From: Ancylobacter mangrovi
Lineage (GTDB): Bacteria; Pseudomonadota; Alphaproteobacteria; Rhizobiales; Xanthobacteraceae
Direction: 5' to 3'
DNA: 64,000 bases
Assembly (NCBI RefSeq): GCF_024752355.1
Contig: NZ_JANTHZ010000005.1
Span: 62,001-126,000 of the forward strand
Of the stretch, positions 1-64,000 are shown piece after piece. The notes under the pieces are model-generated. The model ran no database searches. It saw only the letters and a list, made by a program, of their open reading frames with translations, and had not been told where the DNA came from. Position 1 is the stretch's first letter. Every line of letters begins with the position of its first letter. Made by a program: the position numbers and the translations under genes.

Positions 1-421
1 CGAGCTTCGCGCGGAGGGAGAGCGGAAGCCGCCGCCACTCGCCTTGGCTTGCCGACCTGAAGAAGTTGAGGTTGAGCCCGGTACTTTCTCCCATTGGCGG
101 ATCGTCCCACACGTTCCGGATTCGCTTCGCCAGTTTCCAGCAGGCGGTCGCATAGTCGCTCGTCTCCGGCCAGCTCTCGCGCTCGCCATCCGCCAGGCCC
201 TTGCGATTGTCCTTCTCGCCGCCGCCGGGCTGGTCACCGAGAAACAGCAGCGGCGTCGCCACCCTGGGCGGCCCATAGAGAATGCGGAATCCGAAGTCAG
301 CCTCTCCGAGTTCCATCGCGGTCCCGGCATGGAATGCGCGCGTTTCCTCATAGACCGACCGACAGATCGCCAGGGCCGATGTCGCCGCTCGCTCGGCCTC
401 GCCTTCACCCCTTCCGCCCAC
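1..421 (-). CDS. Partial gene, possible uracil-DNA-glycosylase-fold protein (N-terminal part)
   Basis: The reverse strand is open from a GTG at 421 to the window edge, giving about 140 residues of a protein whose C-terminus lies outside. A TAG three codons upstream of the GTG limits the start to this codon or to an internal ATG. Codon use is that of a real gene. The stretches LLFLGDQPGGGEKDN and GLNLNFFRSAS resemble the glycine/proline-rich loop and Asn-Phe segment of the uracil-DNA glycosylase superfamily. That assignment is an inference from short motifs only. The gene is divergent from the zinc-finger gene at 576, and the 154 bases between them would hold both promoters. It could equally be an uncharacterised family with a Rossmann-like core. 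Confidence 0.55.
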   Translation of the reverse strand, partial: MGGRGEGEAERAATSALAICRSVYEETRAFHAGTAMELGEADFGFRILYGPPRVATPLLFLGDQPGGGEKDNRKGLADGERESWPETSDYATACWKLAKRIRNVWDDPPMGESTGLNLNFFRSASQGEWRRLPLSLRAKL

Positions 422-575
422 GCTCCGCTATCCCTTTTCCCGCTGCCGCCATCTCTGTGACGGAACGGCATGATAGAGGAATCGCGGCTGCAATCGCCCT
501 CTCGCCCCTTTGCCCCGGCGGTTTCAGCGGTTATGGTCCGCGCGGGTTTCAATTCGTGCGGACAGGCGAAAGATC

Positions 576-824
576 ATGGCGGGCCACGTCGTTCCCCATT
601 TCCACAATTCGGCCGGCGTGCCGAGCATCGCCATCGGCGCGCGGAAGTTCATGTGCGTGGGCGCCCTGCCGCCCTACGACCATCCGCATGTCTTCCTCGA
701 CATGGGGGCGGACGACGAGATCATCTGCCCCTACTGCTCGACGCTCTACAAGTTCGACGCCAAGCTCCACGGCACCGATTCGACCCCGCCGGGCTGCCTC
801 TACGAGACGCCGGTCGCGGCCTGA
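576..824 (+). CDS. Small zinc-finger (zf-CHCC type) protein
   Basis: The product is 82 residues. It carries FMCVGALPPYDHPHVFLDMG followed by IICPYCSTLYKF, giving a Cys-His-Cys-Cys set of ligands. This is the pattern of the zf-CHCC family, which includes the NDUFS6-like accessory subunit of respiratory complex I and small bacterial homologues of unknown role. The ATG at 576 is chosen because the recognisable domain starts directly after it; the longer frame to 510 adds only unconserved sequence. The gene ends 15 bases before the FAD monooxygenase, so the two are probably co-transcribed. A link to complex I assembly is known for eukaryotic relatives but is only inferred here. Confidence 0.8.
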   Translation: MAGHVVPHFHNSAGVPSIAIGARKFMCVGALPPYDHPHVFLDMGADDEIICPYCSTLYKFDAKLHGTDSTPPGCLYETPVAA

Positions 825-839
825 CCGGGCAGCCGATCC

Positions 840-2015
840 ATGCCCCGGGGCTCCATCGCCATTGCCGGTGCCGGTATTGGCGGCCTCACCGCGGCCATCG
901 CGCTGGCGCGGGCCGGGTTCGAGGTCGCGGTGCTGGAGCGCGCCCATGCGCTGGAAGAGGCCGGGGCGGGTGTCCAGCTCGCCGCCAATGCCACGCGCTG
1001 CCTGCAATCGCTCGGCCTCTATGACCGCATCGCCGCTGACGCGGTGATTCCGGGCGCCTTCGCGGTGATGGACGGGCGCCAGGGCACCGGCATCACGCAG
1101 GCCGCAATGGGCGCCGAAGCCGAGGCCCGCTTCGGCGGCCCCTTCATCGTCATCCACCGCGCCGATCTGCAGGCCGCCCTGCTCACGGCCGCACGCGAGA
1201 CGCCGGGGATCTCGATCCTTCTCGACTGCGCGGTGCACGGCTTCGAGCGGCAGGGCGACGCCCTCGCCATCCACGCCCATGGCGGGACCACGGTGCGCGC
1301 CGATGCGCTGATCGGCGCCGACGGGCTGCGCTCCTTCGTGCGCCTCCAGCTCTTTCCCGAGGCCAGGCCATCCTTCCGCCACCGCGCCGCCTGGCGTGCC
1401 ACCGTGCCGACGGACGCCCTGCCCGCCGCCCTCGCCGACCCGGTGACGCGGCTCTGGCTCGGCCCGGGTGCCCATCTCGTCAGCTATCCGGTGAAGGCGG
1501 GCACGGCGGTCAATCTGGTCGCGGTCACACCCGACGAGCGCGAGGACCATGGCTGGAGCCAGGAAGGCTCGCCCGACGAACTCATCGCCCATTATCGCGG
1601 CTGGAGCCGGCAGGCCCTCGCGCTGCTCGGCGCGCCCGAGCGCTGGCTGCGCTGGGCGCTGTTCGACCTCGACCCGCTGCCCGGCTGGGGCGCGGCGACG
1701 GGGCCCGTCACCCTGCTCGGCGACGCCGCCCATGCGATGCCGCCCTTCCTCGCCCAGGGCGCGGCGCAGGCGATCGAGGACGCTGTCGTGCTCGCCCGCT
1801 GCCTTGCGGACGGCGCCGACATTCCCGCCGCGCTCGCCCGCTACGAGGCCGCGCGCCGGCCGCGCACCGCCGCCGTGCAGCGCGCCGCCCGCTCCATGGA
1901 CCGCATCTACCACCTCTCCGGCCCGGCGCGGATGGCGCGCGATTTCGTCATGCGGGCCCGCTCGGGCAGCGCGGTGCTGGAGCGCTATGGCTGGATCTAT
2001 GGCTGGACGCCGTAA
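840..2015 (+). CDS. FAD-dependent monooxygenase, salicylate-hydroxylase-like
   Basis: This 391-residue class A flavoprotein monooxygenase is predicted to use NAD(P)H and O2 to hydroxylate an aromatic substrate in the cytoplasm. An N-terminal dinucleotide fold (IAIAGAGIGGLTAAIALARA, residues about 6-25) ends in the acidic LER that binds the FAD ribose. The second FAD motif, LLGDAAHAMPPFLAQGAAQA, lies near residue 300. Length matches the UbiH/NahG-like family (about 380-430). Some members of this family, such as UbiH-type proteins, act in ubiquinone synthesis and others on salicylate or 6-hydroxynicotinate, so the substrate cannot be named. It follows the zinc-finger gene closely and faces the convergent SMR gene with only 5 bases between stops. 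Confidence 0.85.
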   Translation: MPRGSIAIAGAGIGGLTAAIALARAGFEVAVLERAHALEEAGAGVQLAANATRCLQSLGLYDRIAADAVIPGAFAVMDGRQGTGITQAAMGAEAEARFGGPFIVIHRADLQAALLTAARETPGISILLDCAVHGFERQGDALAIHAHGGTTVRADALIGADGLRSFVRLQLFPEARPSFRHRAAWRATVPTDALPAALADPVTRLWLGPGAHLVSYPVKAGTAVNLVAVTPDEREDHGWSQEGSPDELIAHYRGWSRQALALLGAPERWLRWALFDLDPLPGWGAATGPVTLLGDAAHAMPPFLAQGAAQAIEDAVVLARCLADGADIPAALARYEAARRPRTAAVQRAARSMDRIYHLSGPARMARDFVMRARSGSAVLERYGWIYGWTP

Positions 2016-2020
2016 GGCGC

Positions 2021-2335
2021 CTACACCGCCGCCTTCAGCCCGGAAATGCCGATCACGATCATGGCGAGGCAGACGAGCTTGGACACGCTCAGCGTCTCTC
2101 CCAGCATGAGCGTGCCGAACAGCACCGTGCCCAGTGTGCCGATCGCCGTCCACACCGGATAGGCGACGCTCACCGGCAGGTCCTTCAGCGCGAGGCCGAG
2201 GCAGATGAAGCCGGCGATGCCGGTGGCGCCGGTAATCAGGCTCGGCACCAGGCGGGTGAAGCCTTCCGCATTCTTCATGCTCATCGCGAACACGACTTCG
2301 AGCAGGCCGGCAATGCCGAGATAGACCCAGGCCAC
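2021..2335 (-). CDS. Small multidrug resistance (SMR) exporter, SugE/Gdx-like
   Basis: The 104-residue protein has four predicted membrane helices, typical of SMR proteins that work as antiparallel dimers and export cations in exchange for protons. The essential glutamate is in GIAGLLEVVF (Glu13). The overall pattern (MAWVYLGIAGLLEVV, LKDLPVSVAYPVWTAIGTLG, IVIGISGLK) is closer to SugE/Gdx guanidinium exporters than to EmrE. The position that is Trp16 in Gdx proteins is Phe here, so guanidinium specificity is uncertain. The start is GTG with GGAG upstream. No guanidine riboswitch was recognised in the 150-base gap to the divergent LysR gene, which may instead control this exporter. Confidence 0.85.
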   Translation of the reverse strand: MAWVYLGIAGLLEVVFAMSMKNAEGFTRLVPSLITGATGIAGFICLGLALKDLPVSVAYPVWTAIGTLGTVLFGTLMLGETLSVSKLVCLAMIVIGISGLKAAV

Positions 2336-2452
2336 GATATTCGAACTCCAAGGACGACCCGACGCCGGACGATTCGTCCGCGCCGCGTGAAATGACTCAG
2401 GCTTCGTTTAGTCGATGCCGCCGGCACTGGACAAACGCCGATTTCTCACCTC

Positions 2453-2471
2453 ATGAATGAGTTTCATTCAT
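2453..2471. promoter_or_regulatory. Perfect palindrome, candidate LysR operator
   Basis: ATGAATGA-gtt-TCATTCAT is a perfect 8-base inverted repeat with a 3-base centre. It ends 15 bases before the LysR start codon in the gap between the divergent SMR and LysR genes. LysR-type regulators classically bind interrupted dyads in such gaps to repress themselves and activate the divergent gene. The function is inferred from position and symmetry only. Confidence 0.5.
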
Positions 2472-2486
2472 CCGTAGGATCTCCTC

Positions 2487-3413
2487 ATGCGCCGCCTTCC
2501 GCCGCTCGGCTCGCTGCGCGCCTTCGAGGCGGCGGCCCGGCTCCAGAGCTTCAAGCGCGCCGCCGCCGAGCTCGGCGTGACGCCGACCGCCGTCAGCCAC
2601 CAGATCCGCCGGCTGGAGGCGGAGCTGGGCGTAGCGCTGTTCGTGCGCCAGACCCGCAAGGTGGCACTGACCACGCAGGGGCGCGCGCTCCTGCCGCCGC
2701 TGCGCGGTGCGTTCGACGACATGGCCGAGGCGATCGACGCGCTGCGCCCGCGCACAGGCCGGCAGGTGGCGACGCTGTCCGCCACCACGGCGCTGAGCGC
2801 CCGGCTTCTGGTGCCGCGCATCGCCGGCTTCCGGGCGCGTTATCCGGGTTGGGACCTGCGGCTGCACGCCTCGGACGAACTGGTCGACCTTGCCGCGGGC
2901 GAGGCGGACGCCGCCATTCGCTACGGGCGCGGTCCCTATCCGGGCCTCACCGCCCTGCCCCTGCTGACGGAAGGCTTCGCGCCGGTCTGCAGCGCCCATC
3001 TCGCCGTCCGCCGGCCCGAGGACCTCGCCGGCGCGACACTCATCCATCTGCGCGGCATGCCGCCGGCGCTGGAGGCGATCCTGCCGAGTTGGGCCGCCTG
3101 GGCGCGCAAGGCCGGGCTGAAGACGCTCGACACCGATGCCGGCCTCTCCTTCAGCGACGAGACCAGTGCCATACAGGCGGTCATCGCCGGCCACGGCGTC
3201 GCGCTGCTGGGCCTTCCGCTCGTCGCGGCCGAGCTCGCCTCGGGCGCGCTGGTGCAGCCCTTCGGACCGCGGATCGAGGGACTGGCCTATCATCTCGTCT
3301 ACCCGGCCAATGCGGCGGAGCGGCCGGCGGTCGCGGTGCTGCGGAGCTGGGTGATGGACGAACTCTCCGCCATCCGCACGCCAACTCCAGCATCCACGCC
3401 CGGCAATGGCTGA
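2487..3413 (+). CDS. LysR-family regulator, GcvA-like
   Basis: This 308-residue transcription factor opens with PPLGSLRAFEAAARLQSFKR, the signature start of the GcvA-like LysR subgroup. A winged helix-turn-helix follows (AAAELGVTPTAVSHQIRRLE, residues about 26-45), then a periplasmic-binding-protein-like effector domain. GcvA-type members include glycine-cleavage, AmpR and many unassigned regulators, so the target is not fixed by family. It is divergent from the SMR exporter, and a perfect palindrome sits directly upstream, which suggests autoregulation and control of the exporter. The downstream DMT exporter, 208 bases away on the same strand, is another possible target. Length is normal and no defects were seen. 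Confidence 0.9.
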   Translation: MRRLPPLGSLRAFEAAARLQSFKRAAAELGVTPTAVSHQIRRLEAELGVALFVRQTRKVALTTQGRALLPPLRGAFDDMAEAIDALRPRTGRQVATLSATTALSARLLVPRIAGFRARYPGWDLRLHASDELVDLAAGEADAAIRYGRGPYPGLTALPLLTEGFAPVCSAHLAVRRPEDLAGATLIHLRGMPPALEAILPSWAAWARKAGLKTLDTDAGLSFSDETSAIQAVIAGHGVALLGLPLVAAELASGALVQPFGPRIEGLAYHLVYPANAAERPAVAVLRSWVMDELSAIRTPTPASTPGNG

Positions 3414-3621
3414 AAGATGCCGGACAATTGCGCTGGGTCACGCCCGCCCGGCGCGCGGAATGCTAAACGGTCCAGAGGCTTGGATTCAGACGACCGGCAT
3501 TGAATCGTCTTTGCTCATGGCGGCCATGAAAACATCTCGTTTTCCGATCGAAGGCGGCAACGATAACATGCGTGCATCGCGTCGGCACTCAACCTGCCCG
3601 CGCGCTCCCGGAGATTGACCC

Positions 3622-4527
3622 ATGCCCGCCGCCGCACCCGCGTTTGCCGCGCCACGCAGCTTTTTGCCCTTGCCGCTGCTGATCGCGCTGTTCTGCGTGC
3701 TCTGGTCGGCGGCCTTCGCCGGGGCCAAGCTCGCGCTCGGCGACTGCCCGCCGCTGATCCTGCTCTCGGCCCGGCTGCTGGTGGCCGGCGTGATCATGAT
3801 CATTCTGGCCTGGTGGGTGGACGGGCGGCCGGCCATCGGGCGGCGCGACCTGCTCGCGCTCGTCTTCGTCGGCCTGCTCAACAATTCGCTCTATCTCGGC
3901 CTCAACTGGACGGCGCTGACCTTCACCTCCTCCGCCTATACGGCGGTGCTCACGAGCTGCCTGCCGCTGGTGGTGGCGCTGTTCGCCGGGCCGCTGCTGG
4001 GCGAGCGCATGACGCTGGTGAAATGGGCCGGCATCGGCCTCGGGCTGGTCGGCGTGGTGATCGTGCTGCGCTCGCGCCTTGCCGGCGCGCATGAGAGCCT
4101 GGCCGGCACTCTGCTCGTCGCCGGCGGGGTCTCGGCGCTCGCGGCCGGGACGCTGGCCTTCAAATATCTGCGGCCGCGCGGCGGGGTGTGGACCGGCAAC
4201 GCCATACAGTGCCTCGCCGGAGGGCTGGCGCTGGTGCCGATCGCGCTGATGACGGAGAACATGGGCGATATCCGCCTCACCGCCAACCTGTTCGCCGGCT
4301 TCGCCTATCTCGTGATCGGCGTGTCGATCGGCGGCTACGGGCTGTGGTTCTACCTGCTCACCCGTTCCAGTGCGACGGCGGCCTCGAGCCTGCACTTCCT
4401 GATGCCGCCGCTCGGCCTGTTCTTCGGCTGGCTGCTGCTCGGCGAGGCGGTGCCCCCACTCGACATTCTCGGCATCGTGCCGATCGCGCTCGGCATCTGG
4501 CTGGTCACCCGCCCGGCACGCACCTGA
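3622..4527 (+). CDS. DMT-superfamily (EamA) transporter
   Basis: The 301-residue inner-membrane protein is mostly hydrophobic and has about ten predicted helices arranged as two EamA repeats. The second repeat begins near residue 150 (LVAGGVSALAAGTLAFKYLR). Family members such as RhtA and YdcZ-like proteins export metabolites including amino acids; no substrate can be assigned. The conserved end-of-repeat pattern GxxLxxxGV is visible in GIGLGLVGVVIVL and again near the C-terminus as IVPIALGIWLV. GGAG lies 8 bases before the ATG. The gene is convergent with the luciferase-like gene at 4555 and may be regulated by the upstream LysR protein. Confidence 0.87.
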   Translation: MPAAAPAFAAPRSFLPLPLLIALFCVLWSAAFAGAKLALGDCPPLILLSARLLVAGVIMIILAWWVDGRPAIGRRDLLALVFVGLLNNSLYLGLNWTALTFTSSAYTAVLTSCLPLVVALFAGPLLGERMTLVKWAGIGLGLVGVVIVLRSRLAGAHESLAGTLLVAGGVSALAAGTLAFKYLRPRGGVWTGNAIQCLAGGLALVPIALMTENMGDIRLTANLFAGFAYLVIGVSIGGYGLWFYLLTRSSATAASSLHFLMPPLGLFFGWLLLGEAVPPLDILGIVPIALGIWLVTRPART

Positions 4528-4554
4528 GGCGCGGCCCGGCGGGGAAGGTCGCGC

Positions 4555-5583
4555 TCAGGCCGCCACGTGCGCGGCCTGCAGCGCCTTGACCAGCGTGTAG
4601 GAACGCTTCTTGGCGGCGAGGTCGTGCACCGGGGTGGTGATCATGATCTCGTCGGCCAGCGTGGTGTCGAGGAAGTTCTCCAGCCCTTCCGCCACCTTCT
4701 GCGGGCCGCCGACCAGCACCTTGGAGCGGTTGCGGCGGATGAAGGAGCGGTCGGCCTCCGTATAGGGATAGGCGGCCGCCTCCTCCGGGCTCGGCACCGG
4801 CCCGTAATCGCCATGCATGCGCCGCAGATGCGAGAGATCGACGCTGCCGGCGAGCCACTCGGCCTCCTCGTCGGTCGGCGCGCACACCACCGACAGGGCG
4901 AGGATCGCGTGCGGCTTGTCGAGCCGCTCGGAGGGCTGGAACGCCTCGCGATAGCCCAGCATGGCGTCGAGCACGTCGTGCTCGGCGAAATGATGCGCGA
5001 AGGCGAAGCCGACGCCGACCTGCGCCGCCAGCCGCGCGCTGTAGCCGGACGAGCCCAGCAGCCAGATCGGCGGCAGCTTCACGTCGACCGGCATCACCTT
5101 GATGTTGCGGAAGGGATGATCGGCCGGCCAATTGCCGGTGTCCCAGGCCGTCAGTTCGCGCAGGCGATCGAGGAAATCGTCCGCCACCTCGACGTCGCGC
5201 CGCCGGCGCAGCGCCAGCGCCGTGAGCTGGTCCGTGCCCGGCGCCCGCCCGAGGCCGAGATCGACCCGGCCGGGATAGAGCCCCTCCAGCACCTTGAAGC
5301 GCTCCGCCACCATCAGCGGCGCATGGTTGGGCAGCATCACCCCGCCCGACCCGACGCGAATCCGCTCGGTGGCGGCGAGGATCTGCCCGGACATCACGTC
5401 CGGCGCCCCCGAGGCGACCGACGGCAGGTTATGATGCTCGGCAACCCAGAACCGGGCGAAGCCGAGCTGATCGACATGGCGGGCAAGCTCGACCGTCCCG
5501 CGCAACGCCTGCGGCCCGGTGCCGCCGGAGATCACGAAGGAAAGGTCGAGCACGGAGAGCGGGACGGAGGAGAGACGGGTCAT
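4555..5583 (-). CDS. Luciferase-like (LLM class) flavin-dependent oxidoreductase
   Basis: The 342-residue TIM-barrel protein belongs to the bacterial luciferase family. Members use reduced FMN, supplied by a separate reductase, or F420. Recognisable segments are [20 protein letters not shown] (residues about 39-58), the start of the flavin site, and [20 protein letters not shown], conserved in the MsnO8/YhbW-type subgroup. That subgroup is widespread and mostly uncharacterised. Some members desulfonate alkanesulfonates or open nitrogen-containing rings, but nothing here selects among these roles. The gene is single, with 267 bases to the divergent putA. The start site has only a weak ribosome-binding sequence. 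Confidence 0.85.
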
Positions 5584-5850
5584 CGGCCTGAGATGGGCAG
5601 CCTACGCGCCTTTGCAAGCATGTCGGACGACGCGGAGAGGACGTTGAACCGATGACGGATGATGACGTTGCGTCACTGCTGGCCTTCGCCACTTGTGGCC
5701 CGCCCCGAGCCGGACGGCGCGGCGGAAGGTCGTGGTCACCCAAAGTATAACCTCACACGAGATTAGGTTGTACCTTGTCGAAATGCGGTTTCACCGATAA
5801 GGAGAACCCGCCCTGAACGGGGCGCAACCAGGTACGGCGGAGAGCGGGTC

Positions 5851-8800
5851 ATGGCCAACACGACCATCGGCGTGAAGATCGACGAGGAGCTGCGCGACCG
5901 CCTGAAGGCCGCCGCCGGACGCGAGGGCCGCTCCGCCCACGCCCTCGTCAAACAGGCCCTCATCACCGCCATCGAGCGCGTGGAACACGGCCTGCCGCCC
6001 GCCACCGGCACGGGCGAATGGGAGGCCGCGGCGCCGGAAGGCGCGGATGCGGCCGATGCCGCCGCCAGCCCCTTCCTGCCCTTCGCCCGGGGCGTGCACC
6101 CGCAGAGCGTCCTGCGCGCGCGCATCACCGGCGCCTATCGCATGCCCGAGACCGAGTGCCTGCCGCTGCTCGTCGGCCCCGCCACCCTGCCGGGCCCGCG
6201 CGCCGAGGCCGCGAAGGAGCGCAGCCGCGCGCTGGTGGAGGCCCTGCGGGCGAAGGGCCAGAAGGGCCCGGTGGAAGGGCTGATCCACGAATATTCGCTC
6301 TCCAGCCAGGAGGGGGTAGCGCTGATGTGCCTCGCCGAGGCGTTGCTGCGCATCCCCGACCGGGCGACGCGCGACGCGCTGATCCGCGACAAGATCGGCC
6401 ATGGCGACTGGCAGGCGCATCTGGGCCACAGTCCCTCGCTGTTCGTCAATGCCGCGACCTGGGGCCTCGTGCTCACCGGCAAGCTCACCACCACTTCGAG
6501 CGAGGCGGGCCTCTCCGGCGCGCTGACCAAGCTGATCGGGCGCGGCGGCGAGCCGCTGATCCGCAAGGGTGTCGACGTCGCCATGCGGATGATGGGCGAG
6601 CAGTTCGTCACCGGCCAGACCATTTCCGAGGCGCTCGCCAATTCGCGCCGCATGGAGGCGAAGGGTTTCCGCTATTCCTTCGACATGCTCGGCGAGGCCG
6701 CCACCACCGAGTCCGACGCGCAGCGCTACCTCGCCGATTACGAGCAGGCGATCCACGCCATCGGCAAGGCCTCGGCCGGACGCGGCATCTATGAGGGGCC
6801 GGGCATCTCGATCAAGCTCTCGGCCCTGCACCCGCGCTATTCGCGCGCCCAATATGACCGCGTTATCAACGAGTTGCTGCCGCGTATTATCACGCTGGCC
6901 AAGCTCGCGCGGCATTACGACATCGGCATCAATATCGACGCCGAAGAAGCCGACCGGCTGGAGCTGTCGCTCGACCTTCTGGAATCACTTTGTTTCGAAG
7001 AGTCTCTAAGTAGCTGGAACGGCATCGGTTTCGTCATCCAGGCCTACCAGAAGCGCTGCCCCTATGCGATCGACTACCTGATCGACCTCGCCCGGCGCTC
7101 CGGTCACCGGCTGATGATCCGACTGGTCAAGGGCGCCTATTGGGACAGCGAGATCAAGCGGGCGCAGCTCGACGGGCTGGAAGGCTTCCCGGTCTATACG
7201 CGCAAGGCGCATACCGACGTCGCCTATCTCGCCTGCGCCCGCAAGCTGCTCGCCGCGCCGGACGCGGTGTTCCCGCAATTCGCCACCCACAACGCGCAGA
7301 CGCTCTCCACCGTCATGGAAATGGCGGGGCCCAACTACTATGCGGGGCAATATGAATTCCAGTGCCTGCACGGCATGGGCGAGCCGCTCTACGAGGAGGT
7401 GGTGGGCCGCGAGAAGCTGGGCCGGCCCTGCCGCATCTACGCGCCGGTGGGCACGCACGAGACGCTGCTCGCCTATCTGGTGCGCCGCCTTCTGGAGAAC
7501 GGGGCCAACTCCTCCTTCGTCAACCGCATCGCCGACAAGGCCGTCCCGCTCGAGGAGCTGATCGAGAGCCCGGTCGAGGCCGCCGCGCGTATCGAGCCGC
7601 TGGGCGCGCCGCACCCGCGCATAGCCGCCCCGGCGGAGATGTTCGGCGAGGTGCGGCGCAATTCCGCCGGCCTCGACCTCTCCAACGAGCAGCGCCTCGC
7701 CTCGCTCGCCGCCGCCCTGCTCGCCGGCAGCGCCGCGCCGCTGAAGGCCGTGCCGCTGCTCGGCGACGGCCCCGCCGCCGGCATCGCCCGCCCGGTGCTG
7801 AACCCGGCCGACCATCGCGACGAGGTCGGCACGGTCGAGGAAGCGACGCCGGAGATCGTCGCCCGCGCCATGGATCTCGCCCATGCCAGCGCGCCGATCT
7901 GGCAGTCGACGCCGCCGCAGGAGCGCGCCGCCTGCCTGCTTCGTGCGGCCGAGATCATGGAAGCGCGCATGCCGGCGCTGATCGGCACCATCGTGCGCGA
8001 GGCCGGCAAGTCCTATCCCAACGCCATCGGCGAGGTGCGCGAAGCGGTCGATTTCCTGCGCTATTACGGTGCGCAGGTGCGCGACGGCTTCTCGCTCGAC
8101 ACTCACCGCCCGCTCGGCCCGGTGGTGTGCATCAGCCCGTGGAACTTCCCGCTCGCCATCTTCACCGGCCAGGTCGCGGCCGCGCTCGCCGCCGGCAATG
8201 CGGTGCTCGCCAAGCCGGCGGAAGAGACGCCGCTGATCGCCTGCGCCGCCGTCGAGATCCTGCGCGAGGCGGGCGTTCCGCCCGGCGCGGTCCAGCTCGT
8301 GCCGGGCGCGGGCGAGGTCGGCGCGGCGCTGGTCGGGGATGCGCGCACGCGCGGCGTGATGTTCACCGGCTCCACAGAGGTCGCCCGCCTCATCCAGCGC
8401 CAGCTCGCCGAGCGGCTGAACCCGGATGGCGGCGTCATCCCGCTCATCGCCGAGACGGGCGGGCAGAACGCGATGATCGTCGATTCCTCGGCGCTGGCGG
8501 AACAGGTGGTGGCGGACGTGCTGACCTCCGCCTTCGATTCCGCCGGCCAGCGCTGCTCGGCGCTGCGCATCCTCTGCCTTCAGGAGGACGTCGCCGACCG
8601 GATGCTGGAGATGTTGCGCGGCGCGCTCAAGGAGCTGTCGGTCGGCAATCCGGTGCACCTGTCCACCGATATCGGCCCCGTCATCACCGCCGAGGCCAAG
8701 GCCGGCATCGAGGCCCACATCGCGCGGATGCGCGAGGCCGGCCGGCGCGTCGAGCAGCTCGCCCTTGCCGAGGCCTGCCAGCACGGCACCTTCGTGCCGC

Positions 8801-9708
8801 CGACCCTGATCGAGATCGACCATATCGGCGAGCTGACGCGTGAGGTGTTCGGCCCGGTGCTGCATGTCGTGCGCTATCGGCGCGAGGCGCTCGGCGAGCT
8901 GATCGAGGCGATCGACGCCACCGGCTACGGCCTCACCTTCGGGCTGCACACCCGCATCGACGAGACCATCGCCCAGGTCACCGCGCGCATCGAGGCCGGC
9001 AATATCTATGTGAACCGCAACGTCATCGGCGCAGTGGTCGGGGTCCAGCCCTTCGGCGGGCACGGCCTGTCGGGCACCGGGCCGAAGGCGGGCGGGGCGC
9101 TCTATCTGCTGCGCCTGCTGTCGCAGCGCCCGGCGGCCAGCCTCGCCGCCTCGAACGCCTCGGATGAGGCGCGGCTTTGGGTCGACTTCCAGTCCGATCC
9201 CCTCACCCGCGACCTCGCCGGCGCGGCCGTGGGCTGCGCTCCCTACGGCCATCAGGCCGAGCTCGCCGGGCCGGTGGGCGAGCGCAACGTCTACGCCCTC
9301 GGCCCGCGCGGCACGGTGCTGTGCCTCGCCGCCACCGAGCGCGGCCTCGCGGTGCAAATCGCCTGCGCGCTCGCCACGGGCAACCACGTGCTGCTGGAAG
9401 GCTCGAGCCTGCCGCCGCTGCCGATCGGGCTGGAGGGCTGGATCTCGCTCGCCGAGGCTCCGGAGGGTGGCGACCTTCAGGGCGCGCGCTTCGACGCGGT
9501 GCTGTTCGAGGGCGACGGCGACGCGCTGCGGCGCCTCAACCAGGACATCGCCGCCCGGCAGGGCGCCATCGTCCTTGTGCACGGGCTCACGCCCGAGGCG
9601 CTGGAATCCGGCGCGCTCTACCCGCTCGACATGCTGATGCTGGAACGCTCGATCAGCACCAACACGGCGGCGGCCGGCGGCAATGCCAGCCTGATGAGCA
9701 TCGGCTAG
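5851..9708 (+). CDS. putA: PutA: proline dehydrogenase / P5C dehydrogenase with N-terminal RHH domain
   Basis: This 1285-residue protein oxidises proline to glutamate in two steps at the inner membrane. Residues 1-47 (TIGVKIDEELRDRLKAAAGR) form a ribbon-helix-helix DNA-binding domain, so the protein should also repress its own promoter when proline is low. The proline dehydrogenase barrel spans about residues 190-560, with GPGISIKLSALHPRYSR, MIRLVKGAYWDSEIKRAQ, QFATHNAQTL and NGANSSFVNRI. The aldehyde dehydrogenase domain follows, with CISPWNFPLAIFTGQVAAAL, FTGSTEVARLIQ, the glutamate in LIAETGGQNA, and catalytic Cys902 in SAGQRCSALR. A C-terminal region of about 180 residues completes a long type B/C PutA. 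A transcription terminator lies just downstream. Confidence 0.95.
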   Translation: MANTTIGVKIDEELRDRLKAAAGREGRSAHALVKQALITAIERVEHGLPPATGTGEWEAAAPEGADAADAAASPFLPFARGVHPQSVLRARITGAYRMPETECLPLLVGPATLPGPRAEAAKERSRALVEALRAKGQKGPVEGLIHEYSLSSQEGVALMCLAEALLRIPDRATRDALIRDKIGHGDWQAHLGHSPSLFVNAATWGLVLTGKLTTTSSEAGLSGALTKLIGRGGEPLIRKGVDVAMRMMGEQFVTGQTISEALANSRRMEAKGFRYSFDMLGEAATTESDAQRYLADYEQAIHAIGKASAGRGIYEGPGISIKLSALHPRYSRAQYDRVINELLPRIITLAKLARHYDIGINIDAEEADRLELSLDLLESLCFEESLSSWNGIGFVIQAYQKRCPYAIDYLIDLARRSGHRLMIRLVKGAYWDSEIKRAQLDGLEGFPVYTRKAHTDVAYLACARKLLAAPDAVFPQFATHNAQTLSTVMEMAGPNYYAGQYEFQCLHGMGEPLYEEVVGREKLGRPCRIYAPVGTHETLLAYLVRRLLENGANSSFVNRIADKAVPLEELIESPVEAAARIEPLGAPHPRIAAPAEMFGEVRRNSAGLDLSNEQRLASLAAALLAGSAAPLKAVPLLGDGPAAGIARPVLNPADHRDEVGTVEEATPEIVARAMDLAHASAPIWQSTPPQERAACLLRAAEIMEARMPALIGTIVREAGKSYPNAIGEVREAVDFLRYYGAQVRDGFSLDTHRPLGPVVCISPWNFPLAIFTGQVAAALAAGNAVLAKPAEETPLIACAAVEILREAGVPPGAVQLVPGAGEVGAALVGDARTRGVMFTGSTEVARLIQRQLAERLNPDGGVIPLIAETGGQNAMIVDSSALAEQVVADVLTSAFDSAGQRCSALRILCLQEDVADRMLEMLRGALKELSVGNPVHLSTDIGPVITAEAKAGIEAHIARMREAGRRVEQLALAEACQHGTFVPPTLIEIDHIGELTREVFGPVLHVVRYRREALGELIEAIDATGYGLTFGLHTRIDETIAQVTARIEAGNIYVNRNVIGAVVGVQPFGGHGLSGTGPKAGGALYLLRLLSQRPAASLAASNASDEARLWVDFQSDPLTRDLAGAAVGCAPYGHQAELAGPVGERNVYALGPRGTVLCLAATERGLAVQIACALATGNHVLLEGSSLPPLPIGLEGWISLAEAPEGGDLQGARFDAVLFEGDGDALRRLNQDIAARQGAIVLVHGLTPEALESGALYPLDMLMLERSISTNTAAAGGNASLMSIG

Positions 9709-9736
9709 CCGCAGCCGCGCCCGCTCCGCCACGAAA

Positions 9737-9764
9737 AAGGGACGGCAGTCGCCCGCCGTCCCTT
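9737..9764 (-). terminator. Rho-independent terminator of the alpha/beta hydrolase gene
   Basis: AAGGGACGGC and GCCGTCCCTT pair perfectly over 10 bases around an 8-base loop. Read on the minus strand the hairpin is followed by a run of five T, so it is a strong intrinsic terminator for the hydrolase. On the plus strand it may also stop putA transcripts, though the T run there is short. Confidence 0.8.
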
Positions 9765-9792
9765 CCTGCGTATGTCGTGTCGCGCGATAGGC

Positions 9793-10650
9793 TTACGCGG
9801 CCTGCGCCAGCGGCTTGCCCTCGACGAAGGCGAGCAGGTCCGGGTTGAGCACGTCCGCATGCACGGTCAGCATGCCGTGCGGATAGCCGGGATAGGTCTT
9901 GAGCGTGCCGTTCTGCACCAGCTTGACCGAGAGGCGGCCGGCATCGTCGATCGGCACCACCTGGTCGTCCTCGCCGTGCAGCACCAGCGTCGGCACGCTG
10001 ATCGCCTTCAGGTCCTCGGTCTGGTCGGTCTCGGAGAACGCCTTGATGCCCTCGTAATGGGCCTTGGCCGAGCCCATCATCCCCTGCCGCCACCAGTTGC
10101 GGATGACGCCCTCGGAGATCGTCGCGCCCGGCCGGTTGAAGCCGTAGAACGGCCCGGTCGGAACGTCGAGGAAGAACTGGGCACGGCTGGCCGCCAGCGC
10201 CGAACGGAGGCCGTCGAACACCTCGATCGGCAGGCCGCCCGGATTGGCCTCGGTCTTCAGCATCAGCGGCGGAACGGCGCTCACCAGCACCGCCTTGGCG
10301 ACCCGGCCCTGCGGCTCGCCGTGCCGGGCGACATAGCGCGCGACCTCGCCACCGCCGGTGGAATGGCCGATATGCACCGCGTTGCGCAGGTCGAGATGCT
10401 CCATCACCGCCGCGGCGTCGGCGGCGTAATGGTCCATGTCGTGGCCTTCGGAGACCTGCGCCGAGCGGCCATGGCCGCGCCGGTCGTGGGCGATCACGCG
10501 GTAACCCTTGCCGAGGAAGAACAGCATCTGGGCGTCCCAGTCGTCGGCCGAGAGCGGCCAGCCGTGGTGGAACACGATCGGCTGGGCGTCCTTCGGACCC
10601 CAGTCCTTGTAGAATATCTCGACACCATCCTTGGTTGTAACGTAGCCCAT
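9793..10650 (-). CDS. Alpha/beta hydrolase, non-heme chloroperoxidase type
   Basis: The 285-residue hydrolase starts at the ATG at 10650, with AGGGAA eight bases upstream. The nucleophile elbow is [12 protein letters not shown] (Ser97). The acid is in [10 protein letters not shown] and the histidine in YPGYPHGML near the C-terminus. The oxyanion region is [13 protein letters not shown]. This combination marks the cofactor-free haloperoxidase/arylesterase group, whose members are serine esterases that can also make peracids from acetate and hydrogen peroxide. No signal peptide is visible, so it is cytoplasmic. An AraC regulator lies 170 bases upstream on the same strand and may control it. The physiological ester is unknown. 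Confidence 0.88.
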
Positions 10651-10820
10651 GGTGAAATTCCCTGTGTTTGCGGAGCGTTCAGTCTGGAAGGATGCCCCGA
10701 TCGCCATGCCGCGGACGGCGCGGTCGAGGGACGGGACGGGCGCTCACGGGCGCCCGTCGAACGTGGCCGGCTTCGTCGCGGAACCGGATGCGTCGCGGCT
10801 GCGCGGCGAAGCCCGCCCGG

Positions 10821-11663
10821 TCAGCCCCGCATGCGGTTGGCGCTGCGCCACTGATAGGGCGTCTCGCCGACGATCTTGCGGAACACGGTAGTGAAATGTG
10901 CCTGCGTCTGGAAGCCGACGCCGAGCGCGATCTGGATCAGCGAGTCGCCGGTCTCCAGCATCATCTGCTGGGCTGCCTCGATCCGCTGGCGCAGCAGGTA
11001 GTCGTGCGGACGCATGCCGGTCGAGACCCGGAACTGGGCGGCGAAGTGCATGCGGCTCAGCCCGGCCGCGGTCGCCATGTCGGCCAGCGTGACGCTTTCG
11101 GCCAGGTTCTCGGCGACATAGGCGGCGACGCGCTTGAAGCGCCACTTGGGAAGGCCGGACTTGGGCCGGCGCGTTTCCTTCGGTTGCACCGGCGCGTCGG
11201 CCGGAGCCTCGAGATCCGCGGTGCGGGTTTCACCGCCGGGCAGACCGAGCAGCCGGGTGAGGATGGCGAGCCGCAGCGCGTCGGCATAAAGGCCGGAATA
11301 TTCGCTGCCATTGCCCTGCGCGGCACCGAGCGCGAGGGTCAGCCGGTCGATCACCGGATCGCCGCGGCCGGAGAGGTCGCCATCCCGGCCGGACAGCATG
11401 CCGACCACGCGCTCATATTCGCTGCGGGGCATGGCGAGGCGGACGACGTCCGCGTCGGGGCCCTCCGGCGTCCGCCCGTTCTGCGGCGAGACGGCGACCG
11501 ACATGCCGACATGGTCGAGGCGGACGGAGAGACTTTCATTCGCGCCGTCCCATGCGTCCGGACCGCTCCGAGGCGCCCGGCCATGGGCGGCGGCCGGCTG
11601 GATTTCGACGATACGGGGGGTGACGGCGAGGCCTTCGAAAGGCGGCGAGACATGGAGCGACAT
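10821..11663 (-). CDS. AraC-family transcriptional regulator
   Basis: The protein has 280 residues. The C-terminal 100 form the two helix-turn-helix units of AraC/XylS proteins (VTLADMATAAGLSRMHFAAQ and IALGVGFQTQAHFTTVFRK). The N-terminal region (about 1-170) has no cupin signature I can recognise and includes a Pro/Lys/Arg-rich linker (QPKETRRPKSGLPKWRFKR) before the DNA-binding part. The layout resembles the regulators that sense oxidants or small aromatics upstream of hydrolase genes, but the effector is unknown. The gene precedes the alpha/beta hydrolase on the same strand with a 170-base gap, so it is either a regulator of that gene or part of one unit with it. The start is supported by GAGGA about 10 bases upstream. 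Confidence 0.87.
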   Translation of the reverse strand: MSLHVSPPFEGLAVTPRIVEIQPAAAHGRAPRSGPDAWDGANESLSVRLDHVGMSVAVSPQNGRTPEGPDADVVRLAMPRSEYERVVGMLSGRDGDLSGRGDPVIDRLTLALGAAQGNGSEYSGLYADALRLAILTRLLGLPGGETRTADLEAPADAPVQPKETRRPKSGLPKWRFKRVAAYVAENLAESVTLADMATAAGLSRMHFAAQFRVSTGMRPHDYLLRQRIEAAQQMMLETGDSLIQIALGVGFQTQAHFTTVFRKIVGETPYQWRSANRMRG

Positions 11664-11857
11664 GGGCCTGATCCTCTGATCTTCGAAGCTGCAGAAGCCG
11701 CTGGATGCTGCCTTCAGGAGAGATCCGCAGATCGGGGGATGGTGCTTTGCCCTCCCCGCGACATCGGTTGGTTCTCTCGATCCGGCGATGCGTTCCGCTC
11801 GTTGCTGGCGATGTTCGAAGGATGATCGAGCCGCGTCCCGCCCTCCATTCTACGTGG

Positions 11858-11887
11858 GTTTGGCCGCCTATATGATGAGTTTGGCCG
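11858..11887. repeat. Two direct repeats 21 bases apart in the 422-base gap before the kinase gene
   Basis: GTTTGGCCG occurs at 11858-11866 and again at 11879-11887, exactly two helical turns apart. This is the spacing favoured by AraC-type regulators and response regulators. The pair lies between the AraC gene and the histidine kinase gene, about 200 bases before the kinase start. No gene is recognisable elsewhere in 11664-12085. The role is inferred only. Confidence 0.35.
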
Positions 11888-12085
11888 ACCGATACCTTGG
11901 TATGGTGCCGACCGCACGGACGAGGAGAACCGGGCGAGGACGGCCGCCGGGAAGCGCCGCTTCGCGCCCGGTGCGTGCGTTTCGGATAGACTGCCGCGCG
12001 CCGACGCGGCGTTGATGGGCCCGCATGGCATGCGGAGGATGGCGCGCGGCAGACAGGCGCCATCGGGGGATCGGCAGGCTGGGAC

Positions 12086-13552
12086 ATGGACGATCGCGGT
12101 GATGCGACGGGGCACGAGGATACCGACATCGAACCGGGGAAGAACTGGCAGATGGCCGTGCTGGCCACCATCCTCGCCGCGGCGATCTTCGCGCTCGACA
12201 CCTTCTCGCCGGTCGACATGGCGATCGCGGTTCTCTACGTCGTCGTCGTCCTGCTGGCGGCGAACTATGTGGAGCGGCGGGGCCTGCTGGCCATTTCCGG
12301 CCTGTGCGTCGGCCTGACGCTGGCGAGCTTCTTCATCATCCATGGCGACAGCTTCGATCTCGGCTCGGTCATGCGCTGCGCGGTCAGCATCGCGGCGATC
12401 ACGGTCACCACGCTGCTGTCGCTGCGCAACCAGGACGCCACCGATTCCCTGAAGGAGCAGGCCGCCCTGCTCGACCTCACCCATGACGCGATCTTCGTGC
12501 GCGATACGGAAGACGTCATCCGCTACTGGAGCCAGGGCGCGCAGGAGCTCTATGGCTGGACGCGGGCCGAGGCGGTCGGCCGCAACGCCGCCGATCTGCT
12601 GAAGACCGCCTTCCCCCATGCGCTCGCCACCATCCGCCGCGAGCTGCTCCAGACCGGCCGCTGGGAAGGCGAACTGACCCATACCCGCAAGGACGGCAGC
12701 CGGGTGACGGTGATGAGCCGCTGGTCGCTGCAGCGCGACGAGCGCGGGCGGCCCGCGGCCACCATGGAAACCAATAGCGACCTCACCGAGCGGCGCCGGG
12801 CCGAGGACGCGCTGCACCAGACCCGCACCCAGCTCACCCACGTCACGCGCATCACCACGCTCGGCGAGCTGACCGCTTCCATCGCCCACGAGATCAACCA
12901 GCCGCTCGCCGCCGTCGTCACCAACGGCGCGGCGTGCCTGCGCTGGCTCGACCGGCCCGAGCCCGACATCGGCGAAGCCAAGGCCAGCGTCGAGCGCATG
13001 ATCAGCAACGGCCGCCGGGCGAGCGACGTGGTGGCGCGGCTGCGCGCCCTCGCCCGCCGCAGCGAGCCCCAGCACACGCCGCTCGACGTCAACGAAGTGG
13101 TCGAGGAGATGCTGCAATTGCTGGAGCGCGAGCTGGCCCAGCACCGCATCGCGCTGGAGCTGGCGTTCGACCGCCACGTGCCGGCGGTGGCCGGCGACCG
13201 GGTGCAGCTCCAGCAGGTACTCATCAACCTCTCGCTCAACGCCATGCAGGCGATGGACGCGGTTCCGCCGCGGGGCCGGCGTCTCGGCATCGTCACCCGT
13301 GCGGAGCAGGACGAGGAGGGTCGAGCGGTCGTCATCGAGGTGCGCGACCGCGGGCCGGGAATCGCGCCGGAGAACCTGCCGAAGCTCTTCAACGCCTTCT
13401 ACAGCACCAAGCAGGACGGCATGGGGATGGGCCTGTCCATCTCCCGTTCCATCATCGAAGCCCATGGCGGGCGCATCGCCGCCGCGCCGAACGAAACGGG
13501 CGGCATGACCTTCGCCGTCAGGCTGCCCGTGCCGGAGGATGAACCGACGTGA
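12086..13552 (+). CDS. Membrane sensor histidine kinase with PAS domain
   Basis: This 488-residue kinase is FixL/TtrS-like. Three or four membrane helices fill residues 23-113 (for example [16 protein letters not shown]). A PAS domain follows at about 125-237 ([20 protein letters not shown]). The phosphoacceptor His268 lies in [13 protein letters not shown], an HWE-free HisKA variant typical of FixL. The ATPase domain has [17 protein letters not shown] (N box), [13 protein letters not shown] (G1) and [12 protein letters not shown] (G2). The stimulus is unknown; the PAS lacks any heme-ligand pattern I can identify. The last 4 bases overlap the GTG of the response regulator, so the two are translationally coupled partners. 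Confidence 0.93.
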
Positions 13553-14202
13553 TCGCCCCGCCCTCTCAACCCGCCTCCCCGACCGACGAGCCGCTGGTGA
13601 TCGTGGTCGACGACGACGCCGAACTGCGCGAGGGCCTTTCGAGCCTGTTCCGCTCCATCGGGCTCCGGGTCGAACTGTTCGGCTCGGCCGGCGAGTTGCT
13701 GGCGGCCCGCCTGCCCGACGTGCCGCGCTGCCTCGTGCTCGACATCCGGCTGCCGAATGTGAGCGGCCTCGATTTCCAGAGCCAGCTCGCCCGATCGGAC
13801 GTCGAGATGCCGATCATCTTCATGACCGGCCACGGCGACATCCCGATGTCCGTGCGGGCGATGAAGGCGGGTGCGGTCGACTTCCTCACCAAGCCCTTCC
13901 GCGACCAGGACATGCTCGACGCGGTGTCGGCGGCTCTGCAGATGGACCGCGAGCGGCGCGCGGCCCAGAAGAGCGTTTCCGACGTGCGCGCGCTGTTCGA
14001 CACGTTGACCGCGCGCGAGAAGGAAATCATGACGCTGGTGACCACCGGCCTCATGAACAAGCAGGTCGCCGCCGAAGTCGGCTTGAGCGAGATCACGGTC
14101 AAGATCCACCGCGGCCATGTAATGAAGAAAATGGGCGCGCGCTCGCTCGCCGATCTCGTGCGCATGGCCGAGACACTCGGCCTGCATGATGCCAAGAGAT
14201 AG
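13549..14202 (+). CDS. FixJ/LuxR-type response regulator
   Basis: The 217-residue regulator has an N-terminal receiver with acidic pocket VVDDD (residues 19-23), phosphoacceptor Asp65 in [12 protein letters not shown] and Lys115 in FLTKPF. A LuxR-type helix-turn-helix covers about residues 150-210 ([33 protein letters not shown]). Length and layout match FixJ, TtrR and TodT-like regulators. The start is a GTG that overlaps the kinase stop (GTGA), which argues strongly that this is the cognate partner. Target promoters are unknown. The paired direct repeats at 11858-11887 would be a natural place to look for autoregulation. Confidence 0.93.
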
Positions 14203-14307
14203 GCTGGCAAACCTGCGTATAATTCGAATTCGATGGGGACCGGCCTATATTCCGACCAGAAACGGCGCCCGGCGCCGCATTGGAATTCAACCCCGAGGTA
14301 TAGTGAA

Positions 14308-14697
14308 GTGTCCCCTCTACCGATGATTTCGATCATCGACGATGACGAATCGGTTCGCGTCGCGACGGAAAGCCTGGTGCGCTCGCTGGGTCTTGCCGCC
14401 CGCACCTTCGCCTCCGCCGAGGATTTCCTGAAATCCTCGCTGGTGGAGGAGACGGCCTGCGTCATCACCGATGTGCAGATGCCCGGCATGAGCGGGGTCG
14501 AGCTGCAGAGCGTGCTGCGCGCCCGCGGCGCGGATACGCCGCTCATCTTCATCACCGCCTTCCCCGAGGAACGCGTCCGCCGGCAGGCGGATGCGGGTGG
14601 CGCCATCGGCTTCCTTGCGAAGCCCTTCGACGGCTCCGCCATGATCGAATGCATCGACCGCGCCCTGACCGCGCGCGGCGCCGCGCCCCGCCCCTGA
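14308..14697 (+). CDS. Single-domain response regulator (receiver only)
   Basis: About 129 residues form one CheY-like receiver of the FixJ type. Acidic pocket IIDDDESV, phosphoacceptor Asp55 in VITDVQMPGMSG and Lys105 in FLAKPF are all present. No output domain follows, so it acts by phosphotransfer or protein contact. The start is taken as the GTG at 14308, preceded by GAGG 8 bases upstream; the ATG at 14323 is possible. It sits 105 bases after the FixJ-like regulator on the same strand and probably competes for, or drains, phosphate from the same kinase, as FixT- or SdrG-like elements do in related bacteria. That role is an inference. Confidence 0.88.
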   Translation: MSPLPMISIIDDDESVRVATESLVRSLGLAARTFASAEDFLKSSLVEETACVITDVQMPGMSGVELQSVLRARGADTPLIFITAFPEERVRRQADAGGAIGFLAKPFDGSAMIECIDRALTARGAAPRP

Positions 14698-14787
14698 GCG
14701 GGACGCGGAGCGCCGAAGCTTCCGACGACCGAAGGCCGGACGGCGGAAGTCCGGGACAGCGGCCGGCAGATCGGCTCTAATGTCGAC

Positions 14788-15303
14788 ATGACCCGTTCTC
14801 CAGTCCCGCCGGCGCGCGCGAGGCGCCGGCCGCTACGCGCCGGACTGCTGTTCCTGCTCCGGCTCCTGCTCGCGATCATCATTCTCGCCGACGAGCTGTT
14901 CCGGCCGTTCTATCGTCCGCTGATCGACCGCCTCGCCGCGCTCAGGCTGATGCAGGCCTTCGAGCGCTGGGTCGGCGCGCGCTCGCCCTTCACCATTCTG
15001 GTCCTGCTCGCCATTCCCTACCTCACGGTCGAGCCGTTCAAGTTCATCGCGCTGATCTGGATCGCCGACGGCGCGGTGCGCACGGGGACGCTGGCGCTGG
15101 TGCTGGCCTATCTGATCAGCTTCGTCGTGGTCGAGCGCATCTTCACCGCCGGCCGACCGAAGCTGATGACCATCGCGTGGATGGCCTGGCTGATCGAGAC
15201 CGCGACTGCGGTGCAGCGCCAGCTCTTCGCCTGGCTGCGGATCGACCTCATCAAGCAGGAGACGCTGCGTCAGCTTCGCCGGCTGCGAGCCTCGCTCCGC
15301 TGA
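14788..15303 (+). CDS. Hypothetical membrane protein
   Basis: The 171-residue protein is highly basic at the N-terminus (ARARRRPLRAG) and has three or four hydrophobic segments, around residues 17-35, 68-80, 85-100 and 103-118. The C-terminus is amphipathic and rich in Arg, Lys and Gln (RIDLIKQETLRQLRRLRASL), suggesting a cytoplasmic coiled tail. I do not recognise a family and no catalytic motif is visible. It lies alone between the receiver protein and Dps, with 90 and 169 bases on either side. The reading frame is solidly coding by its third-position GC bias, but the exact start is unsure because no strong ribosome-binding site is seen. Confidence 0.7.
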   Translation: MTRSPVPPARARRRPLRAGLLFLLRLLLAIIILADELFRPFYRPLIDRLAALRLMQAFERWVGARSPFTILVLLAIPYLTVEPFKFIALIWIADGAVRTGTLALVLAYLISFVVVERIFTAGRPKLMTIAWMAWLIETATAVQRQLFAWLRIDLIKQETLRQLRRLRASLR

Positions 15304-15472
15304 GCCCAGCAAACGCAGGTATGAGCGATCTAGACGAGCGGTCAATTCTCAAGCGCGGGGCAGCGCCCTAGATCATTGTCGTGGGACGGGCCTCTCGCCT
15401 GTGCCCCTCTACGGGTGTACCGTCGCACCGGTCTCCCGGGTCAATCTCGATCGTCAGCCATGGAGCGCGACA

Positions 15473-15991
15473 ATGGACTCAGCCTCGGCAAAGAGCCGCC
15501 AGAAGGCCCCTCTCTCCACCCCCACCGATCTCGGCTCGAACGCCACGCGTGACGTCGCCGCCGCGCTCACCGGCGTTCTCGCCGACATGTTCGCCCTGTA
15601 CCTGAAGACGAAGAACTTCCACTGGCACATGTCCGGCCCGCATTTCCGCGACTATCACCTGCTGCTGGACGAGCATGGCGACCAGATCTTCGCCACCACG
15701 GACGACCTCGCCGAGCGCGCGCGTAAGGTCGGCGGCACGACGCTGCGCTCGATCGGCCATATCAGCCGGCTCCAGCGGCTCGAGGACAACGACGCCGAAT
15801 ACGTGACCCCCGAGGACATGCTGGCCGAGCTCGCCGAGGACAACCGCCGCATGGTCGGCTTCCTGCGCGAGGCCCACAATGTGTGCGACGAGTACGAGGA
15901 CGTCGCCAGCGCCAGCCTGATCGAGAACTGGATCGACGAGGCCGAGCGCCGCGCGTGGTTCCTGTTCGAGATGACCCGCAAGCCCAAATAG
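15473..15991 (+). CDS. dps: Dps-family ferritin-like DNA-protecting protein
   Basis: The 172-residue protein forms a dodecameric cage that oxidises and stores iron with hydrogen peroxide and shields DNA. The intersubunit ferroxidase ligands are in KNFHWHMSGPHFRDYHLLLD (residues about 44-63) and in DEHGDQIF. The downstream helices with RALGT-like TLRSIGHI and the terminal ENWIDEAERRAWFLFEM are also typical. The start ATG at 15473 follows GGAG; a longer frame from 15401 adds unrelated sequence. The N-terminal tail has several Lys/Arg residues (KSRQKAP) that could bind DNA. It is monocistronic, with 169 bases upstream available for stress- or iron-dependent control. Confidence 0.93.
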   Translation: MDSASAKSRQKAPLSTPTDLGSNATRDVAAALTGVLADMFALYLKTKNFHWHMSGPHFRDYHLLLDEHGDQIFATTDDLAERARKVGGTTLRSIGHISRLQRLEDNDAEYVTPEDMLAELAEDNRRMVGFLREAHNVCDEYEDVASASLIENWIDEAERRAWFLFEMTRKPK

Positions 15992-16072
15992 GCAGCAAGG
16001 CGAGGCACGCCCGAGTGCCTCGGGCCAGCACGCGAGACCGGCCGGCGCCACGCCGGCCGGAATGATTCCCGC

Positions 16073-16618
16073 CTATCCCGAGAAGCCGCCGGCGGCGAGG
16101 AAGGCCGCCTCTTCCGCCGTCGTCACGCGGCCCAGCACGGAATTGCGGTGCGGGAAGCGGCCGAAGCGGCGGATGATGTCCCGGTGCCCGTCGGCATGCC
16201 TGAGCACCTCCTCCCCGATCCCGGCGCAGATCGAGACCGAGATGTCCTGGTCCGCCATCTGCTCGGAGTGGGCGAAGGGCAGGCTGAAGAACACGCGCAG
16301 CGCCGGCTCCACCTGCCCGTCGAGCCCCGCGAGCCGCGCATGGCGGGCATAGAAGCGCGCCAGCGGATCGGTCGCGTACATGTGGCCGGTGCCGCGAAAG
16401 GCGTTGCGCGGAAACTGGTCGGTGAGGATCAGCAGCGCCAGCGTGCCCTCGGCCGTCGCCATCCAGCCATCGTGCCGGCGCGCGGCCACCTCCATGTGGA
16501 GATCGAGGAACAGGTCGCGGAACTGCCGGTCGAACGCGTCGTCCTTGGCGAACCAGGGCTCCTCCCCGGCCGCGCGCCAGAACGCGACCACGCCCGCGCC
16601 ATCGCCATCGGCGCTCAC
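16073..16618 (-). CDS. DUF924-family protein
   Basis: The 181-residue protein starts at a GTG that overlaps the stop codon of the Kef antiporter gene (GTGA), so translation is coupled. Family features are VVAFWRAAGEEPWFAKDDAFD near the N-terminus, ALLILTDQFPRNAFRGTGHM in the middle and RFGRFPHRNSVLGR near the end. DUF924 proteins are all-alpha, TPR-like and widespread in Proteobacteria, with no established biochemical role. Length is the family norm of about 180. The coupling to a potassium-efflux-type antiporter is the only context clue and does not by itself establish a function. Confidence 0.88.
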   Translation of the reverse strand: MSADGDGAGVVAFWRAAGEEPWFAKDDAFDRQFRDLFLDLHMEVAARRHDGWMATAEGTLALLILTDQFPRNAFRGTGHMYATDPLARFYARHARLAGLDGQVEPALRVFFSLPFAHSEQMADQDISVSICAGIGEEVLRHADGHRDIIRRFGRFPHRNSVLGRVTTAEEAAFLAAGGFSG

Positions 16619-18420
16619 GAGGAAGCCCCCGGCGGCGCGGTGCCGTCCGGCTTGTTGCCGTGAATGAAGTCGAGGCCGGCATAGATGCCGCCGGTGAGTT
16701 CCTCGGCGAACCGCGCCGCGTCGCGGCGCCTGACATCCTCCATCACCCGCGCGCACTCCTCCTCGTCCACGCCCATCAGCCGCAGCGCCTGCTCGCCGAG
16801 GGCGAGCGCCGATTCGAACGTCTCGCGGATCTGCCAGTCCGCGCCGGCATGGACGAGCGCCACCGCGTGCTCGCGATTCATGGCGCGGGCGAGCACCGGC
16901 ACCAGCGGGAACTCGGCCTTCACCAGTTCGACGATCCGCACGATCGACTCGGGATCGTTCGCCGCCACCACGATCAGCCGCGCCTCTGGCGCGCCGGCCG
17001 CGTGCAGGATGTCGAGCCGCGTGCCGTCGCCATAATAGACCTTGAAGCCGAAATCGCGCGCGTCGCGGATCATGTCGGGGTCGGATTCGATGATCGAGAT
17101 CGAGCAGCTGCGGGCCAGCAGCGGCTGGCTGACGATCTGGCCGAAGCGGCCGAAGCCGATCAGCAGCACGCTGGCGGACAGGTTCTCGGCCGCGTCGATG
17201 CCGTCCATCGAGGGCGCCACCTTCGGCATCAGCCGGTCGTGCGCCATCATGAGCAGCGGCGTCAGCGCCATCGAGACGATGATGGTCGCGGTCAGGATCG
17301 CGTTGGCCTCGCCGTCGATGATGCCCACCGCCGACGCGGCGGCGTAGAGCACGAAGGCGAACTCGCCGCCCTGCGCCATCAGCACCGCCCGCTCCAGCGC
17401 CTCGCGGTTGCTCGCCCGGAACAGCCGCGCGACGGCGTAGATGCCGATCATCTTCAGGACCATGTAGGCGACGACGGATATGGCGATCAGCGCCCAGTTG
17501 GCGGCAATGACGTCGAGGTCCAGCGCCATGCCGACGCCGAGGAAGAACAGCCCCAGCAGCACGCCGCGGAACGGCTCGACATCGGCCTCGAGCTGGTGGC
17601 GGAAGGAGGATTCCGACAGCAGCACGCCTGCCAGGAAGGCGCCCATCGCCATGGACAGCCCGCCGAACTGCATCGCCAGCGCCGCGCCGAGCACCACGAA
17701 CAGCGCCGCCGCCGTCATCACCTCGCGCGCCCGCGCCTTGCCGAGGATGCGGAACATGGGATCGAGCAGATAGCGCCCGGCGATCACCAGCGCGGCGATC
17801 GAGGCGAGCCCGATGCCGATGCTGGTGAGCCGGTCGGCCAGCGTCGCGTTTTCACCGCCCGGCGCGAGGAAGGCGACCAGCGCCAGCAGCGGCACGATGG
17901 CGAGGTCCTCCAGCAGCAGGATGGCGACGATGCGCCTTCCCTTGGGCAGGGCGAGCGAGCGCCGCTCCTCCAGCATCTGCATCACGATCGCCGTGGAGGT
18001 GAGCACGAAGCCGGTGCCGGCGACGAAGCTCTGCGCCACCGGATAGCCGAGCGCGAGGCCGACGCAGGTCAGCACGCCGATGCACACCAGCACCTGCGCC
18101 AGCCCGAGCCCGAAAATCTCCCCGCGCATCGCCCACAGCCGCGAGGGCTGCATCTCCAGCCCGATGACGAACAGGAACATCACCACGCCGAGCTCGGCGA
18201 CGTGCAGGATCGACTGCGGGTCGCTGAACAGGCCGAGGCCGAACGGCCCGATGACGAGGCCGGCGGCGAGATAGCCCAGCACCGAGCCGAGACCGAGCTT
18301 CTTGAACAGCGGCACCGCGACCACCGCCGCGCCCAGCAGCACGACGACGGGAACGAGATTGAAGCCGCCATGCGCGGCGGCCTGGCTGGCGTGAACGGCT
18401 TCGGCGGCCTCGGCGACCAT
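16615..18420 (-). CDS. Kef-type cation:proton antiporter (CPA2) with TrkA-N domain
   Basis: This 601-residue inner-membrane antiporter has about twelve helices over residues 20-390, including the CPA2 segment LLEDLAIVPLLALVAFLAPG with its ion-binding Asp. A cytosolic NAD(H)/glutathione-sensing RCK_N domain follows, with VLLIGFGRFGQIVSQPLL (about residues 415-432) and IIESDPDMIRDARDFG. This is the KefB/KefC layout, used for potassium efflux and cytoplasmic acidification during electrophile stress. The RCK_C domain is absent, as usual for Kef. No separate KefF/KefG ancillary quinone reductase is next to it. The downstream partner instead is the DUF924 gene, overlapped by 4 bases. ATG follows GGGGGA. 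Confidence 0.9.
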   Translation of the reverse strand: MVAEAAEAVHASQAAAHGGFNLVPVVVLLGAAVVAVPLFKKLGLGSVLGYLAAGLVIGPFGLGLFSDPQSILHVAELGVVMFLFVIGLEMQPSRLWAMRGEIFGLGLAQVLVCIGVLTCVGLALGYPVAQSFVAGTGFVLTSTAIVMQMLEERRSLALPKGRRIVAILLLEDLAIVPLLALVAFLAPGGENATLADRLTSIGIGLASIAALVIAGRYLLDPMFRILGKARAREVMTAAALFVVLGAALAMQFGGLSMAMGAFLAGVLLSESSFRHQLEADVEPFRGVLLGLFFLGVGMALDLDVIAANWALIAISVVAYMVLKMIGIYAVARLFRASNREALERAVLMAQGGEFAFVLYAAASAVGIIDGEANAILTATIIVSMALTPLLMMAHDRLMPKVAPSMDGIDAAENLSASVLLIGFGRFGQIVSQPLLARSCSISIIESDPDMIRDARDFGFKVYYGDGTRLDILHAAGAPEARLIVVAANDPESIVRIVELVKAEFPLVPVLARAMNREHAVALVHAGADWQIRETFESALALGEQALRLMGVDEEECARVMEDVRRRDAARFAEELTGGIYAGLDFIHGNKPDGTAPPGASS

Positions 18421-18495
18421 GCTTTGTCCCCCGGGGAATCACAGGAACCGCATCCGCGGCCTTACGCAACGCTACCGCAGAAAAGCGGCCGCGTT

Positions 18496-18738
18496 TCACC
18501 CCGCCGCCGCGCAGGCCCCCTTCCGGCCTTCCCATTTGGTCGTATAGCCGCCATCGGCGGGGAAGGTCCCGCCCCTCATTCAACAGCCTTCCGACATCGG
18601 GAACCGGATGAAGGAGACGATGTCGTCGATATCGGTCGGCCCGGTCCTGGCGAACAACGACCGCGCCGCCCGCTCGGCGAACGGGTGCGGATCGACGCGG
18701 CAGGTGCCGCCCGTCTCGCCGCCAACTACGCCTCGCTC
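18496..18738 (-). pseudogene. Decayed C-terminus of a short-chain dehydrogenase
   Basis: The minus strand reads SLFARTGPTDIDDIVSFIRF then a stop (TGA at 18582-18580), then MRGGTFPADGGYTTKW in the same frame, ending at 18496. This matches the last 50 residues of SDR proteins, where an R-x-G-x-P-x-D-I segment is followed by the DGG-Y-T tail that closes the domain. The Rossmann N-terminus and catalytic Tyr-Lys are missing, and the sequence upstream to 18945 shows no continuation I can read. It is therefore a truncated remnant with an internal stop. The rest of the 525-base gap 18421-18945 holds no recognisable gene. An intact SDR of different sequence starts its stop codon at 18946. Confidence 0.5.
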
Positions 18739-18945
18739 TCAACCGGCAGAGTCAAGCCGTCGAATGGGAGGCGAACGACCCCTGCGCACGCGGCAGTGCC
18801 CGCACGGGTCAGTGTCAACAGATCCCGGCCTACGACGTGGGCGGCCCATAGAAGCGGGCGAGCCGGTCGAGATGCTACCCACCCATCGTGCGGCGGCGAT
18901 GCCGATGCCGCACTGCCCGCACCGCCGGCATCGCACGCGCCCGCC

Positions 18946-19668
18946 TCAGCCGGTCAGGTTCTCGCCGCCGTTGAGGTGCATCACAGTGCCGGTCATGTAG
19001 GCCGCGGCGTCAGAGGCGAGGAAGGCGGCGATCTTCGCCACCTCGTCGGTGCGCCCGTGCCGGCGCAGCGGGATGCCCGCCAGCCGCTCCGGGCTGGTCT
19101 CCAGTAGCGCGGTCTCGATACCGCCGGGCGCAATCGCGTTGACCGTGATGCCCCAGGGCGCGAATTCCAGTGCCCAGGACTTGGTGAGGCCGAGGATGGC
19201 CGCCTTGGACGCCGCGTAGATCGACGAATCCGCGTGGCCGAACACGCCCCAGTTCGACGAGGTGTTGACGATCCGCCCGGCGCGGCGCGCCTTCATGCCG
19301 GCGATCACGCCGCGCGTCGCGGCGATGGTGCCGCCGACATTCACCCGGAAGACGAGATCGACGAAATCGGGCGTCACGGCGTCCATCGGGCCGTCGCCGG
19401 CGATGCCGACATTGTTCACCAGCACGTCGATCGCCCGCGCCGCGTCGAGCGCGCGCACGCCTTCCTCGAAGCGGTCGGCTTCGCACACGTCGCAGGCGAA
19501 GGGCGCAGCCTCCGGCACCCGCGCCAGCGTGCCGGCGAGCGCCTCGTGCGAGATGTCGTGCGCGATCACGTGGCAGCCGAGCGCGGCGAAATGGACCGCA
19601 TGCGCCTGGCCGATGCCCGACCCCGCGCCGGTGATCAGGACCGTCCGGCCGGCGAGGTCCGCGCTCAT
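18946..19668 (-). CDS. Short-chain dehydrogenase/reductase
   Basis: The 240-residue classical SDR is an NAD(P)-dependent oxidoreductase. Cofactor motif is VLITGAGSGIGQAHAVHFAA (residues about 9-28). The acidic residue in VIAHDIS after beta-2 suggests NAD rather than NADP. NNVGIAG, catalytic Ser in NTSSNWG, Tyr-x3-Lys in IYAASKAA, and the C-terminal MHLNGGEN are all present. The ATG overlaps the stop of the upstream M20 hydrolase gene by 4 bases, so it is the last gene of the hyuA-hyuB-M20-SDR operon. It probably oxidises or reduces a hydroxyl or keto group on the pathway intermediate. The substrate is not predictable. Confidence 0.9.
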   Translation of the reverse strand: MSADLAGRTVLITGAGSGIGQAHAVHFAALGCHVIAHDISHEALAGTLARVPEAAPFACDVCEADRFEEGVRALDAARAIDVLVNNVGIAGDGPMDAVTPDFVDLVFRVNVGGTIAATRGVIAGMKARRAGRIVNTSSNWGVFGHADSSIYAASKAAILGLTKSWALEFAPWGITVNAIAPGGIETALLETSPERLAGIPLRRHGRTDEVAKIAAFLASDAAAYMTGTVMHLNGGENLTG

Positions 19669-20933
19669 GGCCGCGCCGCGAGATAGTCGAAGGCGGTCAG
19701 CACGTAGATCCGGCCGAGCGCCACCAGTTCGTCGATGGCGACGTGCTCGTCGGCCGCGCCCATGTTCACCGGCGTCAGCCCGCACACCACGGTCGGCACG
19801 CCCGCCGCCCGGTAATGGCGCGCGTCCGACGCGCCGACCCGCATGTTCAGCACCGGGTCGATGTCGAGCACCTTGCGCACGTTGCGCGCCAGAAGGCCGA
19901 TGACCGGATGCTCCGGATCGGTCCAGCTCGCCTCGTAGCGCCGCGTGATCTCGACCGAGACGCCGAGCTCGGCGGCGATGCGCAGGATCTCGGCCTCGAT
20001 CGTGGCGACGCTGATTCCGACCGGGATCCGAACGTCCGCCGTCGCCTCGGCATGGTCGGCGACGAGGTTCGACAGCCGCCCACCGCTCATGGTGCCGAAG
20101 GTCACCGTCACCTTGCCGAGCACCTCACTCTCGCCGGCGCCGGAAAGTTCCTCGGAGACCGGGCCCGCCGCCGCGATCGCCTCGACCACCTTCTGCGGCG
20201 CCGCCACCGGCAGGTCGCGAATGGCGCGCAGCGCGGCGATGGCGTCGATCAGCTTCTCCAGCGCGCTCTCGCCCTTGTGCACATGGGCGGCATGGGCGGA
20301 GCGGCCGCGGGCCGACAGCTTCATCCAGATCATGCCCTTCTCGCCGAAGCGCAGCACGCGCGGCGAGCCGGCATCGGCGCTGATCATCACGTCGCCGCCG
20401 GCATGGGGCACCGTGTCGAGCAGCAGGCGCGAGCCAAGCACGCCCATGGTCTCCTCGTCGCCGGCGAAGGTGGCGACGAGTTCGCCCGCGAACTGCTCGC
20501 GGATCGGCGCGAGGCGGCGCAGCGCGAACAGGATCGCCGCGATGCCCGCCTTCATGTCCGAGACGCCGAGGCCGTAGAGCTTGCCCTCACGCGCCTCCCC
20601 GGTCGGGTCGGCGGTCCATTCGTCCGCGTTGCCGAGCGGGAACGTGTCCATATGGCCGTTGAAGACGAGACGCGGGCCGGGCCTGCCGCCCTTCAGCCGC
20701 AGCACGAGGTTCATCACGTGCTCGGCGCCGGGATGGCGCTCGATCTCGATCCCCGGCAGGTCGGCGATCAGGGCGACGATCTCCTCGGTCATCGCCCGCG
20801 TGTCGCCCGGCGGTGTCCCGCTCGGGCACGCGACGAGACGCTTCGTTGCCTCGACCAGCCAGTCGGCATCCGCGCCGGCGGCCTCGTCCGGCAGATCGTT
20901 CGTCGTCGCGTCGCTCGTCATCGTGTCGCCCAT
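19665..20933 (-). CDS. M20-family metallohydrolase (ArgE/DapE-like)
   Basis: This 422-residue zinc-dependent amidase or deacylase belongs to the ArgE/DapE/carboxypeptidase G2 family. Metal-binding motifs are LVFNGHMDTFPLG, LGVSDMKAGIAA and the catalytic Glu pair in ATFAGDEETMGVLG. A dimerisation insert covers about residues 210-330 (SARGRSAHAAHVHKGESALE), and the last ligand is in ADEHVAID. It follows hyuB by only 2 bases and overlaps the SDR gene downstream. In hydantoin-type pathways a member of this family hydrolyses the N-carbamoyl or N-acyl amino acid released by the ring-opening enzyme. That is the most likely job here but remains an inference. Confidence 0.9.
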   Translation of the reverse strand: MGDTMTSDATTNDLPDEAAGADADWLVEATKRLVACPSGTPPGDTRAMTEEIVALIADLPGIEIERHPGAEHVMNLVLRLKGGRPGPRLVFNGHMDTFPLGNADEWTADPTGEAREGKLYGLGVSDMKAGIAAILFALRRLAPIREQFAGELVATFAGDEETMGVLGSRLLLDTVPHAGGDVMISADAGSPRVLRFGEKGMIWMKLSARGRSAHAAHVHKGESALEKLIDAIAALRAIRDLPVAAPQKVVEAIAAAGPVSEELSGAGESEVLGKVTVTFGTMSGGRLSNLVADHAEATADVRIPVGISVATIEAEILRIAAELGVSVEITRRYEASWTDPEHPVIGLLARNVRKVLDIDPVLNMRVGASDARHYRAAGVPTVVCGLTPVNMGAADEHVAIDELVALGRIYVLTAFDYLAARP

Positions 20934-20935
20934 TC

Positions 20936-22714
20936 TCAGCCCGCCCTCAGCGCGGCGGTCGCCGCCTCGTCGACCACGCCGTCCGGCGTCAGCGCCACCC
21001 GATAGACGTCGCGCGCCCGGGCGGGGCTGATCCAGCCCTCCTCGACGTCGCGCGCTACGCGATGGGGATCGCGCGTCAGCGCGTCGCCATAGCCGCCCCC
21101 GCCATTGGTCATGGAGACCACACGCTGGTCGCGCCGCACATGGACGTGCTCGGAGGTCGTCATCTCGGTGATCTCGCCGGCGTCGGATTCGAGATATTGC
21201 CGCGCCGGACGGGCGTCGCCGCCGCCGCGCGTGCCGAGCGAGGGGTTCACCGTGCCGTCGGAGCAGAAGCCGAGCTCGAAATCGCAGTCGATCGGGCGGA
21301 ACGCCGTCACGATGCCCGGCGCCCCGCGATGCGCCCCGGCGCCCTCGCTGTCGGTCAGGATCTTGCGGGTCTCGATCATCATCGGGTGCAGCATCTCGTC
21401 GATCTCGACGCTGTCGTAGAACGGCATGCCGGCATTGCCCATGCAGAACAGCGAGAGCCAGCCATCTTCCACCGGCGTGCCCGGCCCGCCGCCGGCGGCG
21501 AGGATCACCTCGTTGACGAAGGCATGGCCGTTGCGCGGGTCATGGCCCGAGATCACGCCCGCCGCGGGCGGCAGCGCCGCGCCGCCTTCCGCCATGCCGA
21601 CCTTCGGATCGATCGCCGCCATGGCGAGCTGCACCGCGTTGGAGACGCGGTCGCCCAGATTGGTGGTGGCGACCGAAGTGGAATGGGGATGGCGGGGAAT
21701 GCCGACGCAGCAATTCTCGCGCAGCTTCACCTCGATCCGGCGCAGGCTCCCCGCGTTCGGCGTCACCGGCCTGGGCAGGCTGTTCAGCACCCCGACCAGC
21801 GCCGCCGTGCGGGCGCAGGCATGAGAGAGGTTCACCCCCACCGGCAGGCAGTCGATATTGTCGGTCAGGTCGACCGTGATCATGCCGTTCGCCGCATCCA
21901 CCGTGACGTCGGCATTGGCGGGAATGCCGCCCGCCGGCGTGCCGGGCAGCGGGTCGTGCGTGCAGGTGCCGCGCGCCGAGCCGGAGGCGATGGTCGAGAT
22001 GATCTCCACCATCTGGCGCTCGGTCATGTCGAACCACTGGCGGGCATGCTCGGAGAGCGCCTCCCAGCCCAGCTCCGCGCCCATGCGCATGATCTCGCGC
22101 TCGCCGATCCGCGCCGCGCCCAGCATGGCGAGGTAGTCGCCGCGCCACTGCTCGGGCACGCGGATGCGCATCATGCACATGTTGATGATGTCGCGATTAT
22201 CCGTGTAGTCCGACTGCACCTTCACCGCCGGGAAGATCAGCGCGCCTTCCTCATACACGTCGCGGGCGTTGCCCATATAGGTCGTGGGCAGCGAGTTGCC
22301 ACAGTCCGCCTGGTGCGCCTTCGCCACCACGGTGAAGCGGTGCACGTCGTCATCGTCGAACACCGGCACCAGTATGGTGTGGTCGGCCGCGTGCGAATTG
22401 CCGTGATAGGGCGAGTTGTGCAGGAAGGCGTCGCCGCGCTTGAGGTCGGGATGGATGTCGAGCATCGCCCGCGCCATCAGGTCGGCGCCCCCGATCACGT
22501 GGATCGGGTAGCTGTCGGCGGCGGTCAGCAGCTCGCAATCGGCGGTCACCAGCGCGCAGGAGAAGTCGCGCGCGGTGTTGATGACGCCCGAGCGCGCCGT
22601 GCGCAGCAGCGTGTTGGCCATCTTGCGCGTCACGCCGTCGAAGCGCTTCTGCATGATGGCGAGCTTGACGCCGCTGGCGAGCGGGGCCGTGTGGGTCTGG
22701 GTCTGGACGTTCAT
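20936..22714 (-). CDS. hyuB: Hydantoinase B / oxoprolinase subunit B
   Basis: The 592-residue protein is the B subunit of the ATP-dependent N-methylhydantoinase, 5-oxoprolinase and acetone carboxylase superfamily. Typical segments are TRKMANTLLRTARSGVINTA near the N-terminus, AFLHNSPYHGNSHAADHTI with metal-binding His/Asp, and CVGIPRHPHSTSVATTNLGD. With HyuA it hydrolyses the C-N bond of a cyclic imide or amide at the cost of ATP. It starts 12 bases after the hyuA stop behind AGGAGA. The end of the gene nearly touches the M20 hydrolase. Hydantoin, N-methylhydantoin, oxoproline, caprolactam and related lactams are all substrates in this family, so specificity is open. Confidence 0.93.
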   Translation of the reverse strand: MNVQTQTHTAPLASGVKLAIMQKRFDGVTRKMANTLLRTARSGVINTARDFSCALVTADCELLTAADSYPIHVIGGADLMARAMLDIHPDLKRGDAFLHNSPYHGNSHAADHTILVPVFDDDDVHRFTVVAKAHQADCGNSLPTTYMGNARDVYEEGALIFPAVKVQSDYTDNRDIINMCMMRIRVPEQWRGDYLAMLGAARIGEREIMRMGAELGWEALSEHARQWFDMTERQMVEIISTIASGSARGTCTHDPLPGTPAGGIPANADVTVDAANGMITVDLTDNIDCLPVGVNLSHACARTAALVGVLNSLPRPVTPNAGSLRRIEVKLRENCCVGIPRHPHSTSVATTNLGDRVSNAVQLAMAAIDPKVGMAEGGAALPPAAGVISGHDPRNGHAFVNEVILAAGGGPGTPVEDGWLSLFCMGNAGMPFYDSVEIDEMLHPMMIETRKILTDSEGAGAHRGAPGIVTAFRPIDCDFELGFCSDGTVNPSLGTRGGGDARPARQYLESDAGEITEMTTSEHVHVRRDQRVVSMTNGGGGYGDALTRDPHRVARDVEEGWISPARARDVYRVALTPDGVVDEAATAALRAG

Positions 22715-22726
22715 CGGCCGGTCTCC

Positions 22727-24790
22727 TCAGGCTGCGCTGCGCACGACGAGGTGCCCGCCGGGCCGGCGCACGGCCCGCGCCCCCGGGTTCACGACGATGG
22801 TGGTGAAGTTGCTGTCGACGATGGCCGGGCCGGCGATCTCCTCGCCCTCCGCCATGTGCTCGAGCCGGTAGGCCGGCGCCTCGGTGAGGCCGGTCTCGCG
22901 GAAATACATCGGGCGCCGGGTGGAATCGGCCACCGCCCCCTCCTGCGCCAGCCGGATCGAGGTCGGGTCCGACAACCGGCAGCGGGCGAGTGCGCGCCAG
23001 CTCATGATCTCGATCGCGTCGCCATCGTCGCGGAACGAGAACAGCTCGGTGTGGCGGGCGTGGAAATCGGCGATCAGCGCCGCCACGTCCGCTTCGCGGG
23101 CGAAGCCGTCGCCGCGCAGCGGCACGTCGATCTCCCACACCTGGCTCGGATAGCGGCCCTCGATGGAGAAATCGATGCGCTTGTCGCGCGCGTGCGGCCC
23201 GGCCTTGGCGAAGAAGCCCTGCGCCTGCGCGGCCAGCTCGGCGATGATGGCATTGGCCTTCTCGCGGTCGAAGGCGGTCGTCTTCATGAAGGCGGTGCGG
23301 GCGAACTCGGTGGTGAGCTCCGACATCATCGCCCCCGCCGCGCTCAGCGCCGCGCCGACATCGGGGAAGATCACCGTGTCGCAGCGCAGCCGCCGCGCGA
23401 TCAGCACCGCGTTGATGCCCGCCGCGCCGCCGCCGCCGATCATCGCCGTCTCCTCCGGGTCGATGCCCTGCTTGACGGTGATGTCCTCGATTGCGTGCAC
23501 CATGCTCTCGGTCGCGAGGTCGAGCACCGACAGCGCCGCCTCCTCCACGCCGATGCCGAGCGGCCCGGCGACCTCGCGCGCGATGGCCTCGCGCGCCGCC
23601 TCGCGCCCGAGGCTCATCTGCCCGCCGAGGAAGAAGGCCGGGTCGATATAGCCCAGCACCACGGCCGCGTCGGTGACGGTGGGCCTGGTGCCGCCGCGCC
23701 CGTAGCACACCGGCCCCGGCGTCGAGCCGGCGCTCTCCGGCCCGACATGCAGCAGCCCGGCCGCGTCGACGCGGGCGATGCTGCCACCGCCGGCGCCGAC
23801 ACTCTTCACATCGACCGAGGGGAAGCCGGTGAGGTTGCCCTGATAGATCGGGCCGAGCCAGGTCTCGCGGGTCCAGGGCAAGGCGCCCTCGCGCACCAGC
23901 GAGACGTCGTAGGTGGTGCCGCCGGCATCGGTGACGATGGCCGTGCGCGCGCCTTCCGCCTCGGCGAAGAACCGCCCGGCGACCGGCGCCATGGCCGGCC
24001 CGGAATTGAGCGCCAGGATCGGGCGCTCGGCAAGGTCGGCGACGTCGACCAGCCCGCCCTGCGAGGTCACCGCGAAGATCTGGCCCTTCAGCCCGCGCCC
24101 TTCCAGCCGCGCCTTCAGCGTGCGCAGATAGTCGCTCATGATCGGCTTCAGCGAGGCGTCGATGGCGCAGGACGAGGTGCGCCGATACTCGCGCACGGTC
24201 GGGTTCAGCCGATGCGAGAGCGTGTAGGGTACGCCCGGCAGGTGCTCCTCCAGCAGCTCGGCCACCCGCTCCTCATGCGCCGGATTGACGATCGACCAGA
24301 TGAGCGCGACCGCCACCGCCTCCACCTTGTTCGCCTTCAGCTCGGCGATGATGGCGAGCACCGCCGCCTCGTCGAGCGGCTTGTGGACGCGCCCGTCGGC
24401 CCAGATGCGCCCGGGCACCTCGAAGGTCAGCGCGCGCGGGATATAGGGCGCGGGATAGGGAACGCGGTAGTTGAACGGGTCGGTGCGCCCGCCCTCGCGG
24501 ATCAGCAAGATGTCCGGGTGACCCTCGGTCGCCAGCAGCGCGGTGCGCGCGGCGTTGCCGGTGATCACCGCGTTGATGGCGCGGGTGGTCGAGTGGAACA
24601 GGATCTCGGTCTCGCCGAGAAGCGCCTCGACCCCGACGCCGCGGGCCTGCGCGGCGAGCTCGATCGCGCCGAGAATGCCGCCGATCGGATCGGGATAGGT
24701 GGTCGGCGACTTGAACATCGTCGCCGCCCTGCCGGGCTCGTCCACCATCAGATCGGTGAAGGTCCCGCCCACGTCGATCGACATTCGCAT
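22727..24790 (-). CDS. hyuA: Hydantoinase A / oxoprolinase subunit A (ATP-binding)
   Basis: The 687-residue ATPase subunit activates the cyclic amide by phosphorylation. It has the actin-like phosphate loop MSIDVGGTFTDLMVDEPG at the very N-terminus, the second loop VTDAGGTTYDVSLV, and the family signature AGGGSIARVDAAGLLHVGPE followed by STPGPVCYGRGG. The ATG at 24790 is preferred over the ATG at 24829 because the phosphate-binding strand starts right after it and GGGAG lies upstream. It is the first gene of the operon hyuA-hyuB-M20-SDR. A TTGCAT/ATGCAA operator-like site lies 25-50 bases upstream, in the gap shared with the divergent XRE-cupin regulator. Confidence 0.93.
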   Translation of the reverse strand: MRMSIDVGGTFTDLMVDEPGRAATMFKSPTTYPDPIGGILGAIELAAQARGVGVEALLGETEILFHSTTRAINAVITGNAARTALLATEGHPDILLIREGGRTDPFNYRVPYPAPYIPRALTFEVPGRIWADGRVHKPLDEAAVLAIIAELKANKVEAVAVALIWSIVNPAHEERVAELLEEHLPGVPYTLSHRLNPTVREYRRTSSCAIDASLKPIMSDYLRTLKARLEGRGLKGQIFAVTSQGGLVDVADLAERPILALNSGPAMAPVAGRFFAEAEGARTAIVTDAGGTTYDVSLVREGALPWTRETWLGPIYQGNLTGFPSVDVKSVGAGGGSIARVDAAGLLHVGPESAGSTPGPVCYGRGGTRPTVTDAAVVLGYIDPAFFLGGQMSLGREAAREAIAREVAGPLGIGVEEAALSVLDLATESMVHAIEDITVKQGIDPEETAMIGGGGAAGINAVLIARRLRCDTVIFPDVGAALSAAGAMMSELTTEFARTAFMKTTAFDREKANAIIAELAAQAQGFFAKAGPHARDKRIDFSIEGRYPSQVWEIDVPLRGDGFAREADVAALIADFHARHTELFSFRDDGDAIEIMSWRALARCRLSDPTSIRLAQEGAVADSTRRPMYFRETGLTEAPAYRLEHMAEGEEIAGPAIVDSNFTTIVVNPGARAVRRPGGHLVVRSAA

Positions 24791-24814
24791 TTTGCCCAAC
24801 TCCCATACGGTGAT

Positions 24815-24840
24815 ATTCATCTTATGCAAGAGAGTTGCAT
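24815..24840. promoter_or_regulatory. Site 1 of the TTGCAT/ATGCAA operator family
   Basis: ATGCAA (24824) and TTGCAT (24835) face each other across 5 bases; the palindrome extends to TATGCAA-N5-TTGCATA. A degenerate third half-site ATTCAT lies 3 bases before the first. It sits between divergent hyuA and the XRE-cupin gene, in a position to control both. Related sites are at 28487, 33352 and 36777. Confidence 0.65.
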
Positions 24841-24994
24841 ATAAGACAAGTTAATTTGCTTTAACGCCAGTGATCCGCCCTAACTTGCGTGGTGCACAAG
24901 CGAAAAGGGTTCTGCTAGACAGGCAAATAAGCCAGCCGGGAATCGGAAGCGGGCAGCATGCCGACGGCTGGCGGCAGAGGGAACGAACGCGCCC

Positions 24995-25585
24995 ATGGCC
25001 AATTCGGATGGCGAGAAGCTCGACGAGGGACTGGCGGCGGTCGGGCCGCGCGTGCGCTATCTGCGCCGGCTGCACCGGCTGCGCCTCAAGGACCTCGCCG
25101 CGCTCGCCGGCTGCTCGGAAAGCCTGCTCTCGCGCATCGAGAACGCGCTGGTCGTTCCCTCGCTGAGCACGCTGCACCGGCTCTCCAAGGCCCTCAACGT
25201 CAATGTCGCGGCGCTGATCGACCCCAAGGAAGAGCAGATCTGCACCATCTACGGGCCCAATGACCGGCCGCGCTACACCCGCGCCGCCGAGGAAGGCGAC
25301 GGCAGCACGGCGGAGATCCTCACCCCTTTCTCCGAGCATCGCCAGCTCGAGGGGCTGCTGCTGGAAATGCCGGCCCACGGGCCGATGTGCGGCCCGTTCC
25401 AGCACGCGGGCGAGGAGGTCGGCTATGTCCTCGCCGGCGAGCTCGAGCTCCATGTGGAGGGCGAGCAGTACCGCGTGCCGACCGGCTACAGCTTCTTCTA
25501 CCAGTCGGACCGCATCCACAGCTACCGCGCCTCCGGCGACGAGAATTGCCGCGTCATCTGGATCAACACCCCGCCGACCTTCTGA
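24995..25585 (+). CDS. XRE-family regulator with C-terminal cupin
   Basis: The 196-residue protein has a helix-turn-helix of the Cro/CI type at about residues 14-70 (LKDLAALAGCSESLLSRIEN) and a small cupin at about 110-190 (FQHAGEEVGYVLAGELELHV, GYSFFYQSDRIHSY). In this architecture, known from PuuR and many catabolic regulators, the cupin binds the inducer. The gene is divergent from hyuA, and the TTGCAT/ATGCAA palindrome lies in the shared gap. It is therefore the best candidate for the protein that reads all four such sites in the cluster; this is inferred from proximity. It converges on the fused ABC transporter gene with 57 bases between stops. Confidence 0.9.
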   Translation: MANSDGEKLDEGLAAVGPRVRYLRRLHRLRLKDLAALAGCSESLLSRIENALVVPSLSTLHRLSKALNVNVAALIDPKEEQICTIYGPNDRPRYTRAAEEGDGSTAEILTPFSEHRQLEGLLLEMPAHGPMCGPFQHAGEEVGYVLAGELELHVEGEQYRVPTGYSFFYQSDRIHSYRASGDENCRVIWINTPPTF

Positions 25586-25642
25586 AGGCCGCCGCCGGGC
25601 CGGCCCTCCCCGTCGGTTCGGCGCCCGTCAGGCCGGCACCGC

Positions 25643-27436
25643 TCAAGCCGGACTGACCGCCCGCAGGAAGCGCTGCGTGCGCTCCTGGCGCGGATTGTCG
25701 ATCACCGCCTCGGGCGTGCCCTCCTCGACGACCACGCCGCCATCCATGAACACCACCCGGTCCGCCACCTCGCGAGCGAAGCGGATCTCGTGCGTGACGA
25801 CGATCATGGTCATGCCGGCCTCGGCCAGCTTGCGCATGACGGTCAGCACCTCGCCGACCAGCTCCGGGTCGAGCGCGGAGGTCGGCTCGTCGAACAGCAT
25901 CACCCGCGGCGAGGTCGCGAGCGCGCGGGCGATCGCCACGCGCTGCTGCTGGCCGCCGGAGAGCCGGTGCGGCAGGTGGTTCACGTGGTTCTGCAGCCCC
26001 ACCGCCGCCAGCAGCCGCAGCGCGGTCTCGCGCGCCTGGGCCTGGGGCACGCCGAACACGCGCACCGGCGCCTCCATCACGTTCTCCAGCGCCGTCAGGT
26101 GGTTGAACAGGTTGAAGTGCTGGAACACCATGGAGAGGCGCGCCCTGGCGCGAGCGCGCGCCAGACGGCCGGTCGGGCGCGGTTGGCCGCCCGCCACCGG
26201 CTCGTAGCCGACGAACTCGCCCCCGACCGTGATCGTGCCCCAGTCGACCGGCTCCAGATGGTTGATGGTGCGCAGGAAGGTGCTCTTGCCCGAGCCGCTG
26301 GGGCCGAGCAGCACCACCACCTCGCCGCGCTTGACCGTCAGGTCGACGCCGCGCAGCACCTTGTTGGACCCGTAGTCCTTCTGCACGTTGTGGCAGACGA
26401 CCAGCGGCTCGCCGCGCGGCACGGGATCGGCGTCGGCATTGACAATGGTGCGGAACAGGTCGTCGGAATCGCGCGCCGCGACCGCCGCCGCCTCGGCCGG
26501 GGTATCGATCGACGAGCGGTCCTCGCCTGCCTCGACGCCGGCTGCGGCGATGGCGGCGGCATCGGGCACCGCCTCCTCGCGGCTCAGCCGGAAGCCGAGC
26601 AGGCGGCTCATCGCGCCGCCATCCGTGCGGGTGTCCTTCTCGAGGTCGAAGCGACGCTCGGCCCAGGCCTGCGCCACCGAGATGATGCTGACCATGACGA
26701 GATAGATCACCGAGGTCGCCGCGAAGACGGTGAAGAACTTGTTGTTCTGCCCGACGATCTGCTGCGAGCGGAAGGTGAGCTCGTTGACGAACACGATCGA
26801 GGCGATCGAGGTCAGCTTGAGCATGCTGATCGTGTCGTTGCCGATGCCCGGCAGGATGGCGCGCATCGCCTGCGGCAGGATGATCCGGCGCAGCGTCAGG
26901 AACGGCCCCATGCCGAGCGAGGTCGCGGCGATGGACTGGTTGCGGTTCACCGACAGGATGCCGCCGCGGATGGTCTCGGCGCTGAAGGCGGCCTGGTTCA
27001 GCGAGAAGCCGACCACCGCCGTGGTGAAGCTGTCGAAGCGCAGGCCGACATAGGGCAGCGCGTTGAAGATGAAGACGAGCTGCAGCAGCTGCGGCGTGCC
27101 GCGGGTGAAGAAGATGTAGAGCCAGGCCGAAGCGTTGAGCAGCTTCTGCGAGGAGAGCCGCATCAGCGCCAGCACCAGCCCGAGCAGCAGGCCCAGCGTC
27201 ATCGAGATCGCGGTGATCTGCACCGCCACCCACGCGCCCTCCCACAGGAAGGTGGAACGGCAATAGTTCAGAAACTCCCAGAACCAGCCGAACGCCATGG
27301 CGGCGTAGGGGTCCTGCATGCTCAGGCCGCTGGCCTGGTCCTCGATCGACTGGCCCTGCGCCTGGGCGAAGGCCACGGCCGTGCCGACCATGAACAGCAC
27401 CGCCACGCCCGCGAGCAGCTTGGCAGATCGTTTCAT
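25643..27436 (-). CDS. Polar amino-acid-type ABC importer, permease and ATPase fused
   Basis: One 597-residue chain carries both transporter halves. Residues 1-30 look like a signal anchor ([20 protein letters not shown]). Residues about 70-265 are a HisM/GlnP-type permease, with the EAA loop [21 protein letters not shown] linker of roughly 85 residues rich in Ala, Asp and Glu follows. The ATPase (about 350-597) has Walker [13 protein letters not shown], signature [16 protein letters not shown] and Walker [14 protein letters not shown]. An extra Arg/Ala-rich insert ([14 protein letters not shown]) lies before the Q-loop region VFQHFNLF. These parts are normally separate proteins. Its binding protein is encoded just upstream. 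The substrate is likely a small zwitterionic or cyclic nitrogen compound. Confidence 0.92.
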
Positions 27437-27485
27437 CGGGAAGTCTCCGTTTCAGGGGCCGGCCGGGGGCGGCCCGAGACGAGAT

Positions 27486-27515
27486 CATGCCGGAACGGGG
27501 TCCCGTCCCGGCATG
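27486..27515. repeat. Long hairpin between binding protein and transporter genes
   Basis: CATGCCGGAACGGG and CCCGTCCCGGCATG can pair over 14 bases with one mismatch around a very tight centre. The hairpin lies in the 118-base gap between the binding-protein stop and the fused permease-ATPase start. Such intercistronic stem-loops commonly protect the upstream message and keep binding protein in excess over the membrane complex. No T run follows, so full termination is unlikely. Confidence 0.6.
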
Positions 27516-27554
27516 CTCGAAGGGTCGTCAGGGCGGATTATGCCGCCCGTGCCG

Positions 27555-28418
27555 TCACTTGGTGCGGATTTCCGCCGGGATCATCAGCGCCGGGTCGGTG
27601 TTGTACTTGGCGAAGATCTTCTTCTGCGTGCCGTCCGCCTGGATCACGCGGATGCCGTCATAGATCGCCTTGACCAGGTCTTCCTTGCCCTTGCCGATGC
27701 CGACGCCGATCTGGAAGCCGGAGACGATGCTGAAGGCGCGGCTGTACTTGGTGGAGTTGTTCTTGGCCATGAAGTCGATATAGCCGAGGTCCCACATCAG
27801 CGCGTCGGTGCGCCCGCTCTCCAGCAGGCGCAGGCCCGCGGCGAGGTCCTGGAACGGCATGGTGTTGATGGCGGCCTTGCCCTCGCTCTTGCAGACCTCC
27901 TGCTGCTTCAGCGTGGCGGCCTCCTCGATCGAGCCGATGCCGTAGGCGACGGTCTTGCCGCAGAAATCGTCGAGCTTCTCGATCTTCTGCGGGTTGCCGG
28001 CGGGCACGAGCACGCCGGTGCCGGCGCCCATATACATCACGTAGTCGACGTTCTTGGCGCGGTCGGGCTTGTAGTAGAGATCGTCCCACATCGCATCGAT
28101 CTGGCCCGAGCTCACCGCCGGCAGGATGCCGGACCACGCACCCAGCGTGAACTTGTACTTCACGCCGGCGCAATCCATCACGGCCTTGGCCATGTCGACG
28201 GCGATGCCGTTGAGCTTGTTCAGGTCGGCGCCATCGCGCACCACATAAGGAGGCGTCTGCGGATCGGCGCCGAAGGTCACGGTCTTGCCGGCGAGGGAGG
28301 GATATTTGGTGGCGACCTTGTCCGGCTCGCAGGTCGGATCGGCGGCGAAGGCACTGCCGGCCACCAGCAGGCCGGCGGCCAGGGCCGCAGCAGCCGTGAG
28401 GGATAGGCGAACACTCAT
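27555..28418 (-). CDS. Periplasmic binding protein of the fused ABC importer
   Basis: The 287-residue family 3 solute-binding protein starts at the ATG at 28418 behind CCAGGAG. A Sec signal peptide of about 24 residues ends in AGSAFA before ADPTCEP. The mature part has FGADPQTPPYVV, LNGIAVDMAKAVMD and VDYVMYMGAGTGVLVPAG, the standard layout of amino-acid-type receptors. It has extra cysteines (CEPDK, DCAG, CGKT, VCKS) that could form two disulfides. The gene is transcribed ahead of the fused permease-ATPase, and a TTGCAT/ATGCAA operator lies about 70-95 bases upstream. The ligand is unknown; the catabolic neighbours suggest a cyclic amide or N-heterocycle carrying a charged group. Confidence 0.9.
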   Translation of the reverse strand: MSVRLSLTAAAALAAGLLVAGSAFAADPTCEPDKVATKYPSLAGKTVTFGADPQTPPYVVRDGADLNKLNGIAVDMAKAVMDCAGVKYKFTLGAWSGILPAVSSGQIDAMWDDLYYKPDRAKNVDYVMYMGAGTGVLVPAGNPQKIEKLDDFCGKTVAYGIGSIEEAATLKQQEVCKSEGKAAINTMPFQDLAAGLRLLESGRTDALMWDLGYIDFMAKNNSTKYSRAFSIVSGFQIGVGIGKGKEDLVKAIYDGIRVIQADGTQKKIFAKYNTDPALMIPAEIRTK

Positions 28419-28486
28419 TTCCGTCTCCTGGAAGTGCGGCCACGGCCCGAACCGCCGGCCTGTTTTTGGCAATTGATTTCAGCAAT

Positions 28487-28513
28487 ATGCAAGTCAACTT
28501 GCATACTACGCAA
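28487..28513. promoter_or_regulatory. Site 2 of the TTGCAT/ATGCAA operator family
   Basis: This is the most symmetric copy: TATGCAAGT-CA-ACTTGCATA (28486-28505) is a perfect 20-base dyad. A third half-site ACGCAA follows 3 bases after TTGCAT. It lies upstream of the binding-protein gene. The triple arrangement of half-sites recalls site 3. Confidence 0.7.
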
Positions 28514-28637
28514 ATAAAGCAATTCGCATGCCAATCCAGAAGCCCGCTTCGGCCGAGGGTTTCCCGATCAAGGCGGCGGCGGCGTGCCCAACTCGCAGGC
28601 ACTTCACCGCCCATTGCCCACAACGGCGCCAGCCGGC

Positions 28638-29657
28638 CTAGACCACGCCGAGCGTCGCCACCCGCTCCCCGCGCGAGACGGTGCCCAGCGTCGTCGCCCG
28701 CACGAACAGGCCGTCGACCGGCGCCACCACCTCTTCAACAACGTCGCCAAAGACGTCGAATATGCGGCACAGGCGCTGGCCCTTGCTCACCGCCTGGCCG
28801 AGCTCGACCTCGGTCACCAGCACGCCGCCATGGGTGGCGCGGATGCCGACGAAGTCGCGCATGACATGGGTCACCTTCGGCTCGACCCGCGCACCGGGGA
28901 TCATGCCGAGCCCCTTGAGCAGGTTCAGCACGCATTGCGCGCCGGTCTCGACGAAATCGAGGTCGAGCCGCCCGCCCTCGCCGATCTCGAAGGTGAAGCA
29001 CGGCACGCCCGCGCGGGTCGCCTCGACGCACAGGATGCCATCGCTCACATACATGCCGCGCTCGCCGCGCACGATCCATCCGGTGCCGAGCTCATGCGCG
29101 AGCTGTTCGGCGCGCTTCGCATGCGCGCCCATGCCGTGATGCGGGAGGATCGCGATCGGCACGTATTTGCCGCCGCGCGTGGGGGTATGGACGTCGAGCG
29201 CGACGTCGCACTGCGTGATCAGGCCGAACAGCCGTGCGGCCATCACCTGGGCGATGTTGCCGTTCGCGTCGCCCGGGAAGCAGGTCCAGGCGTCGGCCGG
29301 CACCTGGTCCAGCGGCGATTTGAGGTACTGCGCCAGCGGCAGGCGGTGGTCGGCCTGCAGCGCCAGCGGCTGCTGCACCGGCACGCAGACGATGCTGCCG
29401 GCGAGATCGCCCGGGTCGACCGCCGCCAGCGCCTTCGTCACCAGCGCGACGCTGTTCACCTCGTCGCCATGGATGCCGGCGCCGATATAGATGCGCGGGC
29501 CCGGCCGCACGCCGTTGATCAGGATCAGCGGCAGGCTGATGAGCGTGCCGTCGGCGAGCTCCAGCGCGGGAATGCGTGTCTTCAGGCGCTGGCCGGGGCC
29601 GACGGTGAAGCCTTCGATGGTCAGGTCGTCCATCACGTCGTCCATCTGATCGTCCAT
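28638..29657 (-). CDS. Succinylglutamate desuccinylase/aspartoacylase-family hydrolase
   Basis: The 339-residue zinc hydrolase of the M14-like AstE/AspA family cleaves N-acyl groups from amino acids. Zinc ligands are in IYIGAGIHGDEVNSVALV (His and Glu, near residues 63-66) and in DVALDVHTPTRGG. The catalytic Glu is in CFTFEIGEGGRLDL. The C-terminal domain (VLVTEVELGQAVSKGQRLCR) is biotinyl/lipoyl-like in fold, as in DoeB-type members. It starts 13 bases after the HpaB-like gene at 29671, so the two are co-transcribed. With hydroxylation upstream, deacylation of an N-acyl amino acid released from the ring is plausible but not shown. Confidence 0.88.
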   Translation of the reverse strand: MDDQMDDVMDDLTIEGFTVGPGQRLKTRIPALELADGTLISLPLILINGVRPGPRIYIGAGIHGDEVNSVALVTKALAAVDPGDLAGSIVCVPVQQPLALQADHRLPLAQYLKSPLDQVPADAWTCFPGDANGNIAQVMAARLFGLITQCDVALDVHTPTRGGKYVPIAILPHHGMGAHAKRAEQLAHELGTGWIVRGERGMYVSDGILCVEATRAGVPCFTFEIGEGGRLDLDFVETGAQCVLNLLKGLGMIPGARVEPKVTHVMRDFVGIRATHGGVLVTEVELGQAVSKGQRLCRIFDVFGDVVEEVVAPVDGLFVRATTLGTVSRGERVATLGVV

Positions 29658-29670
29658 TGGTTCCTCGAAC

Positions 29671-31167
29671 TCAGCCGGCGCGCGCGGCGGGAGCGTGCGG
29701 CTCCGCGCGGGCGATGTCCGGCGTGGGGTAGCTGGCGAGCATGGCGTCGACGGCGCCGGTGGCGCGGCTCCAGTCGAAGGTGCGGAACGCCATGCCGGTC
29801 GTCACCGGGCGCGGCCCGGAATAGAACATCTCGTACTGGGTGTGGCGCGAGGCGAACTCCGAGCCGACCGCGTCCCAGGCGAGCTTGAACAGCTTCACCC
29901 GCTCCTGCGAGCTCAGGCTCGGCGAGTACTGGGTGCGCCCGATCAGCGCGGCGATCTCCGGATTGGCGAAGTCCTCCACCGATGAGGGCAGCATCAGCAC
30001 GCCCCCGCCCGACAATTCGCGCAGGAAGTGGATGATCTTCGGGTAGAGGAGCTGCGACTGGATCTGCGCGGCATAGACGAGGCCGGCATCGGGCATGAAG
30101 TAAGGCCCGCGATGGCGCCCCTTGGCCTCCATGCCGTAGACGAAGGCCTCGATCATGCCGACATGGCCGGCGAGCTCGCCCAGCGTCTCGCGCACCTGCG
30201 GGAAATTGAAGGTGCCGATGGTCTCGGTGATCTTGCGCGCCAGCCCGACCAGGAAGCGCATCTTCACCAGCAGCCGGATCTCGGCCTGGTAGTTCTGGTA
30301 GGCATGGGCCGGCGTGTCGTGCCACTGGGCGAGCTGGCAGGCCGGGTCGCGGTGCACGAAGACGCGGTCCCACGGGATCTTCACGTCGTCGAAGAAAAGC
30401 AGCGCGTCGTTCTCGTCGAAGCGGCTCGACAGCGGGTAATCGAAGGTCGAGGGCGAGGCCCGCTCATAGGAGCGGCGCGAGAGCAGCGACATGCCGGCAA
30501 GGTTCAGCGGCACCGCGGCGGTGAAGGCGTAGCGCCCCTCATCCGGCTTCAGCGGCCGCAGCGTGGTCACCAGGATCTCGTTGGAGAGCACCGCGCCGGT
30601 GCCCAGCATCTTCGAGCCTCGCACCGTTATGCCGCCGGCATCCTCGTCGACGATGGCGACCGCGAGGTCGGCATTGCCCTCCGCGCTCGTCGCCTTGGAG
30701 CGGTCGCCCTGCGGGTCGATGATGACGTAGGAGATGTAGAGGTCGTTGTCGCGGGCATGGGCGTAGTAGTCGCGCACCACGCCCGGCCGGCCGCCCTCAT
30801 ATGCCTCGTAGACGTCGAGGCCCATATACATGGCGGCGATGGTCGAGGCGACGTGGTCGGGCGAACGGCCCATGAAGCCGTGATGCAGCTCGGCCCAGGC
30901 CACCAGCGCCTCGCGCCGCGCGACCAGTTCCTCATAGGAGGTCGGGAGCTGCCAGGCACGGCTCACGCGCCGCCCGTTGCCGGGGTCGAAGGTCATCTTC
31001 TCCCGCTGCGCCGGCTCCGCCTGGAAGTCGTACAGGCCCGCCACCGACCGCGCCGCCTGGCGGAAGGCCGGGTGCTCCGTGACGCGCTCCACGCGCTCGC
31101 CGTCGATGAAGATGCGCCGCCCGTCATCCAGGCTGCGCAGATGGCTCTCGGCTGTCTTATGCCCCAT
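29671..31167 (-). CDS. HpaB-family FADH2-dependent monooxygenase, copy 1
   Basis: The 498-residue protein belongs to the 4-hydroxyphenylacetate 3-monooxygenase large-subunit family, which hydroxylates phenols or N-heteroaromatics with reduced FAD from a separate reductase. Family marks are HHGFMGRSPDHVASTIAAMY, DYPLSSRFDENDALLFFDDV, IPWDRVFVHRD and the C-terminal SEFASRHTQYEMFYSG. The ATG at 31167 is chosen because GGAGG lies 8 bases upstream; a GTG five codons earlier is possible. It leads the aspartoacylase-like gene. Divergent from it is a MarR regulator, with two inverted repeats between. It is clearly paralogous to the copy at 31858. No HpaC reductase is encoded in the window. Confidence 0.9.
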   Translation of the reverse strand: MGHKTAESHLRSLDDGRRIFIDGERVERVTEHPAFRQAARSVAGLYDFQAEPAQREKMTFDPGNGRRVSRAWQLPTSYEELVARREALVAWAELHHGFMGRSPDHVASTIAAMYMGLDVYEAYEGGRPGVVRDYYAHARDNDLYISYVIIDPQGDRSKATSAEGNADLAVAIVDEDAGGITVRGSKMLGTGAVLSNEILVTTLRPLKPDEGRYAFTAAVPLNLAGMSLLSRRSYERASPSTFDYPLSSRFDENDALLFFDDVKIPWDRVFVHRDPACQLAQWHDTPAHAYQNYQAEIRLLVKMRFLVGLARKITETIGTFNFPQVRETLGELAGHVGMIEAFVYGMEAKGRHRGPYFMPDAGLVYAAQIQSQLLYPKIIHFLRELSGGGVLMLPSSVEDFANPEIAALIGRTQYSPSLSSQERVKLFKLAWDAVGSEFASRHTQYEMFYSGPRPVTTGMAFRTFDWSRATGAVDAMLASYPTPDIARAEPHAPAARAG

Positions 31168-31185
31168 GAGGGATGCCTCCACTAC

Positions 31186-31230
31186 ATCCTTTGGATTAAG
31201 GATAAGTCACTTAGGTTTGTCAATTACCTA
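31186..31230. promoter_or_regulatory. Two inverted repeats between HpaB-1 and MarR genes
   Basis: ATCCTT-TGGATT-AAGGAT (31186-31203) and TAGGT-N9-ACCTA (31212-31230) are both perfect dyads in the AT-rich gap between the divergent monooxygenase and MarR genes. They do not match the TTGCAT/ATGCAA sites found elsewhere in the cluster. They are therefore likely operators of the MarR protein itself. Function is inferred from symmetry and position. Confidence 0.5.
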
Positions 31231-31330
31231 TTATGGACACGAGGATTACGATTTCGTCGGGCTTTGCGAGTGACGCCGCATCGGTTACTCAGGTTTGGGG
31301 CATTGCGGCTGACGTTAGGAAGGACACTGA

Positions 31331-31861
31331 ATGGACGAGGTTGGGCGCCCGCGGCCATTGACGACATCCCGCTCCGCGCTGCTCAGCGAGGGCACCGACC
31401 AGGCCTTCCGCGAGATGATCGGCGAGCTCATCGCCTTCTCCGGCCGGCTTCAGGAGATCCGCGAGGCGATCGCCCGGGCCATGGGCGTGACGCCGCCGCA
31501 GTACAACATCGTGATGACGCTCTCGCAGCTCGGCGACGAGGTCACCGTCACTGACCTCGCCGAACGCCTGCGGGTCAGCGTGCCCTTCATCGTCACCGAG
31601 ACGCGCCGGCTGGAAGAGCTCGGCCTGCTTGAGAAGCGGGGCGATCCGGTCGACCGGCGCCGGGTCAAGCTGGTGCTGACCGACGAGGCGGCGGCGGCTC
31701 TCGACGAGATCGCGCCGGTGCAGGTGCGGGTGAACGACGTCCTGTTCCAGACGCTCGGCCCGCGAGACCTGAAATCGCTCAGCCGCCTCACGCGCGGCCT
31801 GCTCGGCTCGTGCGACGCGGCGCTGGAGGAAGCCCGCTCGGCCGGACGGGCCGAGGTCTAG
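31331..31861 (+). CDS. MarR-family transcriptional regulator
   Basis: The 176-residue protein has a winged helix-turn-helix at about residues 65-125 (TVTDLAERLRVSVPFIVTET, RRLEELGLLEKRGDPVDRRR), the DPVDRR turn marking the MarR wing. Long N- and C-terminal helices for dimerisation flank it. MarR proteins usually repress a divergent catabolic gene and release DNA on binding an aromatic or its CoA ester. Here the divergent gene is HpaB copy 1, and two inverted repeats lie between. The stop codon overlaps that of the convergent HpaB copy 2 within a single CTAG. Length is slightly above the family norm owing to an extended N-terminus. Confidence 0.9.
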   Translation: MDEVGRPRPLTTSRSALLSEGTDQAFREMIGELIAFSGRLQEIREAIARAMGVTPPQYNIVMTLSQLGDEVTVTDLAERLRVSVPFIVTETRRLEELGLLEKRGDPVDRRRVKLVLTDEAAAALDEIAPVQVRVNDVLFQTLGPRDLKSLSRLTRGLLGSCDAALEEARSAGRAEV

Positions 31862-33306
31862 CCGGGCACCGCCGGCGGCGGCAGCACGCCGTCCACCAGC
31901 GCGCGCGCCGCGCCCCAGTCGAAGGTGCGCATCATATGGGCGTGGTTCACATAGGACGCACCGCCATAGAACATCTCGTACTGGGTATGGCGCGAGGCGT
32001 ATTCCGAGCCGAGCGCGTCCCAGGCGAGTTTCATCGTGCGCACCCGCTCATCGGCGTCGACGATTGATGACACCTGCGTCGCCTCGACATAGTGGCGCGT
32101 GTGCGGGCTCGTCATGTCCGCAACCGAGGACGGCAGCATGATCACTCCGCCGCCGGCGAGATCGCGGATCGCCATCACAAATTGCGGGTAGAGCTCCTGC
32201 GTCAGGGTCTGCGCGGCATAGAGCAGGTGCGCGCTCGGCACGTAGTGCTCGCCGACCATGCGCCCCTCCGCCTCCATGCCGGCGACCAGCCCCTCCACCA
32301 TCGAGGCCTGCGCCGCCAGCCGGCCGAGCACGCCCTTGACCTGCGGGATGTCGATCGTGCCGTTGATCTCGGCGACGCGCCGCGCGAGCCCGGTGAGGAA
32401 GCGCATCTTCACCATCAGCCGGATCTGCGCCTGGTAGTTCTGCATCACATGCGCCGGCGTGCCGTGCCACTGCGCCCCCGCGGCAGCCGGATCGCCGCAC
32501 ACGAACACGCGCTCCCACGGCACCCGCACTTCGTCGAAGAACACGACGGCGTCGTTCTCGTCGAACCGGCTGGAGAGCGGATAGTCATAGACCGAACTCG
32601 CCGCCTGCTCGTAGGAGCGGCGCGAGAGCAGGCGCACACCGGGATGGTTGACCGGCACGGCGAAGCTCAGCGCATAGCGCTCCTCGCCCGGCCGCACCGG
32701 CTGGATCGTGCCGACGAGGATCTCGTCCGCCATCACCGAGGAGGTGCCGAGCATCTTGGCGCCGGAGACGACGATGCCCTGCGAATCCTGCGACACGAGA
32801 TGGGCCACCACGTCGCGCGCCTGCTCGGAGGCGGAGCGCGCCTTGTTGGCCTGCGGGTTCTGGATCACGTAGGTCACGAACAGGTCGCGCGCGCGCACCT
32901 CCTCGAAATACGCCGCGAAGGCCTCCGCCCGCGCCGGATCGAAACCGCGCATCACCGGAAGGCCGATCATCATCCCGGTCAGCGTGGTCGCGAGATGGTC
33001 CGGCGAGCGCCCAAGGAAGCCGCAATGGGGCGCGGAGGATTCGGCGATGGCGTGGCGCCGGTCCACCAGCTCGGCATGGTTGCGCGGCAGCGACCACGCC
33101 TTGTGGACCCGCGCCTCGCCGACCGCGAAGGTCAGCCGCTCCCGGTTGGCCGGGTCGGCCTGCTGGTCGTAGAAGCGCGCGAAGGAGGCGACCGCGTTGC
33201 GGAAGGCCGGGTGGGTGGAGACGTCCGCGACCGGCTCGCCATCGATCAGGACCCGGCGGCCATCATTCAGCCCGGCACGATAGGCCGCTCCGTCGCGCAC
33301 GCGCAT
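31858..33306 (-). CDS. HpaB-family FADH2-dependent monooxygenase, copy 2
   Basis: The 482-residue enzyme is closely related to copy 1, sharing HCGFLGRSPDHLATTLTGMM, DYPLSSRFDENDAVVFFDEV, PWERVFV and SEYASRHTQYEMFYGG. It should hydroxylate its substrate with O2 and FADH2 delivered from outside the cluster. The ATG follows GGAGAACG. A set of three TTGCAT/RTGCAA half-sites lies 46-71 bases upstream, in the gap shared with the divergent PuuE-like hydrolase, so these two genes are probably induced together. Copies 1 and 2 may form a heteromeric enzyme or act on successive intermediates; sequence alone does not decide. Confidence 0.9.
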   Translation of the reverse strand: MRVRDGAAYRAGLNDGRRVLIDGEPVADVSTHPAFRNAVASFARFYDQQADPANRERLTFAVGEARVHKAWSLPRNHAELVDRRHAIAESSAPHCGFLGRSPDHLATTLTGMMIGLPVMRGFDPARAEAFAAYFEEVRARDLFVTYVIQNPQANKARSASEQARDVVAHLVSQDSQGIVVSGAKMLGTSSVMADEILVGTIQPVRPGEERYALSFAVPVNHPGVRLLSRRSYEQAASSVYDYPLSSRFDENDAVVFFDEVRVPWERVFVCGDPAAAGAQWHGTPAHVMQNYQAQIRLMVKMRFLTGLARRVAEINGTIDIPQVKGVLGRLAAQASMVEGLVAGMEAEGRMVGEHYVPSAHLLYAAQTLTQELYPQFVMAIRDLAGGGVIMLPSSVADMTSPHTRHYVEATQVSSIVDADERVRTMKLAWDALGSEYASRHTQYEMFYGGASYVNHAHMMRTFDWGAARALVDGVLPPPAVPG

Positions 33307-33351
33307 CTTGCGTTCTCCACTCCCGTAAACGCCTTGCAGCTAACACCGTCA

Positions 33352-33377
33352 TTGCATAACGTGCAAGTCACTTGCAT
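33352..33377. promoter_or_regulatory. Site 3 of the TTGCAT/ATGCAA operator family
   Basis: Three half-sites occur in a row: TTGCAT (33352), GTGCAA (33361) and TTGCAT (33372), separated by 3 and 5 bases. The inner pair forms the perfect dyad TGCAAGT-C-ACTTGCA. It sits between divergent HpaB copy 2 and the PuuE-like hydrolase and could control both. Confidence 0.7.
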
Positions 33378-33424
33378 GTATCGCTCGCACGCCTCCTTCC
33401 GCCCCTCCGAACCATGAGAGCCTC

Positions 33425-34321
33425 ATGTCCGACCGCGATTTCGTTGGCTATGGCGCGCACCCGCCGAAGGCCAACTGGCCGAACGGCGCGCGTCTCGCGC
33501 TCAACATCAACCTCAATTTCGAGGGCGGCGGCGAGCGCTCGATCATGGAGGGCGACGGCTGCTCGGAAGGCATGCTCAACGACATCGGCCAGCCCGCCAT
33601 CCCCGACCGGCGCAGCCCGCTGGTCGAGAGCGTGTTCGAATACGGCTCGCGGGTCGGCGGCTGGCGGCTGCTGAACCTGTTCCGCGAGCGCGGCATCAAG
33701 GTGTGCCTGCTCGCCGTCGCCAAGGCGGCCGAGGCCAATCCCGAGCTCACCCGCGCCTTCGTCAATGAGGGCCACGAGCTGGTCTCGCACGGCTATCGCT
33801 GGATCGACTACCAGGTGGTGCCCGAGGAGATCGAGCGCGAGCACATCCGCCTCGCCGTCGAGACGCTGGAGGCGATCACCGGCGTGCGGCCCACGGGCTG
33901 GATGACCGGCCGGCCGGGGCAGAACACCCGGCGCCTGCTGGTCGAGCATGGCGGCTTCGCCTATGACCGCGACTCGCTCAATGACGAGTTGCCCTACTGG
34001 CTAACGGTCGAGGGCCGATCGCACCTCGTCGTGCCCTACTCGTTCGAGACGAACGACAACCGCTTCAACGAGAACAGCGGCTTCAGCACCGGCGACGACT
34101 TCGCCCGCTACATGTGCGACTGCTTCGACGTGCTCTATGCCGAGGGCGCCCGCACGCCGAAGCTGATGTCGCTCGCCATCCATGACCGCCTGATCGGCCG
34201 GCCGGGGCGCGTCACCGGGCTGATGCGCTTCCTCGACCATGTGGCCAACCATTCCGACGTGTGGATCGCCACCGGCGCCGAGATCGCCGCCCACTGGCGC
34301 GCGGAGCACCCCGCGCCATGA
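33425..34321 (+). CDS. PuuE-like allantoinase / polysaccharide-deacetylase-family hydrolase
   Basis: The 298-residue NodB-fold protein matches the PuuE subgroup, which opens cyclic amides such as allantoin rather than deacetylating sugars. Subgroup marks are GARLALNINLNFEGGGERSI, GHELVSHGYRWIDYQ (metal-binding His), IRLAVETLEAITG and SLAIHDRLIGRPGR. The usual leading Asp pair of sugar deacetylases is replaced, as in PuuE. It is divergent from HpaB copy 2 and shares its operator region. It overlaps the downstream epimerase gene by ATGA. With HyuAB this gives the cluster two independent cyclic-amide-opening enzymes. Allantoin itself seems unlikely because no other allantoin genes are present. 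Confidence 0.85.
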   Translation: MSDRDFVGYGAHPPKANWPNGARLALNINLNFEGGGERSIMEGDGCSEGMLNDIGQPAIPDRRSPLVESVFEYGSRVGGWRLLNLFRERGIKVCLLAVAKAAEANPELTRAFVNEGHELVSHGYRWIDYQVVPEEIEREHIRLAVETLEAITGVRPTGWMTGRPGQNTRRLLVEHGGFAYDRDSLNDELPYWLTVEGRSHLVVPYSFETNDNRFNENSGFSTGDDFARYMCDCFDVLYAEGARTPKLMSLAIHDRLIGRPGRVTGLMRFLDHVANHSDVWIATGAEIAAHWRAEHPAP

Positions 34322-35274
34322 TCGGCATGCTCGGCATCAGCATGGGCGCGGCGCCCGCCGGCCCGCACGTCCACATCACAGGCGCCAACGGCTTCATCGG
34401 CCGCGCGGTCGCGAACCGCCTGCGCGCGGAAGGCTGCGAGGTCAGCGGCAGCGACCTGCGCGCGAGCGGGGACGAAGACGTCGCCGCGCTCGACCTGCGC
34501 GAGCGGGCGGCGGTCATCAGGCACATCGCCGCCCTCGCGCCCGACATCGTCATCCATGCCGGCGCGATCTCAGGCGCGATGCTCGCCGCCGACGATCCCG
34601 CGCTGATGTTCGACGTGAACGTCACCGGTACGCTGAACCTCGCCGAGGCGATGCGCCTTGCCGGCGTCCCGCGGCTGGTCTTCCTCTCCTCCAATGCGGT
34701 GTACGCGCCCGCCCCCACGCGGGCCCCGGTGCCGGAGAGCGCGCCTCTCGGCGCGGCGGACGCCTATGGCGCCTCCAAGCTCGCCGCCGAGGCGGTGCTG
34801 CGCAGCTATGCCGAAAGCCAGGGCATCGCCACCATCGCGCTCAGGGTCTCCTCGGTGTTCGGGCCGGGCCGGGTGACGCCCTACCTCGTCTCGCAGACGC
34901 TGGAGGCGATCCGCGCCGGCGAGCCGCTGACCGTGACCGACGAGCGCTCCAACATGCGCCAGTTCGTCCATGTCGACGACGTGGTCGAGGCGGTCTGGCG
35001 CGCGGTGGAAGCCGACCTTCCCGGCTTCACCCCGATCAACATCACCGGCGGCACCTATCTTTCCGAGGAGGCGATCGTGCGCCTGCTCGCGGGCGAGCCG
35101 CCGCGCGTGCCGATCACCGTCATCGGCGAGCGCGGGCGCGAGGATGACGGGCATGTCGGCCCGCTCGACATCGCCCGTGCCCGCGAGCTGCTCGGCTACG
35201 AACCCGCCGTCGACATCGCCGCCGCGCTGGGCGAGATGGCGGGGCCGATCGTCGCCGGCTCCTCGCCGGCCTGA
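34318..35274 (+). CDS. NAD-dependent epimerase/dehydratase (extended SDR)
   Basis: The 318-residue extended SDR starts at an ATG overlapping the PuuE-like stop. Cofactor loop is VHITGANGFIGRAVANRLRA, followed by SGSDLRAS at the adenine-ribose position. Catalytic residues are Ser in FLSSNAVYAP and Tyr-Lys in AYGASKLAAEAV. The C-terminal substrate-binding part has VHVDDVVEAVWRAVE. Relatives act on nucleotide sugars, but many epimerase-like proteins in catabolic clusters, such as DenD, act on small hydroxy acids or amides. Its last 79 bases overlap, tail to tail, the coding sequence of HpaB copy 3. No sugar-nucleotide genes are nearby. Confidence 0.87.
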   Translation: MIGMLGISMGAAPAGPHVHITGANGFIGRAVANRLRAEGCEVSGSDLRASGDEDVAALDLRERAAVIRHIAALAPDIVIHAGAISGAMLAADDPALMFDVNVTGTLNLAEAMRLAGVPRLVFLSSNAVYAPAPTRAPVPESAPLGAADAYGASKLAAEAVLRSYAESQGIATIALRVSSVFGPGRVTPYLVSQTLEAIRAGEPLTVTDERSNMRQFVHVDDVVEAVWRAVEADLPGFTPINITGGTYLSEEAIVRLLAGEPPRVPITVIGERGREDDGHVGPLDIARARELLGYEPAVDIAAALGEMAGPIVAGSSPA

Positions 35275-36713
35275 TAGCTCGCCAGCAGCTCGTCGAGCGG
35301 GGCCAGCACGCCGTCCCAGTCGGTCTCGCGCCCGACATGCTCGCGCACCACGAAGGCCGGCCCCATGTAGAAGCGCTCATACTGCGCATGGCGGCCGGCG
35401 AAGTCGGTGCCGAGCAGGTCCCAGGCGAGCTTGAACAGCTTCATCCGTTCGCGCGCGCTCCAGCCATTGCCGGCCCAGTTGGCCTCGAACACGCGCGCCG
35501 TCTCCTCGGCGTCGAGCACGCCGATATCGGCCGGCATCTGCAGCACGCTGCCGCCCATCAGCTCACGCAGGCGGGAGCAGATCTTGTCGTAGTTCTGCGT
35601 CGCCCAGTAGATCGAGGCGTACATGGCGCGGCGGTCGAAGCAGGTGAAGCCGCCCGGCAGCGTCTCGTAGCCCTGGATCTGCCCGTTGATCAGCGTCGCG
35701 ATCAGCGCGTCCTGCGCCGAGAGGTGGTTCAGCGCGTCGCGCACTGCCGGCACCTTGTCGGTGCCCATGCATTCGGTGATGCGCCGCGCCAGCGCCAGCA
35801 TCAGCCGCGTCTTGGCCCGGTAGCGCACGCTCGACTGGTGGTTGGAGAGCGTGTGGGCGGGGGTGTCGAAATAGATCGAACGCGACCACGCCACGTCGTC
35901 GAGGGTGAAGACCCGCTCCCACGGCACCTTCACGTTCTCGCACACCACCACGCAGTCGGATTCGTCGAAATGGGTGGTGAGCGGGTTCTCGAACGTCCCC
36001 TCCCCGTGCGCCGCATAGGGCTTGCGCGACCACAGGCTGAGCCCCGGCGCGTTGACCGGCAGCGCGCAGGTGATGGAGGCAGCCTTCTGCTCCGGCGCCA
36101 GCGGCAGGATGTTGCCGATCCACAGCTCGTGGGCGAAGGCGGCGCCGGTCGCCAGCATCTTCATGCCGTTGACGATAACGCCACCCGAATAGCTCCCCGT
36201 CACCTGCAGCGTCGGCACGGCCTCGCTGTCGCGGCCGAACTTCGCCGGGTCGCGCGTGCCCTGCGGCGGGGCCACGGCATGGGCGAGATAGAGGTCGTTG
36301 CGGCGGCAATGCTCGTAATAGGCGGTGACGTTGGCGGAGAAGTCATGCCCGTTGCGCGCGAAGCGGTCCGGCTGCATCGCCGCGCCGGTGATGTAGCCGC
36401 CGACGAAGTCGGGCGAGCGGCCGAGCAGGCCGCAGGAAAGCTCGGCGATGACCGCGCTGCACCGGCTGCGCTTCTCGAGGTCCTCGCGGCTGCGCGGCAT
36501 CAGATAATAGCCGGCGAAGCTTTCTCCGCCCTCTTCGCTCACCAGATGCGGGCGGTAGCGCGGATCGCGGCGCGCGTCCCAGATGCGGGCGAAGGAGCGG
36601 GCGGTGGGCGCGAAACCGGGATGGGTGGTGACGTCTTCGACACGCTGCGAGCCGACATGGATCACCCGCCCGTCGCGCAGGCTCTCGAGATATTGCGCCC
36701 CGGTCATCAGCAT
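35196..36713 (-). CDS. HpaB-family FADH2-dependent monooxygenase, copy 3 (divergent)
   Basis: The 505-residue protein has the same fold marks as copies 1 and 2 but is clearly more distant: SCGLLGRSPDFVGGYITGAA, THFDESDCVVVCENVKVPWE, GTDFAGRHAQYERFYMG. It should likewise need reduced FAD from a partner. AGGAG lies 7 bases before the ATG. The last 26 codons run over the end of the convergent epimerase gene; the terminal 15-20 residues (Ser/Ala-rich) look like an extension past the family's usual end. Upstream, the gap shared with the M20D amidohydrolase contains a TTGCAT-aaa-ATGCAA site. It may act on a different ring or step than copies 1 and 2. Confidence 0.88.
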   Translation of the reverse strand: MLMTGAQYLESLRDGRVIHVGSQRVEDVTTHPGFAPTARSFARIWDARRDPRYRPHLVSEEGGESFAGYYLMPRSREDLEKRSRCSAVIAELSCGLLGRSPDFVGGYITGAAMQPDRFARNGHDFSANVTAYYEHCRRNDLYLAHAVAPPQGTRDPAKFGRDSEAVPTLQVTGSYSGGVIVNGMKMLATGAAFAHELWIGNILPLAPEQKAASITCALPVNAPGLSLWSRKPYAAHGEGTFENPLTTHFDESDCVVVCENVKVPWERVFTLDDVAWSRSIYFDTPAHTLSNHQSSVRYRAKTRLMLALARRITECMGTDKVPAVRDALNHLSAQDALIATLINGQIQGYETLPGGFTCFDRRAMYASIYWATQNYDKICSRLRELMGGSVLQMPADIGVLDAEETARVFEANWAGNGWSARERMKLFKLAWDLLGTDFAGRHAQYERFYMGPAFVVREHVGRETDWDGVLAPLDELLASYQAGEEPATIGPAISPSAAAMSTAGS

Positions 36714-36776
36714 CGGCGGTCTCCTGAACGTCTCTCAAGGTGGCGCGCACGAAAGGTACATGTTCGCGAAAGAGAC

Positions 36777-36791
36777 TTGCATAAAATGCAA
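36777..36791. promoter_or_regulatory. Site 4 of the TTGCAT/ATGCAA operator family
   Basis: TTGCAT and ATGCAA lie back to back across AAA, the same outward arrangement and 3-base spacing as the left half of site 3. It is located between divergent HpaB copy 3 and the M20D amidohydrolase gene. A perfect 10-base palindrome GCCAATTGGC is also present at 36833-36842. Confidence 0.6.
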
Positions 36792-36892
36792 ACACGTTCA
36801 CAGATGACCCGAGACGGGCGCCGATTGCAAATGCCAATTGGCGTCCCCATCCCTTGCGCAGCCCACCCGCGCCTTCGCCAGGAGCCTTCCGC

Positions 36893-38059
36893 ATGCCGCT
36901 CGTCGACGAGATCGCCGGTTTCCACCCCGAGATGAAGGCATGGCGCCGCGAGCTGCACAGCCATCCCGAGACCGCCTTCGAGGAGAACTGGACCGCGGCC
37001 TTCATCGCCGACAAGCTCACCGCCTTCGGCCTGCCCTTCGAGAGCGGCATCGCCCGCACCGGCATCGTCGCGACGCTGAAGGGCCGGCTTGGCGAGGGTC
37101 CGGCGATCGGCCTGCGCGCGGACATGGATGCGCTCGACATCACCGAGATGACCAACCTGCCCTACCGCTCGACCATTTCCGGCAAGATGCACGCCTGCGG
37201 CCATGACGGGCACATGACCATGCTGCTCGGCGCCGCGCGCCACCTCGCCGCCAACCCCGACTTCGCCGGCACGGTGCATTTCATCTTCCAGCCGGCCGAG
37301 GAGATGAACGGCGGCGGGAAGGTGATGGTCGAGGAAGGCCTGTTCGAGCGCTTCCCGATGGAGCGCGTGTTCGGCCTGCACAACTGGCCGGGGCAGGCCT
37401 TCGGCAGCTTCTCGGGCAAGCCGGGGCCGATGCTCGCCTCCTCCGACCTGTTCGAGATCACGGTGAAGGGCCGCGCCGCCCACGCCGCCATGCCCCATCT
37501 CGGCATCGACCCCGTCACCGTTGCCGGCGAGCTGATCGGAGCGCTGCAGACCATCGCCAGCCGCACCGTCGACCCGCTCGAGGCGGCCGTGGTCAGCATC
37601 ACCCAGGTCCATGGCGGCGACGCGTGGAACATCATCCCCGACGAGGTGGTGCTGCGCGGCACGGTCCGCACCTTCCAGCCCGCCGTGCGCGATGCCGTCG
37701 AGGCGCGCGTGAAGGCGATCGCCACCGGCGTCGCCGGGCTCCACGGCGCCACCGCCTCCGTCTGGTACGACCGGCGCTATCCGCCCACCGTCAACACCGC
37801 GGCCGAGGTCGCGCTCGCGCTGGACGCGGCCGGTGCGGCGGCGGATCAGGACCACGTCATCCCCGATCCCGCCTCCTCCATGGCCTCGGAGGATTTCGCC
37901 TACATGCTGGAGAAGGCGCCCGGCGCCTATCTCTGGCTCGGCAGCGGGCCGGGGGCCGCCCTCCACAGCTCGGGCTACGATTTCAACGACGAGCTTCTTC
38001 CCCTCGGCGCCAGCTACTGGGTAAGGCTGGTGGAACGTATCCTCGCGCCCACGGCGTGA
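36893..38059 (+). CDS. M20D-family amidohydrolase (hippurate hydrolase-like)
   Basis: The 388-residue metallohydrolase is of the aminoacylase/hippuricase/IAA-amino-acid hydrolase type, splitting N-acyl amino acids. Family marks are WRRELHSHPETAFEE, GLRADMDALDITEM, GKMHACGHDGHMTMLL (Cys and His ligands) and HFIFQPAEEMNGGGKVMVEE (catalytic Glu pair). The dimerisation domain spans about 185-300 (HAAMPHLGIDPVTVAGELIG). AGGAG precedes the chosen ATG by about 8 bases. It runs into the gamma-glutamyltransferase gene after 25 bases, forming one unit driven from the site 4 region. It is the second M20-type hydrolase of the cluster and could remove an acyl or carbamoyl group. Confidence 0.92.
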   Translation: MPLVDEIAGFHPEMKAWRRELHSHPETAFEENWTAAFIADKLTAFGLPFESGIARTGIVATLKGRLGEGPAIGLRADMDALDITEMTNLPYRSTISGKMHACGHDGHMTMLLGAARHLAANPDFAGTVHFIFQPAEEMNGGGKVMVEEGLFERFPMERVFGLHNWPGQAFGSFSGKPGPMLASSDLFEITVKGRAAHAAMPHLGIDPVTVAGELIGALQTIASRTVDPLEAAVVSITQVHGGDAWNIIPDEVVLRGTVRTFQPAVRDAVEARVKAIATGVAGLHGATASVWYDRRYPPTVNTAAEVALALDAAGAAADQDHVIPDPASSMASEDFAYMLEKAPGAYLWLGSGPGAALHSSGYDFNDELLPLGASYWVRLVERILAPTA

Positions 38060-38084
38060 GTCCCGATCAGGTGAGGCAACGCCG

Positions 38085-39677
38085 ATGAGAGATTTCGAAA
38101 CCCCCGGCCGCTCGCTCGTGATGGCGACCAACGGCATGGCCGCGACCTCGCACCCGCTGTCGAGCCTGGTGGCGCTCAACGTGCTCCAGTCCGGCGGCAA
38201 CGCGATGGACGCGGCGATCGCCGCCTGCGCCGTGCAGGGCGTCGTCGAGCCGGGCTCGACCGGGCTCGGCGGCGACTGCTTCGTGCTCTACGCCCCCGGC
38301 GGCACCGACGACATCGTCGCCTATAACGGCTCGGGCCGCGCTCCCGCCGCCGCCAATACCGACTATTACGCCGACCACGGCATAACGGCGCTGGAGCGCC
38401 AGTCCCCGCATGCCGTCACCGTGCCGGGGGCGGTGGAAGCCTGGGCGCGGCTGTCGCAGGACCACGGCACGCGTCCGCTCGGCGATCTGCTCCAGCCTGC
38501 CATCGGGCTGGCGCGCGGGGGCTATGCCGTCGCGCCACGCGTCGCGCTCGACTGGCGCGAGCAGGCCGGCCTGCTGGCCGGGGACGCGAACACCGCGCGC
38601 GTGTTCCTGCCCGAGGGACACAGCCCCCATGCGGGCACGCTGCACCACCAGCCCGAGCTCGCCGCCACGCTGGAGCGCATCGCCGCCGAGGGGCCGGACG
38701 GCTTCTATCGCGGCCCCGTCGCCGAGGACATCGTCGCCTATCTGCAGAGCCTCGGCGGCCTCCACACACTGGAGGACTTCGCCACCGCCCGGGGCGCCTA
38801 TGTGACGCCGATCTCCACCCGCTTCCGCGACCTGCGGGTGCATGAATGCCCGCCCAACGGGCAGGGCATCATCGCGCTGATGCTGCTCAACATCCTGTCG
38901 CACGGATCGACCCGCCCGGACCCACTCTCGGCCGAGCGGGTGCATTTCGAGATGGAGGCGGCACGCCTTGCCTATTCGGTGCGCGACGCCGTGCTGTGCG
39001 ACCCCGACCATATCGAAGTGCCGATGCGCGAGTTGCTCTCGAGCTCGCTGGCGAGCCAGCTCGCCGGCATGATCCGGCCCGACGCCCGCCTCGCCGAGCT
39101 GCCCGCGATCGACCTGCCGAGCCACAACGACACGGTCTACATCGCGGTGGTCGACAAGGACCGCAACGTCGCGAGCTTCATCAACTCGATCTTCAATCCC
39201 TTCGGCAGCGGCCTCGTCGCCCCGAGCTCGGGCGTGCTGCTGAACAACCGGGCGCAGGGCTTCTCGCTGAAGCCCGGCCACCCCAACGCCATCGCCGGCG
39301 GCAAGCGGCCGCTGCATACCATCATTCCCGGCCTGACAACGCGCGACGGGCGCGTCGAGCACTGCTTCGGCGTGATGGGCGGGCAGTACCAGGCGCTCGG
39401 CCAGGCCTATTTCCTCGCCCGCGTGCTCGATTACGGGCTCGACATGCAGAGCGCGATCGACATGCCGCGCGCCTGCCCGCTGTTCGGCACCGACGCGCTG
39501 GAGGTCGAGGGCAGCATGCCGGACGCGGTGCGGCGCGACCTCGCCGCGCTCGGCCACCGCATCGTGCGCCCCTCGCGCCCCATCGGCGGGGCACAGGCGA
39601 TCCGCATCGACTGGGCCAACGGCGTGCTCACCGGCGCCTCCGATCCGCGCAAGGACGGCTGCGCGCTCGGCTACTGA
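38085..39677 (+). CDS. ggt: Gamma-glutamyltransferase-family protein (Ntn hydrolase)
   Basis: The 530-residue precursor should cleave itself before Thr350 in LPSHNDTVYIAVVD into large and small subunits, the threonine then being the nucleophile. The N-terminal pattern SGGNAMDAAIAACAVQGVVE with EPGSTGLGGDCF, and AFSGSGL-like INSIFNPFGSGLVAPSSG and GLLNNR-like VLLNNRAQGF fit the family. No signal peptide is visible, so unlike E. coli GGT it seems cytoplasmic. Some cytosolic members hydrolyse gamma-glutamyl amides in amine catabolism or act as cephalosporin-type acylases. It is the last gene of the M20D-GGT unit and is followed by a hairpin. Confidence 0.88.
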   Translation: MRDFETPGRSLVMATNGMAATSHPLSSLVALNVLQSGGNAMDAAIAACAVQGVVEPGSTGLGGDCFVLYAPGGTDDIVAYNGSGRAPAAANTDYYADHGITALERQSPHAVTVPGAVEAWARLSQDHGTRPLGDLLQPAIGLARGGYAVAPRVALDWREQAGLLAGDANTARVFLPEGHSPHAGTLHHQPELAATLERIAAEGPDGFYRGPVAEDIVAYLQSLGGLHTLEDFATARGAYVTPISTRFRDLRVHECPPNGQGIIALMLLNILSHGSTRPDPLSAERVHFEMEAARLAYSVRDAVLCDPDHIEVPMRELLSSSLASQLAGMIRPDARLAELPAIDLPSHNDTVYIAVVDKDRNVASFINSIFNPFGSGLVAPSSGVLLNNRAQGFSLKPGHPNAIAGGKRPLHTIIPGLTTRDGRVEHCFGVMGGQYQALGQAYFLARVLDYGLDMQSAIDMPRACPLFGTDALEVEGSMPDAVRRDLAALGHRIVRPSRPIGGAQAIRIDWANGVLTGASDPRKDGCALGY

Positions 39678-39683
39678 AGCCAA

Positions 39684-39704
39684 GTGCCGGCAAGAGGCCG
39701 GCAC
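39684..39704 (+). terminator. Hairpin after the gamma-glutamyltransferase gene
   Basis: GTGCCGGC-aagag-GCCGGCAC is a perfect 8-base stem with a 5-base loop, starting 6 bases after the stop codon. No T run follows, so it may be a weak or Rho-assisted terminator. The remaining gap to 39912 shows no gene and only a single TTGCAT half-site. Confidence 0.5.
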
Positions 39705-39912
39705 CCTGCCCAAGCACGCTGCCCACGAATCGGGCGCCCGCGTGCAGGAGCAGGCGGGAGGACGGTCGCGAGGACTGGTCCGCCCACGGTAACCCGCGCT
39801 TGGCGGCACTCTTGCATGCTGCTGCGCCTCCCGTGCCCCCTGCGCAGCGCCCCTTGCGCACTGCCCTGCGCAGAGGGCCATACTGAGCGTCCCCTTGCCG
39901 GAGGTCACCGTC

Positions 39913-40998
39913 ATGATCCGCCTGTTCAGCCGTCTCGCCACCCGTTTCAGATCGAGCCCCGCGCGCCAGCGCACCGGCGGCACCGCGCATCTGGCGGGCG
40001 CGACCAGCCTCGCGGCCATGATCGCCCTCGCCGCGGTCACCGGCGCCCATGCCGACACGCCGGTGAAGTTCACCCTCGACTGGGTGTTCCAGGGCCCGAC
40101 CTCACCCTTCCTCGTGGCGCTGGAGAAGGGCTACTACAAGGATGAGGGGCTCGACGTGACGATGGACCCCGGCCAGGGCTCGGCCGGCGCGGTGCAGCGC
40201 GTGGCGTCCGGCGCCTACGACATCGGCTTCGCCGACGTGAACTCGCTCATCGAATACAACGCCAAGAACCCGGGAAAAGAGATCCTGTGCGTGTTCATGG
40301 CCTATGACTTCCCGCCCTTCGGCGTCTACGCGCTGAAGACGTCCGGCATCAAGACGCCCGCCGACCTCGCCGGCAAGAAGCTCGGCGCGCCGGTGTTCGA
40401 CGCCTCGTTCCGCCTCTTCCCGGCCTTCGCCAAGAAGGTCGGCATCGACCCGAAGAGCGTCGAGAGCGTCAACCTCACGCCCCAGCTTCGCGAGCAGTCG
40501 CTGGTCCAGGGCACGGTCGACTTCATCTCCGGGCACTACTTCTCCTCGGTCCTCGACCTCGAGGCGCGCGGCGTGAAACTCGACGACCTCGTCGTCTTCA
40601 CCTACAGCGACGCCGGCATGGACGTGTACGGCAACGGCATCATCGTCTCGCCGCAGATGGCCGAGAAGCCGGAAGTGGTGAAGGGCTTCCTGCGGGCCAC
40701 GATCAAGGCGTGGAAGGAGGTCGCGGCCAATCCCGAGATCGGCGTCGCCGCCGCCAAGAACCGCGACCCGCTGATCGACGAGGCGCTGGAATTGCGGCGG
40801 CTCAACATGTCGCTGCAGATGAACGTGCTGACGCCCTATGTGAAGGAGAACGGCATGGGCGACGTAGACCCCGAGCGTTTCGCCCGCTCGATCAAGGACG
40901 TCGCCGACGCCTTCGGCCTGCCCGACGCGCCGGCGCCGGAGAAGGTGTTCACCGACTACTACCTCCCGCCCAAGGCCGACCGGATGGTCGCCCCCTGA
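39913..40998 (+). CDS. NMT1/THI5-like ABC substrate-binding protein
   Basis: The 361-residue periplasmic protein starts at the ATG at 39913 behind GGAGGT. It has a long signal region ending near GAHADTPVKF. The mature part opens with KFTLDWVFQGPTSPFLVALE and GYYKDEGLDVTM, the hallmark of the NMT1/THI5/SsuA family, followed by GAYDIGFADVNSLIEY. Members bind pyrimidines such as the HMP precursors of thiamine, riboflavin, sulfonates or aromatic acids. The ATPase and permease genes follow directly. Position at the end of the catabolic supercluster suggests import of a ring compound. It could also be independent, since no full TTGCAT/ATGCAA site precedes it. Confidence 0.9.
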   Translation: MIRLFSRLATRFRSSPARQRTGGTAHLAGATSLAAMIALAAVTGAHADTPVKFTLDWVFQGPTSPFLVALEKGYYKDEGLDVTMDPGQGSAGAVQRVASGAYDIGFADVNSLIEYNAKNPGKEILCVFMAYDFPPFGVYALKTSGIKTPADLAGKKLGAPVFDASFRLFPAFAKKVGIDPKSVESVNLTPQLREQSLVQGTVDFISGHYFSSVLDLEARGVKLDDLVVFTYSDAGMDVYGNGIIVSPQMAEKPEVVKGFLRATIKAWKEVAANPEIGVAAAKNRDPLIDEALELRRLNMSLQMNVLTPYVKENGMGDVDPERFARSIKDVADAFGLPDAPAPEKVFTDYYLPPKADRMVAP

Positions 40999-41042
40999 CG
41001 GCCCGCCGTCCGAATGCCCCTTCGCCTGACACCGAAGCCTGC

Positions 41043-41837
41043 ATGCCCTCACCTCCCCTCGTCGAACTGAAGAATGTCAGCCTCGCCTATGGCGAGGGCA
41101 GCGAGCGCATGCTGGCGCTCGGCGACGCCACGATGAGCATCGACGATGGCGAGTTCGTCGCCGTCGTCGGCCCCTCGGGCTGCGGCAAGTCCACACTGAT
41201 GAAGCTGGTCACCGGCCTCCTGCCGCCCACCGGCGGCGAGGTGAGCGTGCGCGGCCAGCCCGTCACGGGCCCGATCAAGGGCGTCGGCATGGCGTTCCAG
41301 AACGCCACCCTCATGCCCTGGCGCACCACCCGCGACAACATCATGCTGCCGCTCGAGGTGGTGGAGCCGCACAAGCGGCGCCTGCGCGCCAACCGCGCCG
41401 AATACATCGCCCGCGCCGAGGCCCTGCTCGCCTCGGTCGGACTCGGCGGCTTCGGCGACAAGTTCCCCTGGCAGCTCTCCGGCGGCATGCAGCAGCGCTC
41501 CAATGTCTGCCGCGCGCTGATCCACGAGCCGCAGATCCTGATGCTCGACGAGCCCTTCGGCGCGCTCGACGCCTTCACCCGCGAGGAGCTGTGGGGGATC
41601 ATGCAGGCGCTGTGGCTGGAGCGGCGCTTCACCGCCGTGCTGGTGACGCACGACTTGCGTGAGGCGGTGTACCTCGCCGACACGGTCTATGTGATGAGCC
41701 GCCGGCCGGGCCGGATCGTGAAGGTGCGCACGGTGGACCTGCCCCGCCCGCGCACGCTGGAGACCACCTTCGAGCCCGCCTTCGTCGATATCGTGCACGA
41801 GCTGCGCGAACGCATCCAGCAGGAGCACGCCGAATGA
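41043..41837 (+). CDS. ABC transporter ATPase, SsuB/TauB-like
   Basis: The 264-residue nucleotide-binding subunit energises the NMT1/THI5-type importer. Walker A VVGPSGCGKSTLMK, Q-loop MAFQNATLMPWRT, signature WQLSGGMQQRSNVCRALIHE (Asn replaces the usual Val of QRVxxARA), Walker B ILMLDEPFGALD and switch His in VLVTHDLREAV are all visible. The MPWRT sequence after the Q-loop is typical of the nitrate/taurine/sulfonate branch. The ATG at 41043 is 45 bases after the binding-protein stop, and the gene overlaps the permease by ATGA, so the three form one operon. Confidence 0.93.
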   Translation: MPSPPLVELKNVSLAYGEGSERMLALGDATMSIDDGEFVAVVGPSGCGKSTLMKLVTGLLPPTGGEVSVRGQPVTGPIKGVGMAFQNATLMPWRTTRDNIMLPLEVVEPHKRRLRANRAEYIARAEALLASVGLGGFGDKFPWQLSGGMQQRSNVCRALIHEPQILMLDEPFGALDAFTREELWGIMQALWLERRFTAVLVTHDLREAVYLADTVYVMSRRPGRIVKVRTVDLPRPRTLETTFEPAFVDIVHELRERIQQEHAE

Positions 41838-42610
41838 GCGCCCTGCAGCGCCGCGCCATCCGCCTCGCCATGCCGTGGCTGACCCTCCTCGCCCTGCTGG
41901 TGCTGTGGGAGGTGGCCTGCATCGTGTTCCATATTCCCGAGATCGTGGCGCCGCGCCCCACCCGCGTCTTCGAGGTGGTCATCCAGCGCTGGGACCTGCT
42001 GCTGCGCTTCTGCCTCGAGACGCTGTGGACGACGCTGATCGGCTTCTTCCTCGCCATCGGCTTCGGCCTGCTGCTGGGCCTCGCCATCGGCGCCTCGCCC
42101 TTCATCTATTCCGGGCTCTACCCGCTGCTGATCGCCTTCAACGCCATCCCCAAGGTCGCCATCGTGCCGATCCTGATGATCTGGGTTGGCATCGGCGCGC
42201 TGCCGGCGATCATCACCGCCTTCGTCATCTCCTTCTTCCCGATCGTGGTGAACGTCGCCACCGGCCTCGCCACCATCGAGCCGGAGATGCGCGACCTGAT
42301 GCGCTCGCTCGGCGCCAGCAATCGGGAGATCCTGGTCAAGGTCGGCATTCCGCGCGCCATGCCGTACCTGTTCGCCAGCCTCAAGGTGGCGGCGACGCTG
42401 GCCTTCGTCGGCTCGGTGCTGTCGGAGACGGTCGGCGGCAATCGCGGCATCGGCTTCCTCATGCTCTCGGCGAGCGCGCGCAACGATTCCGCGACCACCT
42501 TTGCCGGGCTGTTCGCCATCGCGGTGATGGGCGTGGGCGTCTATGCCGCCTGCGCGCTGATCGAGCGGCGCATGACCCGCTGGGCCTTCCGCGGCGAGCT
42601 GGTGCGGTAG
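41834..42610 (+). CDS. ABC transporter permease, SsuC/TauC-like
   Basis: The 258-residue inner-membrane protein has six predicted helices. The ATPase-contacting EAA loop is LMRSLGASNREILVKVGIPR. Conserved FNAIPKVAIVPILMIWVGIG in the middle is characteristic of the sulfonate, nitrate and pyrimidine-precursor permeases. It is translationally coupled to the ATPase gene by an ATGA overlap and closes the importer operon. No gene follows for 203 bases, where the heme-uptake operon begins. The importer is complete (binding protein, ATPase, permease), so it should be functional as encoded. Confidence 0.92.
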   Translation: MSALQRRAIRLAMPWLTLLALLVLWEVACIVFHIPEIVAPRPTRVFEVVIQRWDLLLRFCLETLWTTLIGFFLAIGFGLLLGLAIGASPFIYSGLYPLLIAFNAIPKVAIVPILMIWVGIGALPAIITAFVISFFPIVVNVATGLATIEPEMRDLMRSLGASNREILVKVGIPRAMPYLFASLKVAATLAFVGSVLSETVGGNRGIGFLMLSASARNDSATTFAGLFAIAVMGVGVYAACALIERRMTRWAFRGELVR

Positions 42611-42813
42611 ATCGCGCCCGCATCGCCGCAGTGAAGATTGCCGACGACCATCAATATTTTCGTGAACTTGCCCGCGAATACTTAATTCAACCAATTCCAA
42701 TCGAGCCTATTGACCGAATTATCGTTTCAATTCCGTCCGGCCAGCGGATATCTGCATAGGTGACTGCCGCGCCCCTGCGCGAGCTCCCTCGTCGCCACTG
42801 CGGAAGAACGTCC

Positions 42814-43752
42814 ATGTCGAGATCCCGCCCCGGTTCGCGCGCCGCCGCCATGCTGCTGGCCGCCCTGCTCGCCTTCACCCTCGCCCCGGCCGCCCGCGCC
42901 GACGACGCCCCGGCCCCCGCGCAGGCCCGCCACGTGGTCGCCATCGGCGGCGCGGTGACGGAGATCCTGTTCGCGCTCGGCCTCGGCGATCGGGTGATCG
43001 CGGTCGACACGTCGAGCACCTACCCGCCCGAGGCGCTGGCGAGCCGCCCCAATGTCGGCTACATCCGCGCGCTTTCGCCGGAAGGCGTGCTCTCCGTCGG
43101 GCCCGATCTCATCATCGCCCAGGAAGATGCCGGCCCGCCGGACGCGGTCGCCGTGCTAAAGGGCGCCGCCATCCCGTTCGAGACCATCCCGCTCGCCCGC
43201 GATCCGGCGGATGTGAGCGCGAACGTCCGGGCCGTCGCCAAGCTGATCGGCGTGCCCGCGCGCGGCGAGGAGCTGGCCGGCGCGGTGGAGCGCGACTTCG
43301 CGGCGCTCGCCGCCATGCGGGCGAAGATCACCTCGCCGCGCAGCGCGACCTTCGTCCTCTCCGCCTCCGGTGCCGCGCCCGTGGTGGGCGGCTCGGGCAC
43401 CAGCGCCGACGCCATGTTCCACCTCGCCGGCGTCGAGAACGCGATGGCCGGCGTGCACGGCTACAAGCCCGCCGTCGACGAGGCGATGCTGGGCGCCGAC
43501 CCCTATCTCATCATCCTGATGAAGGACCGCGGCCACGGCCTCACCGACGCGGCGGTCGCGCAGATGCCGGCCTTCGCCGGCACGCAGGCCATCGCCGCCG
43601 GGCGGCTCCACCGCATGGACGGCGGCTATCTCCTGAATTTCGGCCCGCGCACGCCCGAGGCCGCCCGCGACCTCGCCGCGCTGGTCTATCCCGAGCTCGA
43701 CCTGCCGGCGATGCCGTCCCATCCCTGGACGCGGGGCTCCGACACGCCGTGA
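42814..43752 (+). CDS. hmuT: Heme ABC transporter periplasmic binding protein HmuT
   Basis: The 312-residue binding protein delivers heme to the inner-membrane permease. A Sec signal peptide ends near LAPAARA. The mature protein shows VVAIGGAVTEILFALGLGDR, DTSSTYPPEA, NVGYIRALSPEGVLSVGPDL and FETIPLA, the close pattern of HmuT/ShuT. The conserved axial Tyr region is within VGYIRALSPEG. The ATG at 42814 follows GGAAGAA. It overlaps hmuU by GTGA. The 203-base upstream gap is AT-rich compared with its surroundings, as expected for an iron-regulated promoter, but I could not identify a convincing Irr, RirA or Fur box. Confidence 0.93.
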   Translation: MSRSRPGSRAAAMLLAALLAFTLAPAARADDAPAPAQARHVVAIGGAVTEILFALGLGDRVIAVDTSSTYPPEALASRPNVGYIRALSPEGVLSVGPDLIIAQEDAGPPDAVAVLKGAAIPFETIPLARDPADVSANVRAVAKLIGVPARGEELAGAVERDFAALAAMRAKITSPRSATFVLSASGAAPVVGGSGTSADAMFHLAGVENAMAGVHGYKPAVDEAMLGADPYLIILMKDRGHGLTDAAVAQMPAFAGTQAIAAGRLHRMDGGYLLNFGPRTPEAARDLAALVYPELDLPAMPSHPWTRGSDTP

Positions 43753-44840
43753 GCGAGACCGCCCTGCCTCTCGCGGCCACCCGGGGCGCGCGAGCGTCCC
43801 GCGCCGGGCTCGGCATCGCCCTGTGCGGCGCGCTGCTCGTCCTCGCCTTCCTCGCCTCGCTGGCGGTCGGCCCGGTGACCATCGCCCCGGGACAGGTGGC
43901 GACGATCCTGATCGACGCGCTCGCCGGCAAGCGGGCGAGCGGCGGCGCGGCGCTGCGCGAGGCGGTGATCGTGCTCGACATCCGCCTGCCGCGCACCCTG
44001 CTCGGCCTGCTGGTCGGAAGCGGCATCGCCACCGTCGGGGCGATGATGCAGGGCATCTTCCGCAACCCGCTCGCCGATCCGGCGCTGATCGGCGTCTCGA
44101 ACGGCGCGGCACTGGCCGCCGTGATCTGGATCGTGCTCGGCGCCCATCTCGCCCTCCTGCTGCCGCCCGTGCTCGCCGATGCCGGGCTGCCACTGATGGC
44201 CTTCCTCGGCGCGCTGCTGGCGACGCTGACGCTCTATGCCATCTCCACCCATCAGGGGCGCACCTCGGTGCCGACCATGCTGTTCGCCGGCATCGCCATC
44301 GGCGCGCTGGCGGCGGCCGGCACGGGAGTGATGATCTTCATGGCCTCCGACCAGCAGCTTCGCGACTTCACCTTCTGGTCGTTCGGCAGCCTTGGCGGGG
44401 CGACCTGGCGCAAGGTGCTCGCCGCCCTGCCCTTCATGGCCGCGCTGGCGTTCGCCGCCGCGCGCCTCGGCCGGCCGCTCGACGCGCTGGCGCTGGGCGA
44501 GGCGGAAGCCTTCCATGTCGGCGTCGACGTGCAGCGCACCAAGCGGCTCGCCGTCGCCGGCATCGCGGCCGGCGCCGGCGCGGCGGTGGCGGTGGCGGGA
44601 GTGATCGGCTTCGTCGGGCTGGTGGTGCCGCACCTCATCCGGCTGGTGATGGGCCCCGGCCACCGCACGCTGCTGCCCGCCGCGGCCCTGCTCGGCGGCG
44701 CGCTGCTGCTCGGCGCCGACGTCATCGCCCGCACCGTCGCCAGCCCGGCCGAGCTGCCGCTCGGCGTCGTCACCGCCGCGCTCGGCGCGCCCTTCTTCAT
44801 CGGGCTGCTGCTGAAGCGCCGCGCCGCCCTGTTCGGCTAG
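43749..44840 (+). CDS. hmuU: Heme ABC transporter permease HmuU (FecCD family)
   Basis: The 363-residue FecCD/BtuC-type permease has about ten helices. Family signatures are LDIRLPRTLLGLLVGSGIAT, GAMMQGIFRNPLADPALIGV and GFVGLVVPHLIRLVMGPGH, the last being the coupling helix that contacts HmuV. The start is a GTG overlapping the hmuT stop, giving tight coupling. hmuV follows after 4 bases. Length is usual for HmuU. It imports heme across the inner membrane as a homodimer with two HmuV subunits. Confidence 0.94.
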   Translation: MSETALPLAATRGARASRAGLGIALCGALLVLAFLASLAVGPVTIAPGQVATILIDALAGKRASGGAALREAVIVLDIRLPRTLLGLLVGSGIATVGAMMQGIFRNPLADPALIGVSNGAALAAVIWIVLGAHLALLLPPVLADAGLPLMAFLGALLATLTLYAISTHQGRTSVPTMLFAGIAIGALAAAGTGVMIFMASDQQLRDFTFWSFGSLGGATWRKVLAALPFMAALAFAAARLGRPLDALALGEAEAFHVGVDVQRTKRLAVAGIAAGAGAAVAVAGVIGFVGLVVPHLIRLVMGPGHRTLLPAAALLGGALLLGADVIARTVASPAELPLGVVTAALGAPFFIGLLLKRRAALFG

Positions 44841-44844
44841 CGCC

Positions 44845-45624
44845 ATGTACGCCGCCCTCGACATCGAGATGACCGCCTCGGGACGCACGCTGCTCGCGGG
44901 CGCGAGCGCCGCGATCGCGCCCGGCCGCATCACCGTGCTGATCGGCCCCAACGGCGCGGGCAAGTCCACCCTTCTCAAGGTCACCGCCGGAGAACTACGC
45001 CCGCAGCGCGGCCATGTGCGGCTCGAAGGCTCCGACATCGCGACGCTGCCGCCGGCCCGCCTCGCCCTGCGGCGCGCGGTCGTGCCCCAGCATGCACAGG
45101 TCGCCTTTCCCTTCACCGTCGCCGAAGTGGTCGCCATCGGCACGCCGAGCGGGCGGTTCGACCCCGCGCCGGTCGCCCGCGCGCTGGCCGAGGTCGAACT
45201 CTCCGGCTTCGAGCATCGTGCCTATGAGAAGCTGTCGGGCGGCGAGCGCCAGCGCGTGCAGCTCGCGCGCGCCCTGGTGCAACTCGACCCGGGCCGCCCC
45301 GATTCACACCATGGGGCCGGCTACCTCCTGCTCGACGAGCCCACGGCGAGCCTCGACCTGGCGCAGCAGATCCTCGTCGTGCGGCTGATGCGCAAGCTCG
45401 CCGCGACGCGGGGGATCGGCATTCTCGCCGTGCTGCACGACCTAAACCTCGCCGCCATGGCGGCCGACCAGATCGTGGCGCTGAAGGAGGGGCGCGACGT
45501 CGCCAGCGGCACGCCGCGCGAGATCATCACCGACGATGTGCTGGCCGCGCTCTACGGCGTCGCGGCGCGGGTCGGCTGGGCGCCGGGCACGCCTTTCCTG
45601 CTGCCGCAGTCGCTCGACCGCTGA
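44845..45624 (+). CDS. hmuV: Heme ABC transporter ATPase HmuV
   Basis: The 259-residue ATPase has Walker A VLIGPNGAGKSTLLKV, Q-loop VPQHAQVAFPFTVAEVV, signature KLSGGERQRVQLARALVQL, Walker B YLLLDEPTASLDLAQQ and switch His in VLHDLNLAAM. The VPQHAQVAFPFTV segment is characteristic of HmuV. A short insertion before Walker B (DPGRPDSHHGAG) is also common in HmuV proteins. It ends the hmuTUV operon and converges on the heme oxygenase gene, with 21 bases between the two stop codons. Confidence 0.94.
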   Translation: MYAALDIEMTASGRTLLAGASAAIAPGRITVLIGPNGAGKSTLLKVTAGELRPQRGHVRLEGSDIATLPPARLALRRAVVPQHAQVAFPFTVAEVVAIGTPSGRFDPAPVARALAEVELSGFEHRAYEKLSGGERQRVQLARALVQLDPGRPDSHHGAGYLLLDEPTASLDLAQQILVVRLMRKLAATRGIGILAVLHDLNLAAMAADQIVALKEGRDVASGTPREIITDDVLAALYGVAARVGWAPGTPFLLPQSLDR

Positions 45625-45645
45625 CGAGGAAGGCCGCGCCAGCGG

Positions 45646-46251
45646 TCAGCGGCTGCCTGCGCCTTCCCGGCCCAGTTCGTCACCAATCAGGCCGAGCACA
45701 TGGTCGAAGGCCGCGCAGGCGGCCTGCTCGGCCGCGCGCTCGCTGTCCTCGTCGAGTTCCACCGCGTCGAGCGCGGCGGTGAAGCGGCGCCAGTGCAGCC
45801 CCCGCCCTTCCGGGTGGCCGGCGAGATGGCGCGCCCCGAACGTGTCCGAGAAGCCGATCTTCGCCGCATCCTTGGCGAGGAAGGCGGCGCCCATGTTCGA
45901 GCCCTCGACCACATAGAGCCAGCCCAGCGCCTCGGCCTGCGGCAGGCGCGACCCGAAGGCGGCGTCCGGCGGCGCGAGGCCGAGATCGGCGAGATCCTGC
46001 TCCAGCGCCGCGAGACGCGAGCGCACTGAGAGGTCCGGTAGCAGCGCGTGCATCGCCGGGTCGGCATAGAGCGGCTCGACATGCCGGTGCAGACGGAACT
46101 GGAACCGCAGGAAGCGCGCATAGCTCTCCCGGTCGGCGAAGGGGTTCGCCGCCATCACCGCATGGTCCACCCGCTCATGGGCGGCGCTGGTCGCCGCCCG
46201 CAGCCGCTTCGCACGGGTCTCAGGTCCCGCATCCGTCGCGATCGTCATCAT
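45646..46251 (-). CDS. Biliverdin-producing heme oxygenase
   Basis: The 201-residue all-helical enzyme opens the heme ring to release iron, biliverdin and CO. The proximal ligand is His25 in ATSAAHERVDHAVM. The distal-helix segment GWLYVVEGSNMGAAFLAKDA carries the flexible Gly-rich stretch and fits the HemO/PigA/BphO group. The start could be either of two adjacent ATG codons behind AGGA. It lies 34 bases downstream of the TonB receptor gene and is co-transcribed with it. Heme oxygenases of this type also supply biliverdin to bacteriophytochromes, but the heme-uptake context and absence of a phytochrome gene favour iron release. Confidence 0.92.
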   Translation of the reverse strand: MMTIATDAGPETRAKRLRAATSAAHERVDHAVMAANPFADRESYARFLRFQFRLHRHVEPLYADPAMHALLPDLSVRSRLAALEQDLADLGLAPPDAAFGSRLPQAEALGWLYVVEGSNMGAAFLAKDAAKIGFSDTFGARHLAGHPEGRGLHWRRFTAALDAVELDEDSERAAEQAACAAFDHVLGLIGDELGREGAGSR

Positions 46252-46285
46252 TCGTCCTGCTTCAGGAGTTCCGCCTCGGCGGTCG

Positions 46286-48520
46286 TCACTTGGTGATCAG
46301 CGCCGGCTCGGCCTGCGCGACCTCGCCACCGCCGAAGCGGACCGTCAGCCCCGCCTTCACCGTCAACCCCGCGCTCGGCAGGAAGTTCTGATACTGGGTA
46401 TATTGCTCGTCGAGAAGGTTCTCGACCGAGAACCGCACAAGCGTGTTCTCGTTGGGCTGGTAGCCCGCATAGAGGCTGACGAGGTTGAAGCTGTCGGTCG
46501 CGTCGTAGACCGAGTTGGTCGGCAGGTCGCTCGCGGTCACAGCCGCCACCGCCGTCCAGCGCGCCGCAACCGTGAGCTTGCCCTCCCAGAAGCGGAAGCC
46601 GAGCGTAGTGGTGATCTGGTCGGGCTGCACGGTGGAGAGCGGCTGGCCTTCGTCCGGCCCCGCCGTCACCTCCCCGGTCATCGTCTGGCCGGACAGGCCG
46701 AGGAACCACTTGCCGGCATCGTAGGTGCCCTCGAACTCGAAGCCGCGCAGCCGCGCCTCGTCGACGTTCTGGTACTGGGCGAGCGAGTAGTCGTTATAGG
46801 CGACGCAGTATCCGCGCACTGAATAGATGCAGGCCGGGCTACCATAGGTCACGAGCTCGATATAGTTCTCGACATCGTTCTGGTAGTAGTTCGCCTTGAT
46901 GCGGAGCCGGTCCCCGGTGACGAACAGATTGTCCTGCTTGATGTTGACGCCGACTTCCTTGTTCTTCCCGATCTCGGCCTCGAGATTGGGGTTCGGCACG
47001 AAGCTGAACGGGGTCAGGCCGCCGGAGAAGACCGCCGGATGCGGGCCGGCCACCAGCGCCTCGGTCACGCTCGGCGCGCGGTAGCCTTCGGCATAGGTGC
47101 CGTAGACGGTCAGCCACGCGACCGGCGTGATGCCGAGGGTGAACTTCGGCGACAGCCGGTCGCCGCTGGTGCCGCCATCGGCCGAGCTGAGCGAATAGGC
47201 GTCGTAGCGCAGCGCCGCGATCGCCTCGAGCCAGGTCGAGTAATTCGCCTTCCACTGCACGAAGGCGCCGCCCACGCCGCGCTCGCCCGAGGGGTTGTAG
47301 CCCTCGCCGAAGCCGTAGTCGTCCGTGTTGTCGACGTCGTCATGGAAGTAGTCGCCACCATAGGTAATCGCGTTCTCGACCGCGCCCAGGGCGAAGCGGC
47401 TGGTGTTGTTGGCGTCGAAGCCCACCGTATCGATGACGAAGCTGCGCGGATCGCCGACGTCGCCGGTGATCAGGCTGGAGCTACCCACGACCTTCACCTG
47501 ATCCTCGTCCACGCGGTTCCAGTAGACGGAGGAGCGCCAGTCGAACAGGTTGTCGTCGGGGTTCGAGTAGTTCCAGCTCGCCGTGGCGGTCGTGTTGGTC
47601 ACGTCCGTCGCATATTGCGTGGCGGTCGAGGAGGCAGAGCTGCCGGTGGTGAACTGGCTCTCATAGTTCATCACCTCGAACTTCAGCTCATGGAAGTCCG
47701 CCGGCCGGATGGTGGCCTTGGCAATGCCGGTCCAGGTCTCGTAGCCCGTATAGGCCACCTCGTTCCCGTCGCCGTCCTTGTAGTCGTCCTGGTTGCGGTA
47801 GGTGCCGCCGACGAACAGGTCGACGTTCTGGCCCACCCGCGCCGCGCCGAGCAGCGAGCCGTAGCCCATCGGCCCGTTGCCGGCGAACTCGCCGTCCGCC
47901 TCGACGCCCCAGGTCTCGTTCGGCCGCATGATGTCGTCGGCGTCCTTGGTGCGCATCGTCACCACGCCGCCGATGGCGCCCGAGCCGTAGATGTTCGAGA
48001 CCGGGCCACGCACCACGTCGACGTCGGCGATCAGCCCCGGCTCGACGAAGAAGGTGCCCGCCCCGTCGCCATGGCCGAGCTGGGTGAAGTTCTGCCGCGC
48101 CCCGTCGACGAACACCGCCACGCGGCCGAAATCCTGCAGGCCGCGAATGTTGATCGCGGTCTGCGGCGAGTTGCCGTTCTGGATCGCGGTCACGCCCGGC
48201 ATGCCCTCGAACAGGTCCTGCGTGCGCATGGGCATGAGCATCTCGATCTGCTCGGGGCGCACTACGCTCACGGCGGCGAGCGTGTCGATCCAGCTCTGCT
48301 GCGTGCGCGTGGCGACGACGGTGATCGGGTCGAGCTCGACCATCTGGTCGGTCAGCACCACCTCGGCGGTGGACGCCGGCGTCGCGGCCGGCTGCTGCGC
48401 CAATGCCGGCGCCGTTGCCGTTGCCGCGGCCAGGGCGAGCAGCGAAACGCCCCATCCGGCGCTACGGGCGGAGAGAACCGAAGAGAGCCCGGGCAAACGG
48501 CGGATCACGCGTGTCATCAT
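46286..48520 (-). CDS. TonB-dependent heme/hemoglobin receptor
   Basis: The 744-residue outer-membrane receptor has a signal peptide ending near APALAQQ. A TonB-box-like ELDPITVVATRTQQ (about residues 62-75) precedes the plug (AINIRGLQDFGRVAVFVDGA, VDVVRGPVSNIYGSGAIGGV). A 22-strand barrel follows, and the C-terminus GGGEVAQAEPALITK departs from the usual terminal Phe, as the last strand seems to end at KAGLTVRFGG. VYGTYAEGYRAPSVTEAL matches the FRAP/NPNL region of HmuR/ShuA-type receptors (FVPNPNLEAEIGKNKEVGVN). Heme is the likely ligand given hmuTUV and heme oxygenase. ATG follows GGGGAAG. Its promoter is in the AT-rich region upstream. Confidence 0.92.
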   Translation of the reverse strand: MMTRVIRRLPGLSSVLSARSAGWGVSLLALAAATATAPALAQQPAATPASTAEVVLTDQMVELDPITVVATRTQQSWIDTLAAVSVVRPEQIEMLMPMRTQDLFEGMPGVTAIQNGNSPQTAINIRGLQDFGRVAVFVDGARQNFTQLGHGDGAGTFFVEPGLIADVDVVRGPVSNIYGSGAIGGVVTMRTKDADDIMRPNETWGVEADGEFAGNGPMGYGSLLGAARVGQNVDLFVGGTYRNQDDYKDGDGNEVAYTGYETWTGIAKATIRPADFHELKFEVMNYESQFTTGSSASSTATQYATDVTNTTATASWNYSNPDDNLFDWRSSVYWNRVDEDQVKVVGSSSLITGDVGDPRSFVIDTVGFDANNTSRFALGAVENAITYGGDYFHDDVDNTDDYGFGEGYNPSGERGVGGAFVQWKANYSTWLEAIAALRYDAYSLSSADGGTSGDRLSPKFTLGITPVAWLTVYGTYAEGYRAPSVTEALVAGPHPAVFSGGLTPFSFVPNPNLEAEIGKNKEVGVNIKQDNLFVTGDRLRIKANYYQNDVENYIELVTYGSPACIYSVRGYCVAYNDYSLAQYQNVDEARLRGFEFEGTYDAGKWFLGLSGQTMTGEVTAGPDEGQPLSTVQPDQITTTLGFRFWEGKLTVAARWTAVAAVTASDLPTNSVYDATDSFNLVSLYAGYQPNENTLVRFSVENLLDEQYTQYQNFLPSAGLTVKAGLTVRFGGGEVAQAEPALITK

Positions 48521-48618
48521 CTTCCCCTGACAGAACGAAGCATCGGTCGCGGAACGTCACCGCTCCGCGCCGGAAATCGATCAGGACGAAGAATCCCCCA
48601 ACGTCCCGTACAGGGATT

Positions 48619-48647
48619 TGAGTAGATTTGCTTAATATCCGAGTCAA
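48619..48647 (-). promoter_or_regulatory. Candidate promoter of the TonB receptor in an AT-rich 385-base gap
   Basis: On the minus strand TTGACT and TACTCA are spaced by exactly 17 bases, giving a leader of about 90 bases before the receptor start. The surrounding gap 48521-48905 is strikingly AT-rich (about 48610-48790) against a GC-rich background and contains an imperfect dyad TTTGAATGATTTTAAA upstream of the promoter. An iron-responsive site is expected here, but no consensus Irr, RirA or Fur box was certain. No gene is visible in the gap. Confidence 0.4.
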
Positions 48648-48852
48648 CGGGTATGTTTTTACAGTATAAAAGTTCAAAACTGCGATTATTTGAATGATTT
48701 TAAACCATGAACGACTCGCAATCCCGCAGACGTTTTCGGCAATTTGTGCAATTTATACGAATTAAAAGAAGGAACCCCCTTGCTGTCTCCAGCGCATGCC
48801 GCAACTGACGCTGGCAACGACCATCGCCGGAAGCGACACGCCCACAAACGAA

Positions 48853-48884
48853 GGGCGCCGCCCGCGCACTGGCGGACGGCGCCC
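48853..48884 (-). terminator. Terminator-like hairpin after gadB
   Basis: GGGCGCCG and CGGCGCCC pair perfectly around a 16-base loop, and flanking AA/TT lengthen the stem. It lies 22 bases past the gadB stop. On the minus strand it is followed by TTCGTTTGTG, a moderately T-rich tract, fitting an intrinsic terminator. Confidence 0.6.
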
Positions 48885-48905
48885 CTTCAGCGATCATCGC
48901 TCGGG

Positions 48906-50312
48906 TCAGTTGTGGTTGAAGCCGGCCGCCTCGTCCGGGGTCATGGGCAGCGTCACCGGATGCTGGGCGAAGAACTCCACCGAGCGGCGGATGTCGTCGA
49001 TCAGCAGGCAGGCGAGGTCGTAGCTGACGCCGTGCCGCACGAGGATGCGCTGGATCACCAGGTCCTGCCGGTCGGCCGGCATGGAATAGGCCGGCACCTG
49101 CCAGCCGCGCGAGCGCAGCCGGTCGGCCAAATCGTACAGCGTGTAGCCGCCGATCCCCTGCTCCTCCTTCAGCTTCCAGCACAGCGCCGGAATGCCGTCC
49201 CGGCTGTCGCCGTCGAACAGGATCTCGAACGGGCCGATCTTGCCGATCTCCTTGGCGAGGAACTGCGCCGTCTCGTAGCAGGCGGTGTGGATCTTGCGGT
49301 AGCCCTCGCGGCCGAGCCGCAGGAAGTTGTAGTACTGCGCGATCACCTGCCCGCCCGGGCGCGAGAAGTTGAGCGCGAAGGTCGGCATGTCGCCGCCGAG
49401 ATAGTTCACGTCGAAGATCAGCTCCTTCGGCAGGTCGTCCGCCTCGCGCCACACCACCCAGCCCACGCCGAGCGGGGCGAGGCCGAACTTGTGGCCGGAG
49501 GTGTTGATCGACTTCACCCGCGGCAGCCGGAAGTCCCATTCGAGGGCCGGAACGCAGAACGGAGCGAGGAAGGCCCCGCTCGCGCCGTCGACATGGATCG
49601 GGATGTCGAGCCCGGTCTCGCGCTGCAGCTCGTCCAGCGCATCGCTCACCGCCTTCACCGGCTCGTACTGGCAGGTGAAGGTCACGCCCAGCGTCGGCAC
49701 CACGCCGATCGTGTTCTCGTCGACCCGCTTGAGCACCTCTTCCGGGTTCATGATCAGCCGGTCGCCCTCGAGCGGGATCTCGCGCAGCTCGACGTCGAAA
49801 TAGCGGGCGAACTTGTGCCAGCAGATCTGCACCGGGCCGCAGATCATGTTCGGCTTGTCGGCGGGCAGGCCGGCCGCCTTGCGCTTCGCGCGCCACTGCC
49901 ATTTCAGCGCCAGCCCGCCCAGCATCGCCGCCTCGGACGAGCCGACCGTCGAGCAGCCGAGCGTGCCCTGCGGGTCGGGCGAGTTCCACAGATCGGCCAG
50001 CATGTGGACGCAGCGCGCCTCGATCTCGGCGGTCTGGGGATATTCGTCCTTGTCGATCATGTTCTTGTCGATCGACAGCGACATCAGGTTCTGGATCTCG
50101 TCATCGACCCAGGTCTGGCAGAAGGTGGCGAGGTTCTGGCGCGAGTTGCCGTCCAGCATCAGCTCGTCGCGCACGGCGGCGAAGACATGGCGCGGATCCC
50201 GCTCGGCCTTGGGAAAATGGACCTTGGGAAGCTGCTTCAGGAGGTCGCTCGACGAATAGACGTCGTCGAGGATCTCGTTGCGCAGCTCGCGGCCGGAATG
50301 ATGCGACGTCAA
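48906..50312 (-). CDS. gadB: Glutamate decarboxylase
   Basis: This 468-residue PLP enzyme converts glutamate to GABA, consuming a cytoplasmic proton. The PLP lysine is Lys275 in [30 protein letters not shown] holds the cofactor-stacking and Asp residues; [15 protein letters not shown] binds phosphate and substrate. The C-terminus AAGFNHN keeps the penultimate histidine (His467) that, in E. coli GadB, blocks the active site at neutral pH. The start is TTG with GGAGG 7 bases upstream. No antiporter gadC or GABA transaminase gene is next to it, so its partner for acid resistance, if any, lies elsewhere. Length equals E. coli GadB almost exactly. Confidence 0.95.
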
Positions 50313-50555
50313 GGCTAGCCTCCCTCACCAGAGTATGTCGTTTTTCCCGCGGCGCGGAACGTCATCGGCGCGGCACAATGGATGACTGTTCTGGCGCGAC
50401 AATCGCGCCATCCGCCGATTGCGGTCAATGTGAGCCGGATATTGAATCACTCATCTTCCGAACCGTGAGGATAGACATATCGCCCATTCGCCGATACCGC
50501 GAGCGGGTAACGGAGCGACGCTCTGCGCGAACGCCTCTTGAGTGGAAGTCGGACG

Positions 50556-51452
50556 ATGACGGGCATGGAGAGGCTGCGGACCCCGGACAGTGAGGATGGC
50601 CATGGCGGCCCCTCGCCCGGAACGCCCATGGCGACGGCCGGGGCGTGGCCCTTCGTCACGCTGCGCCGCTACCACCTGCCGGGCCGGCGCGTGGTCTGGC
50701 GCGACCGCCAGCACCGCAAGGGGCTGGAGCGCGAGGCCCGCGCGCTGGAGGCGCTGCCGGTCGCCTTCTGGCAGACGCAGATCTACAATTTCTATGTCGG
50801 CCTCATCTTCGCCGTCGGGTCGTTCCTGTTCATGCTCGGCAGCGCGCTGTCGCTGATACCCGGTAACGCGGGGGTCCCGCTCCACATCGTCAACGCCATC
50901 TTCTTTGCCGGCTCGGTCCCCTTCACCACCGCCGCCTACATGCAGCACCTGCAGGCGGCGAATGCGAGCGCCTTCGCGCCCGACCCGGCCGCGCACCTCC
51001 CGCGCGAGCGCCCTTCGCTGATCGGCTGGCATCCGCGCAGCCCGGGCTGGCTCAGCACCTTCACCCAGTTCGTCGGCACGCTGGCGTTCAACGTGAACAC
51101 CTATGACGGGCTTCACGCCCCCGCGCGCTGGTACATGCAGGACCTCGCGCTCTGGCTGCCGGACATGGTCGGCTCGGTGCTGTTCCTGGTCTCGGCCTAT
51201 CTCGCCTTCATCGAGACCAGCCACGGCTACTGGAGCTGGAAGCCGCGCGAGCTCGCCTGGCAGATCGTGTTCGTCAATCTCGCCGGCTGCGTCGCCTTCA
51301 TGGTGGCGGCCGTCCTCGCCTATGTCCCGCGCGGCGCGGAGCCGGCATGGATCGGCGCCGCCTCGAACGCGAACCTGTTCGCCGGCGCGCTGTGCTTCTT
51401 CATCGGCGCCGCGCTGTCGATGCGCGAGAGCCGCCTCGCCGCGCCGGCGTAA
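50556..51452 (+). CDS. Hypothetical multi-pass membrane protein
   Basis: The 298-residue protein has a polar N-terminus of about 75 residues (VVWRDRQHRKGLEREARALE) and six predicted membrane helices, paired around residues 85-105, 115-135, 175-190, 205-222, 240-262 and 270-285. The segment GTLAFNVNTYDGLHA between helices 3 and 4 and the following WYMQDLALWLPDMVGSVLFL look conserved-like, with many aromatic residues. I do not recognise a characterised family. It is divergent from gadB, with 243 bases between, and converges on the threonine aldolase gene with only 6 bases between stops. ATG 50556 is chosen over an in-frame TTG at 50538; both are possible. Confidence 0.75.
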   Translation: MTGMERLRTPDSEDGHGGPSPGTPMATAGAWPFVTLRRYHLPGRRVVWRDRQHRKGLEREARALEALPVAFWQTQIYNFYVGLIFAVGSFLFMLGSALSLIPGNAGVPLHIVNAIFFAGSVPFTTAAYMQHLQAANASAFAPDPAAHLPRERPSLIGWHPRSPGWLSTFTQFVGTLAFNVNTYDGLHAPARWYMQDLALWLPDMVGSVLFLVSAYLAFIETSHGYWSWKPRELAWQIVFVNLAGCVAFMVAAVLAYVPRGAEPAWIGAASNANLFAGALCFFIGAALSMRESRLAAPA

Positions 51453-51458
51453 GGGGCG

Positions 51459-52532
51459 TCAGGCGGCCCGCGCCGCCTGCTCGAGGATGCGCACGAGCTG
51501 CGCCGCCGCTTCTTCGACCTGCGCCGTGCCCACGTCGAGATGGGTGACGACGCGCATGCGGGTCGGGCTCTCCACGCCGAGCCGGATGCCCTGCTCGGCA
51601 AGCGCGGCGGCGATCCCGCCGGCCTCGATCCCGCAGCCGGACAGGTCGAGGAACAGGATGTTGGTCGTCACTTCAGCCGGGAACACCTTCACCCCGCCCG
51701 CGCCGTCGACCTTGCGGGCGAACAGGCGCGCATTGGCGTGGTCCTCGGCGAGGCGCTCCAGATTGTGGTCGAGCGCATAGAGGCCGGCCGCGGCCAGATA
51801 GCCGGACTGGCGCATGGCGCCGCCGAGCCGGTGCTTCCAGTACCAGGCTTCCTCGATGAATTCCTTCGTGCCCGCCAGCACCGCCCCGACCGGGCAGCCC
51901 AGCCCCTTGGAGAGGTCGATCCAGGCGCTGTCATAGCCGCGCGTGTGGTCGGCCATCGGCGCGCCGGAGGCGACGGCGGCGTTGGGGAGCCGGGCGCCGT
52001 CCATATGGGCGGCGAGGCCGCTCGCATGGGCGAGGCGCGCCATCTCCGCCAGTGTCGCCGTCGGCCACACGCTGCCGCCGCCGCGATTGGCGGTCTGCTC
52101 CACCGATATCACCCGGCTGCGCGGCGAGCGGTGGCGCGGCGCCCGGATCGCGGCGCGCGCCTCCTCGACGCCGAAGATGCCGTCCGGCGTCGCGACGGGG
52201 CGGAACTGCGCCCCCGCGAGCGCCGACGCCCCCGCCCCTTCCGAGCCGAACACATGCGCGTTCGCGGCGACGATGATCTCGTCGCCGGGCCGGCAATGCA
52301 CGAGATAGGCGATCTGGTTGCACATGGTGCCCGAGGGCAGGAACAGGGCGTCGTCCATGCCCAGCATCTGCGCCACCCTTGCGCACAGGGCGAGCGTGGT
52401 CGGGTCCTCGCCGCGCTGCTCGTCACCGACCTCGGCCGCGCCCATCGCCGCCAGCATGCCGGCCGAGGGGCGGGTCGAGGTGTCGGAGACGAGATCGATC
52501 GCCCAACTCTTGGTCGCGGTACCCTGCGTCAC
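51459..52532 (-). CDS. Threonine aldolase family PLP enzyme
   Basis: The 357-residue enzyme cleaves beta-hydroxy-alpha-amino acids into glycine and an aldehyde. Family marks are IDLVSDTSTRPSAGMLAAM, AEVGDEQRGEDPTTLALCAR, ALFLPSGTMCNQIA, HMDGARLPNA and the PLP lysine Lys209 in WIDLSKGLGCPVGAVL. Low-specificity L-aldolases have this architecture; stereopreference cannot be read off. It starts with GTG overlapping the stop of the class V enzyme gene and is the last member of the gntR-aapJQMP operon. That implies its natural substrate is imported by this transporter or produced from it, and may be a beta-hydroxy amino acid other than threonine. Confidence 0.92.
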   Translation of the reverse strand: MTQGTATKSWAIDLVSDTSTRPSAGMLAAMGAAEVGDEQRGEDPTTLALCARVAQMLGMDDALFLPSGTMCNQIAYLVHCRPGDEIIVAANAHVFGSEGAGASALAGAQFRPVATPDGIFGVEEARAAIRAPRHRSPRSRVISVEQTANRGGGSVWPTATLAEMARLAHASGLAAHMDGARLPNAAVASGAPMADHTRGYDSAWIDLSKGLGCPVGAVLAGTKEFIEEAWYWKHRLGGAMRQSGYLAAAGLYALDHNLERLAEDHANARLFARKVDGAGGVKVFPAEVTTNILFLDLSGCGIEAGGIAAALAEQGIRLGVESPTRMRVVTHLDVGTAQVEEAAAQLVRILEQAARAA

Positions 52533-53737
52533 TTTCCGGCCTCCAGATGATGGGCGAGCCGCTCGAACAGGCGCGCCACGTCATCCTCGTTGTTGTAGAA
52601 ATGCGCCGCCGCGCGCAGATGGCCGTCCTTGCTGGCGACCCGCACCCCGTCGGCCGCCAGCAAAGACTCCATCCGGTCCGCATCCGCGCCGCCGAGATCG
52701 AAGCTGACGATGCCCGCCCGCTGGTTCCACGGTCGCGGCGTGCGCAGCCCGAGCCCGTGCCGGTCGGCCTCCTCGATCATCAGGTCGGTCAGCGCATGCA
52801 CCCGCGCCTCGATGGCGCCGAGCCCGATCGCGCCGATGAAGCGGGCCGAGCGGCGCTGCACGGCGAGGCCGAGGAAGTTCGGATTGCCATATTCGAACCG
52901 GTGCGCGTCCGGCGCCAGCTCCGGCTCGGGGTCGGTGCGGTCGAAGGTGGCGAAGGAATATTTGGCGGCGAAGGGCGGGCGGAAGCGGTCGAGCGCCTCG
53001 GGCGCCACATACATCAGGCCCGCGCCGGCGACGCTCATCTGGGCCTTGTGCCCGCCCGAGGCGACCACATGCGCGCCGAGATCGTCGAGCCGCCGGTTCA
53101 GCACCCCGATCGCCTGGATGCCGTCGACCAGGAACAGCACGCCCTTCTCGCGGCAGAGCTGCGCCAGCGCGTCGACATCGGCACGCTCGCCGAGCCCGTA
53201 GGCGACCCAGGCGATGGAGAGGATGCGGGTGCGCGCATCCACCGCCGCGCGCAGCGCATCGGTGCTCACCTGCCCGTCCGGGCCGGCGGCGACGATGCGC
53301 AGCTCGACCCCGCGCCGGGTGAGCGGGCGCCAGGGGAAAGTGTTGTTCTCGTGCTCGGAGACCGAGATCACGACATTGTCGCCCTCGCGCCAGTCGAAGC
53401 CCTGGGCAACGATGTTCACCGCCTCCGAAGTGTTCTTCACCAGCGCCAGCGTCTCCGGCGCCGCGCCGAAGGTCTCGCCGACCGCGCGGCGCGTCTCCTC
53501 GACCTTGTCCATCGAGAAGGACTGCTTGCCGGCCGCCGGACCCTCGATGTCGGCGAACCAGTCGGCCGCGGCCTGCGCCGCGCAGCGCGGCAGCAGCGCC
53601 TTGCGGGCGATGTCGAGATAGGCGGTGGACTGCGTCGCGCCGAACTCGCGGCGCAGAGCGGCCCAGTCCGGCGTGCCGTCGGCGAGGCGAGGAACGAGCG
53701 GGGTCTCGTCCTGCGGCGGATGCATGGTCTTGTTCAT
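52529..53737 (-). CDS. Class V aminotransferase-fold PLP enzyme
   Basis: The 402-residue protein belongs to the isopenicillin-N-epimerase/cysteine-desulfurase-like branch of class V PLP enzymes. The cofactor aspartate and histidine are in LFLVDGIQAIG and SVSEHENNTFPW, and the Schiff-base Lys231 is in VASGGHKAQMSVAGAG. NTSEAVNIVAQG is the phosphate-binding start. Members act as epimerases, aminotransferases, lyases or desulfurases, and the cysteine needed for desulfurase activity is not evident. It lies 6 bases after the AapP-like ATPase gene and overlaps the threonine aldolase by GTGA. Racemisation or beta-elimination ahead of the aldolase is a reasonable guess only. Confidence 0.87.
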   Translation of the reverse strand: MNKTMHPPQDETPLVPRLADGTPDWAALRREFGATQSTAYLDIARKALLPRCAAQAAADWFADIEGPAAGKQSFSMDKVEETRRAVGETFGAAPETLALVKNTSEAVNIVAQGFDWREGDNVVISVSEHENNTFPWRPLTRRGVELRIVAAGPDGQVSTDALRAAVDARTRILSIAWVAYGLGERADVDALAQLCREKGVLFLVDGIQAIGVLNRRLDDLGAHVVASGGHKAQMSVAGAGLMYVAPEALDRFRPPFAAKYSFATFDRTDPEPELAPDAHRFEYGNPNFLGLAVQRRSARFIGAIGLGAIEARVHALTDLMIEEADRHGLGLRTPRPWNQRAGIVSFDLGGADADRMESLLAADGVRVASKDGHLRAAAHFYNNEDDVARLFERLAHHLEAGK

Positions 53738-53743
53738 GACGTC

Positions 53744-54517
53744 CTACGTGATGGGGCCCTGATTGGCGTGGGAAATCTGTCCGATGAAGGTCCGGGCGCG
53801 TTCCGTCGCCGGAGCTTCGAAGAAGGTGGCCGGCGGCGCGGCCTCGACGATCTCGCCGCGGTCCATGAACACGACGAGGTCGGCGACGCGGCGCGCGAAG
53901 CCCATCTCATGGGTCACGACGATCATGGACTGGCCGGCCGCCGCCAGCTCCTCCATCACGTCGAGCACCTCGTGCACCATTTCCGGGTCGAGCGCCGAGG
54001 TCGGCTCGTCGAACAGCATCACCTCCGGCTCGAGCATCAGCGCGCGGGCGATCGCCACCCGCTGGCGCTGGCCGCCGGAAAGCTGGCCGGGAAACTTCAG
54101 CGTCTGGTCGCTCAGCCGCACGCGGGCGAGAAGGCCGTGGGCGCGCTCGGCCGCCCGCGCCTCCGGCTCGCCGCGCGCATAGACCGCGCCGAGCGTCAGG
54201 TTCTCCAGCACGGTGAGGTGCGGGAACAGGTTGAAGCTCTGGAACACCATGCCGGCGTGCCGGCGCACCTCGGCCAGCGCCTGCGCGCTGCCGTCGAGCC
54301 GGGTGCCGCACACGGTGAGGTCGCCCTCGTGGAACGGCTCCAGCCCGTTGATGCAGCGGATCAGCGTCGACTTGCCCGAGCCGGACGGCCCGCACAGCAC
54401 GATCTTCTCGCCGCGCGCGAGGCCGAGCGCGACGTCCCGCAGCACATGGTGCTCGCCGTACCATTTGTTGAGGCCGGCCATCTCGACCACCAGCCCGCCG
54501 CGCTCGATCCCGCTCAT
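53744..54517 (-). CDS. aapP: Polar amino acid ABC transporter ATPase (AapP/GlnQ type)
   Basis: The 257-residue ATPase shows Walker [22 protein letters not shown]-loop MVFQSFNLFPHLTV, signature [20 protein letters not shown], Walker [16 protein letters not shown] and switch His in IVVTHEMGFA. This is the closely conserved PAAT pattern of GlnQ and AapP. The ATG overlaps the AapM-like permease stop by ATGA. The gene is followed at once by the class V PLP enzyme, tying this transporter to amino-acid conversion rather than general uptake. Confidence 0.94.
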   Translation of the reverse strand: MSGIERGGLVVEMAGLNKWYGEHHVLRDVALGLARGEKIVLCGPSGSGKSTLIRCINGLEPFHEGDLTVCGTRLDGSAQALAEVRRHAGMVFQSFNLFPHLTVLENLTLGAVYARGEPEARAAERAHGLLARVRLSDQTLKFPGQLSGGQRQRVAIARALMLEPEVMLFDEPTSALDPEMVHEVLDVMEELAAAGQSMIVVTHEMGFARRVADLVVFMDRGEIVEAAPPATFFEAPATERARTFIGQISHANQGPIT

Positions 54518-55641
54518 CGCGCCGCCTTCCGCGCCCGGCGCTGGTTGTCCCGCTCGATCGACGAGCCATAGGCGGACATGGCCGAACAGATGAGGAAATA
54601 GAGCAGGAAGACGAACAGGTACCCCTCCGTGCCGTAGCGCACCCACTGCGGGTCCTGCAGCGCCGCCTTGGTGGCGCCGAGCACGTCGAACAGGCCGAGA
54701 ATGCTGAAGAACGTGGTGTTCTTGAAGGCACGGATGATGTCGTTGAACAGCGCCGGCACCACGATGGCGAGCGCCTGCGGCAGGATGATCTTGCGCGTGC
54801 GCAGCCAGTAGCCGAGCCCGAGCGCCTTGGCCGCCTCGTCCTGGCCCTCGGGTATCGCCTGCAGCCCGCCGCGGATCACCTCCGCGGCATAGGAGGCGAA
54901 GAACACGATCATGCCGACCTCGGCGCGGATCAGCTTGTCGACCGTGAGCTGCGGCGGCAGGAACAGCGGCAGGATCAGCGCCGCGAAGAACAGCAGCGCC
55001 AGCAGCGGAATGCCGCGCACGCCCTCGATCGTCGCCACGCAGATGAACCGCACCACCGGAAGCTGCGAGCGCCGCCCCAGCGCCAGCAGCACCGCGAGCG
55101 GCAGCCCGCCGGCCACCGTGCCGCCGAAGATGATGAAGGTCAGCGGCAGGCCGCCCCACACATCGGTACCCACCGCCTCGAGGCCGAGAAAGCCGCCGCC
55201 GAGCAGCAGGATCGAGGCGACGAACACCACCGCCCAGCCAGCGAGGCGCAGCGTCACCGACAGGAGCCGCGTCGCCGAGATCGCGCCCCAGCCGAGCCAG
55301 AGCGCGACGACGAGTGCCCCGCGCCACTGCTGCTGATAGGGATAGGCGCCGAACAGGATGACGCGGTATTTCTCGGCGATCACCGCCCAGCAGGCGCCGG
55401 CCGCGTCGCGGCAGGCGCTGCCGTCGCCCGGCGAATACCAGACGGCGTCAACCACGCTCCACTGCAGCACCCGCCACAGCACGATGGCGATGACGGCACC
55501 CAGCACGAAGGTCGCGACGCCGCCCAGCGGCGAGTTGAACAGGTGCCGGTGCAGGAAGGCGCGGACGCCGCGCGGCACCTCGGGCGGGGTGCGGGTCGCC
55601 GCCGTGCCGGAATAGGCGAAGGAGCGCGGAGCGGTCGTCAT
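54514..55641 (-). CDS. aapM: Amino acid ABC transporter permease (AapM-like)
   Basis: The 375-residue permease is of the large AapM type, with an N-terminal extension of two or more helices before the core permease domain. The extension contains the AapM-like segment GDGSACRDAAGACWAVIAEK in a periplasmic loop. The core has FIICVATIEGVRGIPLLALL-like VRFICVATIEGVRGIPLLAL, ASYAAEVIRGGLQAIPEGQD and the EAA loop KALGLGYWLRTRKIILPQAL. The ATG at 55641 lies one base after the AapQ-like stop. It pairs with AapQ to form the heteromeric channel. Confidence 0.93.
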   Translation of the reverse strand: MTTAPRSFAYSGTAATRTPPEVPRGVRAFLHRHLFNSPLGGVATFVLGAVIAIVLWRVLQWSVVDAVWYSPGDGSACRDAAGACWAVIAEKYRVILFGAYPYQQQWRGALVVALWLGWGAISATRLLSVTLRLAGWAVVFVASILLLGGGFLGLEAVGTDVWGGLPLTFIIFGGTVAGGLPLAVLLALGRRSQLPVVRFICVATIEGVRGIPLLALLFFAALILPLFLPPQLTVDKLIRAEVGMIVFFASYAAEVIRGGLQAIPEGQDEAAKALGLGYWLRTRKIILPQALAIVVPALFNDIIRAFKNTTFFSILGLFDVLGATKAALQDPQWVRYGTEGYLFVFLLYFLICSAMSAYGSSIERDNQRRARKAAR

Positions 55642-55642
55642 C

Positions 55643-56860
55643 TCAGCGCTCCGGGATCTGCACGAAGCGGTTGACGAGATTGGCGACCGCACCGATGGCG
55701 AGGCACATCAGCAGGTAGATCACCGCCATGATGCACAGCACCTCGATGGTGCGCCCGCTATAGGTCAGCGCCGTGTTCGAGACGCTGAACAGGTCCGGAT
55801 AGCCAACCGCGACGCCGAGCGAGGAGTTCTTCAAGAGGCTCACATATTGCGCGGCGAGCGGGGGCACGATCACCCGCATCGCCTGCGGCACCATCACCTT
55901 CCGGTAGAGGTCTGCGCGGCGCAGGCCGATGGCGTTGGCGGCCTCGATCTGGCCAGCGTCGACGCTGATCAGCCCGCCGCGGATGATCTCGGCGATGAAG
56001 GCGGCAATGTAGAAGGACAGGCCGAAATAGATGGCGAGGAATTCCGGCGCCAGCGTCGCCCCGCCCGTATAGTTAAAGCCGCGCAGCACCGGCACCGACC
56101 ATCCCGTCGGCGCGCCCATGGCGAGCCAGGCGGCGAGCGGCGGCAGCACCAGCGCGGCGATCTCGACGACGCCGACATATCGCCAGCGCCGGCCGGTGCG
56201 GCGCCGGCGGCGATCGGCGAGACGGCCGATCGCAAAGGCGGCGATCGCGCCGACGACCAGCATGCCGGCCACCAGCAGCGCCACCCCGCCCTGCTCCGGC
56301 GCCGGCACGGTCAGGCCGCGATTGGAGGCATAGCCGAGCCCGAGCAGCGGCCAGGACTGCCGGGGCGGCGGCAGCAGGGTGAAGAAGCTGTACCAGAAGA
56401 CGATCTGGACGAGCTGCGGCGTGTTGCGGAACGCCTCGACATAGGCCTTGGCGAGGCCCGAGACGAGCGCGTTGCCCGACAGCCGCGCGAAGCCCAGCGC
56501 CACGCCGAGCACGCTCGCCGTCACAATGCTCACCAGCGAGAGCAGCACCGTGTTGCCGACGCCGACCGCAAACGCGTCGAGATAGGGCGAGCCCGGCGTG
56601 AAGGTGAAAAAGGCTTCGCCGAGCGCAAAGTTCGCGGGGTCGAGCAGGAAGCCGAAGCCCGAGGTCATGCCGCGCTCGTCGAGCGCGCGGCGGGCGTTCA
56701 TGGCCAGCCACAGCACCAGCGCCAGCAGGGCCAGCACCAGCAGCGCCTGCCAGACGAAGGCGCGCACGCGCGGGTTCCGCCACGGCGGAATGCCCGGGGA
56801 CGGCGCGCCGGAGGACGGCACGCGCGGCGCCGCCCCCTGCGATGTGGATGACAGGCTCAT
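55643..56860 (-). CDS. aapQ: Amino acid ABC transporter permease (AapQ-like)
   Basis: The 405-residue partner permease has a cytoplasmic Pro-rich start, an early helix (VWQALLVLALLALVLWLAMN), a split periplasmic region with FLLDPANFALGEAFFTFTPG, and the typical AapQ segment NTPQLVQIVFWYSFFTLLPP. The second half carries FIAEIIRGGLISVDAGQIEA and the coupling loop NAIGLRRADLYRKVMVPQAM. Length agrees with AapQ (about 400). It is 28 bases downstream of the binding-protein gene and 1 base ahead of aapM, so all are in one operon. Confidence 0.93.
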   Translation of the reverse strand: MSLSSTSQGAAPRVPSSGAPSPGIPPWRNPRVRAFVWQALLVLALLALVLWLAMNARRALDERGMTSGFGFLLDPANFALGEAFFTFTPGSPYLDAFAVGVGNTVLLSLVSIVTASVLGVALGFARLSGNALVSGLAKAYVEAFRNTPQLVQIVFWYSFFTLLPPPRQSWPLLGLGYASNRGLTVPAPEQGGVALLVAGMLVVGAIAAFAIGRLADRRRRRTGRRWRYVGVVEIAALVLPPLAAWLAMGAPTGWSVPVLRGFNYTGGATLAPEFLAIYFGLSFYIAAFIAEIIRGGLISVDAGQIEAANAIGLRRADLYRKVMVPQAMRVIVPPLAAQYVSLLKNSSLGVAVGYPDLFSVSNTALTYSGRTIEVLCIMAVIYLLMCLAIGAVANLVNRFVQIPER

Positions 56861-56888
56861 CGACGAGCGCTCGCCACCGTTGCCATGG

Positions 56889-57911
56889 TCACAGCGGCGG
56901 CGCGTAGATGAGGCCGCCGTCGGTGTACTGGGCGTTGATGCCGCGCTCCAGCTTCAGCGGCGAATCCTTGCCGACATTGCGGTCGAACACCTCGCCGTAA
57001 TTGCCGACCTGCTTGATGACGTTGTAGGCCCACGCCGGATCGAGACCGAGGCCCTTGCCGCCGGAATCGTCGACGCCGAGCAGGCGGCGCACGGTGGCGT
57101 CCTTGGAGTCGGCCTTCATCTCGTCGACGTTCTTGGAGGTGACGCCGCTCTCCTCGGCCTGGAACAGCGTGAACACGGTCCACTGCACGATGTCGCGCCA
57201 CTGCGGGTCGTCCTGGCGCACCACCGGGCCCATCGGGTCCTTGCCGAAGATCTGCGGCAGGATCACGTAGTCGTCCGGGTTGGGCGCCACCGCCGCGCGG
57301 GTCGAGGACAGGCCGGAGGTCGACTGCACCGCCACGTCGCAGCGCCCGCCGAAGAAGGCGGTGTTGATCTCCTTCTGGTCGTCGATGACGACGAGCTTCA
57401 GCTTGATGCCGAACTTCTTCTGGATGTCGGCCACCACGCGCTCGGAGGTCGAGCCGGGACGCACGCAGACGCTGGCGCCGTCGAGCTCCTGCGCGTTCTT
57501 CACGCCGAGCGCCTTGGGCACCATCAGGCCCTGGCCGTCATAGAAGGTGGGCGACACGAAATCGAGGCCGAGATCGGTGTCGCGGGCGCGGGTCCAGGTG
57601 GTGTTGGCCACCGTGACGTCGACCTCGCCGGTCTGCAGCGCGGTGAGGCGCGTCTGGTTGTTGGTCTTGAGGAACTTCACCTTGCTCGCGTCGCCGAACA
57701 CTGCCGCGGCGAGGGCCCGACAGGTGTCGACGTCGATACCGTGCCATTCGCCCTTGCTGTCGACCGCCGAGAAGCCCGGGCGGCTGCCGTTGACCGCGCA
57801 GGTCACGACCCCGTTCTTCTTCACCGTGTCGAGCGTGGACGCGCCGGCCGGGCCGCACACGGCGGCAAGCGCGCTCAAGGCCACGAGCCCCGTCGCCAGA
57901 TAGTTCCTCAT
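56889..57911 (-). CDS. aapJ: Amino acid ABC transporter binding protein (AapJ-like)
   Basis: The 340-residue periplasmic receptor has a signal peptide ending near GPAGAS and the AapJ-type start TLDTVKKNGVVTCAVNGSRP with GFSAVDSKGEWHGIDVDTCR. VKFLKTNNQTRLTALQTGEV and ANTTWTRARDTDLGLDF further match general L-amino-acid receptors of rhizobia. The AapJQMP system of those bacteria is broad in range, but this copy sits in an operon with its own regulator and two PLP enzymes, so a narrower physiological ligand is likely. It starts 22 bases after the gntR stop. Confidence 0.93.
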   Translation of the reverse strand: MRNYLATGLVALSALAAVCGPAGASTLDTVKKNGVVTCAVNGSRPGFSAVDSKGEWHGIDVDTCRALAAAVFGDASKVKFLKTNNQTRLTALQTGEVDVTVANTTWTRARDTDLGLDFVSPTFYDGQGLMVPKALGVKNAQELDGASVCVRPGSTSERVVADIQKKFGIKLKLVVIDDQKEINTAFFGGRCDVAVQSTSGLSSTRAAVAPNPDDYVILPQIFGKDPMGPVVRQDDPQWRDIVQWTVFTLFQAEESGVTSKNVDEMKADSKDATVRRLLGVDDSGGKGLGLDPAWAYNVIKQVGNYGEVFDRNVGKDSPLKLERGINAQYTDGGLIYAPPL

Positions 57912-57933
57912 CTCACTGTCTCCGTGCCTCTGG

Positions 57934-58629
57934 TTATGACGCTTGTGCGTCGCTTTTCTGCTTGGAAGTTCGGGGTGCGCTGGTCGCGCCGAGACGCAGC
58001 CGCATCTCGAGGCCGCGACGCAGATGCGCGCGCATCAGCTTCGCGGCGGCCCGCGGCTTGCGCGCGATGATCGCGTCGAGGATCTCGATGTGGTCGGTGA
58101 GCGTCGAATAGACGTTCTCGTGCGAGAAATAGCGCGGCAGGTGGAAGGCGAGCCGGAAGCGCAGGCGCAGCAGCCGCACCGTCTCGACCAGCGCGGCGTT
58201 GCCGGCCGCCTGCATCATCAGCTCGTGGAATTCGGTGCCGGCGTCGTCGATCTCCACCGCCGTGAAGGCGGAAGGGTCCTGCGCCATGGTCCGCATGCGC
58301 GTGCCGCAGGCGACGAAGGCCGGCGGCGCCTCGCTTGCCGCGGCGAGCTCGGCGGCGAGGCATTCGAGCGCCTCGCGTACGCGGTAGATCTCGGCGAGGT
58401 CCTCCGCCGCCACACGCCGCACGAAGGTGCCGCGCGCCGGCTTCACCTCGACCACGCCCTCCTGCTCGAGCTGGTGCAGCGCCTCGCGCACCGGCATGCG
58501 GCCCATGCCGAGCTGCTCGGCGAGCTTGCGCTCGGAAAGGGGCGCGCCCTCCTCCAGCGTGCCGCTGAAGATCAGCGCCACGAGGCGGTTATAGGCGCGG
58601 TCGCGCTCGAACTCGAAGGTGCTCGTCAT
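57934..58629 (-). CDS. GntR-family (FCD/FadR type) regulator
   Basis: The 231-residue regulator has a winged helix-turn-helix at about residues 10-75 (LSERKLAEQLGMGRMPVREA, LHQLEQEGVVEVKPARGTFV) and an all-helical FCD effector domain at about 85-210. FCD metal ligands are plausible in AGTEFHELMMQAAGN and SHENVYSTLTDHIEIL (Asp and three His). Effectors of this group are usually small organic or amino acids. It is the first gene of the operon with aapJQMP, the class V PLP enzyme and threonine aldolase, an arrangement fitting autoregulated substrate induction. Its start codon lies 1 base from the first of two operator-like repeats. Confidence 0.92.
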   Translation of the reverse strand: MTSTFEFERDRAYNRLVALIFSGTLEEGAPLSERKLAEQLGMGRMPVREALHQLEQEGVVEVKPARGTFVRRVAAEDLAEIYRVREALECLAAELAAASEAPPAFVACGTRMRTMAQDPSAFTAVEIDDAGTEFHELMMQAAGNAALVETVRLLRLRFRLAFHLPRYFSHENVYSTLTDHIEILDAIIARKPRAAAKLMRAHLRRGLEMRLRLGATSAPRTSKQKSDAQAS

Positions 58630-58630
58630 A

Positions 58631-58658
58631 CCGGCATACTGGACGACCGGTATACCAG
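58631..58658. promoter_or_regulatory. Two GntR-type operator repeats before the gntR-aap operon
   Basis: CCGGTATACCAG (58647-58658), centred on the perfect palindrome GGTATACC, is repeated 16 bases away as CCGGCATACTGG (58631-58642). FadR/FCD-type GntR regulators commonly bind TGGTATACCA-like dyads. The pair covers the leader of the gntR gene, so binding should block the whole seven-gene operon. Confidence 0.7.
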
Positions 58659-58893
58659 TTACAAGCCGAAAGATTGGACGGCCACTGTCCGTTTCGTGGC
58701 CATCGGGGTGCCGATGGAGCGCGCGGATGGCGCGCCGGAACGGGACGCGGCGGCTCGGAGGCGGCAACGGACCGTCCGTGTTTCAGGGAATCGCGGGATC
58801 GGCGTTCCGCCGCTGGGAAGACGGCGAGGCGGCCGGACTATGTGAGAAGGTCGCACCGACGGCGCCCCGTCATCGGGACGGCGGCATGATCAC

Positions 58894-58979
58894 TGGTGCG
58901 GGCGGCCGGACTCGAACCGGCACTCTCAGAGAGAAACGAATTTTAAGTTCGTTGCGTCTACCCGTTTCGCCACGCCCGC
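58894..58979 (-). tRNA. tRNA-Leu (anticodon UAA)
   Basis: The minus strand folds as a class II tRNA: acceptor GCGGGCG pairs with CGCCCGC, followed by encoded ACCA. The anticodon stem ACGAA/TTCGT holds the loop CTTAAAA with anticodon TAA. A short variable arm (CTCT-CTGAGAG) and the T arm GCCGG-TTCGAGT-CCGGC are present. It is intact; no integrase or repeated 3-prime end was found near it. Confidence 0.95.
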
Positions 58980-59178
58980 AGGTGCTGCCGTATCGGCCAG
59001 CTTAAAGGGATTCCCGACTTGGCGCGCCGGCACAACGAATATCCTTCAATATTCCAAATATCTCTGCGGGGCGTCGCCTGAAGGGCGGCCGATCGGCCCC
59101 GCGCCCAGCTATTCGCGCGGCCCTCCACCGCCCACCGGCCCGCCGCATGAGGCTGCCGAGCGGACGGGGCGGGAAGAA

Positions 59179-60873
59179 TCAGCTCAGCCCGCCGATGAAG
59201 CCCGATTCGTCGACGAAGATGTTCTCGGCCGCGGGGTGCGAAGGCAGTCCCGGCATGGTCATCACGTCGCCGCACAGCGCCACCACGAAGCCCGCGCCGG
59301 CGGAAAGCCGCACGTCCCGGATCGGCAGGATGAAGCCCTCCGGCGTGCCGCGCCAGGTCGGGTCGGCGGAGAAGCTGTATTGGGTCTTCGCCATACAGAC
59401 CGGCAGTTCGCCGTATCCCATCGCCTCGAAATCGGTCAGCTTCCTCAGCGCCGCCGGCTCGGCCGAAACGCCCGCCGCGCGATAGATGCGCTGCGCGATC
59501 GCCTCGATCTTCTGCACCAGCGGCAGCCCGCTCTCATAGAGCAGGCGGAAGTCGGACGGCGCGTCGGCCAGCCGGATCACGTCCTCGGCAAGGTTCATCG
59601 CGCCGGCCGAGCCGTCGGCCCAGTGCGAGCACGGATGCACCCGCGCGCCGACCGCCGCGCAGGCCGCCTCGATGGCCGCGATCTCATCCGGCGTGTCGCT
59701 GGTGAAGCGGTTGATCGCCACCACCACCGGCACGCCGAACGCCGTCATGTTCTCGATGTGCCGCACGAGGTTTCCCGCGCCGCGCTTCACGGCGGTGACG
59801 TTCTCCGGGCCGAGGTCCTTCTGCGCCACGCCGCCATGCATCTTCAGCGCACGCACGGTGGCCACGATCACCACTGCCGAGGGCGCGAGGCCCGCCTGCC
59901 GGCACTTGATGTCGAGGAACTTCTCCGCGCCCAGATCGGCGCCGAAGCCGGCCTCCGTCACCACATAATCGGCGAGGCCGAGCGCGGTGCGCGTCGCCAT
60001 CACCGAGTTGCAGCCATGGGCGATGTTGGCGAACGGGCCGCCATGCACCAGCGCCGGCGTCCCCTCCAGCGTCTGAACGAGGTTGGGCTGGAACGCGTCG
60101 CGCAGCAGCGCGGCCATCGAGCCGGTGATCTTGAGTTCGCCGGCCGTCACCGGCTGGCGCGCCCGGTTCTGCGCCACAACCATGCGCCCGAGCCGCTCCT
60201 CGAGATCCTCGAGCGAGCGGGCGAGGCAGAAGATCGCCATCACCTCGCTGGCGACGGTGATGTCGAAGCCGTCCTCGCGCGGGAAGCCGTTGGCCGGCCC
60301 GCCCAGGCCCACGATCACGTTGCGCAGGGCGCGGTCGTTGAGGTCGACCACCCGGCGCCAGCTTATGCGGCGGGTGTCGATGTCGAGCGCGTTGCCCCAG
60401 TAGACGTGGTTGTCGATCGCCGCCGCCAGCAGGTTGTGGGCGGCGCTGATGGCGTGGAAATCGCCGGTGAAATGCAGGTTGATGTCCTGCATCGGGATGA
60501 TCTGCGAATGCCCGCCGCCGGTCGCCCCGCCCTTGGAGCCGAACACCGGGCCGAGGCTCGGCTCGCGCAGGGCGATGGCGACCTTCTTGCCGGCGCGCGC
60601 CAGCGCGTCGCCGAGCCCGATGGTGGTGGTGGTCTTGCCCTCGCCCGCGGGGGTCGGGTTGATGGCGGTGACGAGGATCAGCTTGCCGCCGGCCCTCGCC
60701 TCGGCGTGACGGGCAAAGCCGAGCGCGATCTTGGCCTTGTCATGGCCGTAGCGGAACAGCGCTTCGGCCGGCACGCCGAGCTTGGCGCCGATCTCCTCGA
60801 TCGGACGCGGCTCGACCTTCGCCGCGATGGCCGCGTCGCTGTTCGGATCGATCTCACGCACTGCCTTGTCCAT
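59179..60873 (-). CDS. fhs: Formate-tetrahydrofolate ligase
   Basis: The 564-residue enzyme joins formate to tetrahydrofolate using ATP, feeding one-carbon units to purine and serine synthesis or methylotrophic assimilation. Phosphate loop is [20 protein letters not shown] (about residues 71-90). [20 protein letters not shown] and the folate-site region [18 protein letters not shown] are diagnostic. The C-terminus has the expected [23 protein letters not shown] 60873 is preferred; two GTG codons immediately upstream are alternatives. No folD or ftfL-linked mtd genes adjoin it. It is preceded by the DoxX gene on the same strand with a 24-base gap. Confidence 0.96.
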
Positions 60874-60897
60874 CACGCTTGCCACCCTCTTCGCGTC

Positions 60898-61308
60898 TCA
60901 GGCCGTGCGCGCACGCTCGGCCAGTATGGCCACCAGCAGCATCCCGCCGATGACCGACAGATGCTCGATGGCGAAAAAGAACTCGATCTGCGCCATGTCG
61001 CCTTCCATCGTCCAGAAATGATGGACGATCGGGATCGTCAGCAAGGTGAACACCCCGAGCACGCCGGCGCCAAGCCACGTCGCCCGGTTGATGAGGATCA
61101 GCGCGCCGCCCGTCAACTGGGTGACGATGGTGAGCACGGCGAAAAGCCAGGGCGGGTTGAGCCCGAAATGGGCCATCTCGGCCTGGGCGCCGGTGAAGTT
61201 CAATAGCTTGTCGATGCCGCTGCCGAGGAACATGAACACCAGCAGGAGGCGCGCCACGAAGGCGGTCACGGGGGACCGCAGGATGCCGGAGATCAGGGCG
61301 GGAGTCAT
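60898..61308 (-). CDS. DoxX-family membrane protein
   Basis: The 136-residue protein has four predicted helices and the DoxX start pattern VARLLLVFMFLGSGIDKLLN with FTGAQAEMAHFGL, followed by LTIVTQLTGGALILI. DoxX proteins are small inner-membrane proteins found near thioredoxin, quinone or oxidative-stress genes; the biochemical role is unsettled, although an archaeal namesake is a subunit of thiosulfate:quinone oxidoreductase. Here it is followed by fhs after 24 bases with no obvious functional link. AGGAAA lies about 10 bases before the ATG. Confidence 0.85.
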   Translation of the reverse strand: MTPALISGILRSPVTAFVARLLLVFMFLGSGIDKLLNFTGAQAEMAHFGLNPPWLFAVLTIVTQLTGGALILINRATWLGAGVLGVFTLLTIPIVHHFWTMEGDMAQIEFFFAIEHLSVIGGMLLVAILAERARTA

Positions 61309-61408
61309 GGGTGAGTTTTCCTAAGGAGAGCCGCACGTATTTGGATACTGCAACATCCGGTTGAAAGCGAGTGGCCATGCGGTCTCGCGCGGCCTTCCGC
61401 CCTCCCCG

Positions 61409-61798
61409 CTAGGCCGATCCCGGACCGTCCTTCTCCCCGGGCTTCTCCTTCCCTTCCTCCTCGCCCTCCTCGTCCTCCTCCTCGCGCGCGGACTTGGCCT
61501 CGGCGATGAACTCGGCGGCGTGGCGCTTGGCCTCGCGCACGCTCTCGCCCAACTCGCGCGCGTAGCGGTCGAGGTCGAGCCGCAGCCCGCCGATCGAGGG
61601 CTTCTCGGTCTCCGCCGCATAGGCGATCATGCGCAGCGACAGCGCGAGATCGGCGACGAGGTCGGCCATGAAGCCGTCGCTCAGATCGTGATCCTCGGCA
61701 TAGGCCATGAGCTGGTCGTAGAGCCCCGCGCGGTGCTCCTCATAGGCCTGCTCGTAGCCGTCGTCCTCGTCCTCGGGTTGCCCGTCCCATTCCGCCAT
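61409..61798 (-). CDS. Hypothetical acidic protein with charged tail
   Basis: The 129-residue protein begins with a very acidic segment (AEWDGQPEDEDDGYEQAYEE), has a helical middle (FMADLVADLALSLRMIAYAA) and ends in a low-complexity Glu/Lys run (AREEEDEEGEEEGKEK). I do not recognise a domain. The helical centre with regularly spaced Leu and Ala could mediate self-association. GGAGGGG 6 bases before the ATG marks a strong start. It follows the phosphoribosyltransferase gene by 25 bases on the same strand and is probably co-transcribed. Similar small acidic proteins next to this enzyme are known in related genomes, but none is characterised to my knowledge. Confidence 0.75.
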   Translation of the reverse strand: MAEWDGQPEDEDDGYEQAYEEHRAGLYDQLMAYAEDHDLSDGFMADLVADLALSLRMIAYAAETEKPSIGGLRLDLDRYARELGESVREAKRHAAEFIAEAKSAREEEDEEGEEEGKEKPGEKDGPGSA

Positions 61799-61823
61799 GA
61801 TCGCCCCTCCGGCCTGATGAACG

Positions 61824-62330
61824 TCAGGCGACGCCGTCGCGGATCGGTGGCTGAAAGCTCAGCCCCATGTCCCACGGAAAATAGATCCAGGTGTCCTGGC
61901 TCACCTCGGTGATGAAGGTGTCGATCACCGGGCGTCCAAGCGGCTTCGCGTAGACGGTGGCGAAATGCGCCTCCGGCAGCATGTCGCGCACGACCCGGGC
62001 TGTCTTGCCGGTGTCCACGAGGTCGTCGATCACCAATATGCCCCGCCCGTTCGCGCCGGCGGCGCGGATCACCGCGTCGGAGATCGGCTTCAGCACCTCC
62101 GCCTCGCCCTGCGTCTGGTAGTCGTGATAGCTGGCGATGCAGACCGTCTCGATCATCCGCACCCCGAGCTCGCGCGCCACGATCGCCGCCGGCACCAGAC
62201 CGCCGCGGGTGATGCACACGATGCCGAGGAACGGCCCGGCCCCGGCCAGCCGCCAGGCCAGCGCCCGCGCGTCGCGGTGGAACTGGTCCCAGGAGACCGG
62301 GAAGGCCTTTGTCTGGCGGTCGTCGGACAT
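61824..62330 (-). CDS. gpt: Xanthine phosphoribosyltransferase
   Basis: The 168-residue type I phosphoribosyltransferase makes XMP or GMP from xanthine or guanine and PRPP. The PRPP loop is [20 protein letters not shown] (about residues 96-115). [20 protein letters not shown] holds the flexible active-site loop of Gpt. The C-terminal [12 protein letters not shown] matches the guanine-site aromatic of E. coli Gpt. Length is slightly above E. coli Gpt (152) because of the N-terminal extension. The ATG at 62330 follows AAGG. A small acidic protein gene lies immediately downstream. Confidence 0.92.
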
Positions 62331-62441
62331 GGGTCTACCTTCGGATCGTCTGGTTGCAGCGCCCGAGATCATTAGCGGGAGCGCGGCGGCTACTCCAGTG
62401 CCGGTGCGGGCGCGCGCGCACGATATCCCCGCTCATGCGGC

Positions 62442-63194
62442 TCAGGAGGCGAGCCGGACCGCGACCTCCGCCACCATGCGCCGCACCTCGTCCATCGCCG
62501 CGGCGAGCTTTTCCGGGTCGCGCGAGCGCACGACCAGATTGGTGTTCGGCCGCCCGTCCTCGCCGATGAAGGGATAGGAGCCGATCGTCACCTCGGGATG
62601 CGCCTGCGCGATCGCCCGCAGCGGGCCGCCGACATCGCCCTCCTTGGCGTTGGCGGGGATGGTTTCGGAGAGCATGCGGATGCCGGTCTTCAGCTTCGGC
62701 GCCACCTCGTCCAGCATCGCCTGCATGATGGTCGGCACCCCCGCCATGACGATGACGTTGCCGATCCAGAAGCCCGGCGCCTTGGAGACCGGGTTCGCCA
62801 CCAGCTCCGCGCCGGCGGGAATGCGGGCCATGCGCAGGCGCGCCTCGTTGAGTTCGGCTTCGGGGATGCGCTCCAGCAGCATGGCGCGCGCGCGCGGGTC
62901 GACATCGATCGTCACGCCGAAGGCGGCGGCGATGGAATCGGCGGTGATGTCGTCATGGGTCGGCCCGATGCCGCCGGTGGAGAACACATAGGTGTAGCGG
63001 GCGCGCAGCGCGTTCACCGCGGCGACGATCTCCGCCTCGATGTCCGGCACGACGCGCACCTCGCACACATCGATGCCGATCCCGGTGAGATATTCCGCGA
63101 TGTAGCCGATGTTCCGGTCCTTGGTGCGCCCGGAGAGGATCTCGTCGCCGACCACCATGATGGCCGCGGTGACGGGCTCGACCTTGTCGTTCAT
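62442..63194 (-). CDS. Molybdopterin-binding (CinA-like) protein
   Basis: The 250-residue protein corresponds to the N-terminal MoaB/MogA-type domain of CinA without the C-terminal deamidase domain. Marks are AAIMVVGDEILSGRTKDRNI, VFSTGGIGPTHDDITADSIA and ARIPAGAELVANPVSKAPGF. Such short CinA-like proteins occur widely; FAD or ADP-ribose pyrophosphatase activity is reported for relatives, while true molybdenum-cofactor roles are unproven. The ATG at 63194 is chosen because the domain begins right after it. It is divergent from the ATP-grasp gene at 63397. Confidence 0.88.
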   Translation of the reverse strand: MNDKVEPVTAAIMVVGDEILSGRTKDRNIGYIAEYLTGIGIDVCEVRVVPDIEAEIVAAVNALRARYTYVFSTGGIGPTHDDITADSIAAAFGVTIDVDPRARAMLLERIPEAELNEARLRMARIPAGAELVANPVSKAPGFWIGNVIVMAGVPTIMQAMLDEVAPKLKTGIRMLSETIPANAKEGDVGGPLRAIAQAHPEVTIGSYPFIGEDGRPNTNLVVRSRDPEKLAAAMDEVRRMVAEVAVRLAS

Positions 63195-63396
63195 CCGATT
63201 CCACTCCCGATCCCGGCGCTCACGGGCCTTTTCGCCGCAAATGAACGCACCCTGCGCCCCAAGCAAGTGCATCAAGCCTGCCAATTGGGCAAATGCACGT
63301 CTTTCCCTCAAATATCGCCATTCGGATTCTTCCGCCTCTTCCGCTGGCACGGCGTTTGTAGCTAACTTGGCTGAGTTGGGGAGTAGATTTGCACCG

Positions 63397-64000
63397 ATGA
63401 GCGTCGCTTTCGACGAGATGACCAACGCGGACGGCTCCGTCCGTTCCGCCTATTCCGCCCTGGCCCGCTGGCTCAGCGATGTTCCGCCTGACGTGCTCGA
63501 CTATCGCCGCAAGGAGGCGGAATTCATATTCCGCCGCATCGGCATCACCTTCGCCGTCTATGGCGACAGTGATGCGCAGGAGCGGCTGATACCGTTCGAC
63601 ATCATCCCCCGCGTCCTGACCGGGACCGAATGGCGGCGCCTCTCGCGCGGGCTCGAGCAGCGCACCAAGGCGCTGAACCTCTACATCAAGGACGTCTACT
63701 CCAAGCGCGACATCCTGAAAGCGGGCGTCGTGCCGGAGGACCTCGTCTACCAGAACCCGGTGTTCCGGCCCGAGATGAACGGCCAGAAGGTCCCGCACGA
63801 CCTCTACGTCCACATCGCCGGCATCGATGTGGTGCGGGTCGACGCCGACACGTTCTACGTGCTCGAGGACAATGCCCGCACGCCCTCCGGCGTCTCCTAC
63901 ATGCTGGAGAACCGCGAAATCATGATGCGGCTGTTCCCCGAGCTGTTCGCCGACAACCGCGTCGCGCCGGTCGAGAACTACACCGACGAATTGCTGGCGA
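63397..64000 (+). CDS. Circularly permuted ATP-grasp protein (partial, N-terminal part)
   Basis: About 201 residues are visible before the window ends. They show RLIPFDIIPRVLTGTEWRRL, KALNLYIKDVYSKRDILKAG, VPEDLVYQNPVFRPEMNGQ and YVLEDNARTPSGVSYMLENR, which identify the circularly permuted type 2 ATP-grasp family (formerly DUF404/DUF407). These peptide-ligase-like proteins are usually followed by an alpha-E domain protein, a transglutaminase-like protein and a 20S-proteasome-like peptidase, a set of unknown substrate. The downstream partners lie beyond the edge. It is divergent from the CinA-like gene. Confidence 0.9.
   Translation, partial: MSVAFDEMTNADGSVRSAYSALARWLSDVPPDVLDYRRKEAEFIFRRIGITFAVYGDSDAQERLIPFDIIPRVLTGTEWRRLSRGLEQRTKALNLYIKDVYSKRDILKAGVVPEDLVYQNPVFRPEMNGQKVPHDLYVHIAGIDVVRVDADTFYVLEDNARTPSGVSYMLENREIMMRLFPELFADNRVAPVENYTDELLA

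Follow-up and report, generated by a model that had tools for sequence, protein, structure and literature searches.

Does the stretch of Ancylobacter mangrovi DNA at 18946..42610, in which three HpaB-type monooxygenases lie beside two systems for opening cyclic amides, encode a single catabolic pathway, as the original prediction proposed, or several pathways side by side? The window was the whole 64,000-nt stretch, and coordinates are given in its numbering; residue numbers of the PuuE family (e.g. Tyr160) are those of the window protein. GC3 gene models together with Pfam and NCBIfam scans yielded 19 genes in 18946..42610, agreeing with the first list, and the names given to the predicted gene set were about right. 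Some wrong-frame ORFs were among those scanned, none of which gave a domain match, and the ORF starts of HyuA, the SDR, SBP3, the epimerase and the ATPase of the NMT1 importer were probably placed too far upstream. The HyuAB run, the adjacent regulator and importer, HpaB2, the PuuE-like gene and the epimerase were located as follows.

18946..19785, minus strand: SDR oxidoreductase, final gene of the HyuAB run (adh_short_C2, E 1.2e-48; start probably near 19668)
19665..20933, minus strand: M20a, ArgE/DapE-type amidohydrolase (Peptidase_M20, E 9e-26; DapE-ArgE, 169.4/217.6 bits)
20936..22714, minus strand: HyuB, hydantoinase/oxoprolinase beta subunit (PF02538, Hydantoinase_B, E 1.3e-118)
22727..24829, minus strand: HyuA, ATP-dependent hydantoinase/oxoprolinase alpha subunit (PF01968, Hydantoinase_A, E 4.3e-74; start probably near 24790)
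24995..25585, plus strand: XRE-cupin regulator, PuuR-like, candidate core regulator (HTH_3 and Cupin_2)
25643..27436, minus strand: fused ABC permease-ATPase, polar amino-acid type (BPD_transp_1 and ABC_tran)
27555..28472, minus strand: SBP_bac_3 binding protein, SBP3 (PF00497, E 9e-25; start probably near 28418)
31858..33306, minus strand: HpaB2 monooxygenase (PF11794, E 3.2e-80; HpaB domain, E 9.6e-53)
33425..34321, plus strand: PuuE-like NodB-fold hydrolase, clade A (PuuE model TIGR03212, 379.8/424.6 bits; fold match 3s6o, 3cl6)
34261..35274, plus strand: NAD-dependent epimerase/dehydratase family protein (PF01370, E 1.8e-51)

The core set, comprising HyuAB, the XRE-cupin regulator, the permease-ATPase/SBP3 importer, the PuuE-like gene, the epimerase and HpaB2, co-occurred in three relatives from two other families: Methylobrevis, Prosthecomicrobium and one further genome. 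The identities to these relatives were 69-70% for HyuA, 78-80% for HyuB, 66-68% for the regulator, 65-66% for the fused permease-ATPase, 51-54% for SBP3, 65-68% for HpaB2 and 50-56% for the epimerase, which adjoined the PuuE-like gene there too. The M20, GGT and SDR proteins encoded near the core of the relatives were only 31-36% identical to those of the window, and therefore may be independent recruits. A G276 stretch carried HyuAB, SBP3, ABC, two PuuE-like genes and HpaB3. HyuAB relatives were also seen with no listed HpaB or PuuE-like gene close by, and at other places in genomes carrying the core. At 9 places out of 93, or 6 out of 89 without the own genome, an HpaB-family gene lay within 5 kb of a PuuE-type gene, where about 0.3 were expected.

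The palindrome TGCAA-N5/6-TTGCA, which was first noticed in the promoters of this locus and counted genome-wide afterwards, had five exact copies in the genome, three of them here.

24825..24839, no strand: candidate operator palindrome in the HyuA|XRE promoter region, TGCAAGAGAGTTGCA
28488..28503, no strand: candidate operator palindrome upstream of SBP3, TGCAAGTCAACTTGCA
33362..33376, no strand: candidate operator palindrome between HpaB2 and the PuuE-like gene, TGCAAGTCACTTGCA

Two of these three promoters carried the palindrome in the relatives as well. At the places orthologous to HyuA|XRE, G095, G106 and G070 all had an exact copy; at those orthologous to HpaB2|PuuE-like, the copies of G106 and G070 were exact and that of G095 had one mismatch. 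Since sites with at most one mismatch numbered five or six per ~60 kb in each relative, the G095 copy at HpaB2|PuuE-like was weak taken alone. Exact palindromes at orthologous promoters made up 2 of 4 in the genomes of G106 and G070 and 1 of 3 in G095, and the reversed-pattern control gave 1, 3, 2 and 2 copies in the own genome, G106, G070 and G095, respectively. No palindrome was present at HpaB1|MarR, the HpaB3 promoter contained half-sites only, and no copy with one mismatch allowed was found in the Ramlibacter, Ancylobacter and G276 stretches. Because a rare palindrome stood at its promoters and two of these were conserved in relatives, the core looked like one regulon, and the XRE-cupin protein is the candidate to pair with the putative TGCAA-N5/6-TTGCA operator. 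Synteny and the shared palindrome indicated that the grouping of the genes was more than chance. The idea of one catabolic system thus held for the core, given its recurrence in other genomes and the rare palindrome at three promoters, and on sequence evidence its parts neither appeared independently regulated nor had orthologues that always occur separately. The inclusion of all three HpaBs in that system was not upheld, since HpaB1 was accompanied by a MarR regulator and lacked the palindrome, HpaB3 had half-sites, and the three closest relatives carried one HpaB apiece. Two gene groups looked like added modules, HpaB1-AspA-MarR on the one hand and HpaB3/M20b/GGT/NMT1 on the other.

28638..29657, minus strand: AspA/AstE-type deacylase (PF24827, AstE_AspA, E 5.1e-25; DoeB model, 63.4/402.7 bits)
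29671..31182, minus strand: HpaB1 monooxygenase (PF11794, E 1.8e-86; HpaB domain, E 1e-55)
31331..31861, plus strand: MarR regulator, divergent from HpaB1 (MarR_2, E 8.3e-12)
35196..36713, minus strand: HpaB3 monooxygenase (PF11794, E 1.6e-69; HpaB domain, E 8.8e-38)
36854..38059, plus strand: M20b amidohydrolase, IAA-amino-acid-hydrolase/DoeB2-like (TIGR01891, 354.8 against a cut-off of 153.75)
38085..39677, plus strand: GGT-fold Ntn amidohydrolase without gamma-glutamyl pocket (PF01019, E 7.1e-139; Thr350 kept)
39895..40998, plus strand: NMT1/SsuA-type binding protein (PF09084, E 5.6e-43)
40710..41837, plus strand: ABC ATPase of the NMT1 importer (ABC_tran, E 1.8e-30, ORF residues 138-283; start probably near 41050)
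41834..42610, plus strand: ABC permease of the NMT1 importer (BPD_transp_1, E 9.3e-26)

Three of the four HpaB places of the genome were in this locus. HpaB_N and HpaB domains scored above the Pfam cut-offs in all three proteins, which placed them in the HpaB/TftD superfamily at fold level. The catalytic triad of EcHpaB is described as Arg113-Tyr117-His155 (PMC10537072). Like that 4-hydroxyphenylacetate 3-monooxygenase, as far as it is portrayed there, the window HpaBs were two-domain proteins with the catalytic Arg kept; unlike it, HpaB1 and HpaB2 had R-H-Y at these positions, with the substrate-contacting Tyr and His exchanged, and HpaB3 had R-F-H, with Tyr replaced by Phe. R-H-Y was found at 80 of 80 loci retrieved through HpaB2, and the locus flags an HpaB subfamily with this exchange. 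Identity as 4-hydroxyphenylacetate 3-monooxygenase was rejected, the best scores (308.7, 269.6 and 259.5 bits) being under the TIGR02309/TIGR02310 cut-offs (480.2/885.2) and the triad being altered. HpaB3 relatives near a PuuE-like gene were found in G144 (47-49%) and G276 (60%). No flavin reductase was encoded within the window; the genome had 13, and the sole one on the same contig was at C18:155025, past the window end.

Both signatures of the ATP-dependent Hyu/Cap superfamily were found: HyuA carried the ATP motifs DVGGT19, DAGGT301 and GSTPGP368, and the HyuB metal tetrad D50-H108-D111-H134 matched CapB in the alignment. These ATP motifs and the Asp-His-Asp-His site agree with the CapAB caprolactamase/ATP-dependent hydantoinase/5-oxoprolinase family as partially reviewed from PMC8453981, and CapA and CapB were the best NCBIfam matches. 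Unlike CapAB in that account, the window lacked the CapB vicinal Cys pair and the gene neighbourhood differed. Caprolactamase identity was rejected, since the scores of 556.8 and 257.5 bits stayed under the cut-off of 1000 and Gly-Asn stood at CapB Cys410-Cys411.

The PuuE-like protein had the fold of the PuuE allantoinase 3cl6 (48% identity in the fold alignment) and belonged to clade A (support 100/99). It carried Met160, Leu185, Glu188 and Gly284, versus mostly Tyr, Tyr, Asp and Arg in other PuuE copies. Met160, Glu188 and Gly284 were present in 18 of 18 clade-A sequences (8 and 10 from two alignments), with Leu or Phe at 185, and these clade-specific residues sat at or just past barrel strands. 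Among 27 comparison PuuE sequences, some of which sit beside purine genes, Tyr160 was found in 25, Tyr185 in 27, Asp188 in 21 (Glu in 6) and Arg284 in 27; Tyr160/Tyr185/Asp188/Arg284 may define the allantoinase. A second PuuE-type copy elsewhere in the genome, a putative allantoinase, grouped with PuuE and was 72% identical to the G133 copy beside allantoicase, and no allantoicase match was present in the 20 kb stretch examined there. The window protein, under the TIGR03212 cut-off, without the usual PuuE residues and with that second copy elsewhere, is thus unlikely to be the allantoinase, and clade A, set apart by the analysis from the numerous other PuuE-type proteins, probably does not consist of allantoinases.

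M20b scored 314.2/550 bits with the DoeB2 model and matched YxeP and ILR1-like 2 in the PDB. The predicted gamma-glutamyltransferase was doubtful. The protein exceeded the TIGR00066 cut-off (369.2 against 357.85 bits) with Thr350 at the nucleophile position. At Arg114, Asp433 and Ser462-Ser463 (E. coli GGT numbering), which we take to form the gamma-glutamyl pocket, it had Ser, Gly and His-Thr, so that the pocket was absent; the best PDB match was 2nlz, 'cephalosporin acylase'. Ectoine utilisation (doe/eut) was rejected, DoeB (63.4/402.7), DoeB2 (314.2/550) and EhuA (303.9/345.4 bits) all falling under equivalog cut-offs.

We give about even weight to a catabolic locus whose conserved core is probably co-regulated and whose substrate is a small, polar ring compound containing nitrogen, and infer the following substrate class and order of steps. 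The SBP3 importer would take up the ring compound, and HpaB2, supplied with reduced flavin by an unlinked reductase, would hydroxylate the ring to give a lactam or imide. The clade-A enzyme, needing no ATP, could then cleave a reactive bond of cyclic-imide or hydantoin-like kind, and HyuAB would consume ATP to open an unreactive lactam. The SDR and epimerase-type enzymes may set the redox state, and M20, AspA-like and GGT-fold enzymes may cut off amide or acyl moieties. Acting through TGCAA-N5/6-TTGCA, the XRE-cupin protein would govern three units (HyuAB-M20a-SDR, the importer, and HpaB2/PuuE-like-epimerase), with HpaB1-AspA-MarR and HpaB3/M20b-GGT-NMT1 as side modules added to this core. Ring oxidation followed by cyclic-amide opening, the logic originally suggested, remained the most economical, and related loci added enzymes typical of N-heterocycle breakdown (a Mo-hydroxylase, a PHBH-type monooxygenase and, at two loci outside clade A, an HxnM-family protein with an amidase and a racemase/isomerase relative).

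The adjacent modules could instead act independently on different compounds, the XRE regulon (HyuAB, SBP3 importer, HpaB2, PuuE-like), the MarR unit (HpaB1-AspA) and the HpaB3/M20b-GGT-NMT1 unit each having its own; we consider this unlikely, though by no means remote. The MarR regulator and missing palindrome of HpaB1 fit it, as does the NMT1-type importer, which in G017, G476 and G823 went with a PuuE-like gene plus a monooxygenase of PHBH type, and in G017 with M20b (45%) too. HpaB1/2 relatives elsewhere were frequently in a reductase-HpaB-cupin-amidase-DUF2848 operon. Against it, the neighbour of a clade-A PuuE-like gene was HpaB2, HpaB3 or, in Ancylobacter, an HpaB1-like gene, depending on the genome, which suggests a single chemistry with exchangeable parts. 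A ureide or purine-like pathway, with the PuuE-like enzyme opening an allantoin analogue (e.g. methylated) derived from a flavin-hydroxylated urate-like compound, is improbable: PuuE kinship, the xanthine dehydrogenase-related Mo-hydroxylase beside the PuuE-like gene in an Ancylobacter related locus and the weak HpxO similarity of the PHBH-type partner (102/500 bits) speak for it, but clade A lacked the residues kept in PuuE copies beside allantoicase or Mo-hydroxylase, the own-genome Mo-hydroxylase copies were all outside the window, and allantoicase was unmatched in the nine clade-A stretches searched (L197-L205). Still less credible is the catabolism of a phenolic amide or conjugate, in which M20b, the AspA-like and GGT-fold enzymes would free a phenol for classical hydroxylation by the HpaBs. 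HpaB family membership, the similarity of M20b to IAA-amino-acid hydrolases and the weak match of MarR to HpaR (36/121 bits) are consistent with it, yet the HpaBs were under the equivalog cut-offs with an altered triad, ring-cleavage families were absent from the 19 genes scanned and the LigB dioxygenase family from the genome, and HyuAB and the PuuE-like protein would be left unexplained.

Within the nitrogen-ring reading, we tentatively propose, as somewhat likelier to fail than to hold, that the clade-A proteins are a new family of ring-opening hydrolases rather than allantoinases, in a module with exchangeable flavin monooxygenases (HpaB1/2 with exchanged residues, HpaB3, PHBH-type) and HyuAB in the core, which would form an undescribed bacterial hydroxylate-then-hydrolyse route for N-heteroaromatics and a counterpart of the fungal hxn logic. 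At 6 of 17 clade-A loci, the examined stretch was without a flavin monooxygenase, and three of these six were beside a polA relative. Should the route prove right, N-heterocycles would be opened by hydrolysis and partly with ATP, a chemistry that bears on how such rings, natural or man-made, are broken down. The candidate regulon, with proposed operator and regulator, also occurs in the named isolates Prosthecomicrobium hirschii and Methylobrevis albus, and the catabolic route is therefore directly testable.

The iad auxin-degradation locus, in the portions of its descriptions considered (PMC9613470, PMC10374108, PMC12633357), is similar in its MarR regulator, importer and attack on an N-heterocycle, but begins with the Rieske-type IadCDE; 'hydantoin' is unmentioned in these three main texts, as is HpaB or 4-hydroxyphenylacetate in those where it was looked for. 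The nearest described logic found is the nicotinate pathway hxn of Aspergillus nidulans, as outlined in sections of PMC9304392 and PMC8478523: the ring is hydroxylated by monooxygenases and turned into a cyclic imide by an NAD-dependent dehydrogenase, after which the NodB-fold imidase HxnM opens the imide and an amidase frees nitrogen. The same sections place HxnM nearest to 3qbu, unlike the PuuE-type window protein, liken HxnV to 3-hydroxybenzoate hydroxylase and phenol 2-monooxygenase rather than to HpaB, and name no ATP-dependent HyuAB for this fungal system. No HxnM-type (3qbu group) imidase was found in the cluster, the window protein scoring 346 bits to 3cl6 and 57 to 3qbu. The Ramlibacter relative had a 2OG-Fe(II) oxygenase domain, a likeness to HxnY as presented there (PMC9304392, PMC8478523). 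Outside clade A, the loci of G099 and Rhizobium ACO-34A encoded an amidase, a racemase/isomerase relative and an HxnM-family protein, and the 3qbu-type protein of Rhizobium ACO-34A scored 549 bits.

Gene models built from third-position GC, together with family scans, gave the same 19 genes for the cluster (18946..42610) as the original prediction, whose gene list was therefore confirmed. From left to right, the genes were arranged as follows.

Genes 1-4, minus strand: SDR, M20a, HyuB, HyuA
Gene 5, plus strand: XRE-cupin protein
Genes 6-9, minus strand: fused permease-ATPase, SBP3 binding protein, AspA-like protein, HpaB1
Gene 10, plus strand: MarR
Gene 11, minus strand: HpaB2
Genes 12-13, plus strand: PuuE-like protein, epimerase
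Gene 14, minus strand: HpaB3
Genes 15-19, plus strand: M20b, GGT-fold protein, NMT1 binding protein, ATPase, permease

Four divergent promoter regions were present, namely HyuA|XRE, HpaB1|MarR, HpaB2|PuuE-like and HpaB3|M20b. The cluster was flanked on the left by a KefC-type antiporter and on the right, immediately after its end, by a heme-type ABC importer with a TonB heme receptor (42760-48520); a similar importer was located about 15 kb from the PuuE-like gene of genome G017. Three of the four HpaB places in the genome fell within the cluster, and the fourth (G000:C12:931252-933173) had a flavin reductase gene directly downstream.

The PuuE-like protein was searched against 199 genomes of the order, and relatives at E 1e-40 or better were detected in 125 of them. 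Six genomes, including that of A. mangrovi, were set apart by identities of at least 61%, the next match being at 52%. In G095 (matched to Methylobrevis albus), G106 (matched to Prosthecomicrobium hirschii) and a third relative, G070, the core genes lay together in one stretch: HyuB (78-80% identical), HyuA (69-70%), XRE-cupin (66-68%), permease-ATPase (65-66%), SBP3 (51-54%), epimerase (50-56%), PuuE-like (71-74%) and HpaB2 (66-67%). M20, GGT and SDR genes were also found there, with only 31-36% identity to those of the window, and additional genes included an AcoABC-like E1/E1/lipoyl-hydrolase set, a GMC oxidoreductase and a class III aminotransferase, the families being scanned in G106 and traced by homologues in G070 and G095. 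In G276, which belongs to another order, HyuAB (56-61%), SBP3 (47%), permease-ATPase (61%) and HpaB3 (60%) occurred together, with two tandem PuuE-like genes near HyuAB and HpaB3 (L199, contig C37); a gene beside this cluster resembles a dienelactone hydrolase in its sequence motif. G144 carried PuuE-like, an XRE-cupin relative, HpaB3 (47-49%), GGT (53%) and a more distant HyuAB. Two loci found via HpaB, from a Ramlibacter MAG (L080) and Ancylobacter sonchi (L081), combined PuuE-like, XRE-cupin, HpaB and a flavin reductase relative; the latter also contained a Mo-hydroxylase, with large and FAD subunits identified by family scan and the third subunit assigned by place and likeness to its counterparts. 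PuuE-like genes were present in 4/80 loci from the HpaB2 contig search (E 1e-12), many of these loci being shorter than the cluster. The search for conserved synteny suggested with the original prediction recovered the core, and the window contains a real, conserved catabolic locus.

A palindrome, TGCAA-N5/6-TTGCA, was common to the promoter regions of HyuA (24825), SBP3 (28488) and HpaB2|PuuE-like (33362). These were three of the five exact copies in the genome (reversed pattern, one). As the palindrome was first seen in these promoters and counted genome-wide afterwards, the corresponding binomial value only describes its concentration. Among four exact copies each in G106 and G070, two were placed at HyuA and HpaB2|PuuE-like (reversed pattern, three and two, respectively); G095 had three, one of them at HyuA (reversed pattern, two), and a copy with one mismatch at HpaB2|PuuE-like. 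One-mismatch copies were frequent in these relatives: with at most one mismatch, about 60 kb contained 5 sites in G095, 5 in G070 and 6 in G106, compared with 3 in the 64-kb window. No palindrome was detected at HpaB1|MarR and only half-sites at HpaB3|M20b. With up to one mismatch allowed, the Ramlibacter, Ancylobacter and G276 stretches had none, and G144 and G017 had one each, away from the corresponding promoters; all 15 exact copies in the G144 genome were outside its cluster stretch. A promoter consensus scan of 24700-39950 returned 0 sites against 1.2 expected. Among the regulators, it is the XRE-cupin protein that recurs alongside the core, which makes it the likely one to act through this candidate operator. 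The locus is probably co-regulated.

The catalytic residues were compared with those of reference enzymes. HyuA kept all of DVGGT, DAGGT and GSTPGP. The GGT-fold protein, whose top-scoring PDB entry carries the name cephalosporin acylase, kept the Thr nucleophile, with Ser, Gly and His-Thr replacing Arg114, Asp433 and Ser462-463 of the gamma-glutamyl pocket. HyuB retained the metal site reported for CapB, Asp-His-Asp-His (PMC8453981), and the CapB vicinal Cys pair was absent. Against the reference HpaB residues Arg, Tyr117 and His155 (PMC10537072), HpaB1 and HpaB2 kept the catalytic Arg and had His at the Tyr117 place and Tyr at the His155 place, an exchange found in 80/80 loci of the HpaB2 scan, which are not independent because they were found by likeness to HpaB2. 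The Tyr117 and His155 places were occupied by Phe and His in HpaB3 and its G276 relative, and by Tyr and Asn in the G144 relative. In the fourth HpaB-family protein of the genome, Glu and Ser were aligned with the triad Tyr and His. In membership tests, the HpaB proteins and the PuuE-like clade departed from their namesakes.

The window PuuE-like protein scored 379.8 bits against a PuuE cut-off of 424.6, with fold matches to 3s6o and 3cl6 PuuE. In a tree of 52 sequences, it belonged to a clade of 18 sequences from 17 genomes or loci (clade A, support 100/99), and a smaller tree placed 8 of 36 sequences there with the same support. All 18 shared Met160, Glu188 and Gly284, and residue 185 was Leu or Phe. 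The other copies mostly had Tyr160 (25 of 27 compared), Tyr185 (27/27), Asp188 (21/27) and Arg284 (27/27), and this also applied to the copies that adjoin allantoicase or a Mo-hydroxylase in L206, L208 and L209. In an AlphaFold model (five sequences; mean pLDDT 74, and 64 around residues 181-190), these positions lay within or shortly after barrel strands, and they may therefore line the active-site face, as is usual for such strand ends. The enzyme is probably not an allantoinase, as judged from these sequence features. Allantoin degradation was rejected as the role of the locus, another PuuE-type copy being located elsewhere in the genome (C4:173649); it grouped with the other clade and was 72% identical to a G133 copy adjoining allantoicase, although its own surrounding 20 kb contained no allantoicase match.

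To describe the partners of clade A, all matches of at least 59% identity (14 besides the window) were examined together with L080 and L081. A flavin monooxygenase gene was present in the stretch read at 11/17 loci, and at 8/14 when the window, L080 and L081 were left out. Eight loci had HpaB (window, G095, G070, G106, G144, L080, L081 and G276), and the remaining three, G017, G476 and G823, had a PHBH-type enzyme. PHBH-type monooxygenases (62-64% identical to that of G017) accompanied a clade-A PuuE-like gene and an NMT1-type importer at G017 (L044/L045), L202 and L205. Among the six loci with no flavin monooxygenase in the stretch read, a polA relative was the common neighbour at three (the name comes from the copy in L198), two shared an unannotated gene run and one had a second PuuE-type gene. 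For comparison, six loci of the other clade, a subset of the next-ranked matches, had flavin monooxygenase in 0/6, Mo-hydroxylase in 3/6 and allantoicase in one; a Fisher test of 11/17 against 0/6 overstates the difference, because the HpaB-found loci and the window are counted. In the order sample, at least 9 of 93 HpaB_N places, in at least 7 of the 61 genomes having HpaB_N, had a PuuE-type gene no more than 5 kb away, against about 0.3 expected by a rough estimate, as read by eye with fragments included and with three of the nine belonging to the window; outside the own genome, the count was at least 6/89.

On the most economical reading, SBP3, and possibly NMT1, would handle import, and a polar N-heterocycle would then be hydroxylated by a flavin-dependent enzyme. 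The PuuE-like enzyme would hydrolyse an imide or hydantoin-like intermediate and so open it, HyuAB would open a lactam using ATP, redox trimming would fall to the SDR and epimerase, and amide removal to the M20, AspA-like and GGT-fold enzymes; substrate and step order are tentative. The original interpretation of a single catabolic supercluster was partly supported, at least for the conserved core; whether HpaB1 and HpaB3 serve the same route is uncertain. The source of reduced flavin is a further uncertain point, because flavin reductase was missing from the window (0, versus 13 genome-wide). The nearest described logic found is the fungal hxn pathway, which according to PMC9304392 and PMC8478523 uses monooxygenases, a dehydrogenase, a NodB-fold imidase and an amidase, and whose HxnM is compared there to structure 3qbu. 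Outside clade A, HpaB occurred in Rhizobium ACO-34A with a PuuE-type protein (47%) and with one of the 3qbu type, which scored 549 bits against that structure; in G099 it was accompanied by a PuuE-type gene (46%) and by genes for an amidase and a racemase relative.

Auxin degradation (iad) was considered because of the MarR, HpaB and lactam hydrolase of the cluster, and was rejected because it starts with Rieske-type IadCDE and "hydantoin" is absent from the three main texts (PMC9613470, PMC10374108 and PMC12633357). Ectoine utilisation overlaps in families, but the scores were below cut-off, as were those for caprolactamase. Classical 4-hydroxyphenylacetate catabolism was discarded, with the HpaB triad not kept and no LigB in the genome, and the literature examined on pyridine, 4-hydroxypyridine and indole-carboxylate systems did not mention HpaB or 4-hydroxyphenylacetate. 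The original prediction knew of no described pathway with this gene set, and none was found in the open-access library searched, judged by title; the locus is a combination of known enzyme superfamilies without a description in the literature searched.

Related genes were also observed in other settings. HyuB relatives in Cupriavidus (L160, 56%) and Phyllobacterium (L161, 52%) occurred with HyuA, and genes for a 3-keto-5-aminohexanoate cleavage protein and an SDR were nearby; HpaB was not among the genes listed for the 20 kb, and these loci perhaps represent another lactam route. In G133 (L167, C49:55133-60217), a PuuE-type gene with allantoicase was oriented divergently to a gene of the HpaB family (29% to HpaB1), which was followed by RidA-like and Rieske-type oxygenase genes. 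HpaB1/2 relatives in Caballeronia sp. NK8 (L158), Thioclava (L159), L082 and others shared a recurring operon with flavin reductase, cupin, amidase, DUF2848, MarR/GntR and a branched-chain-type importer.
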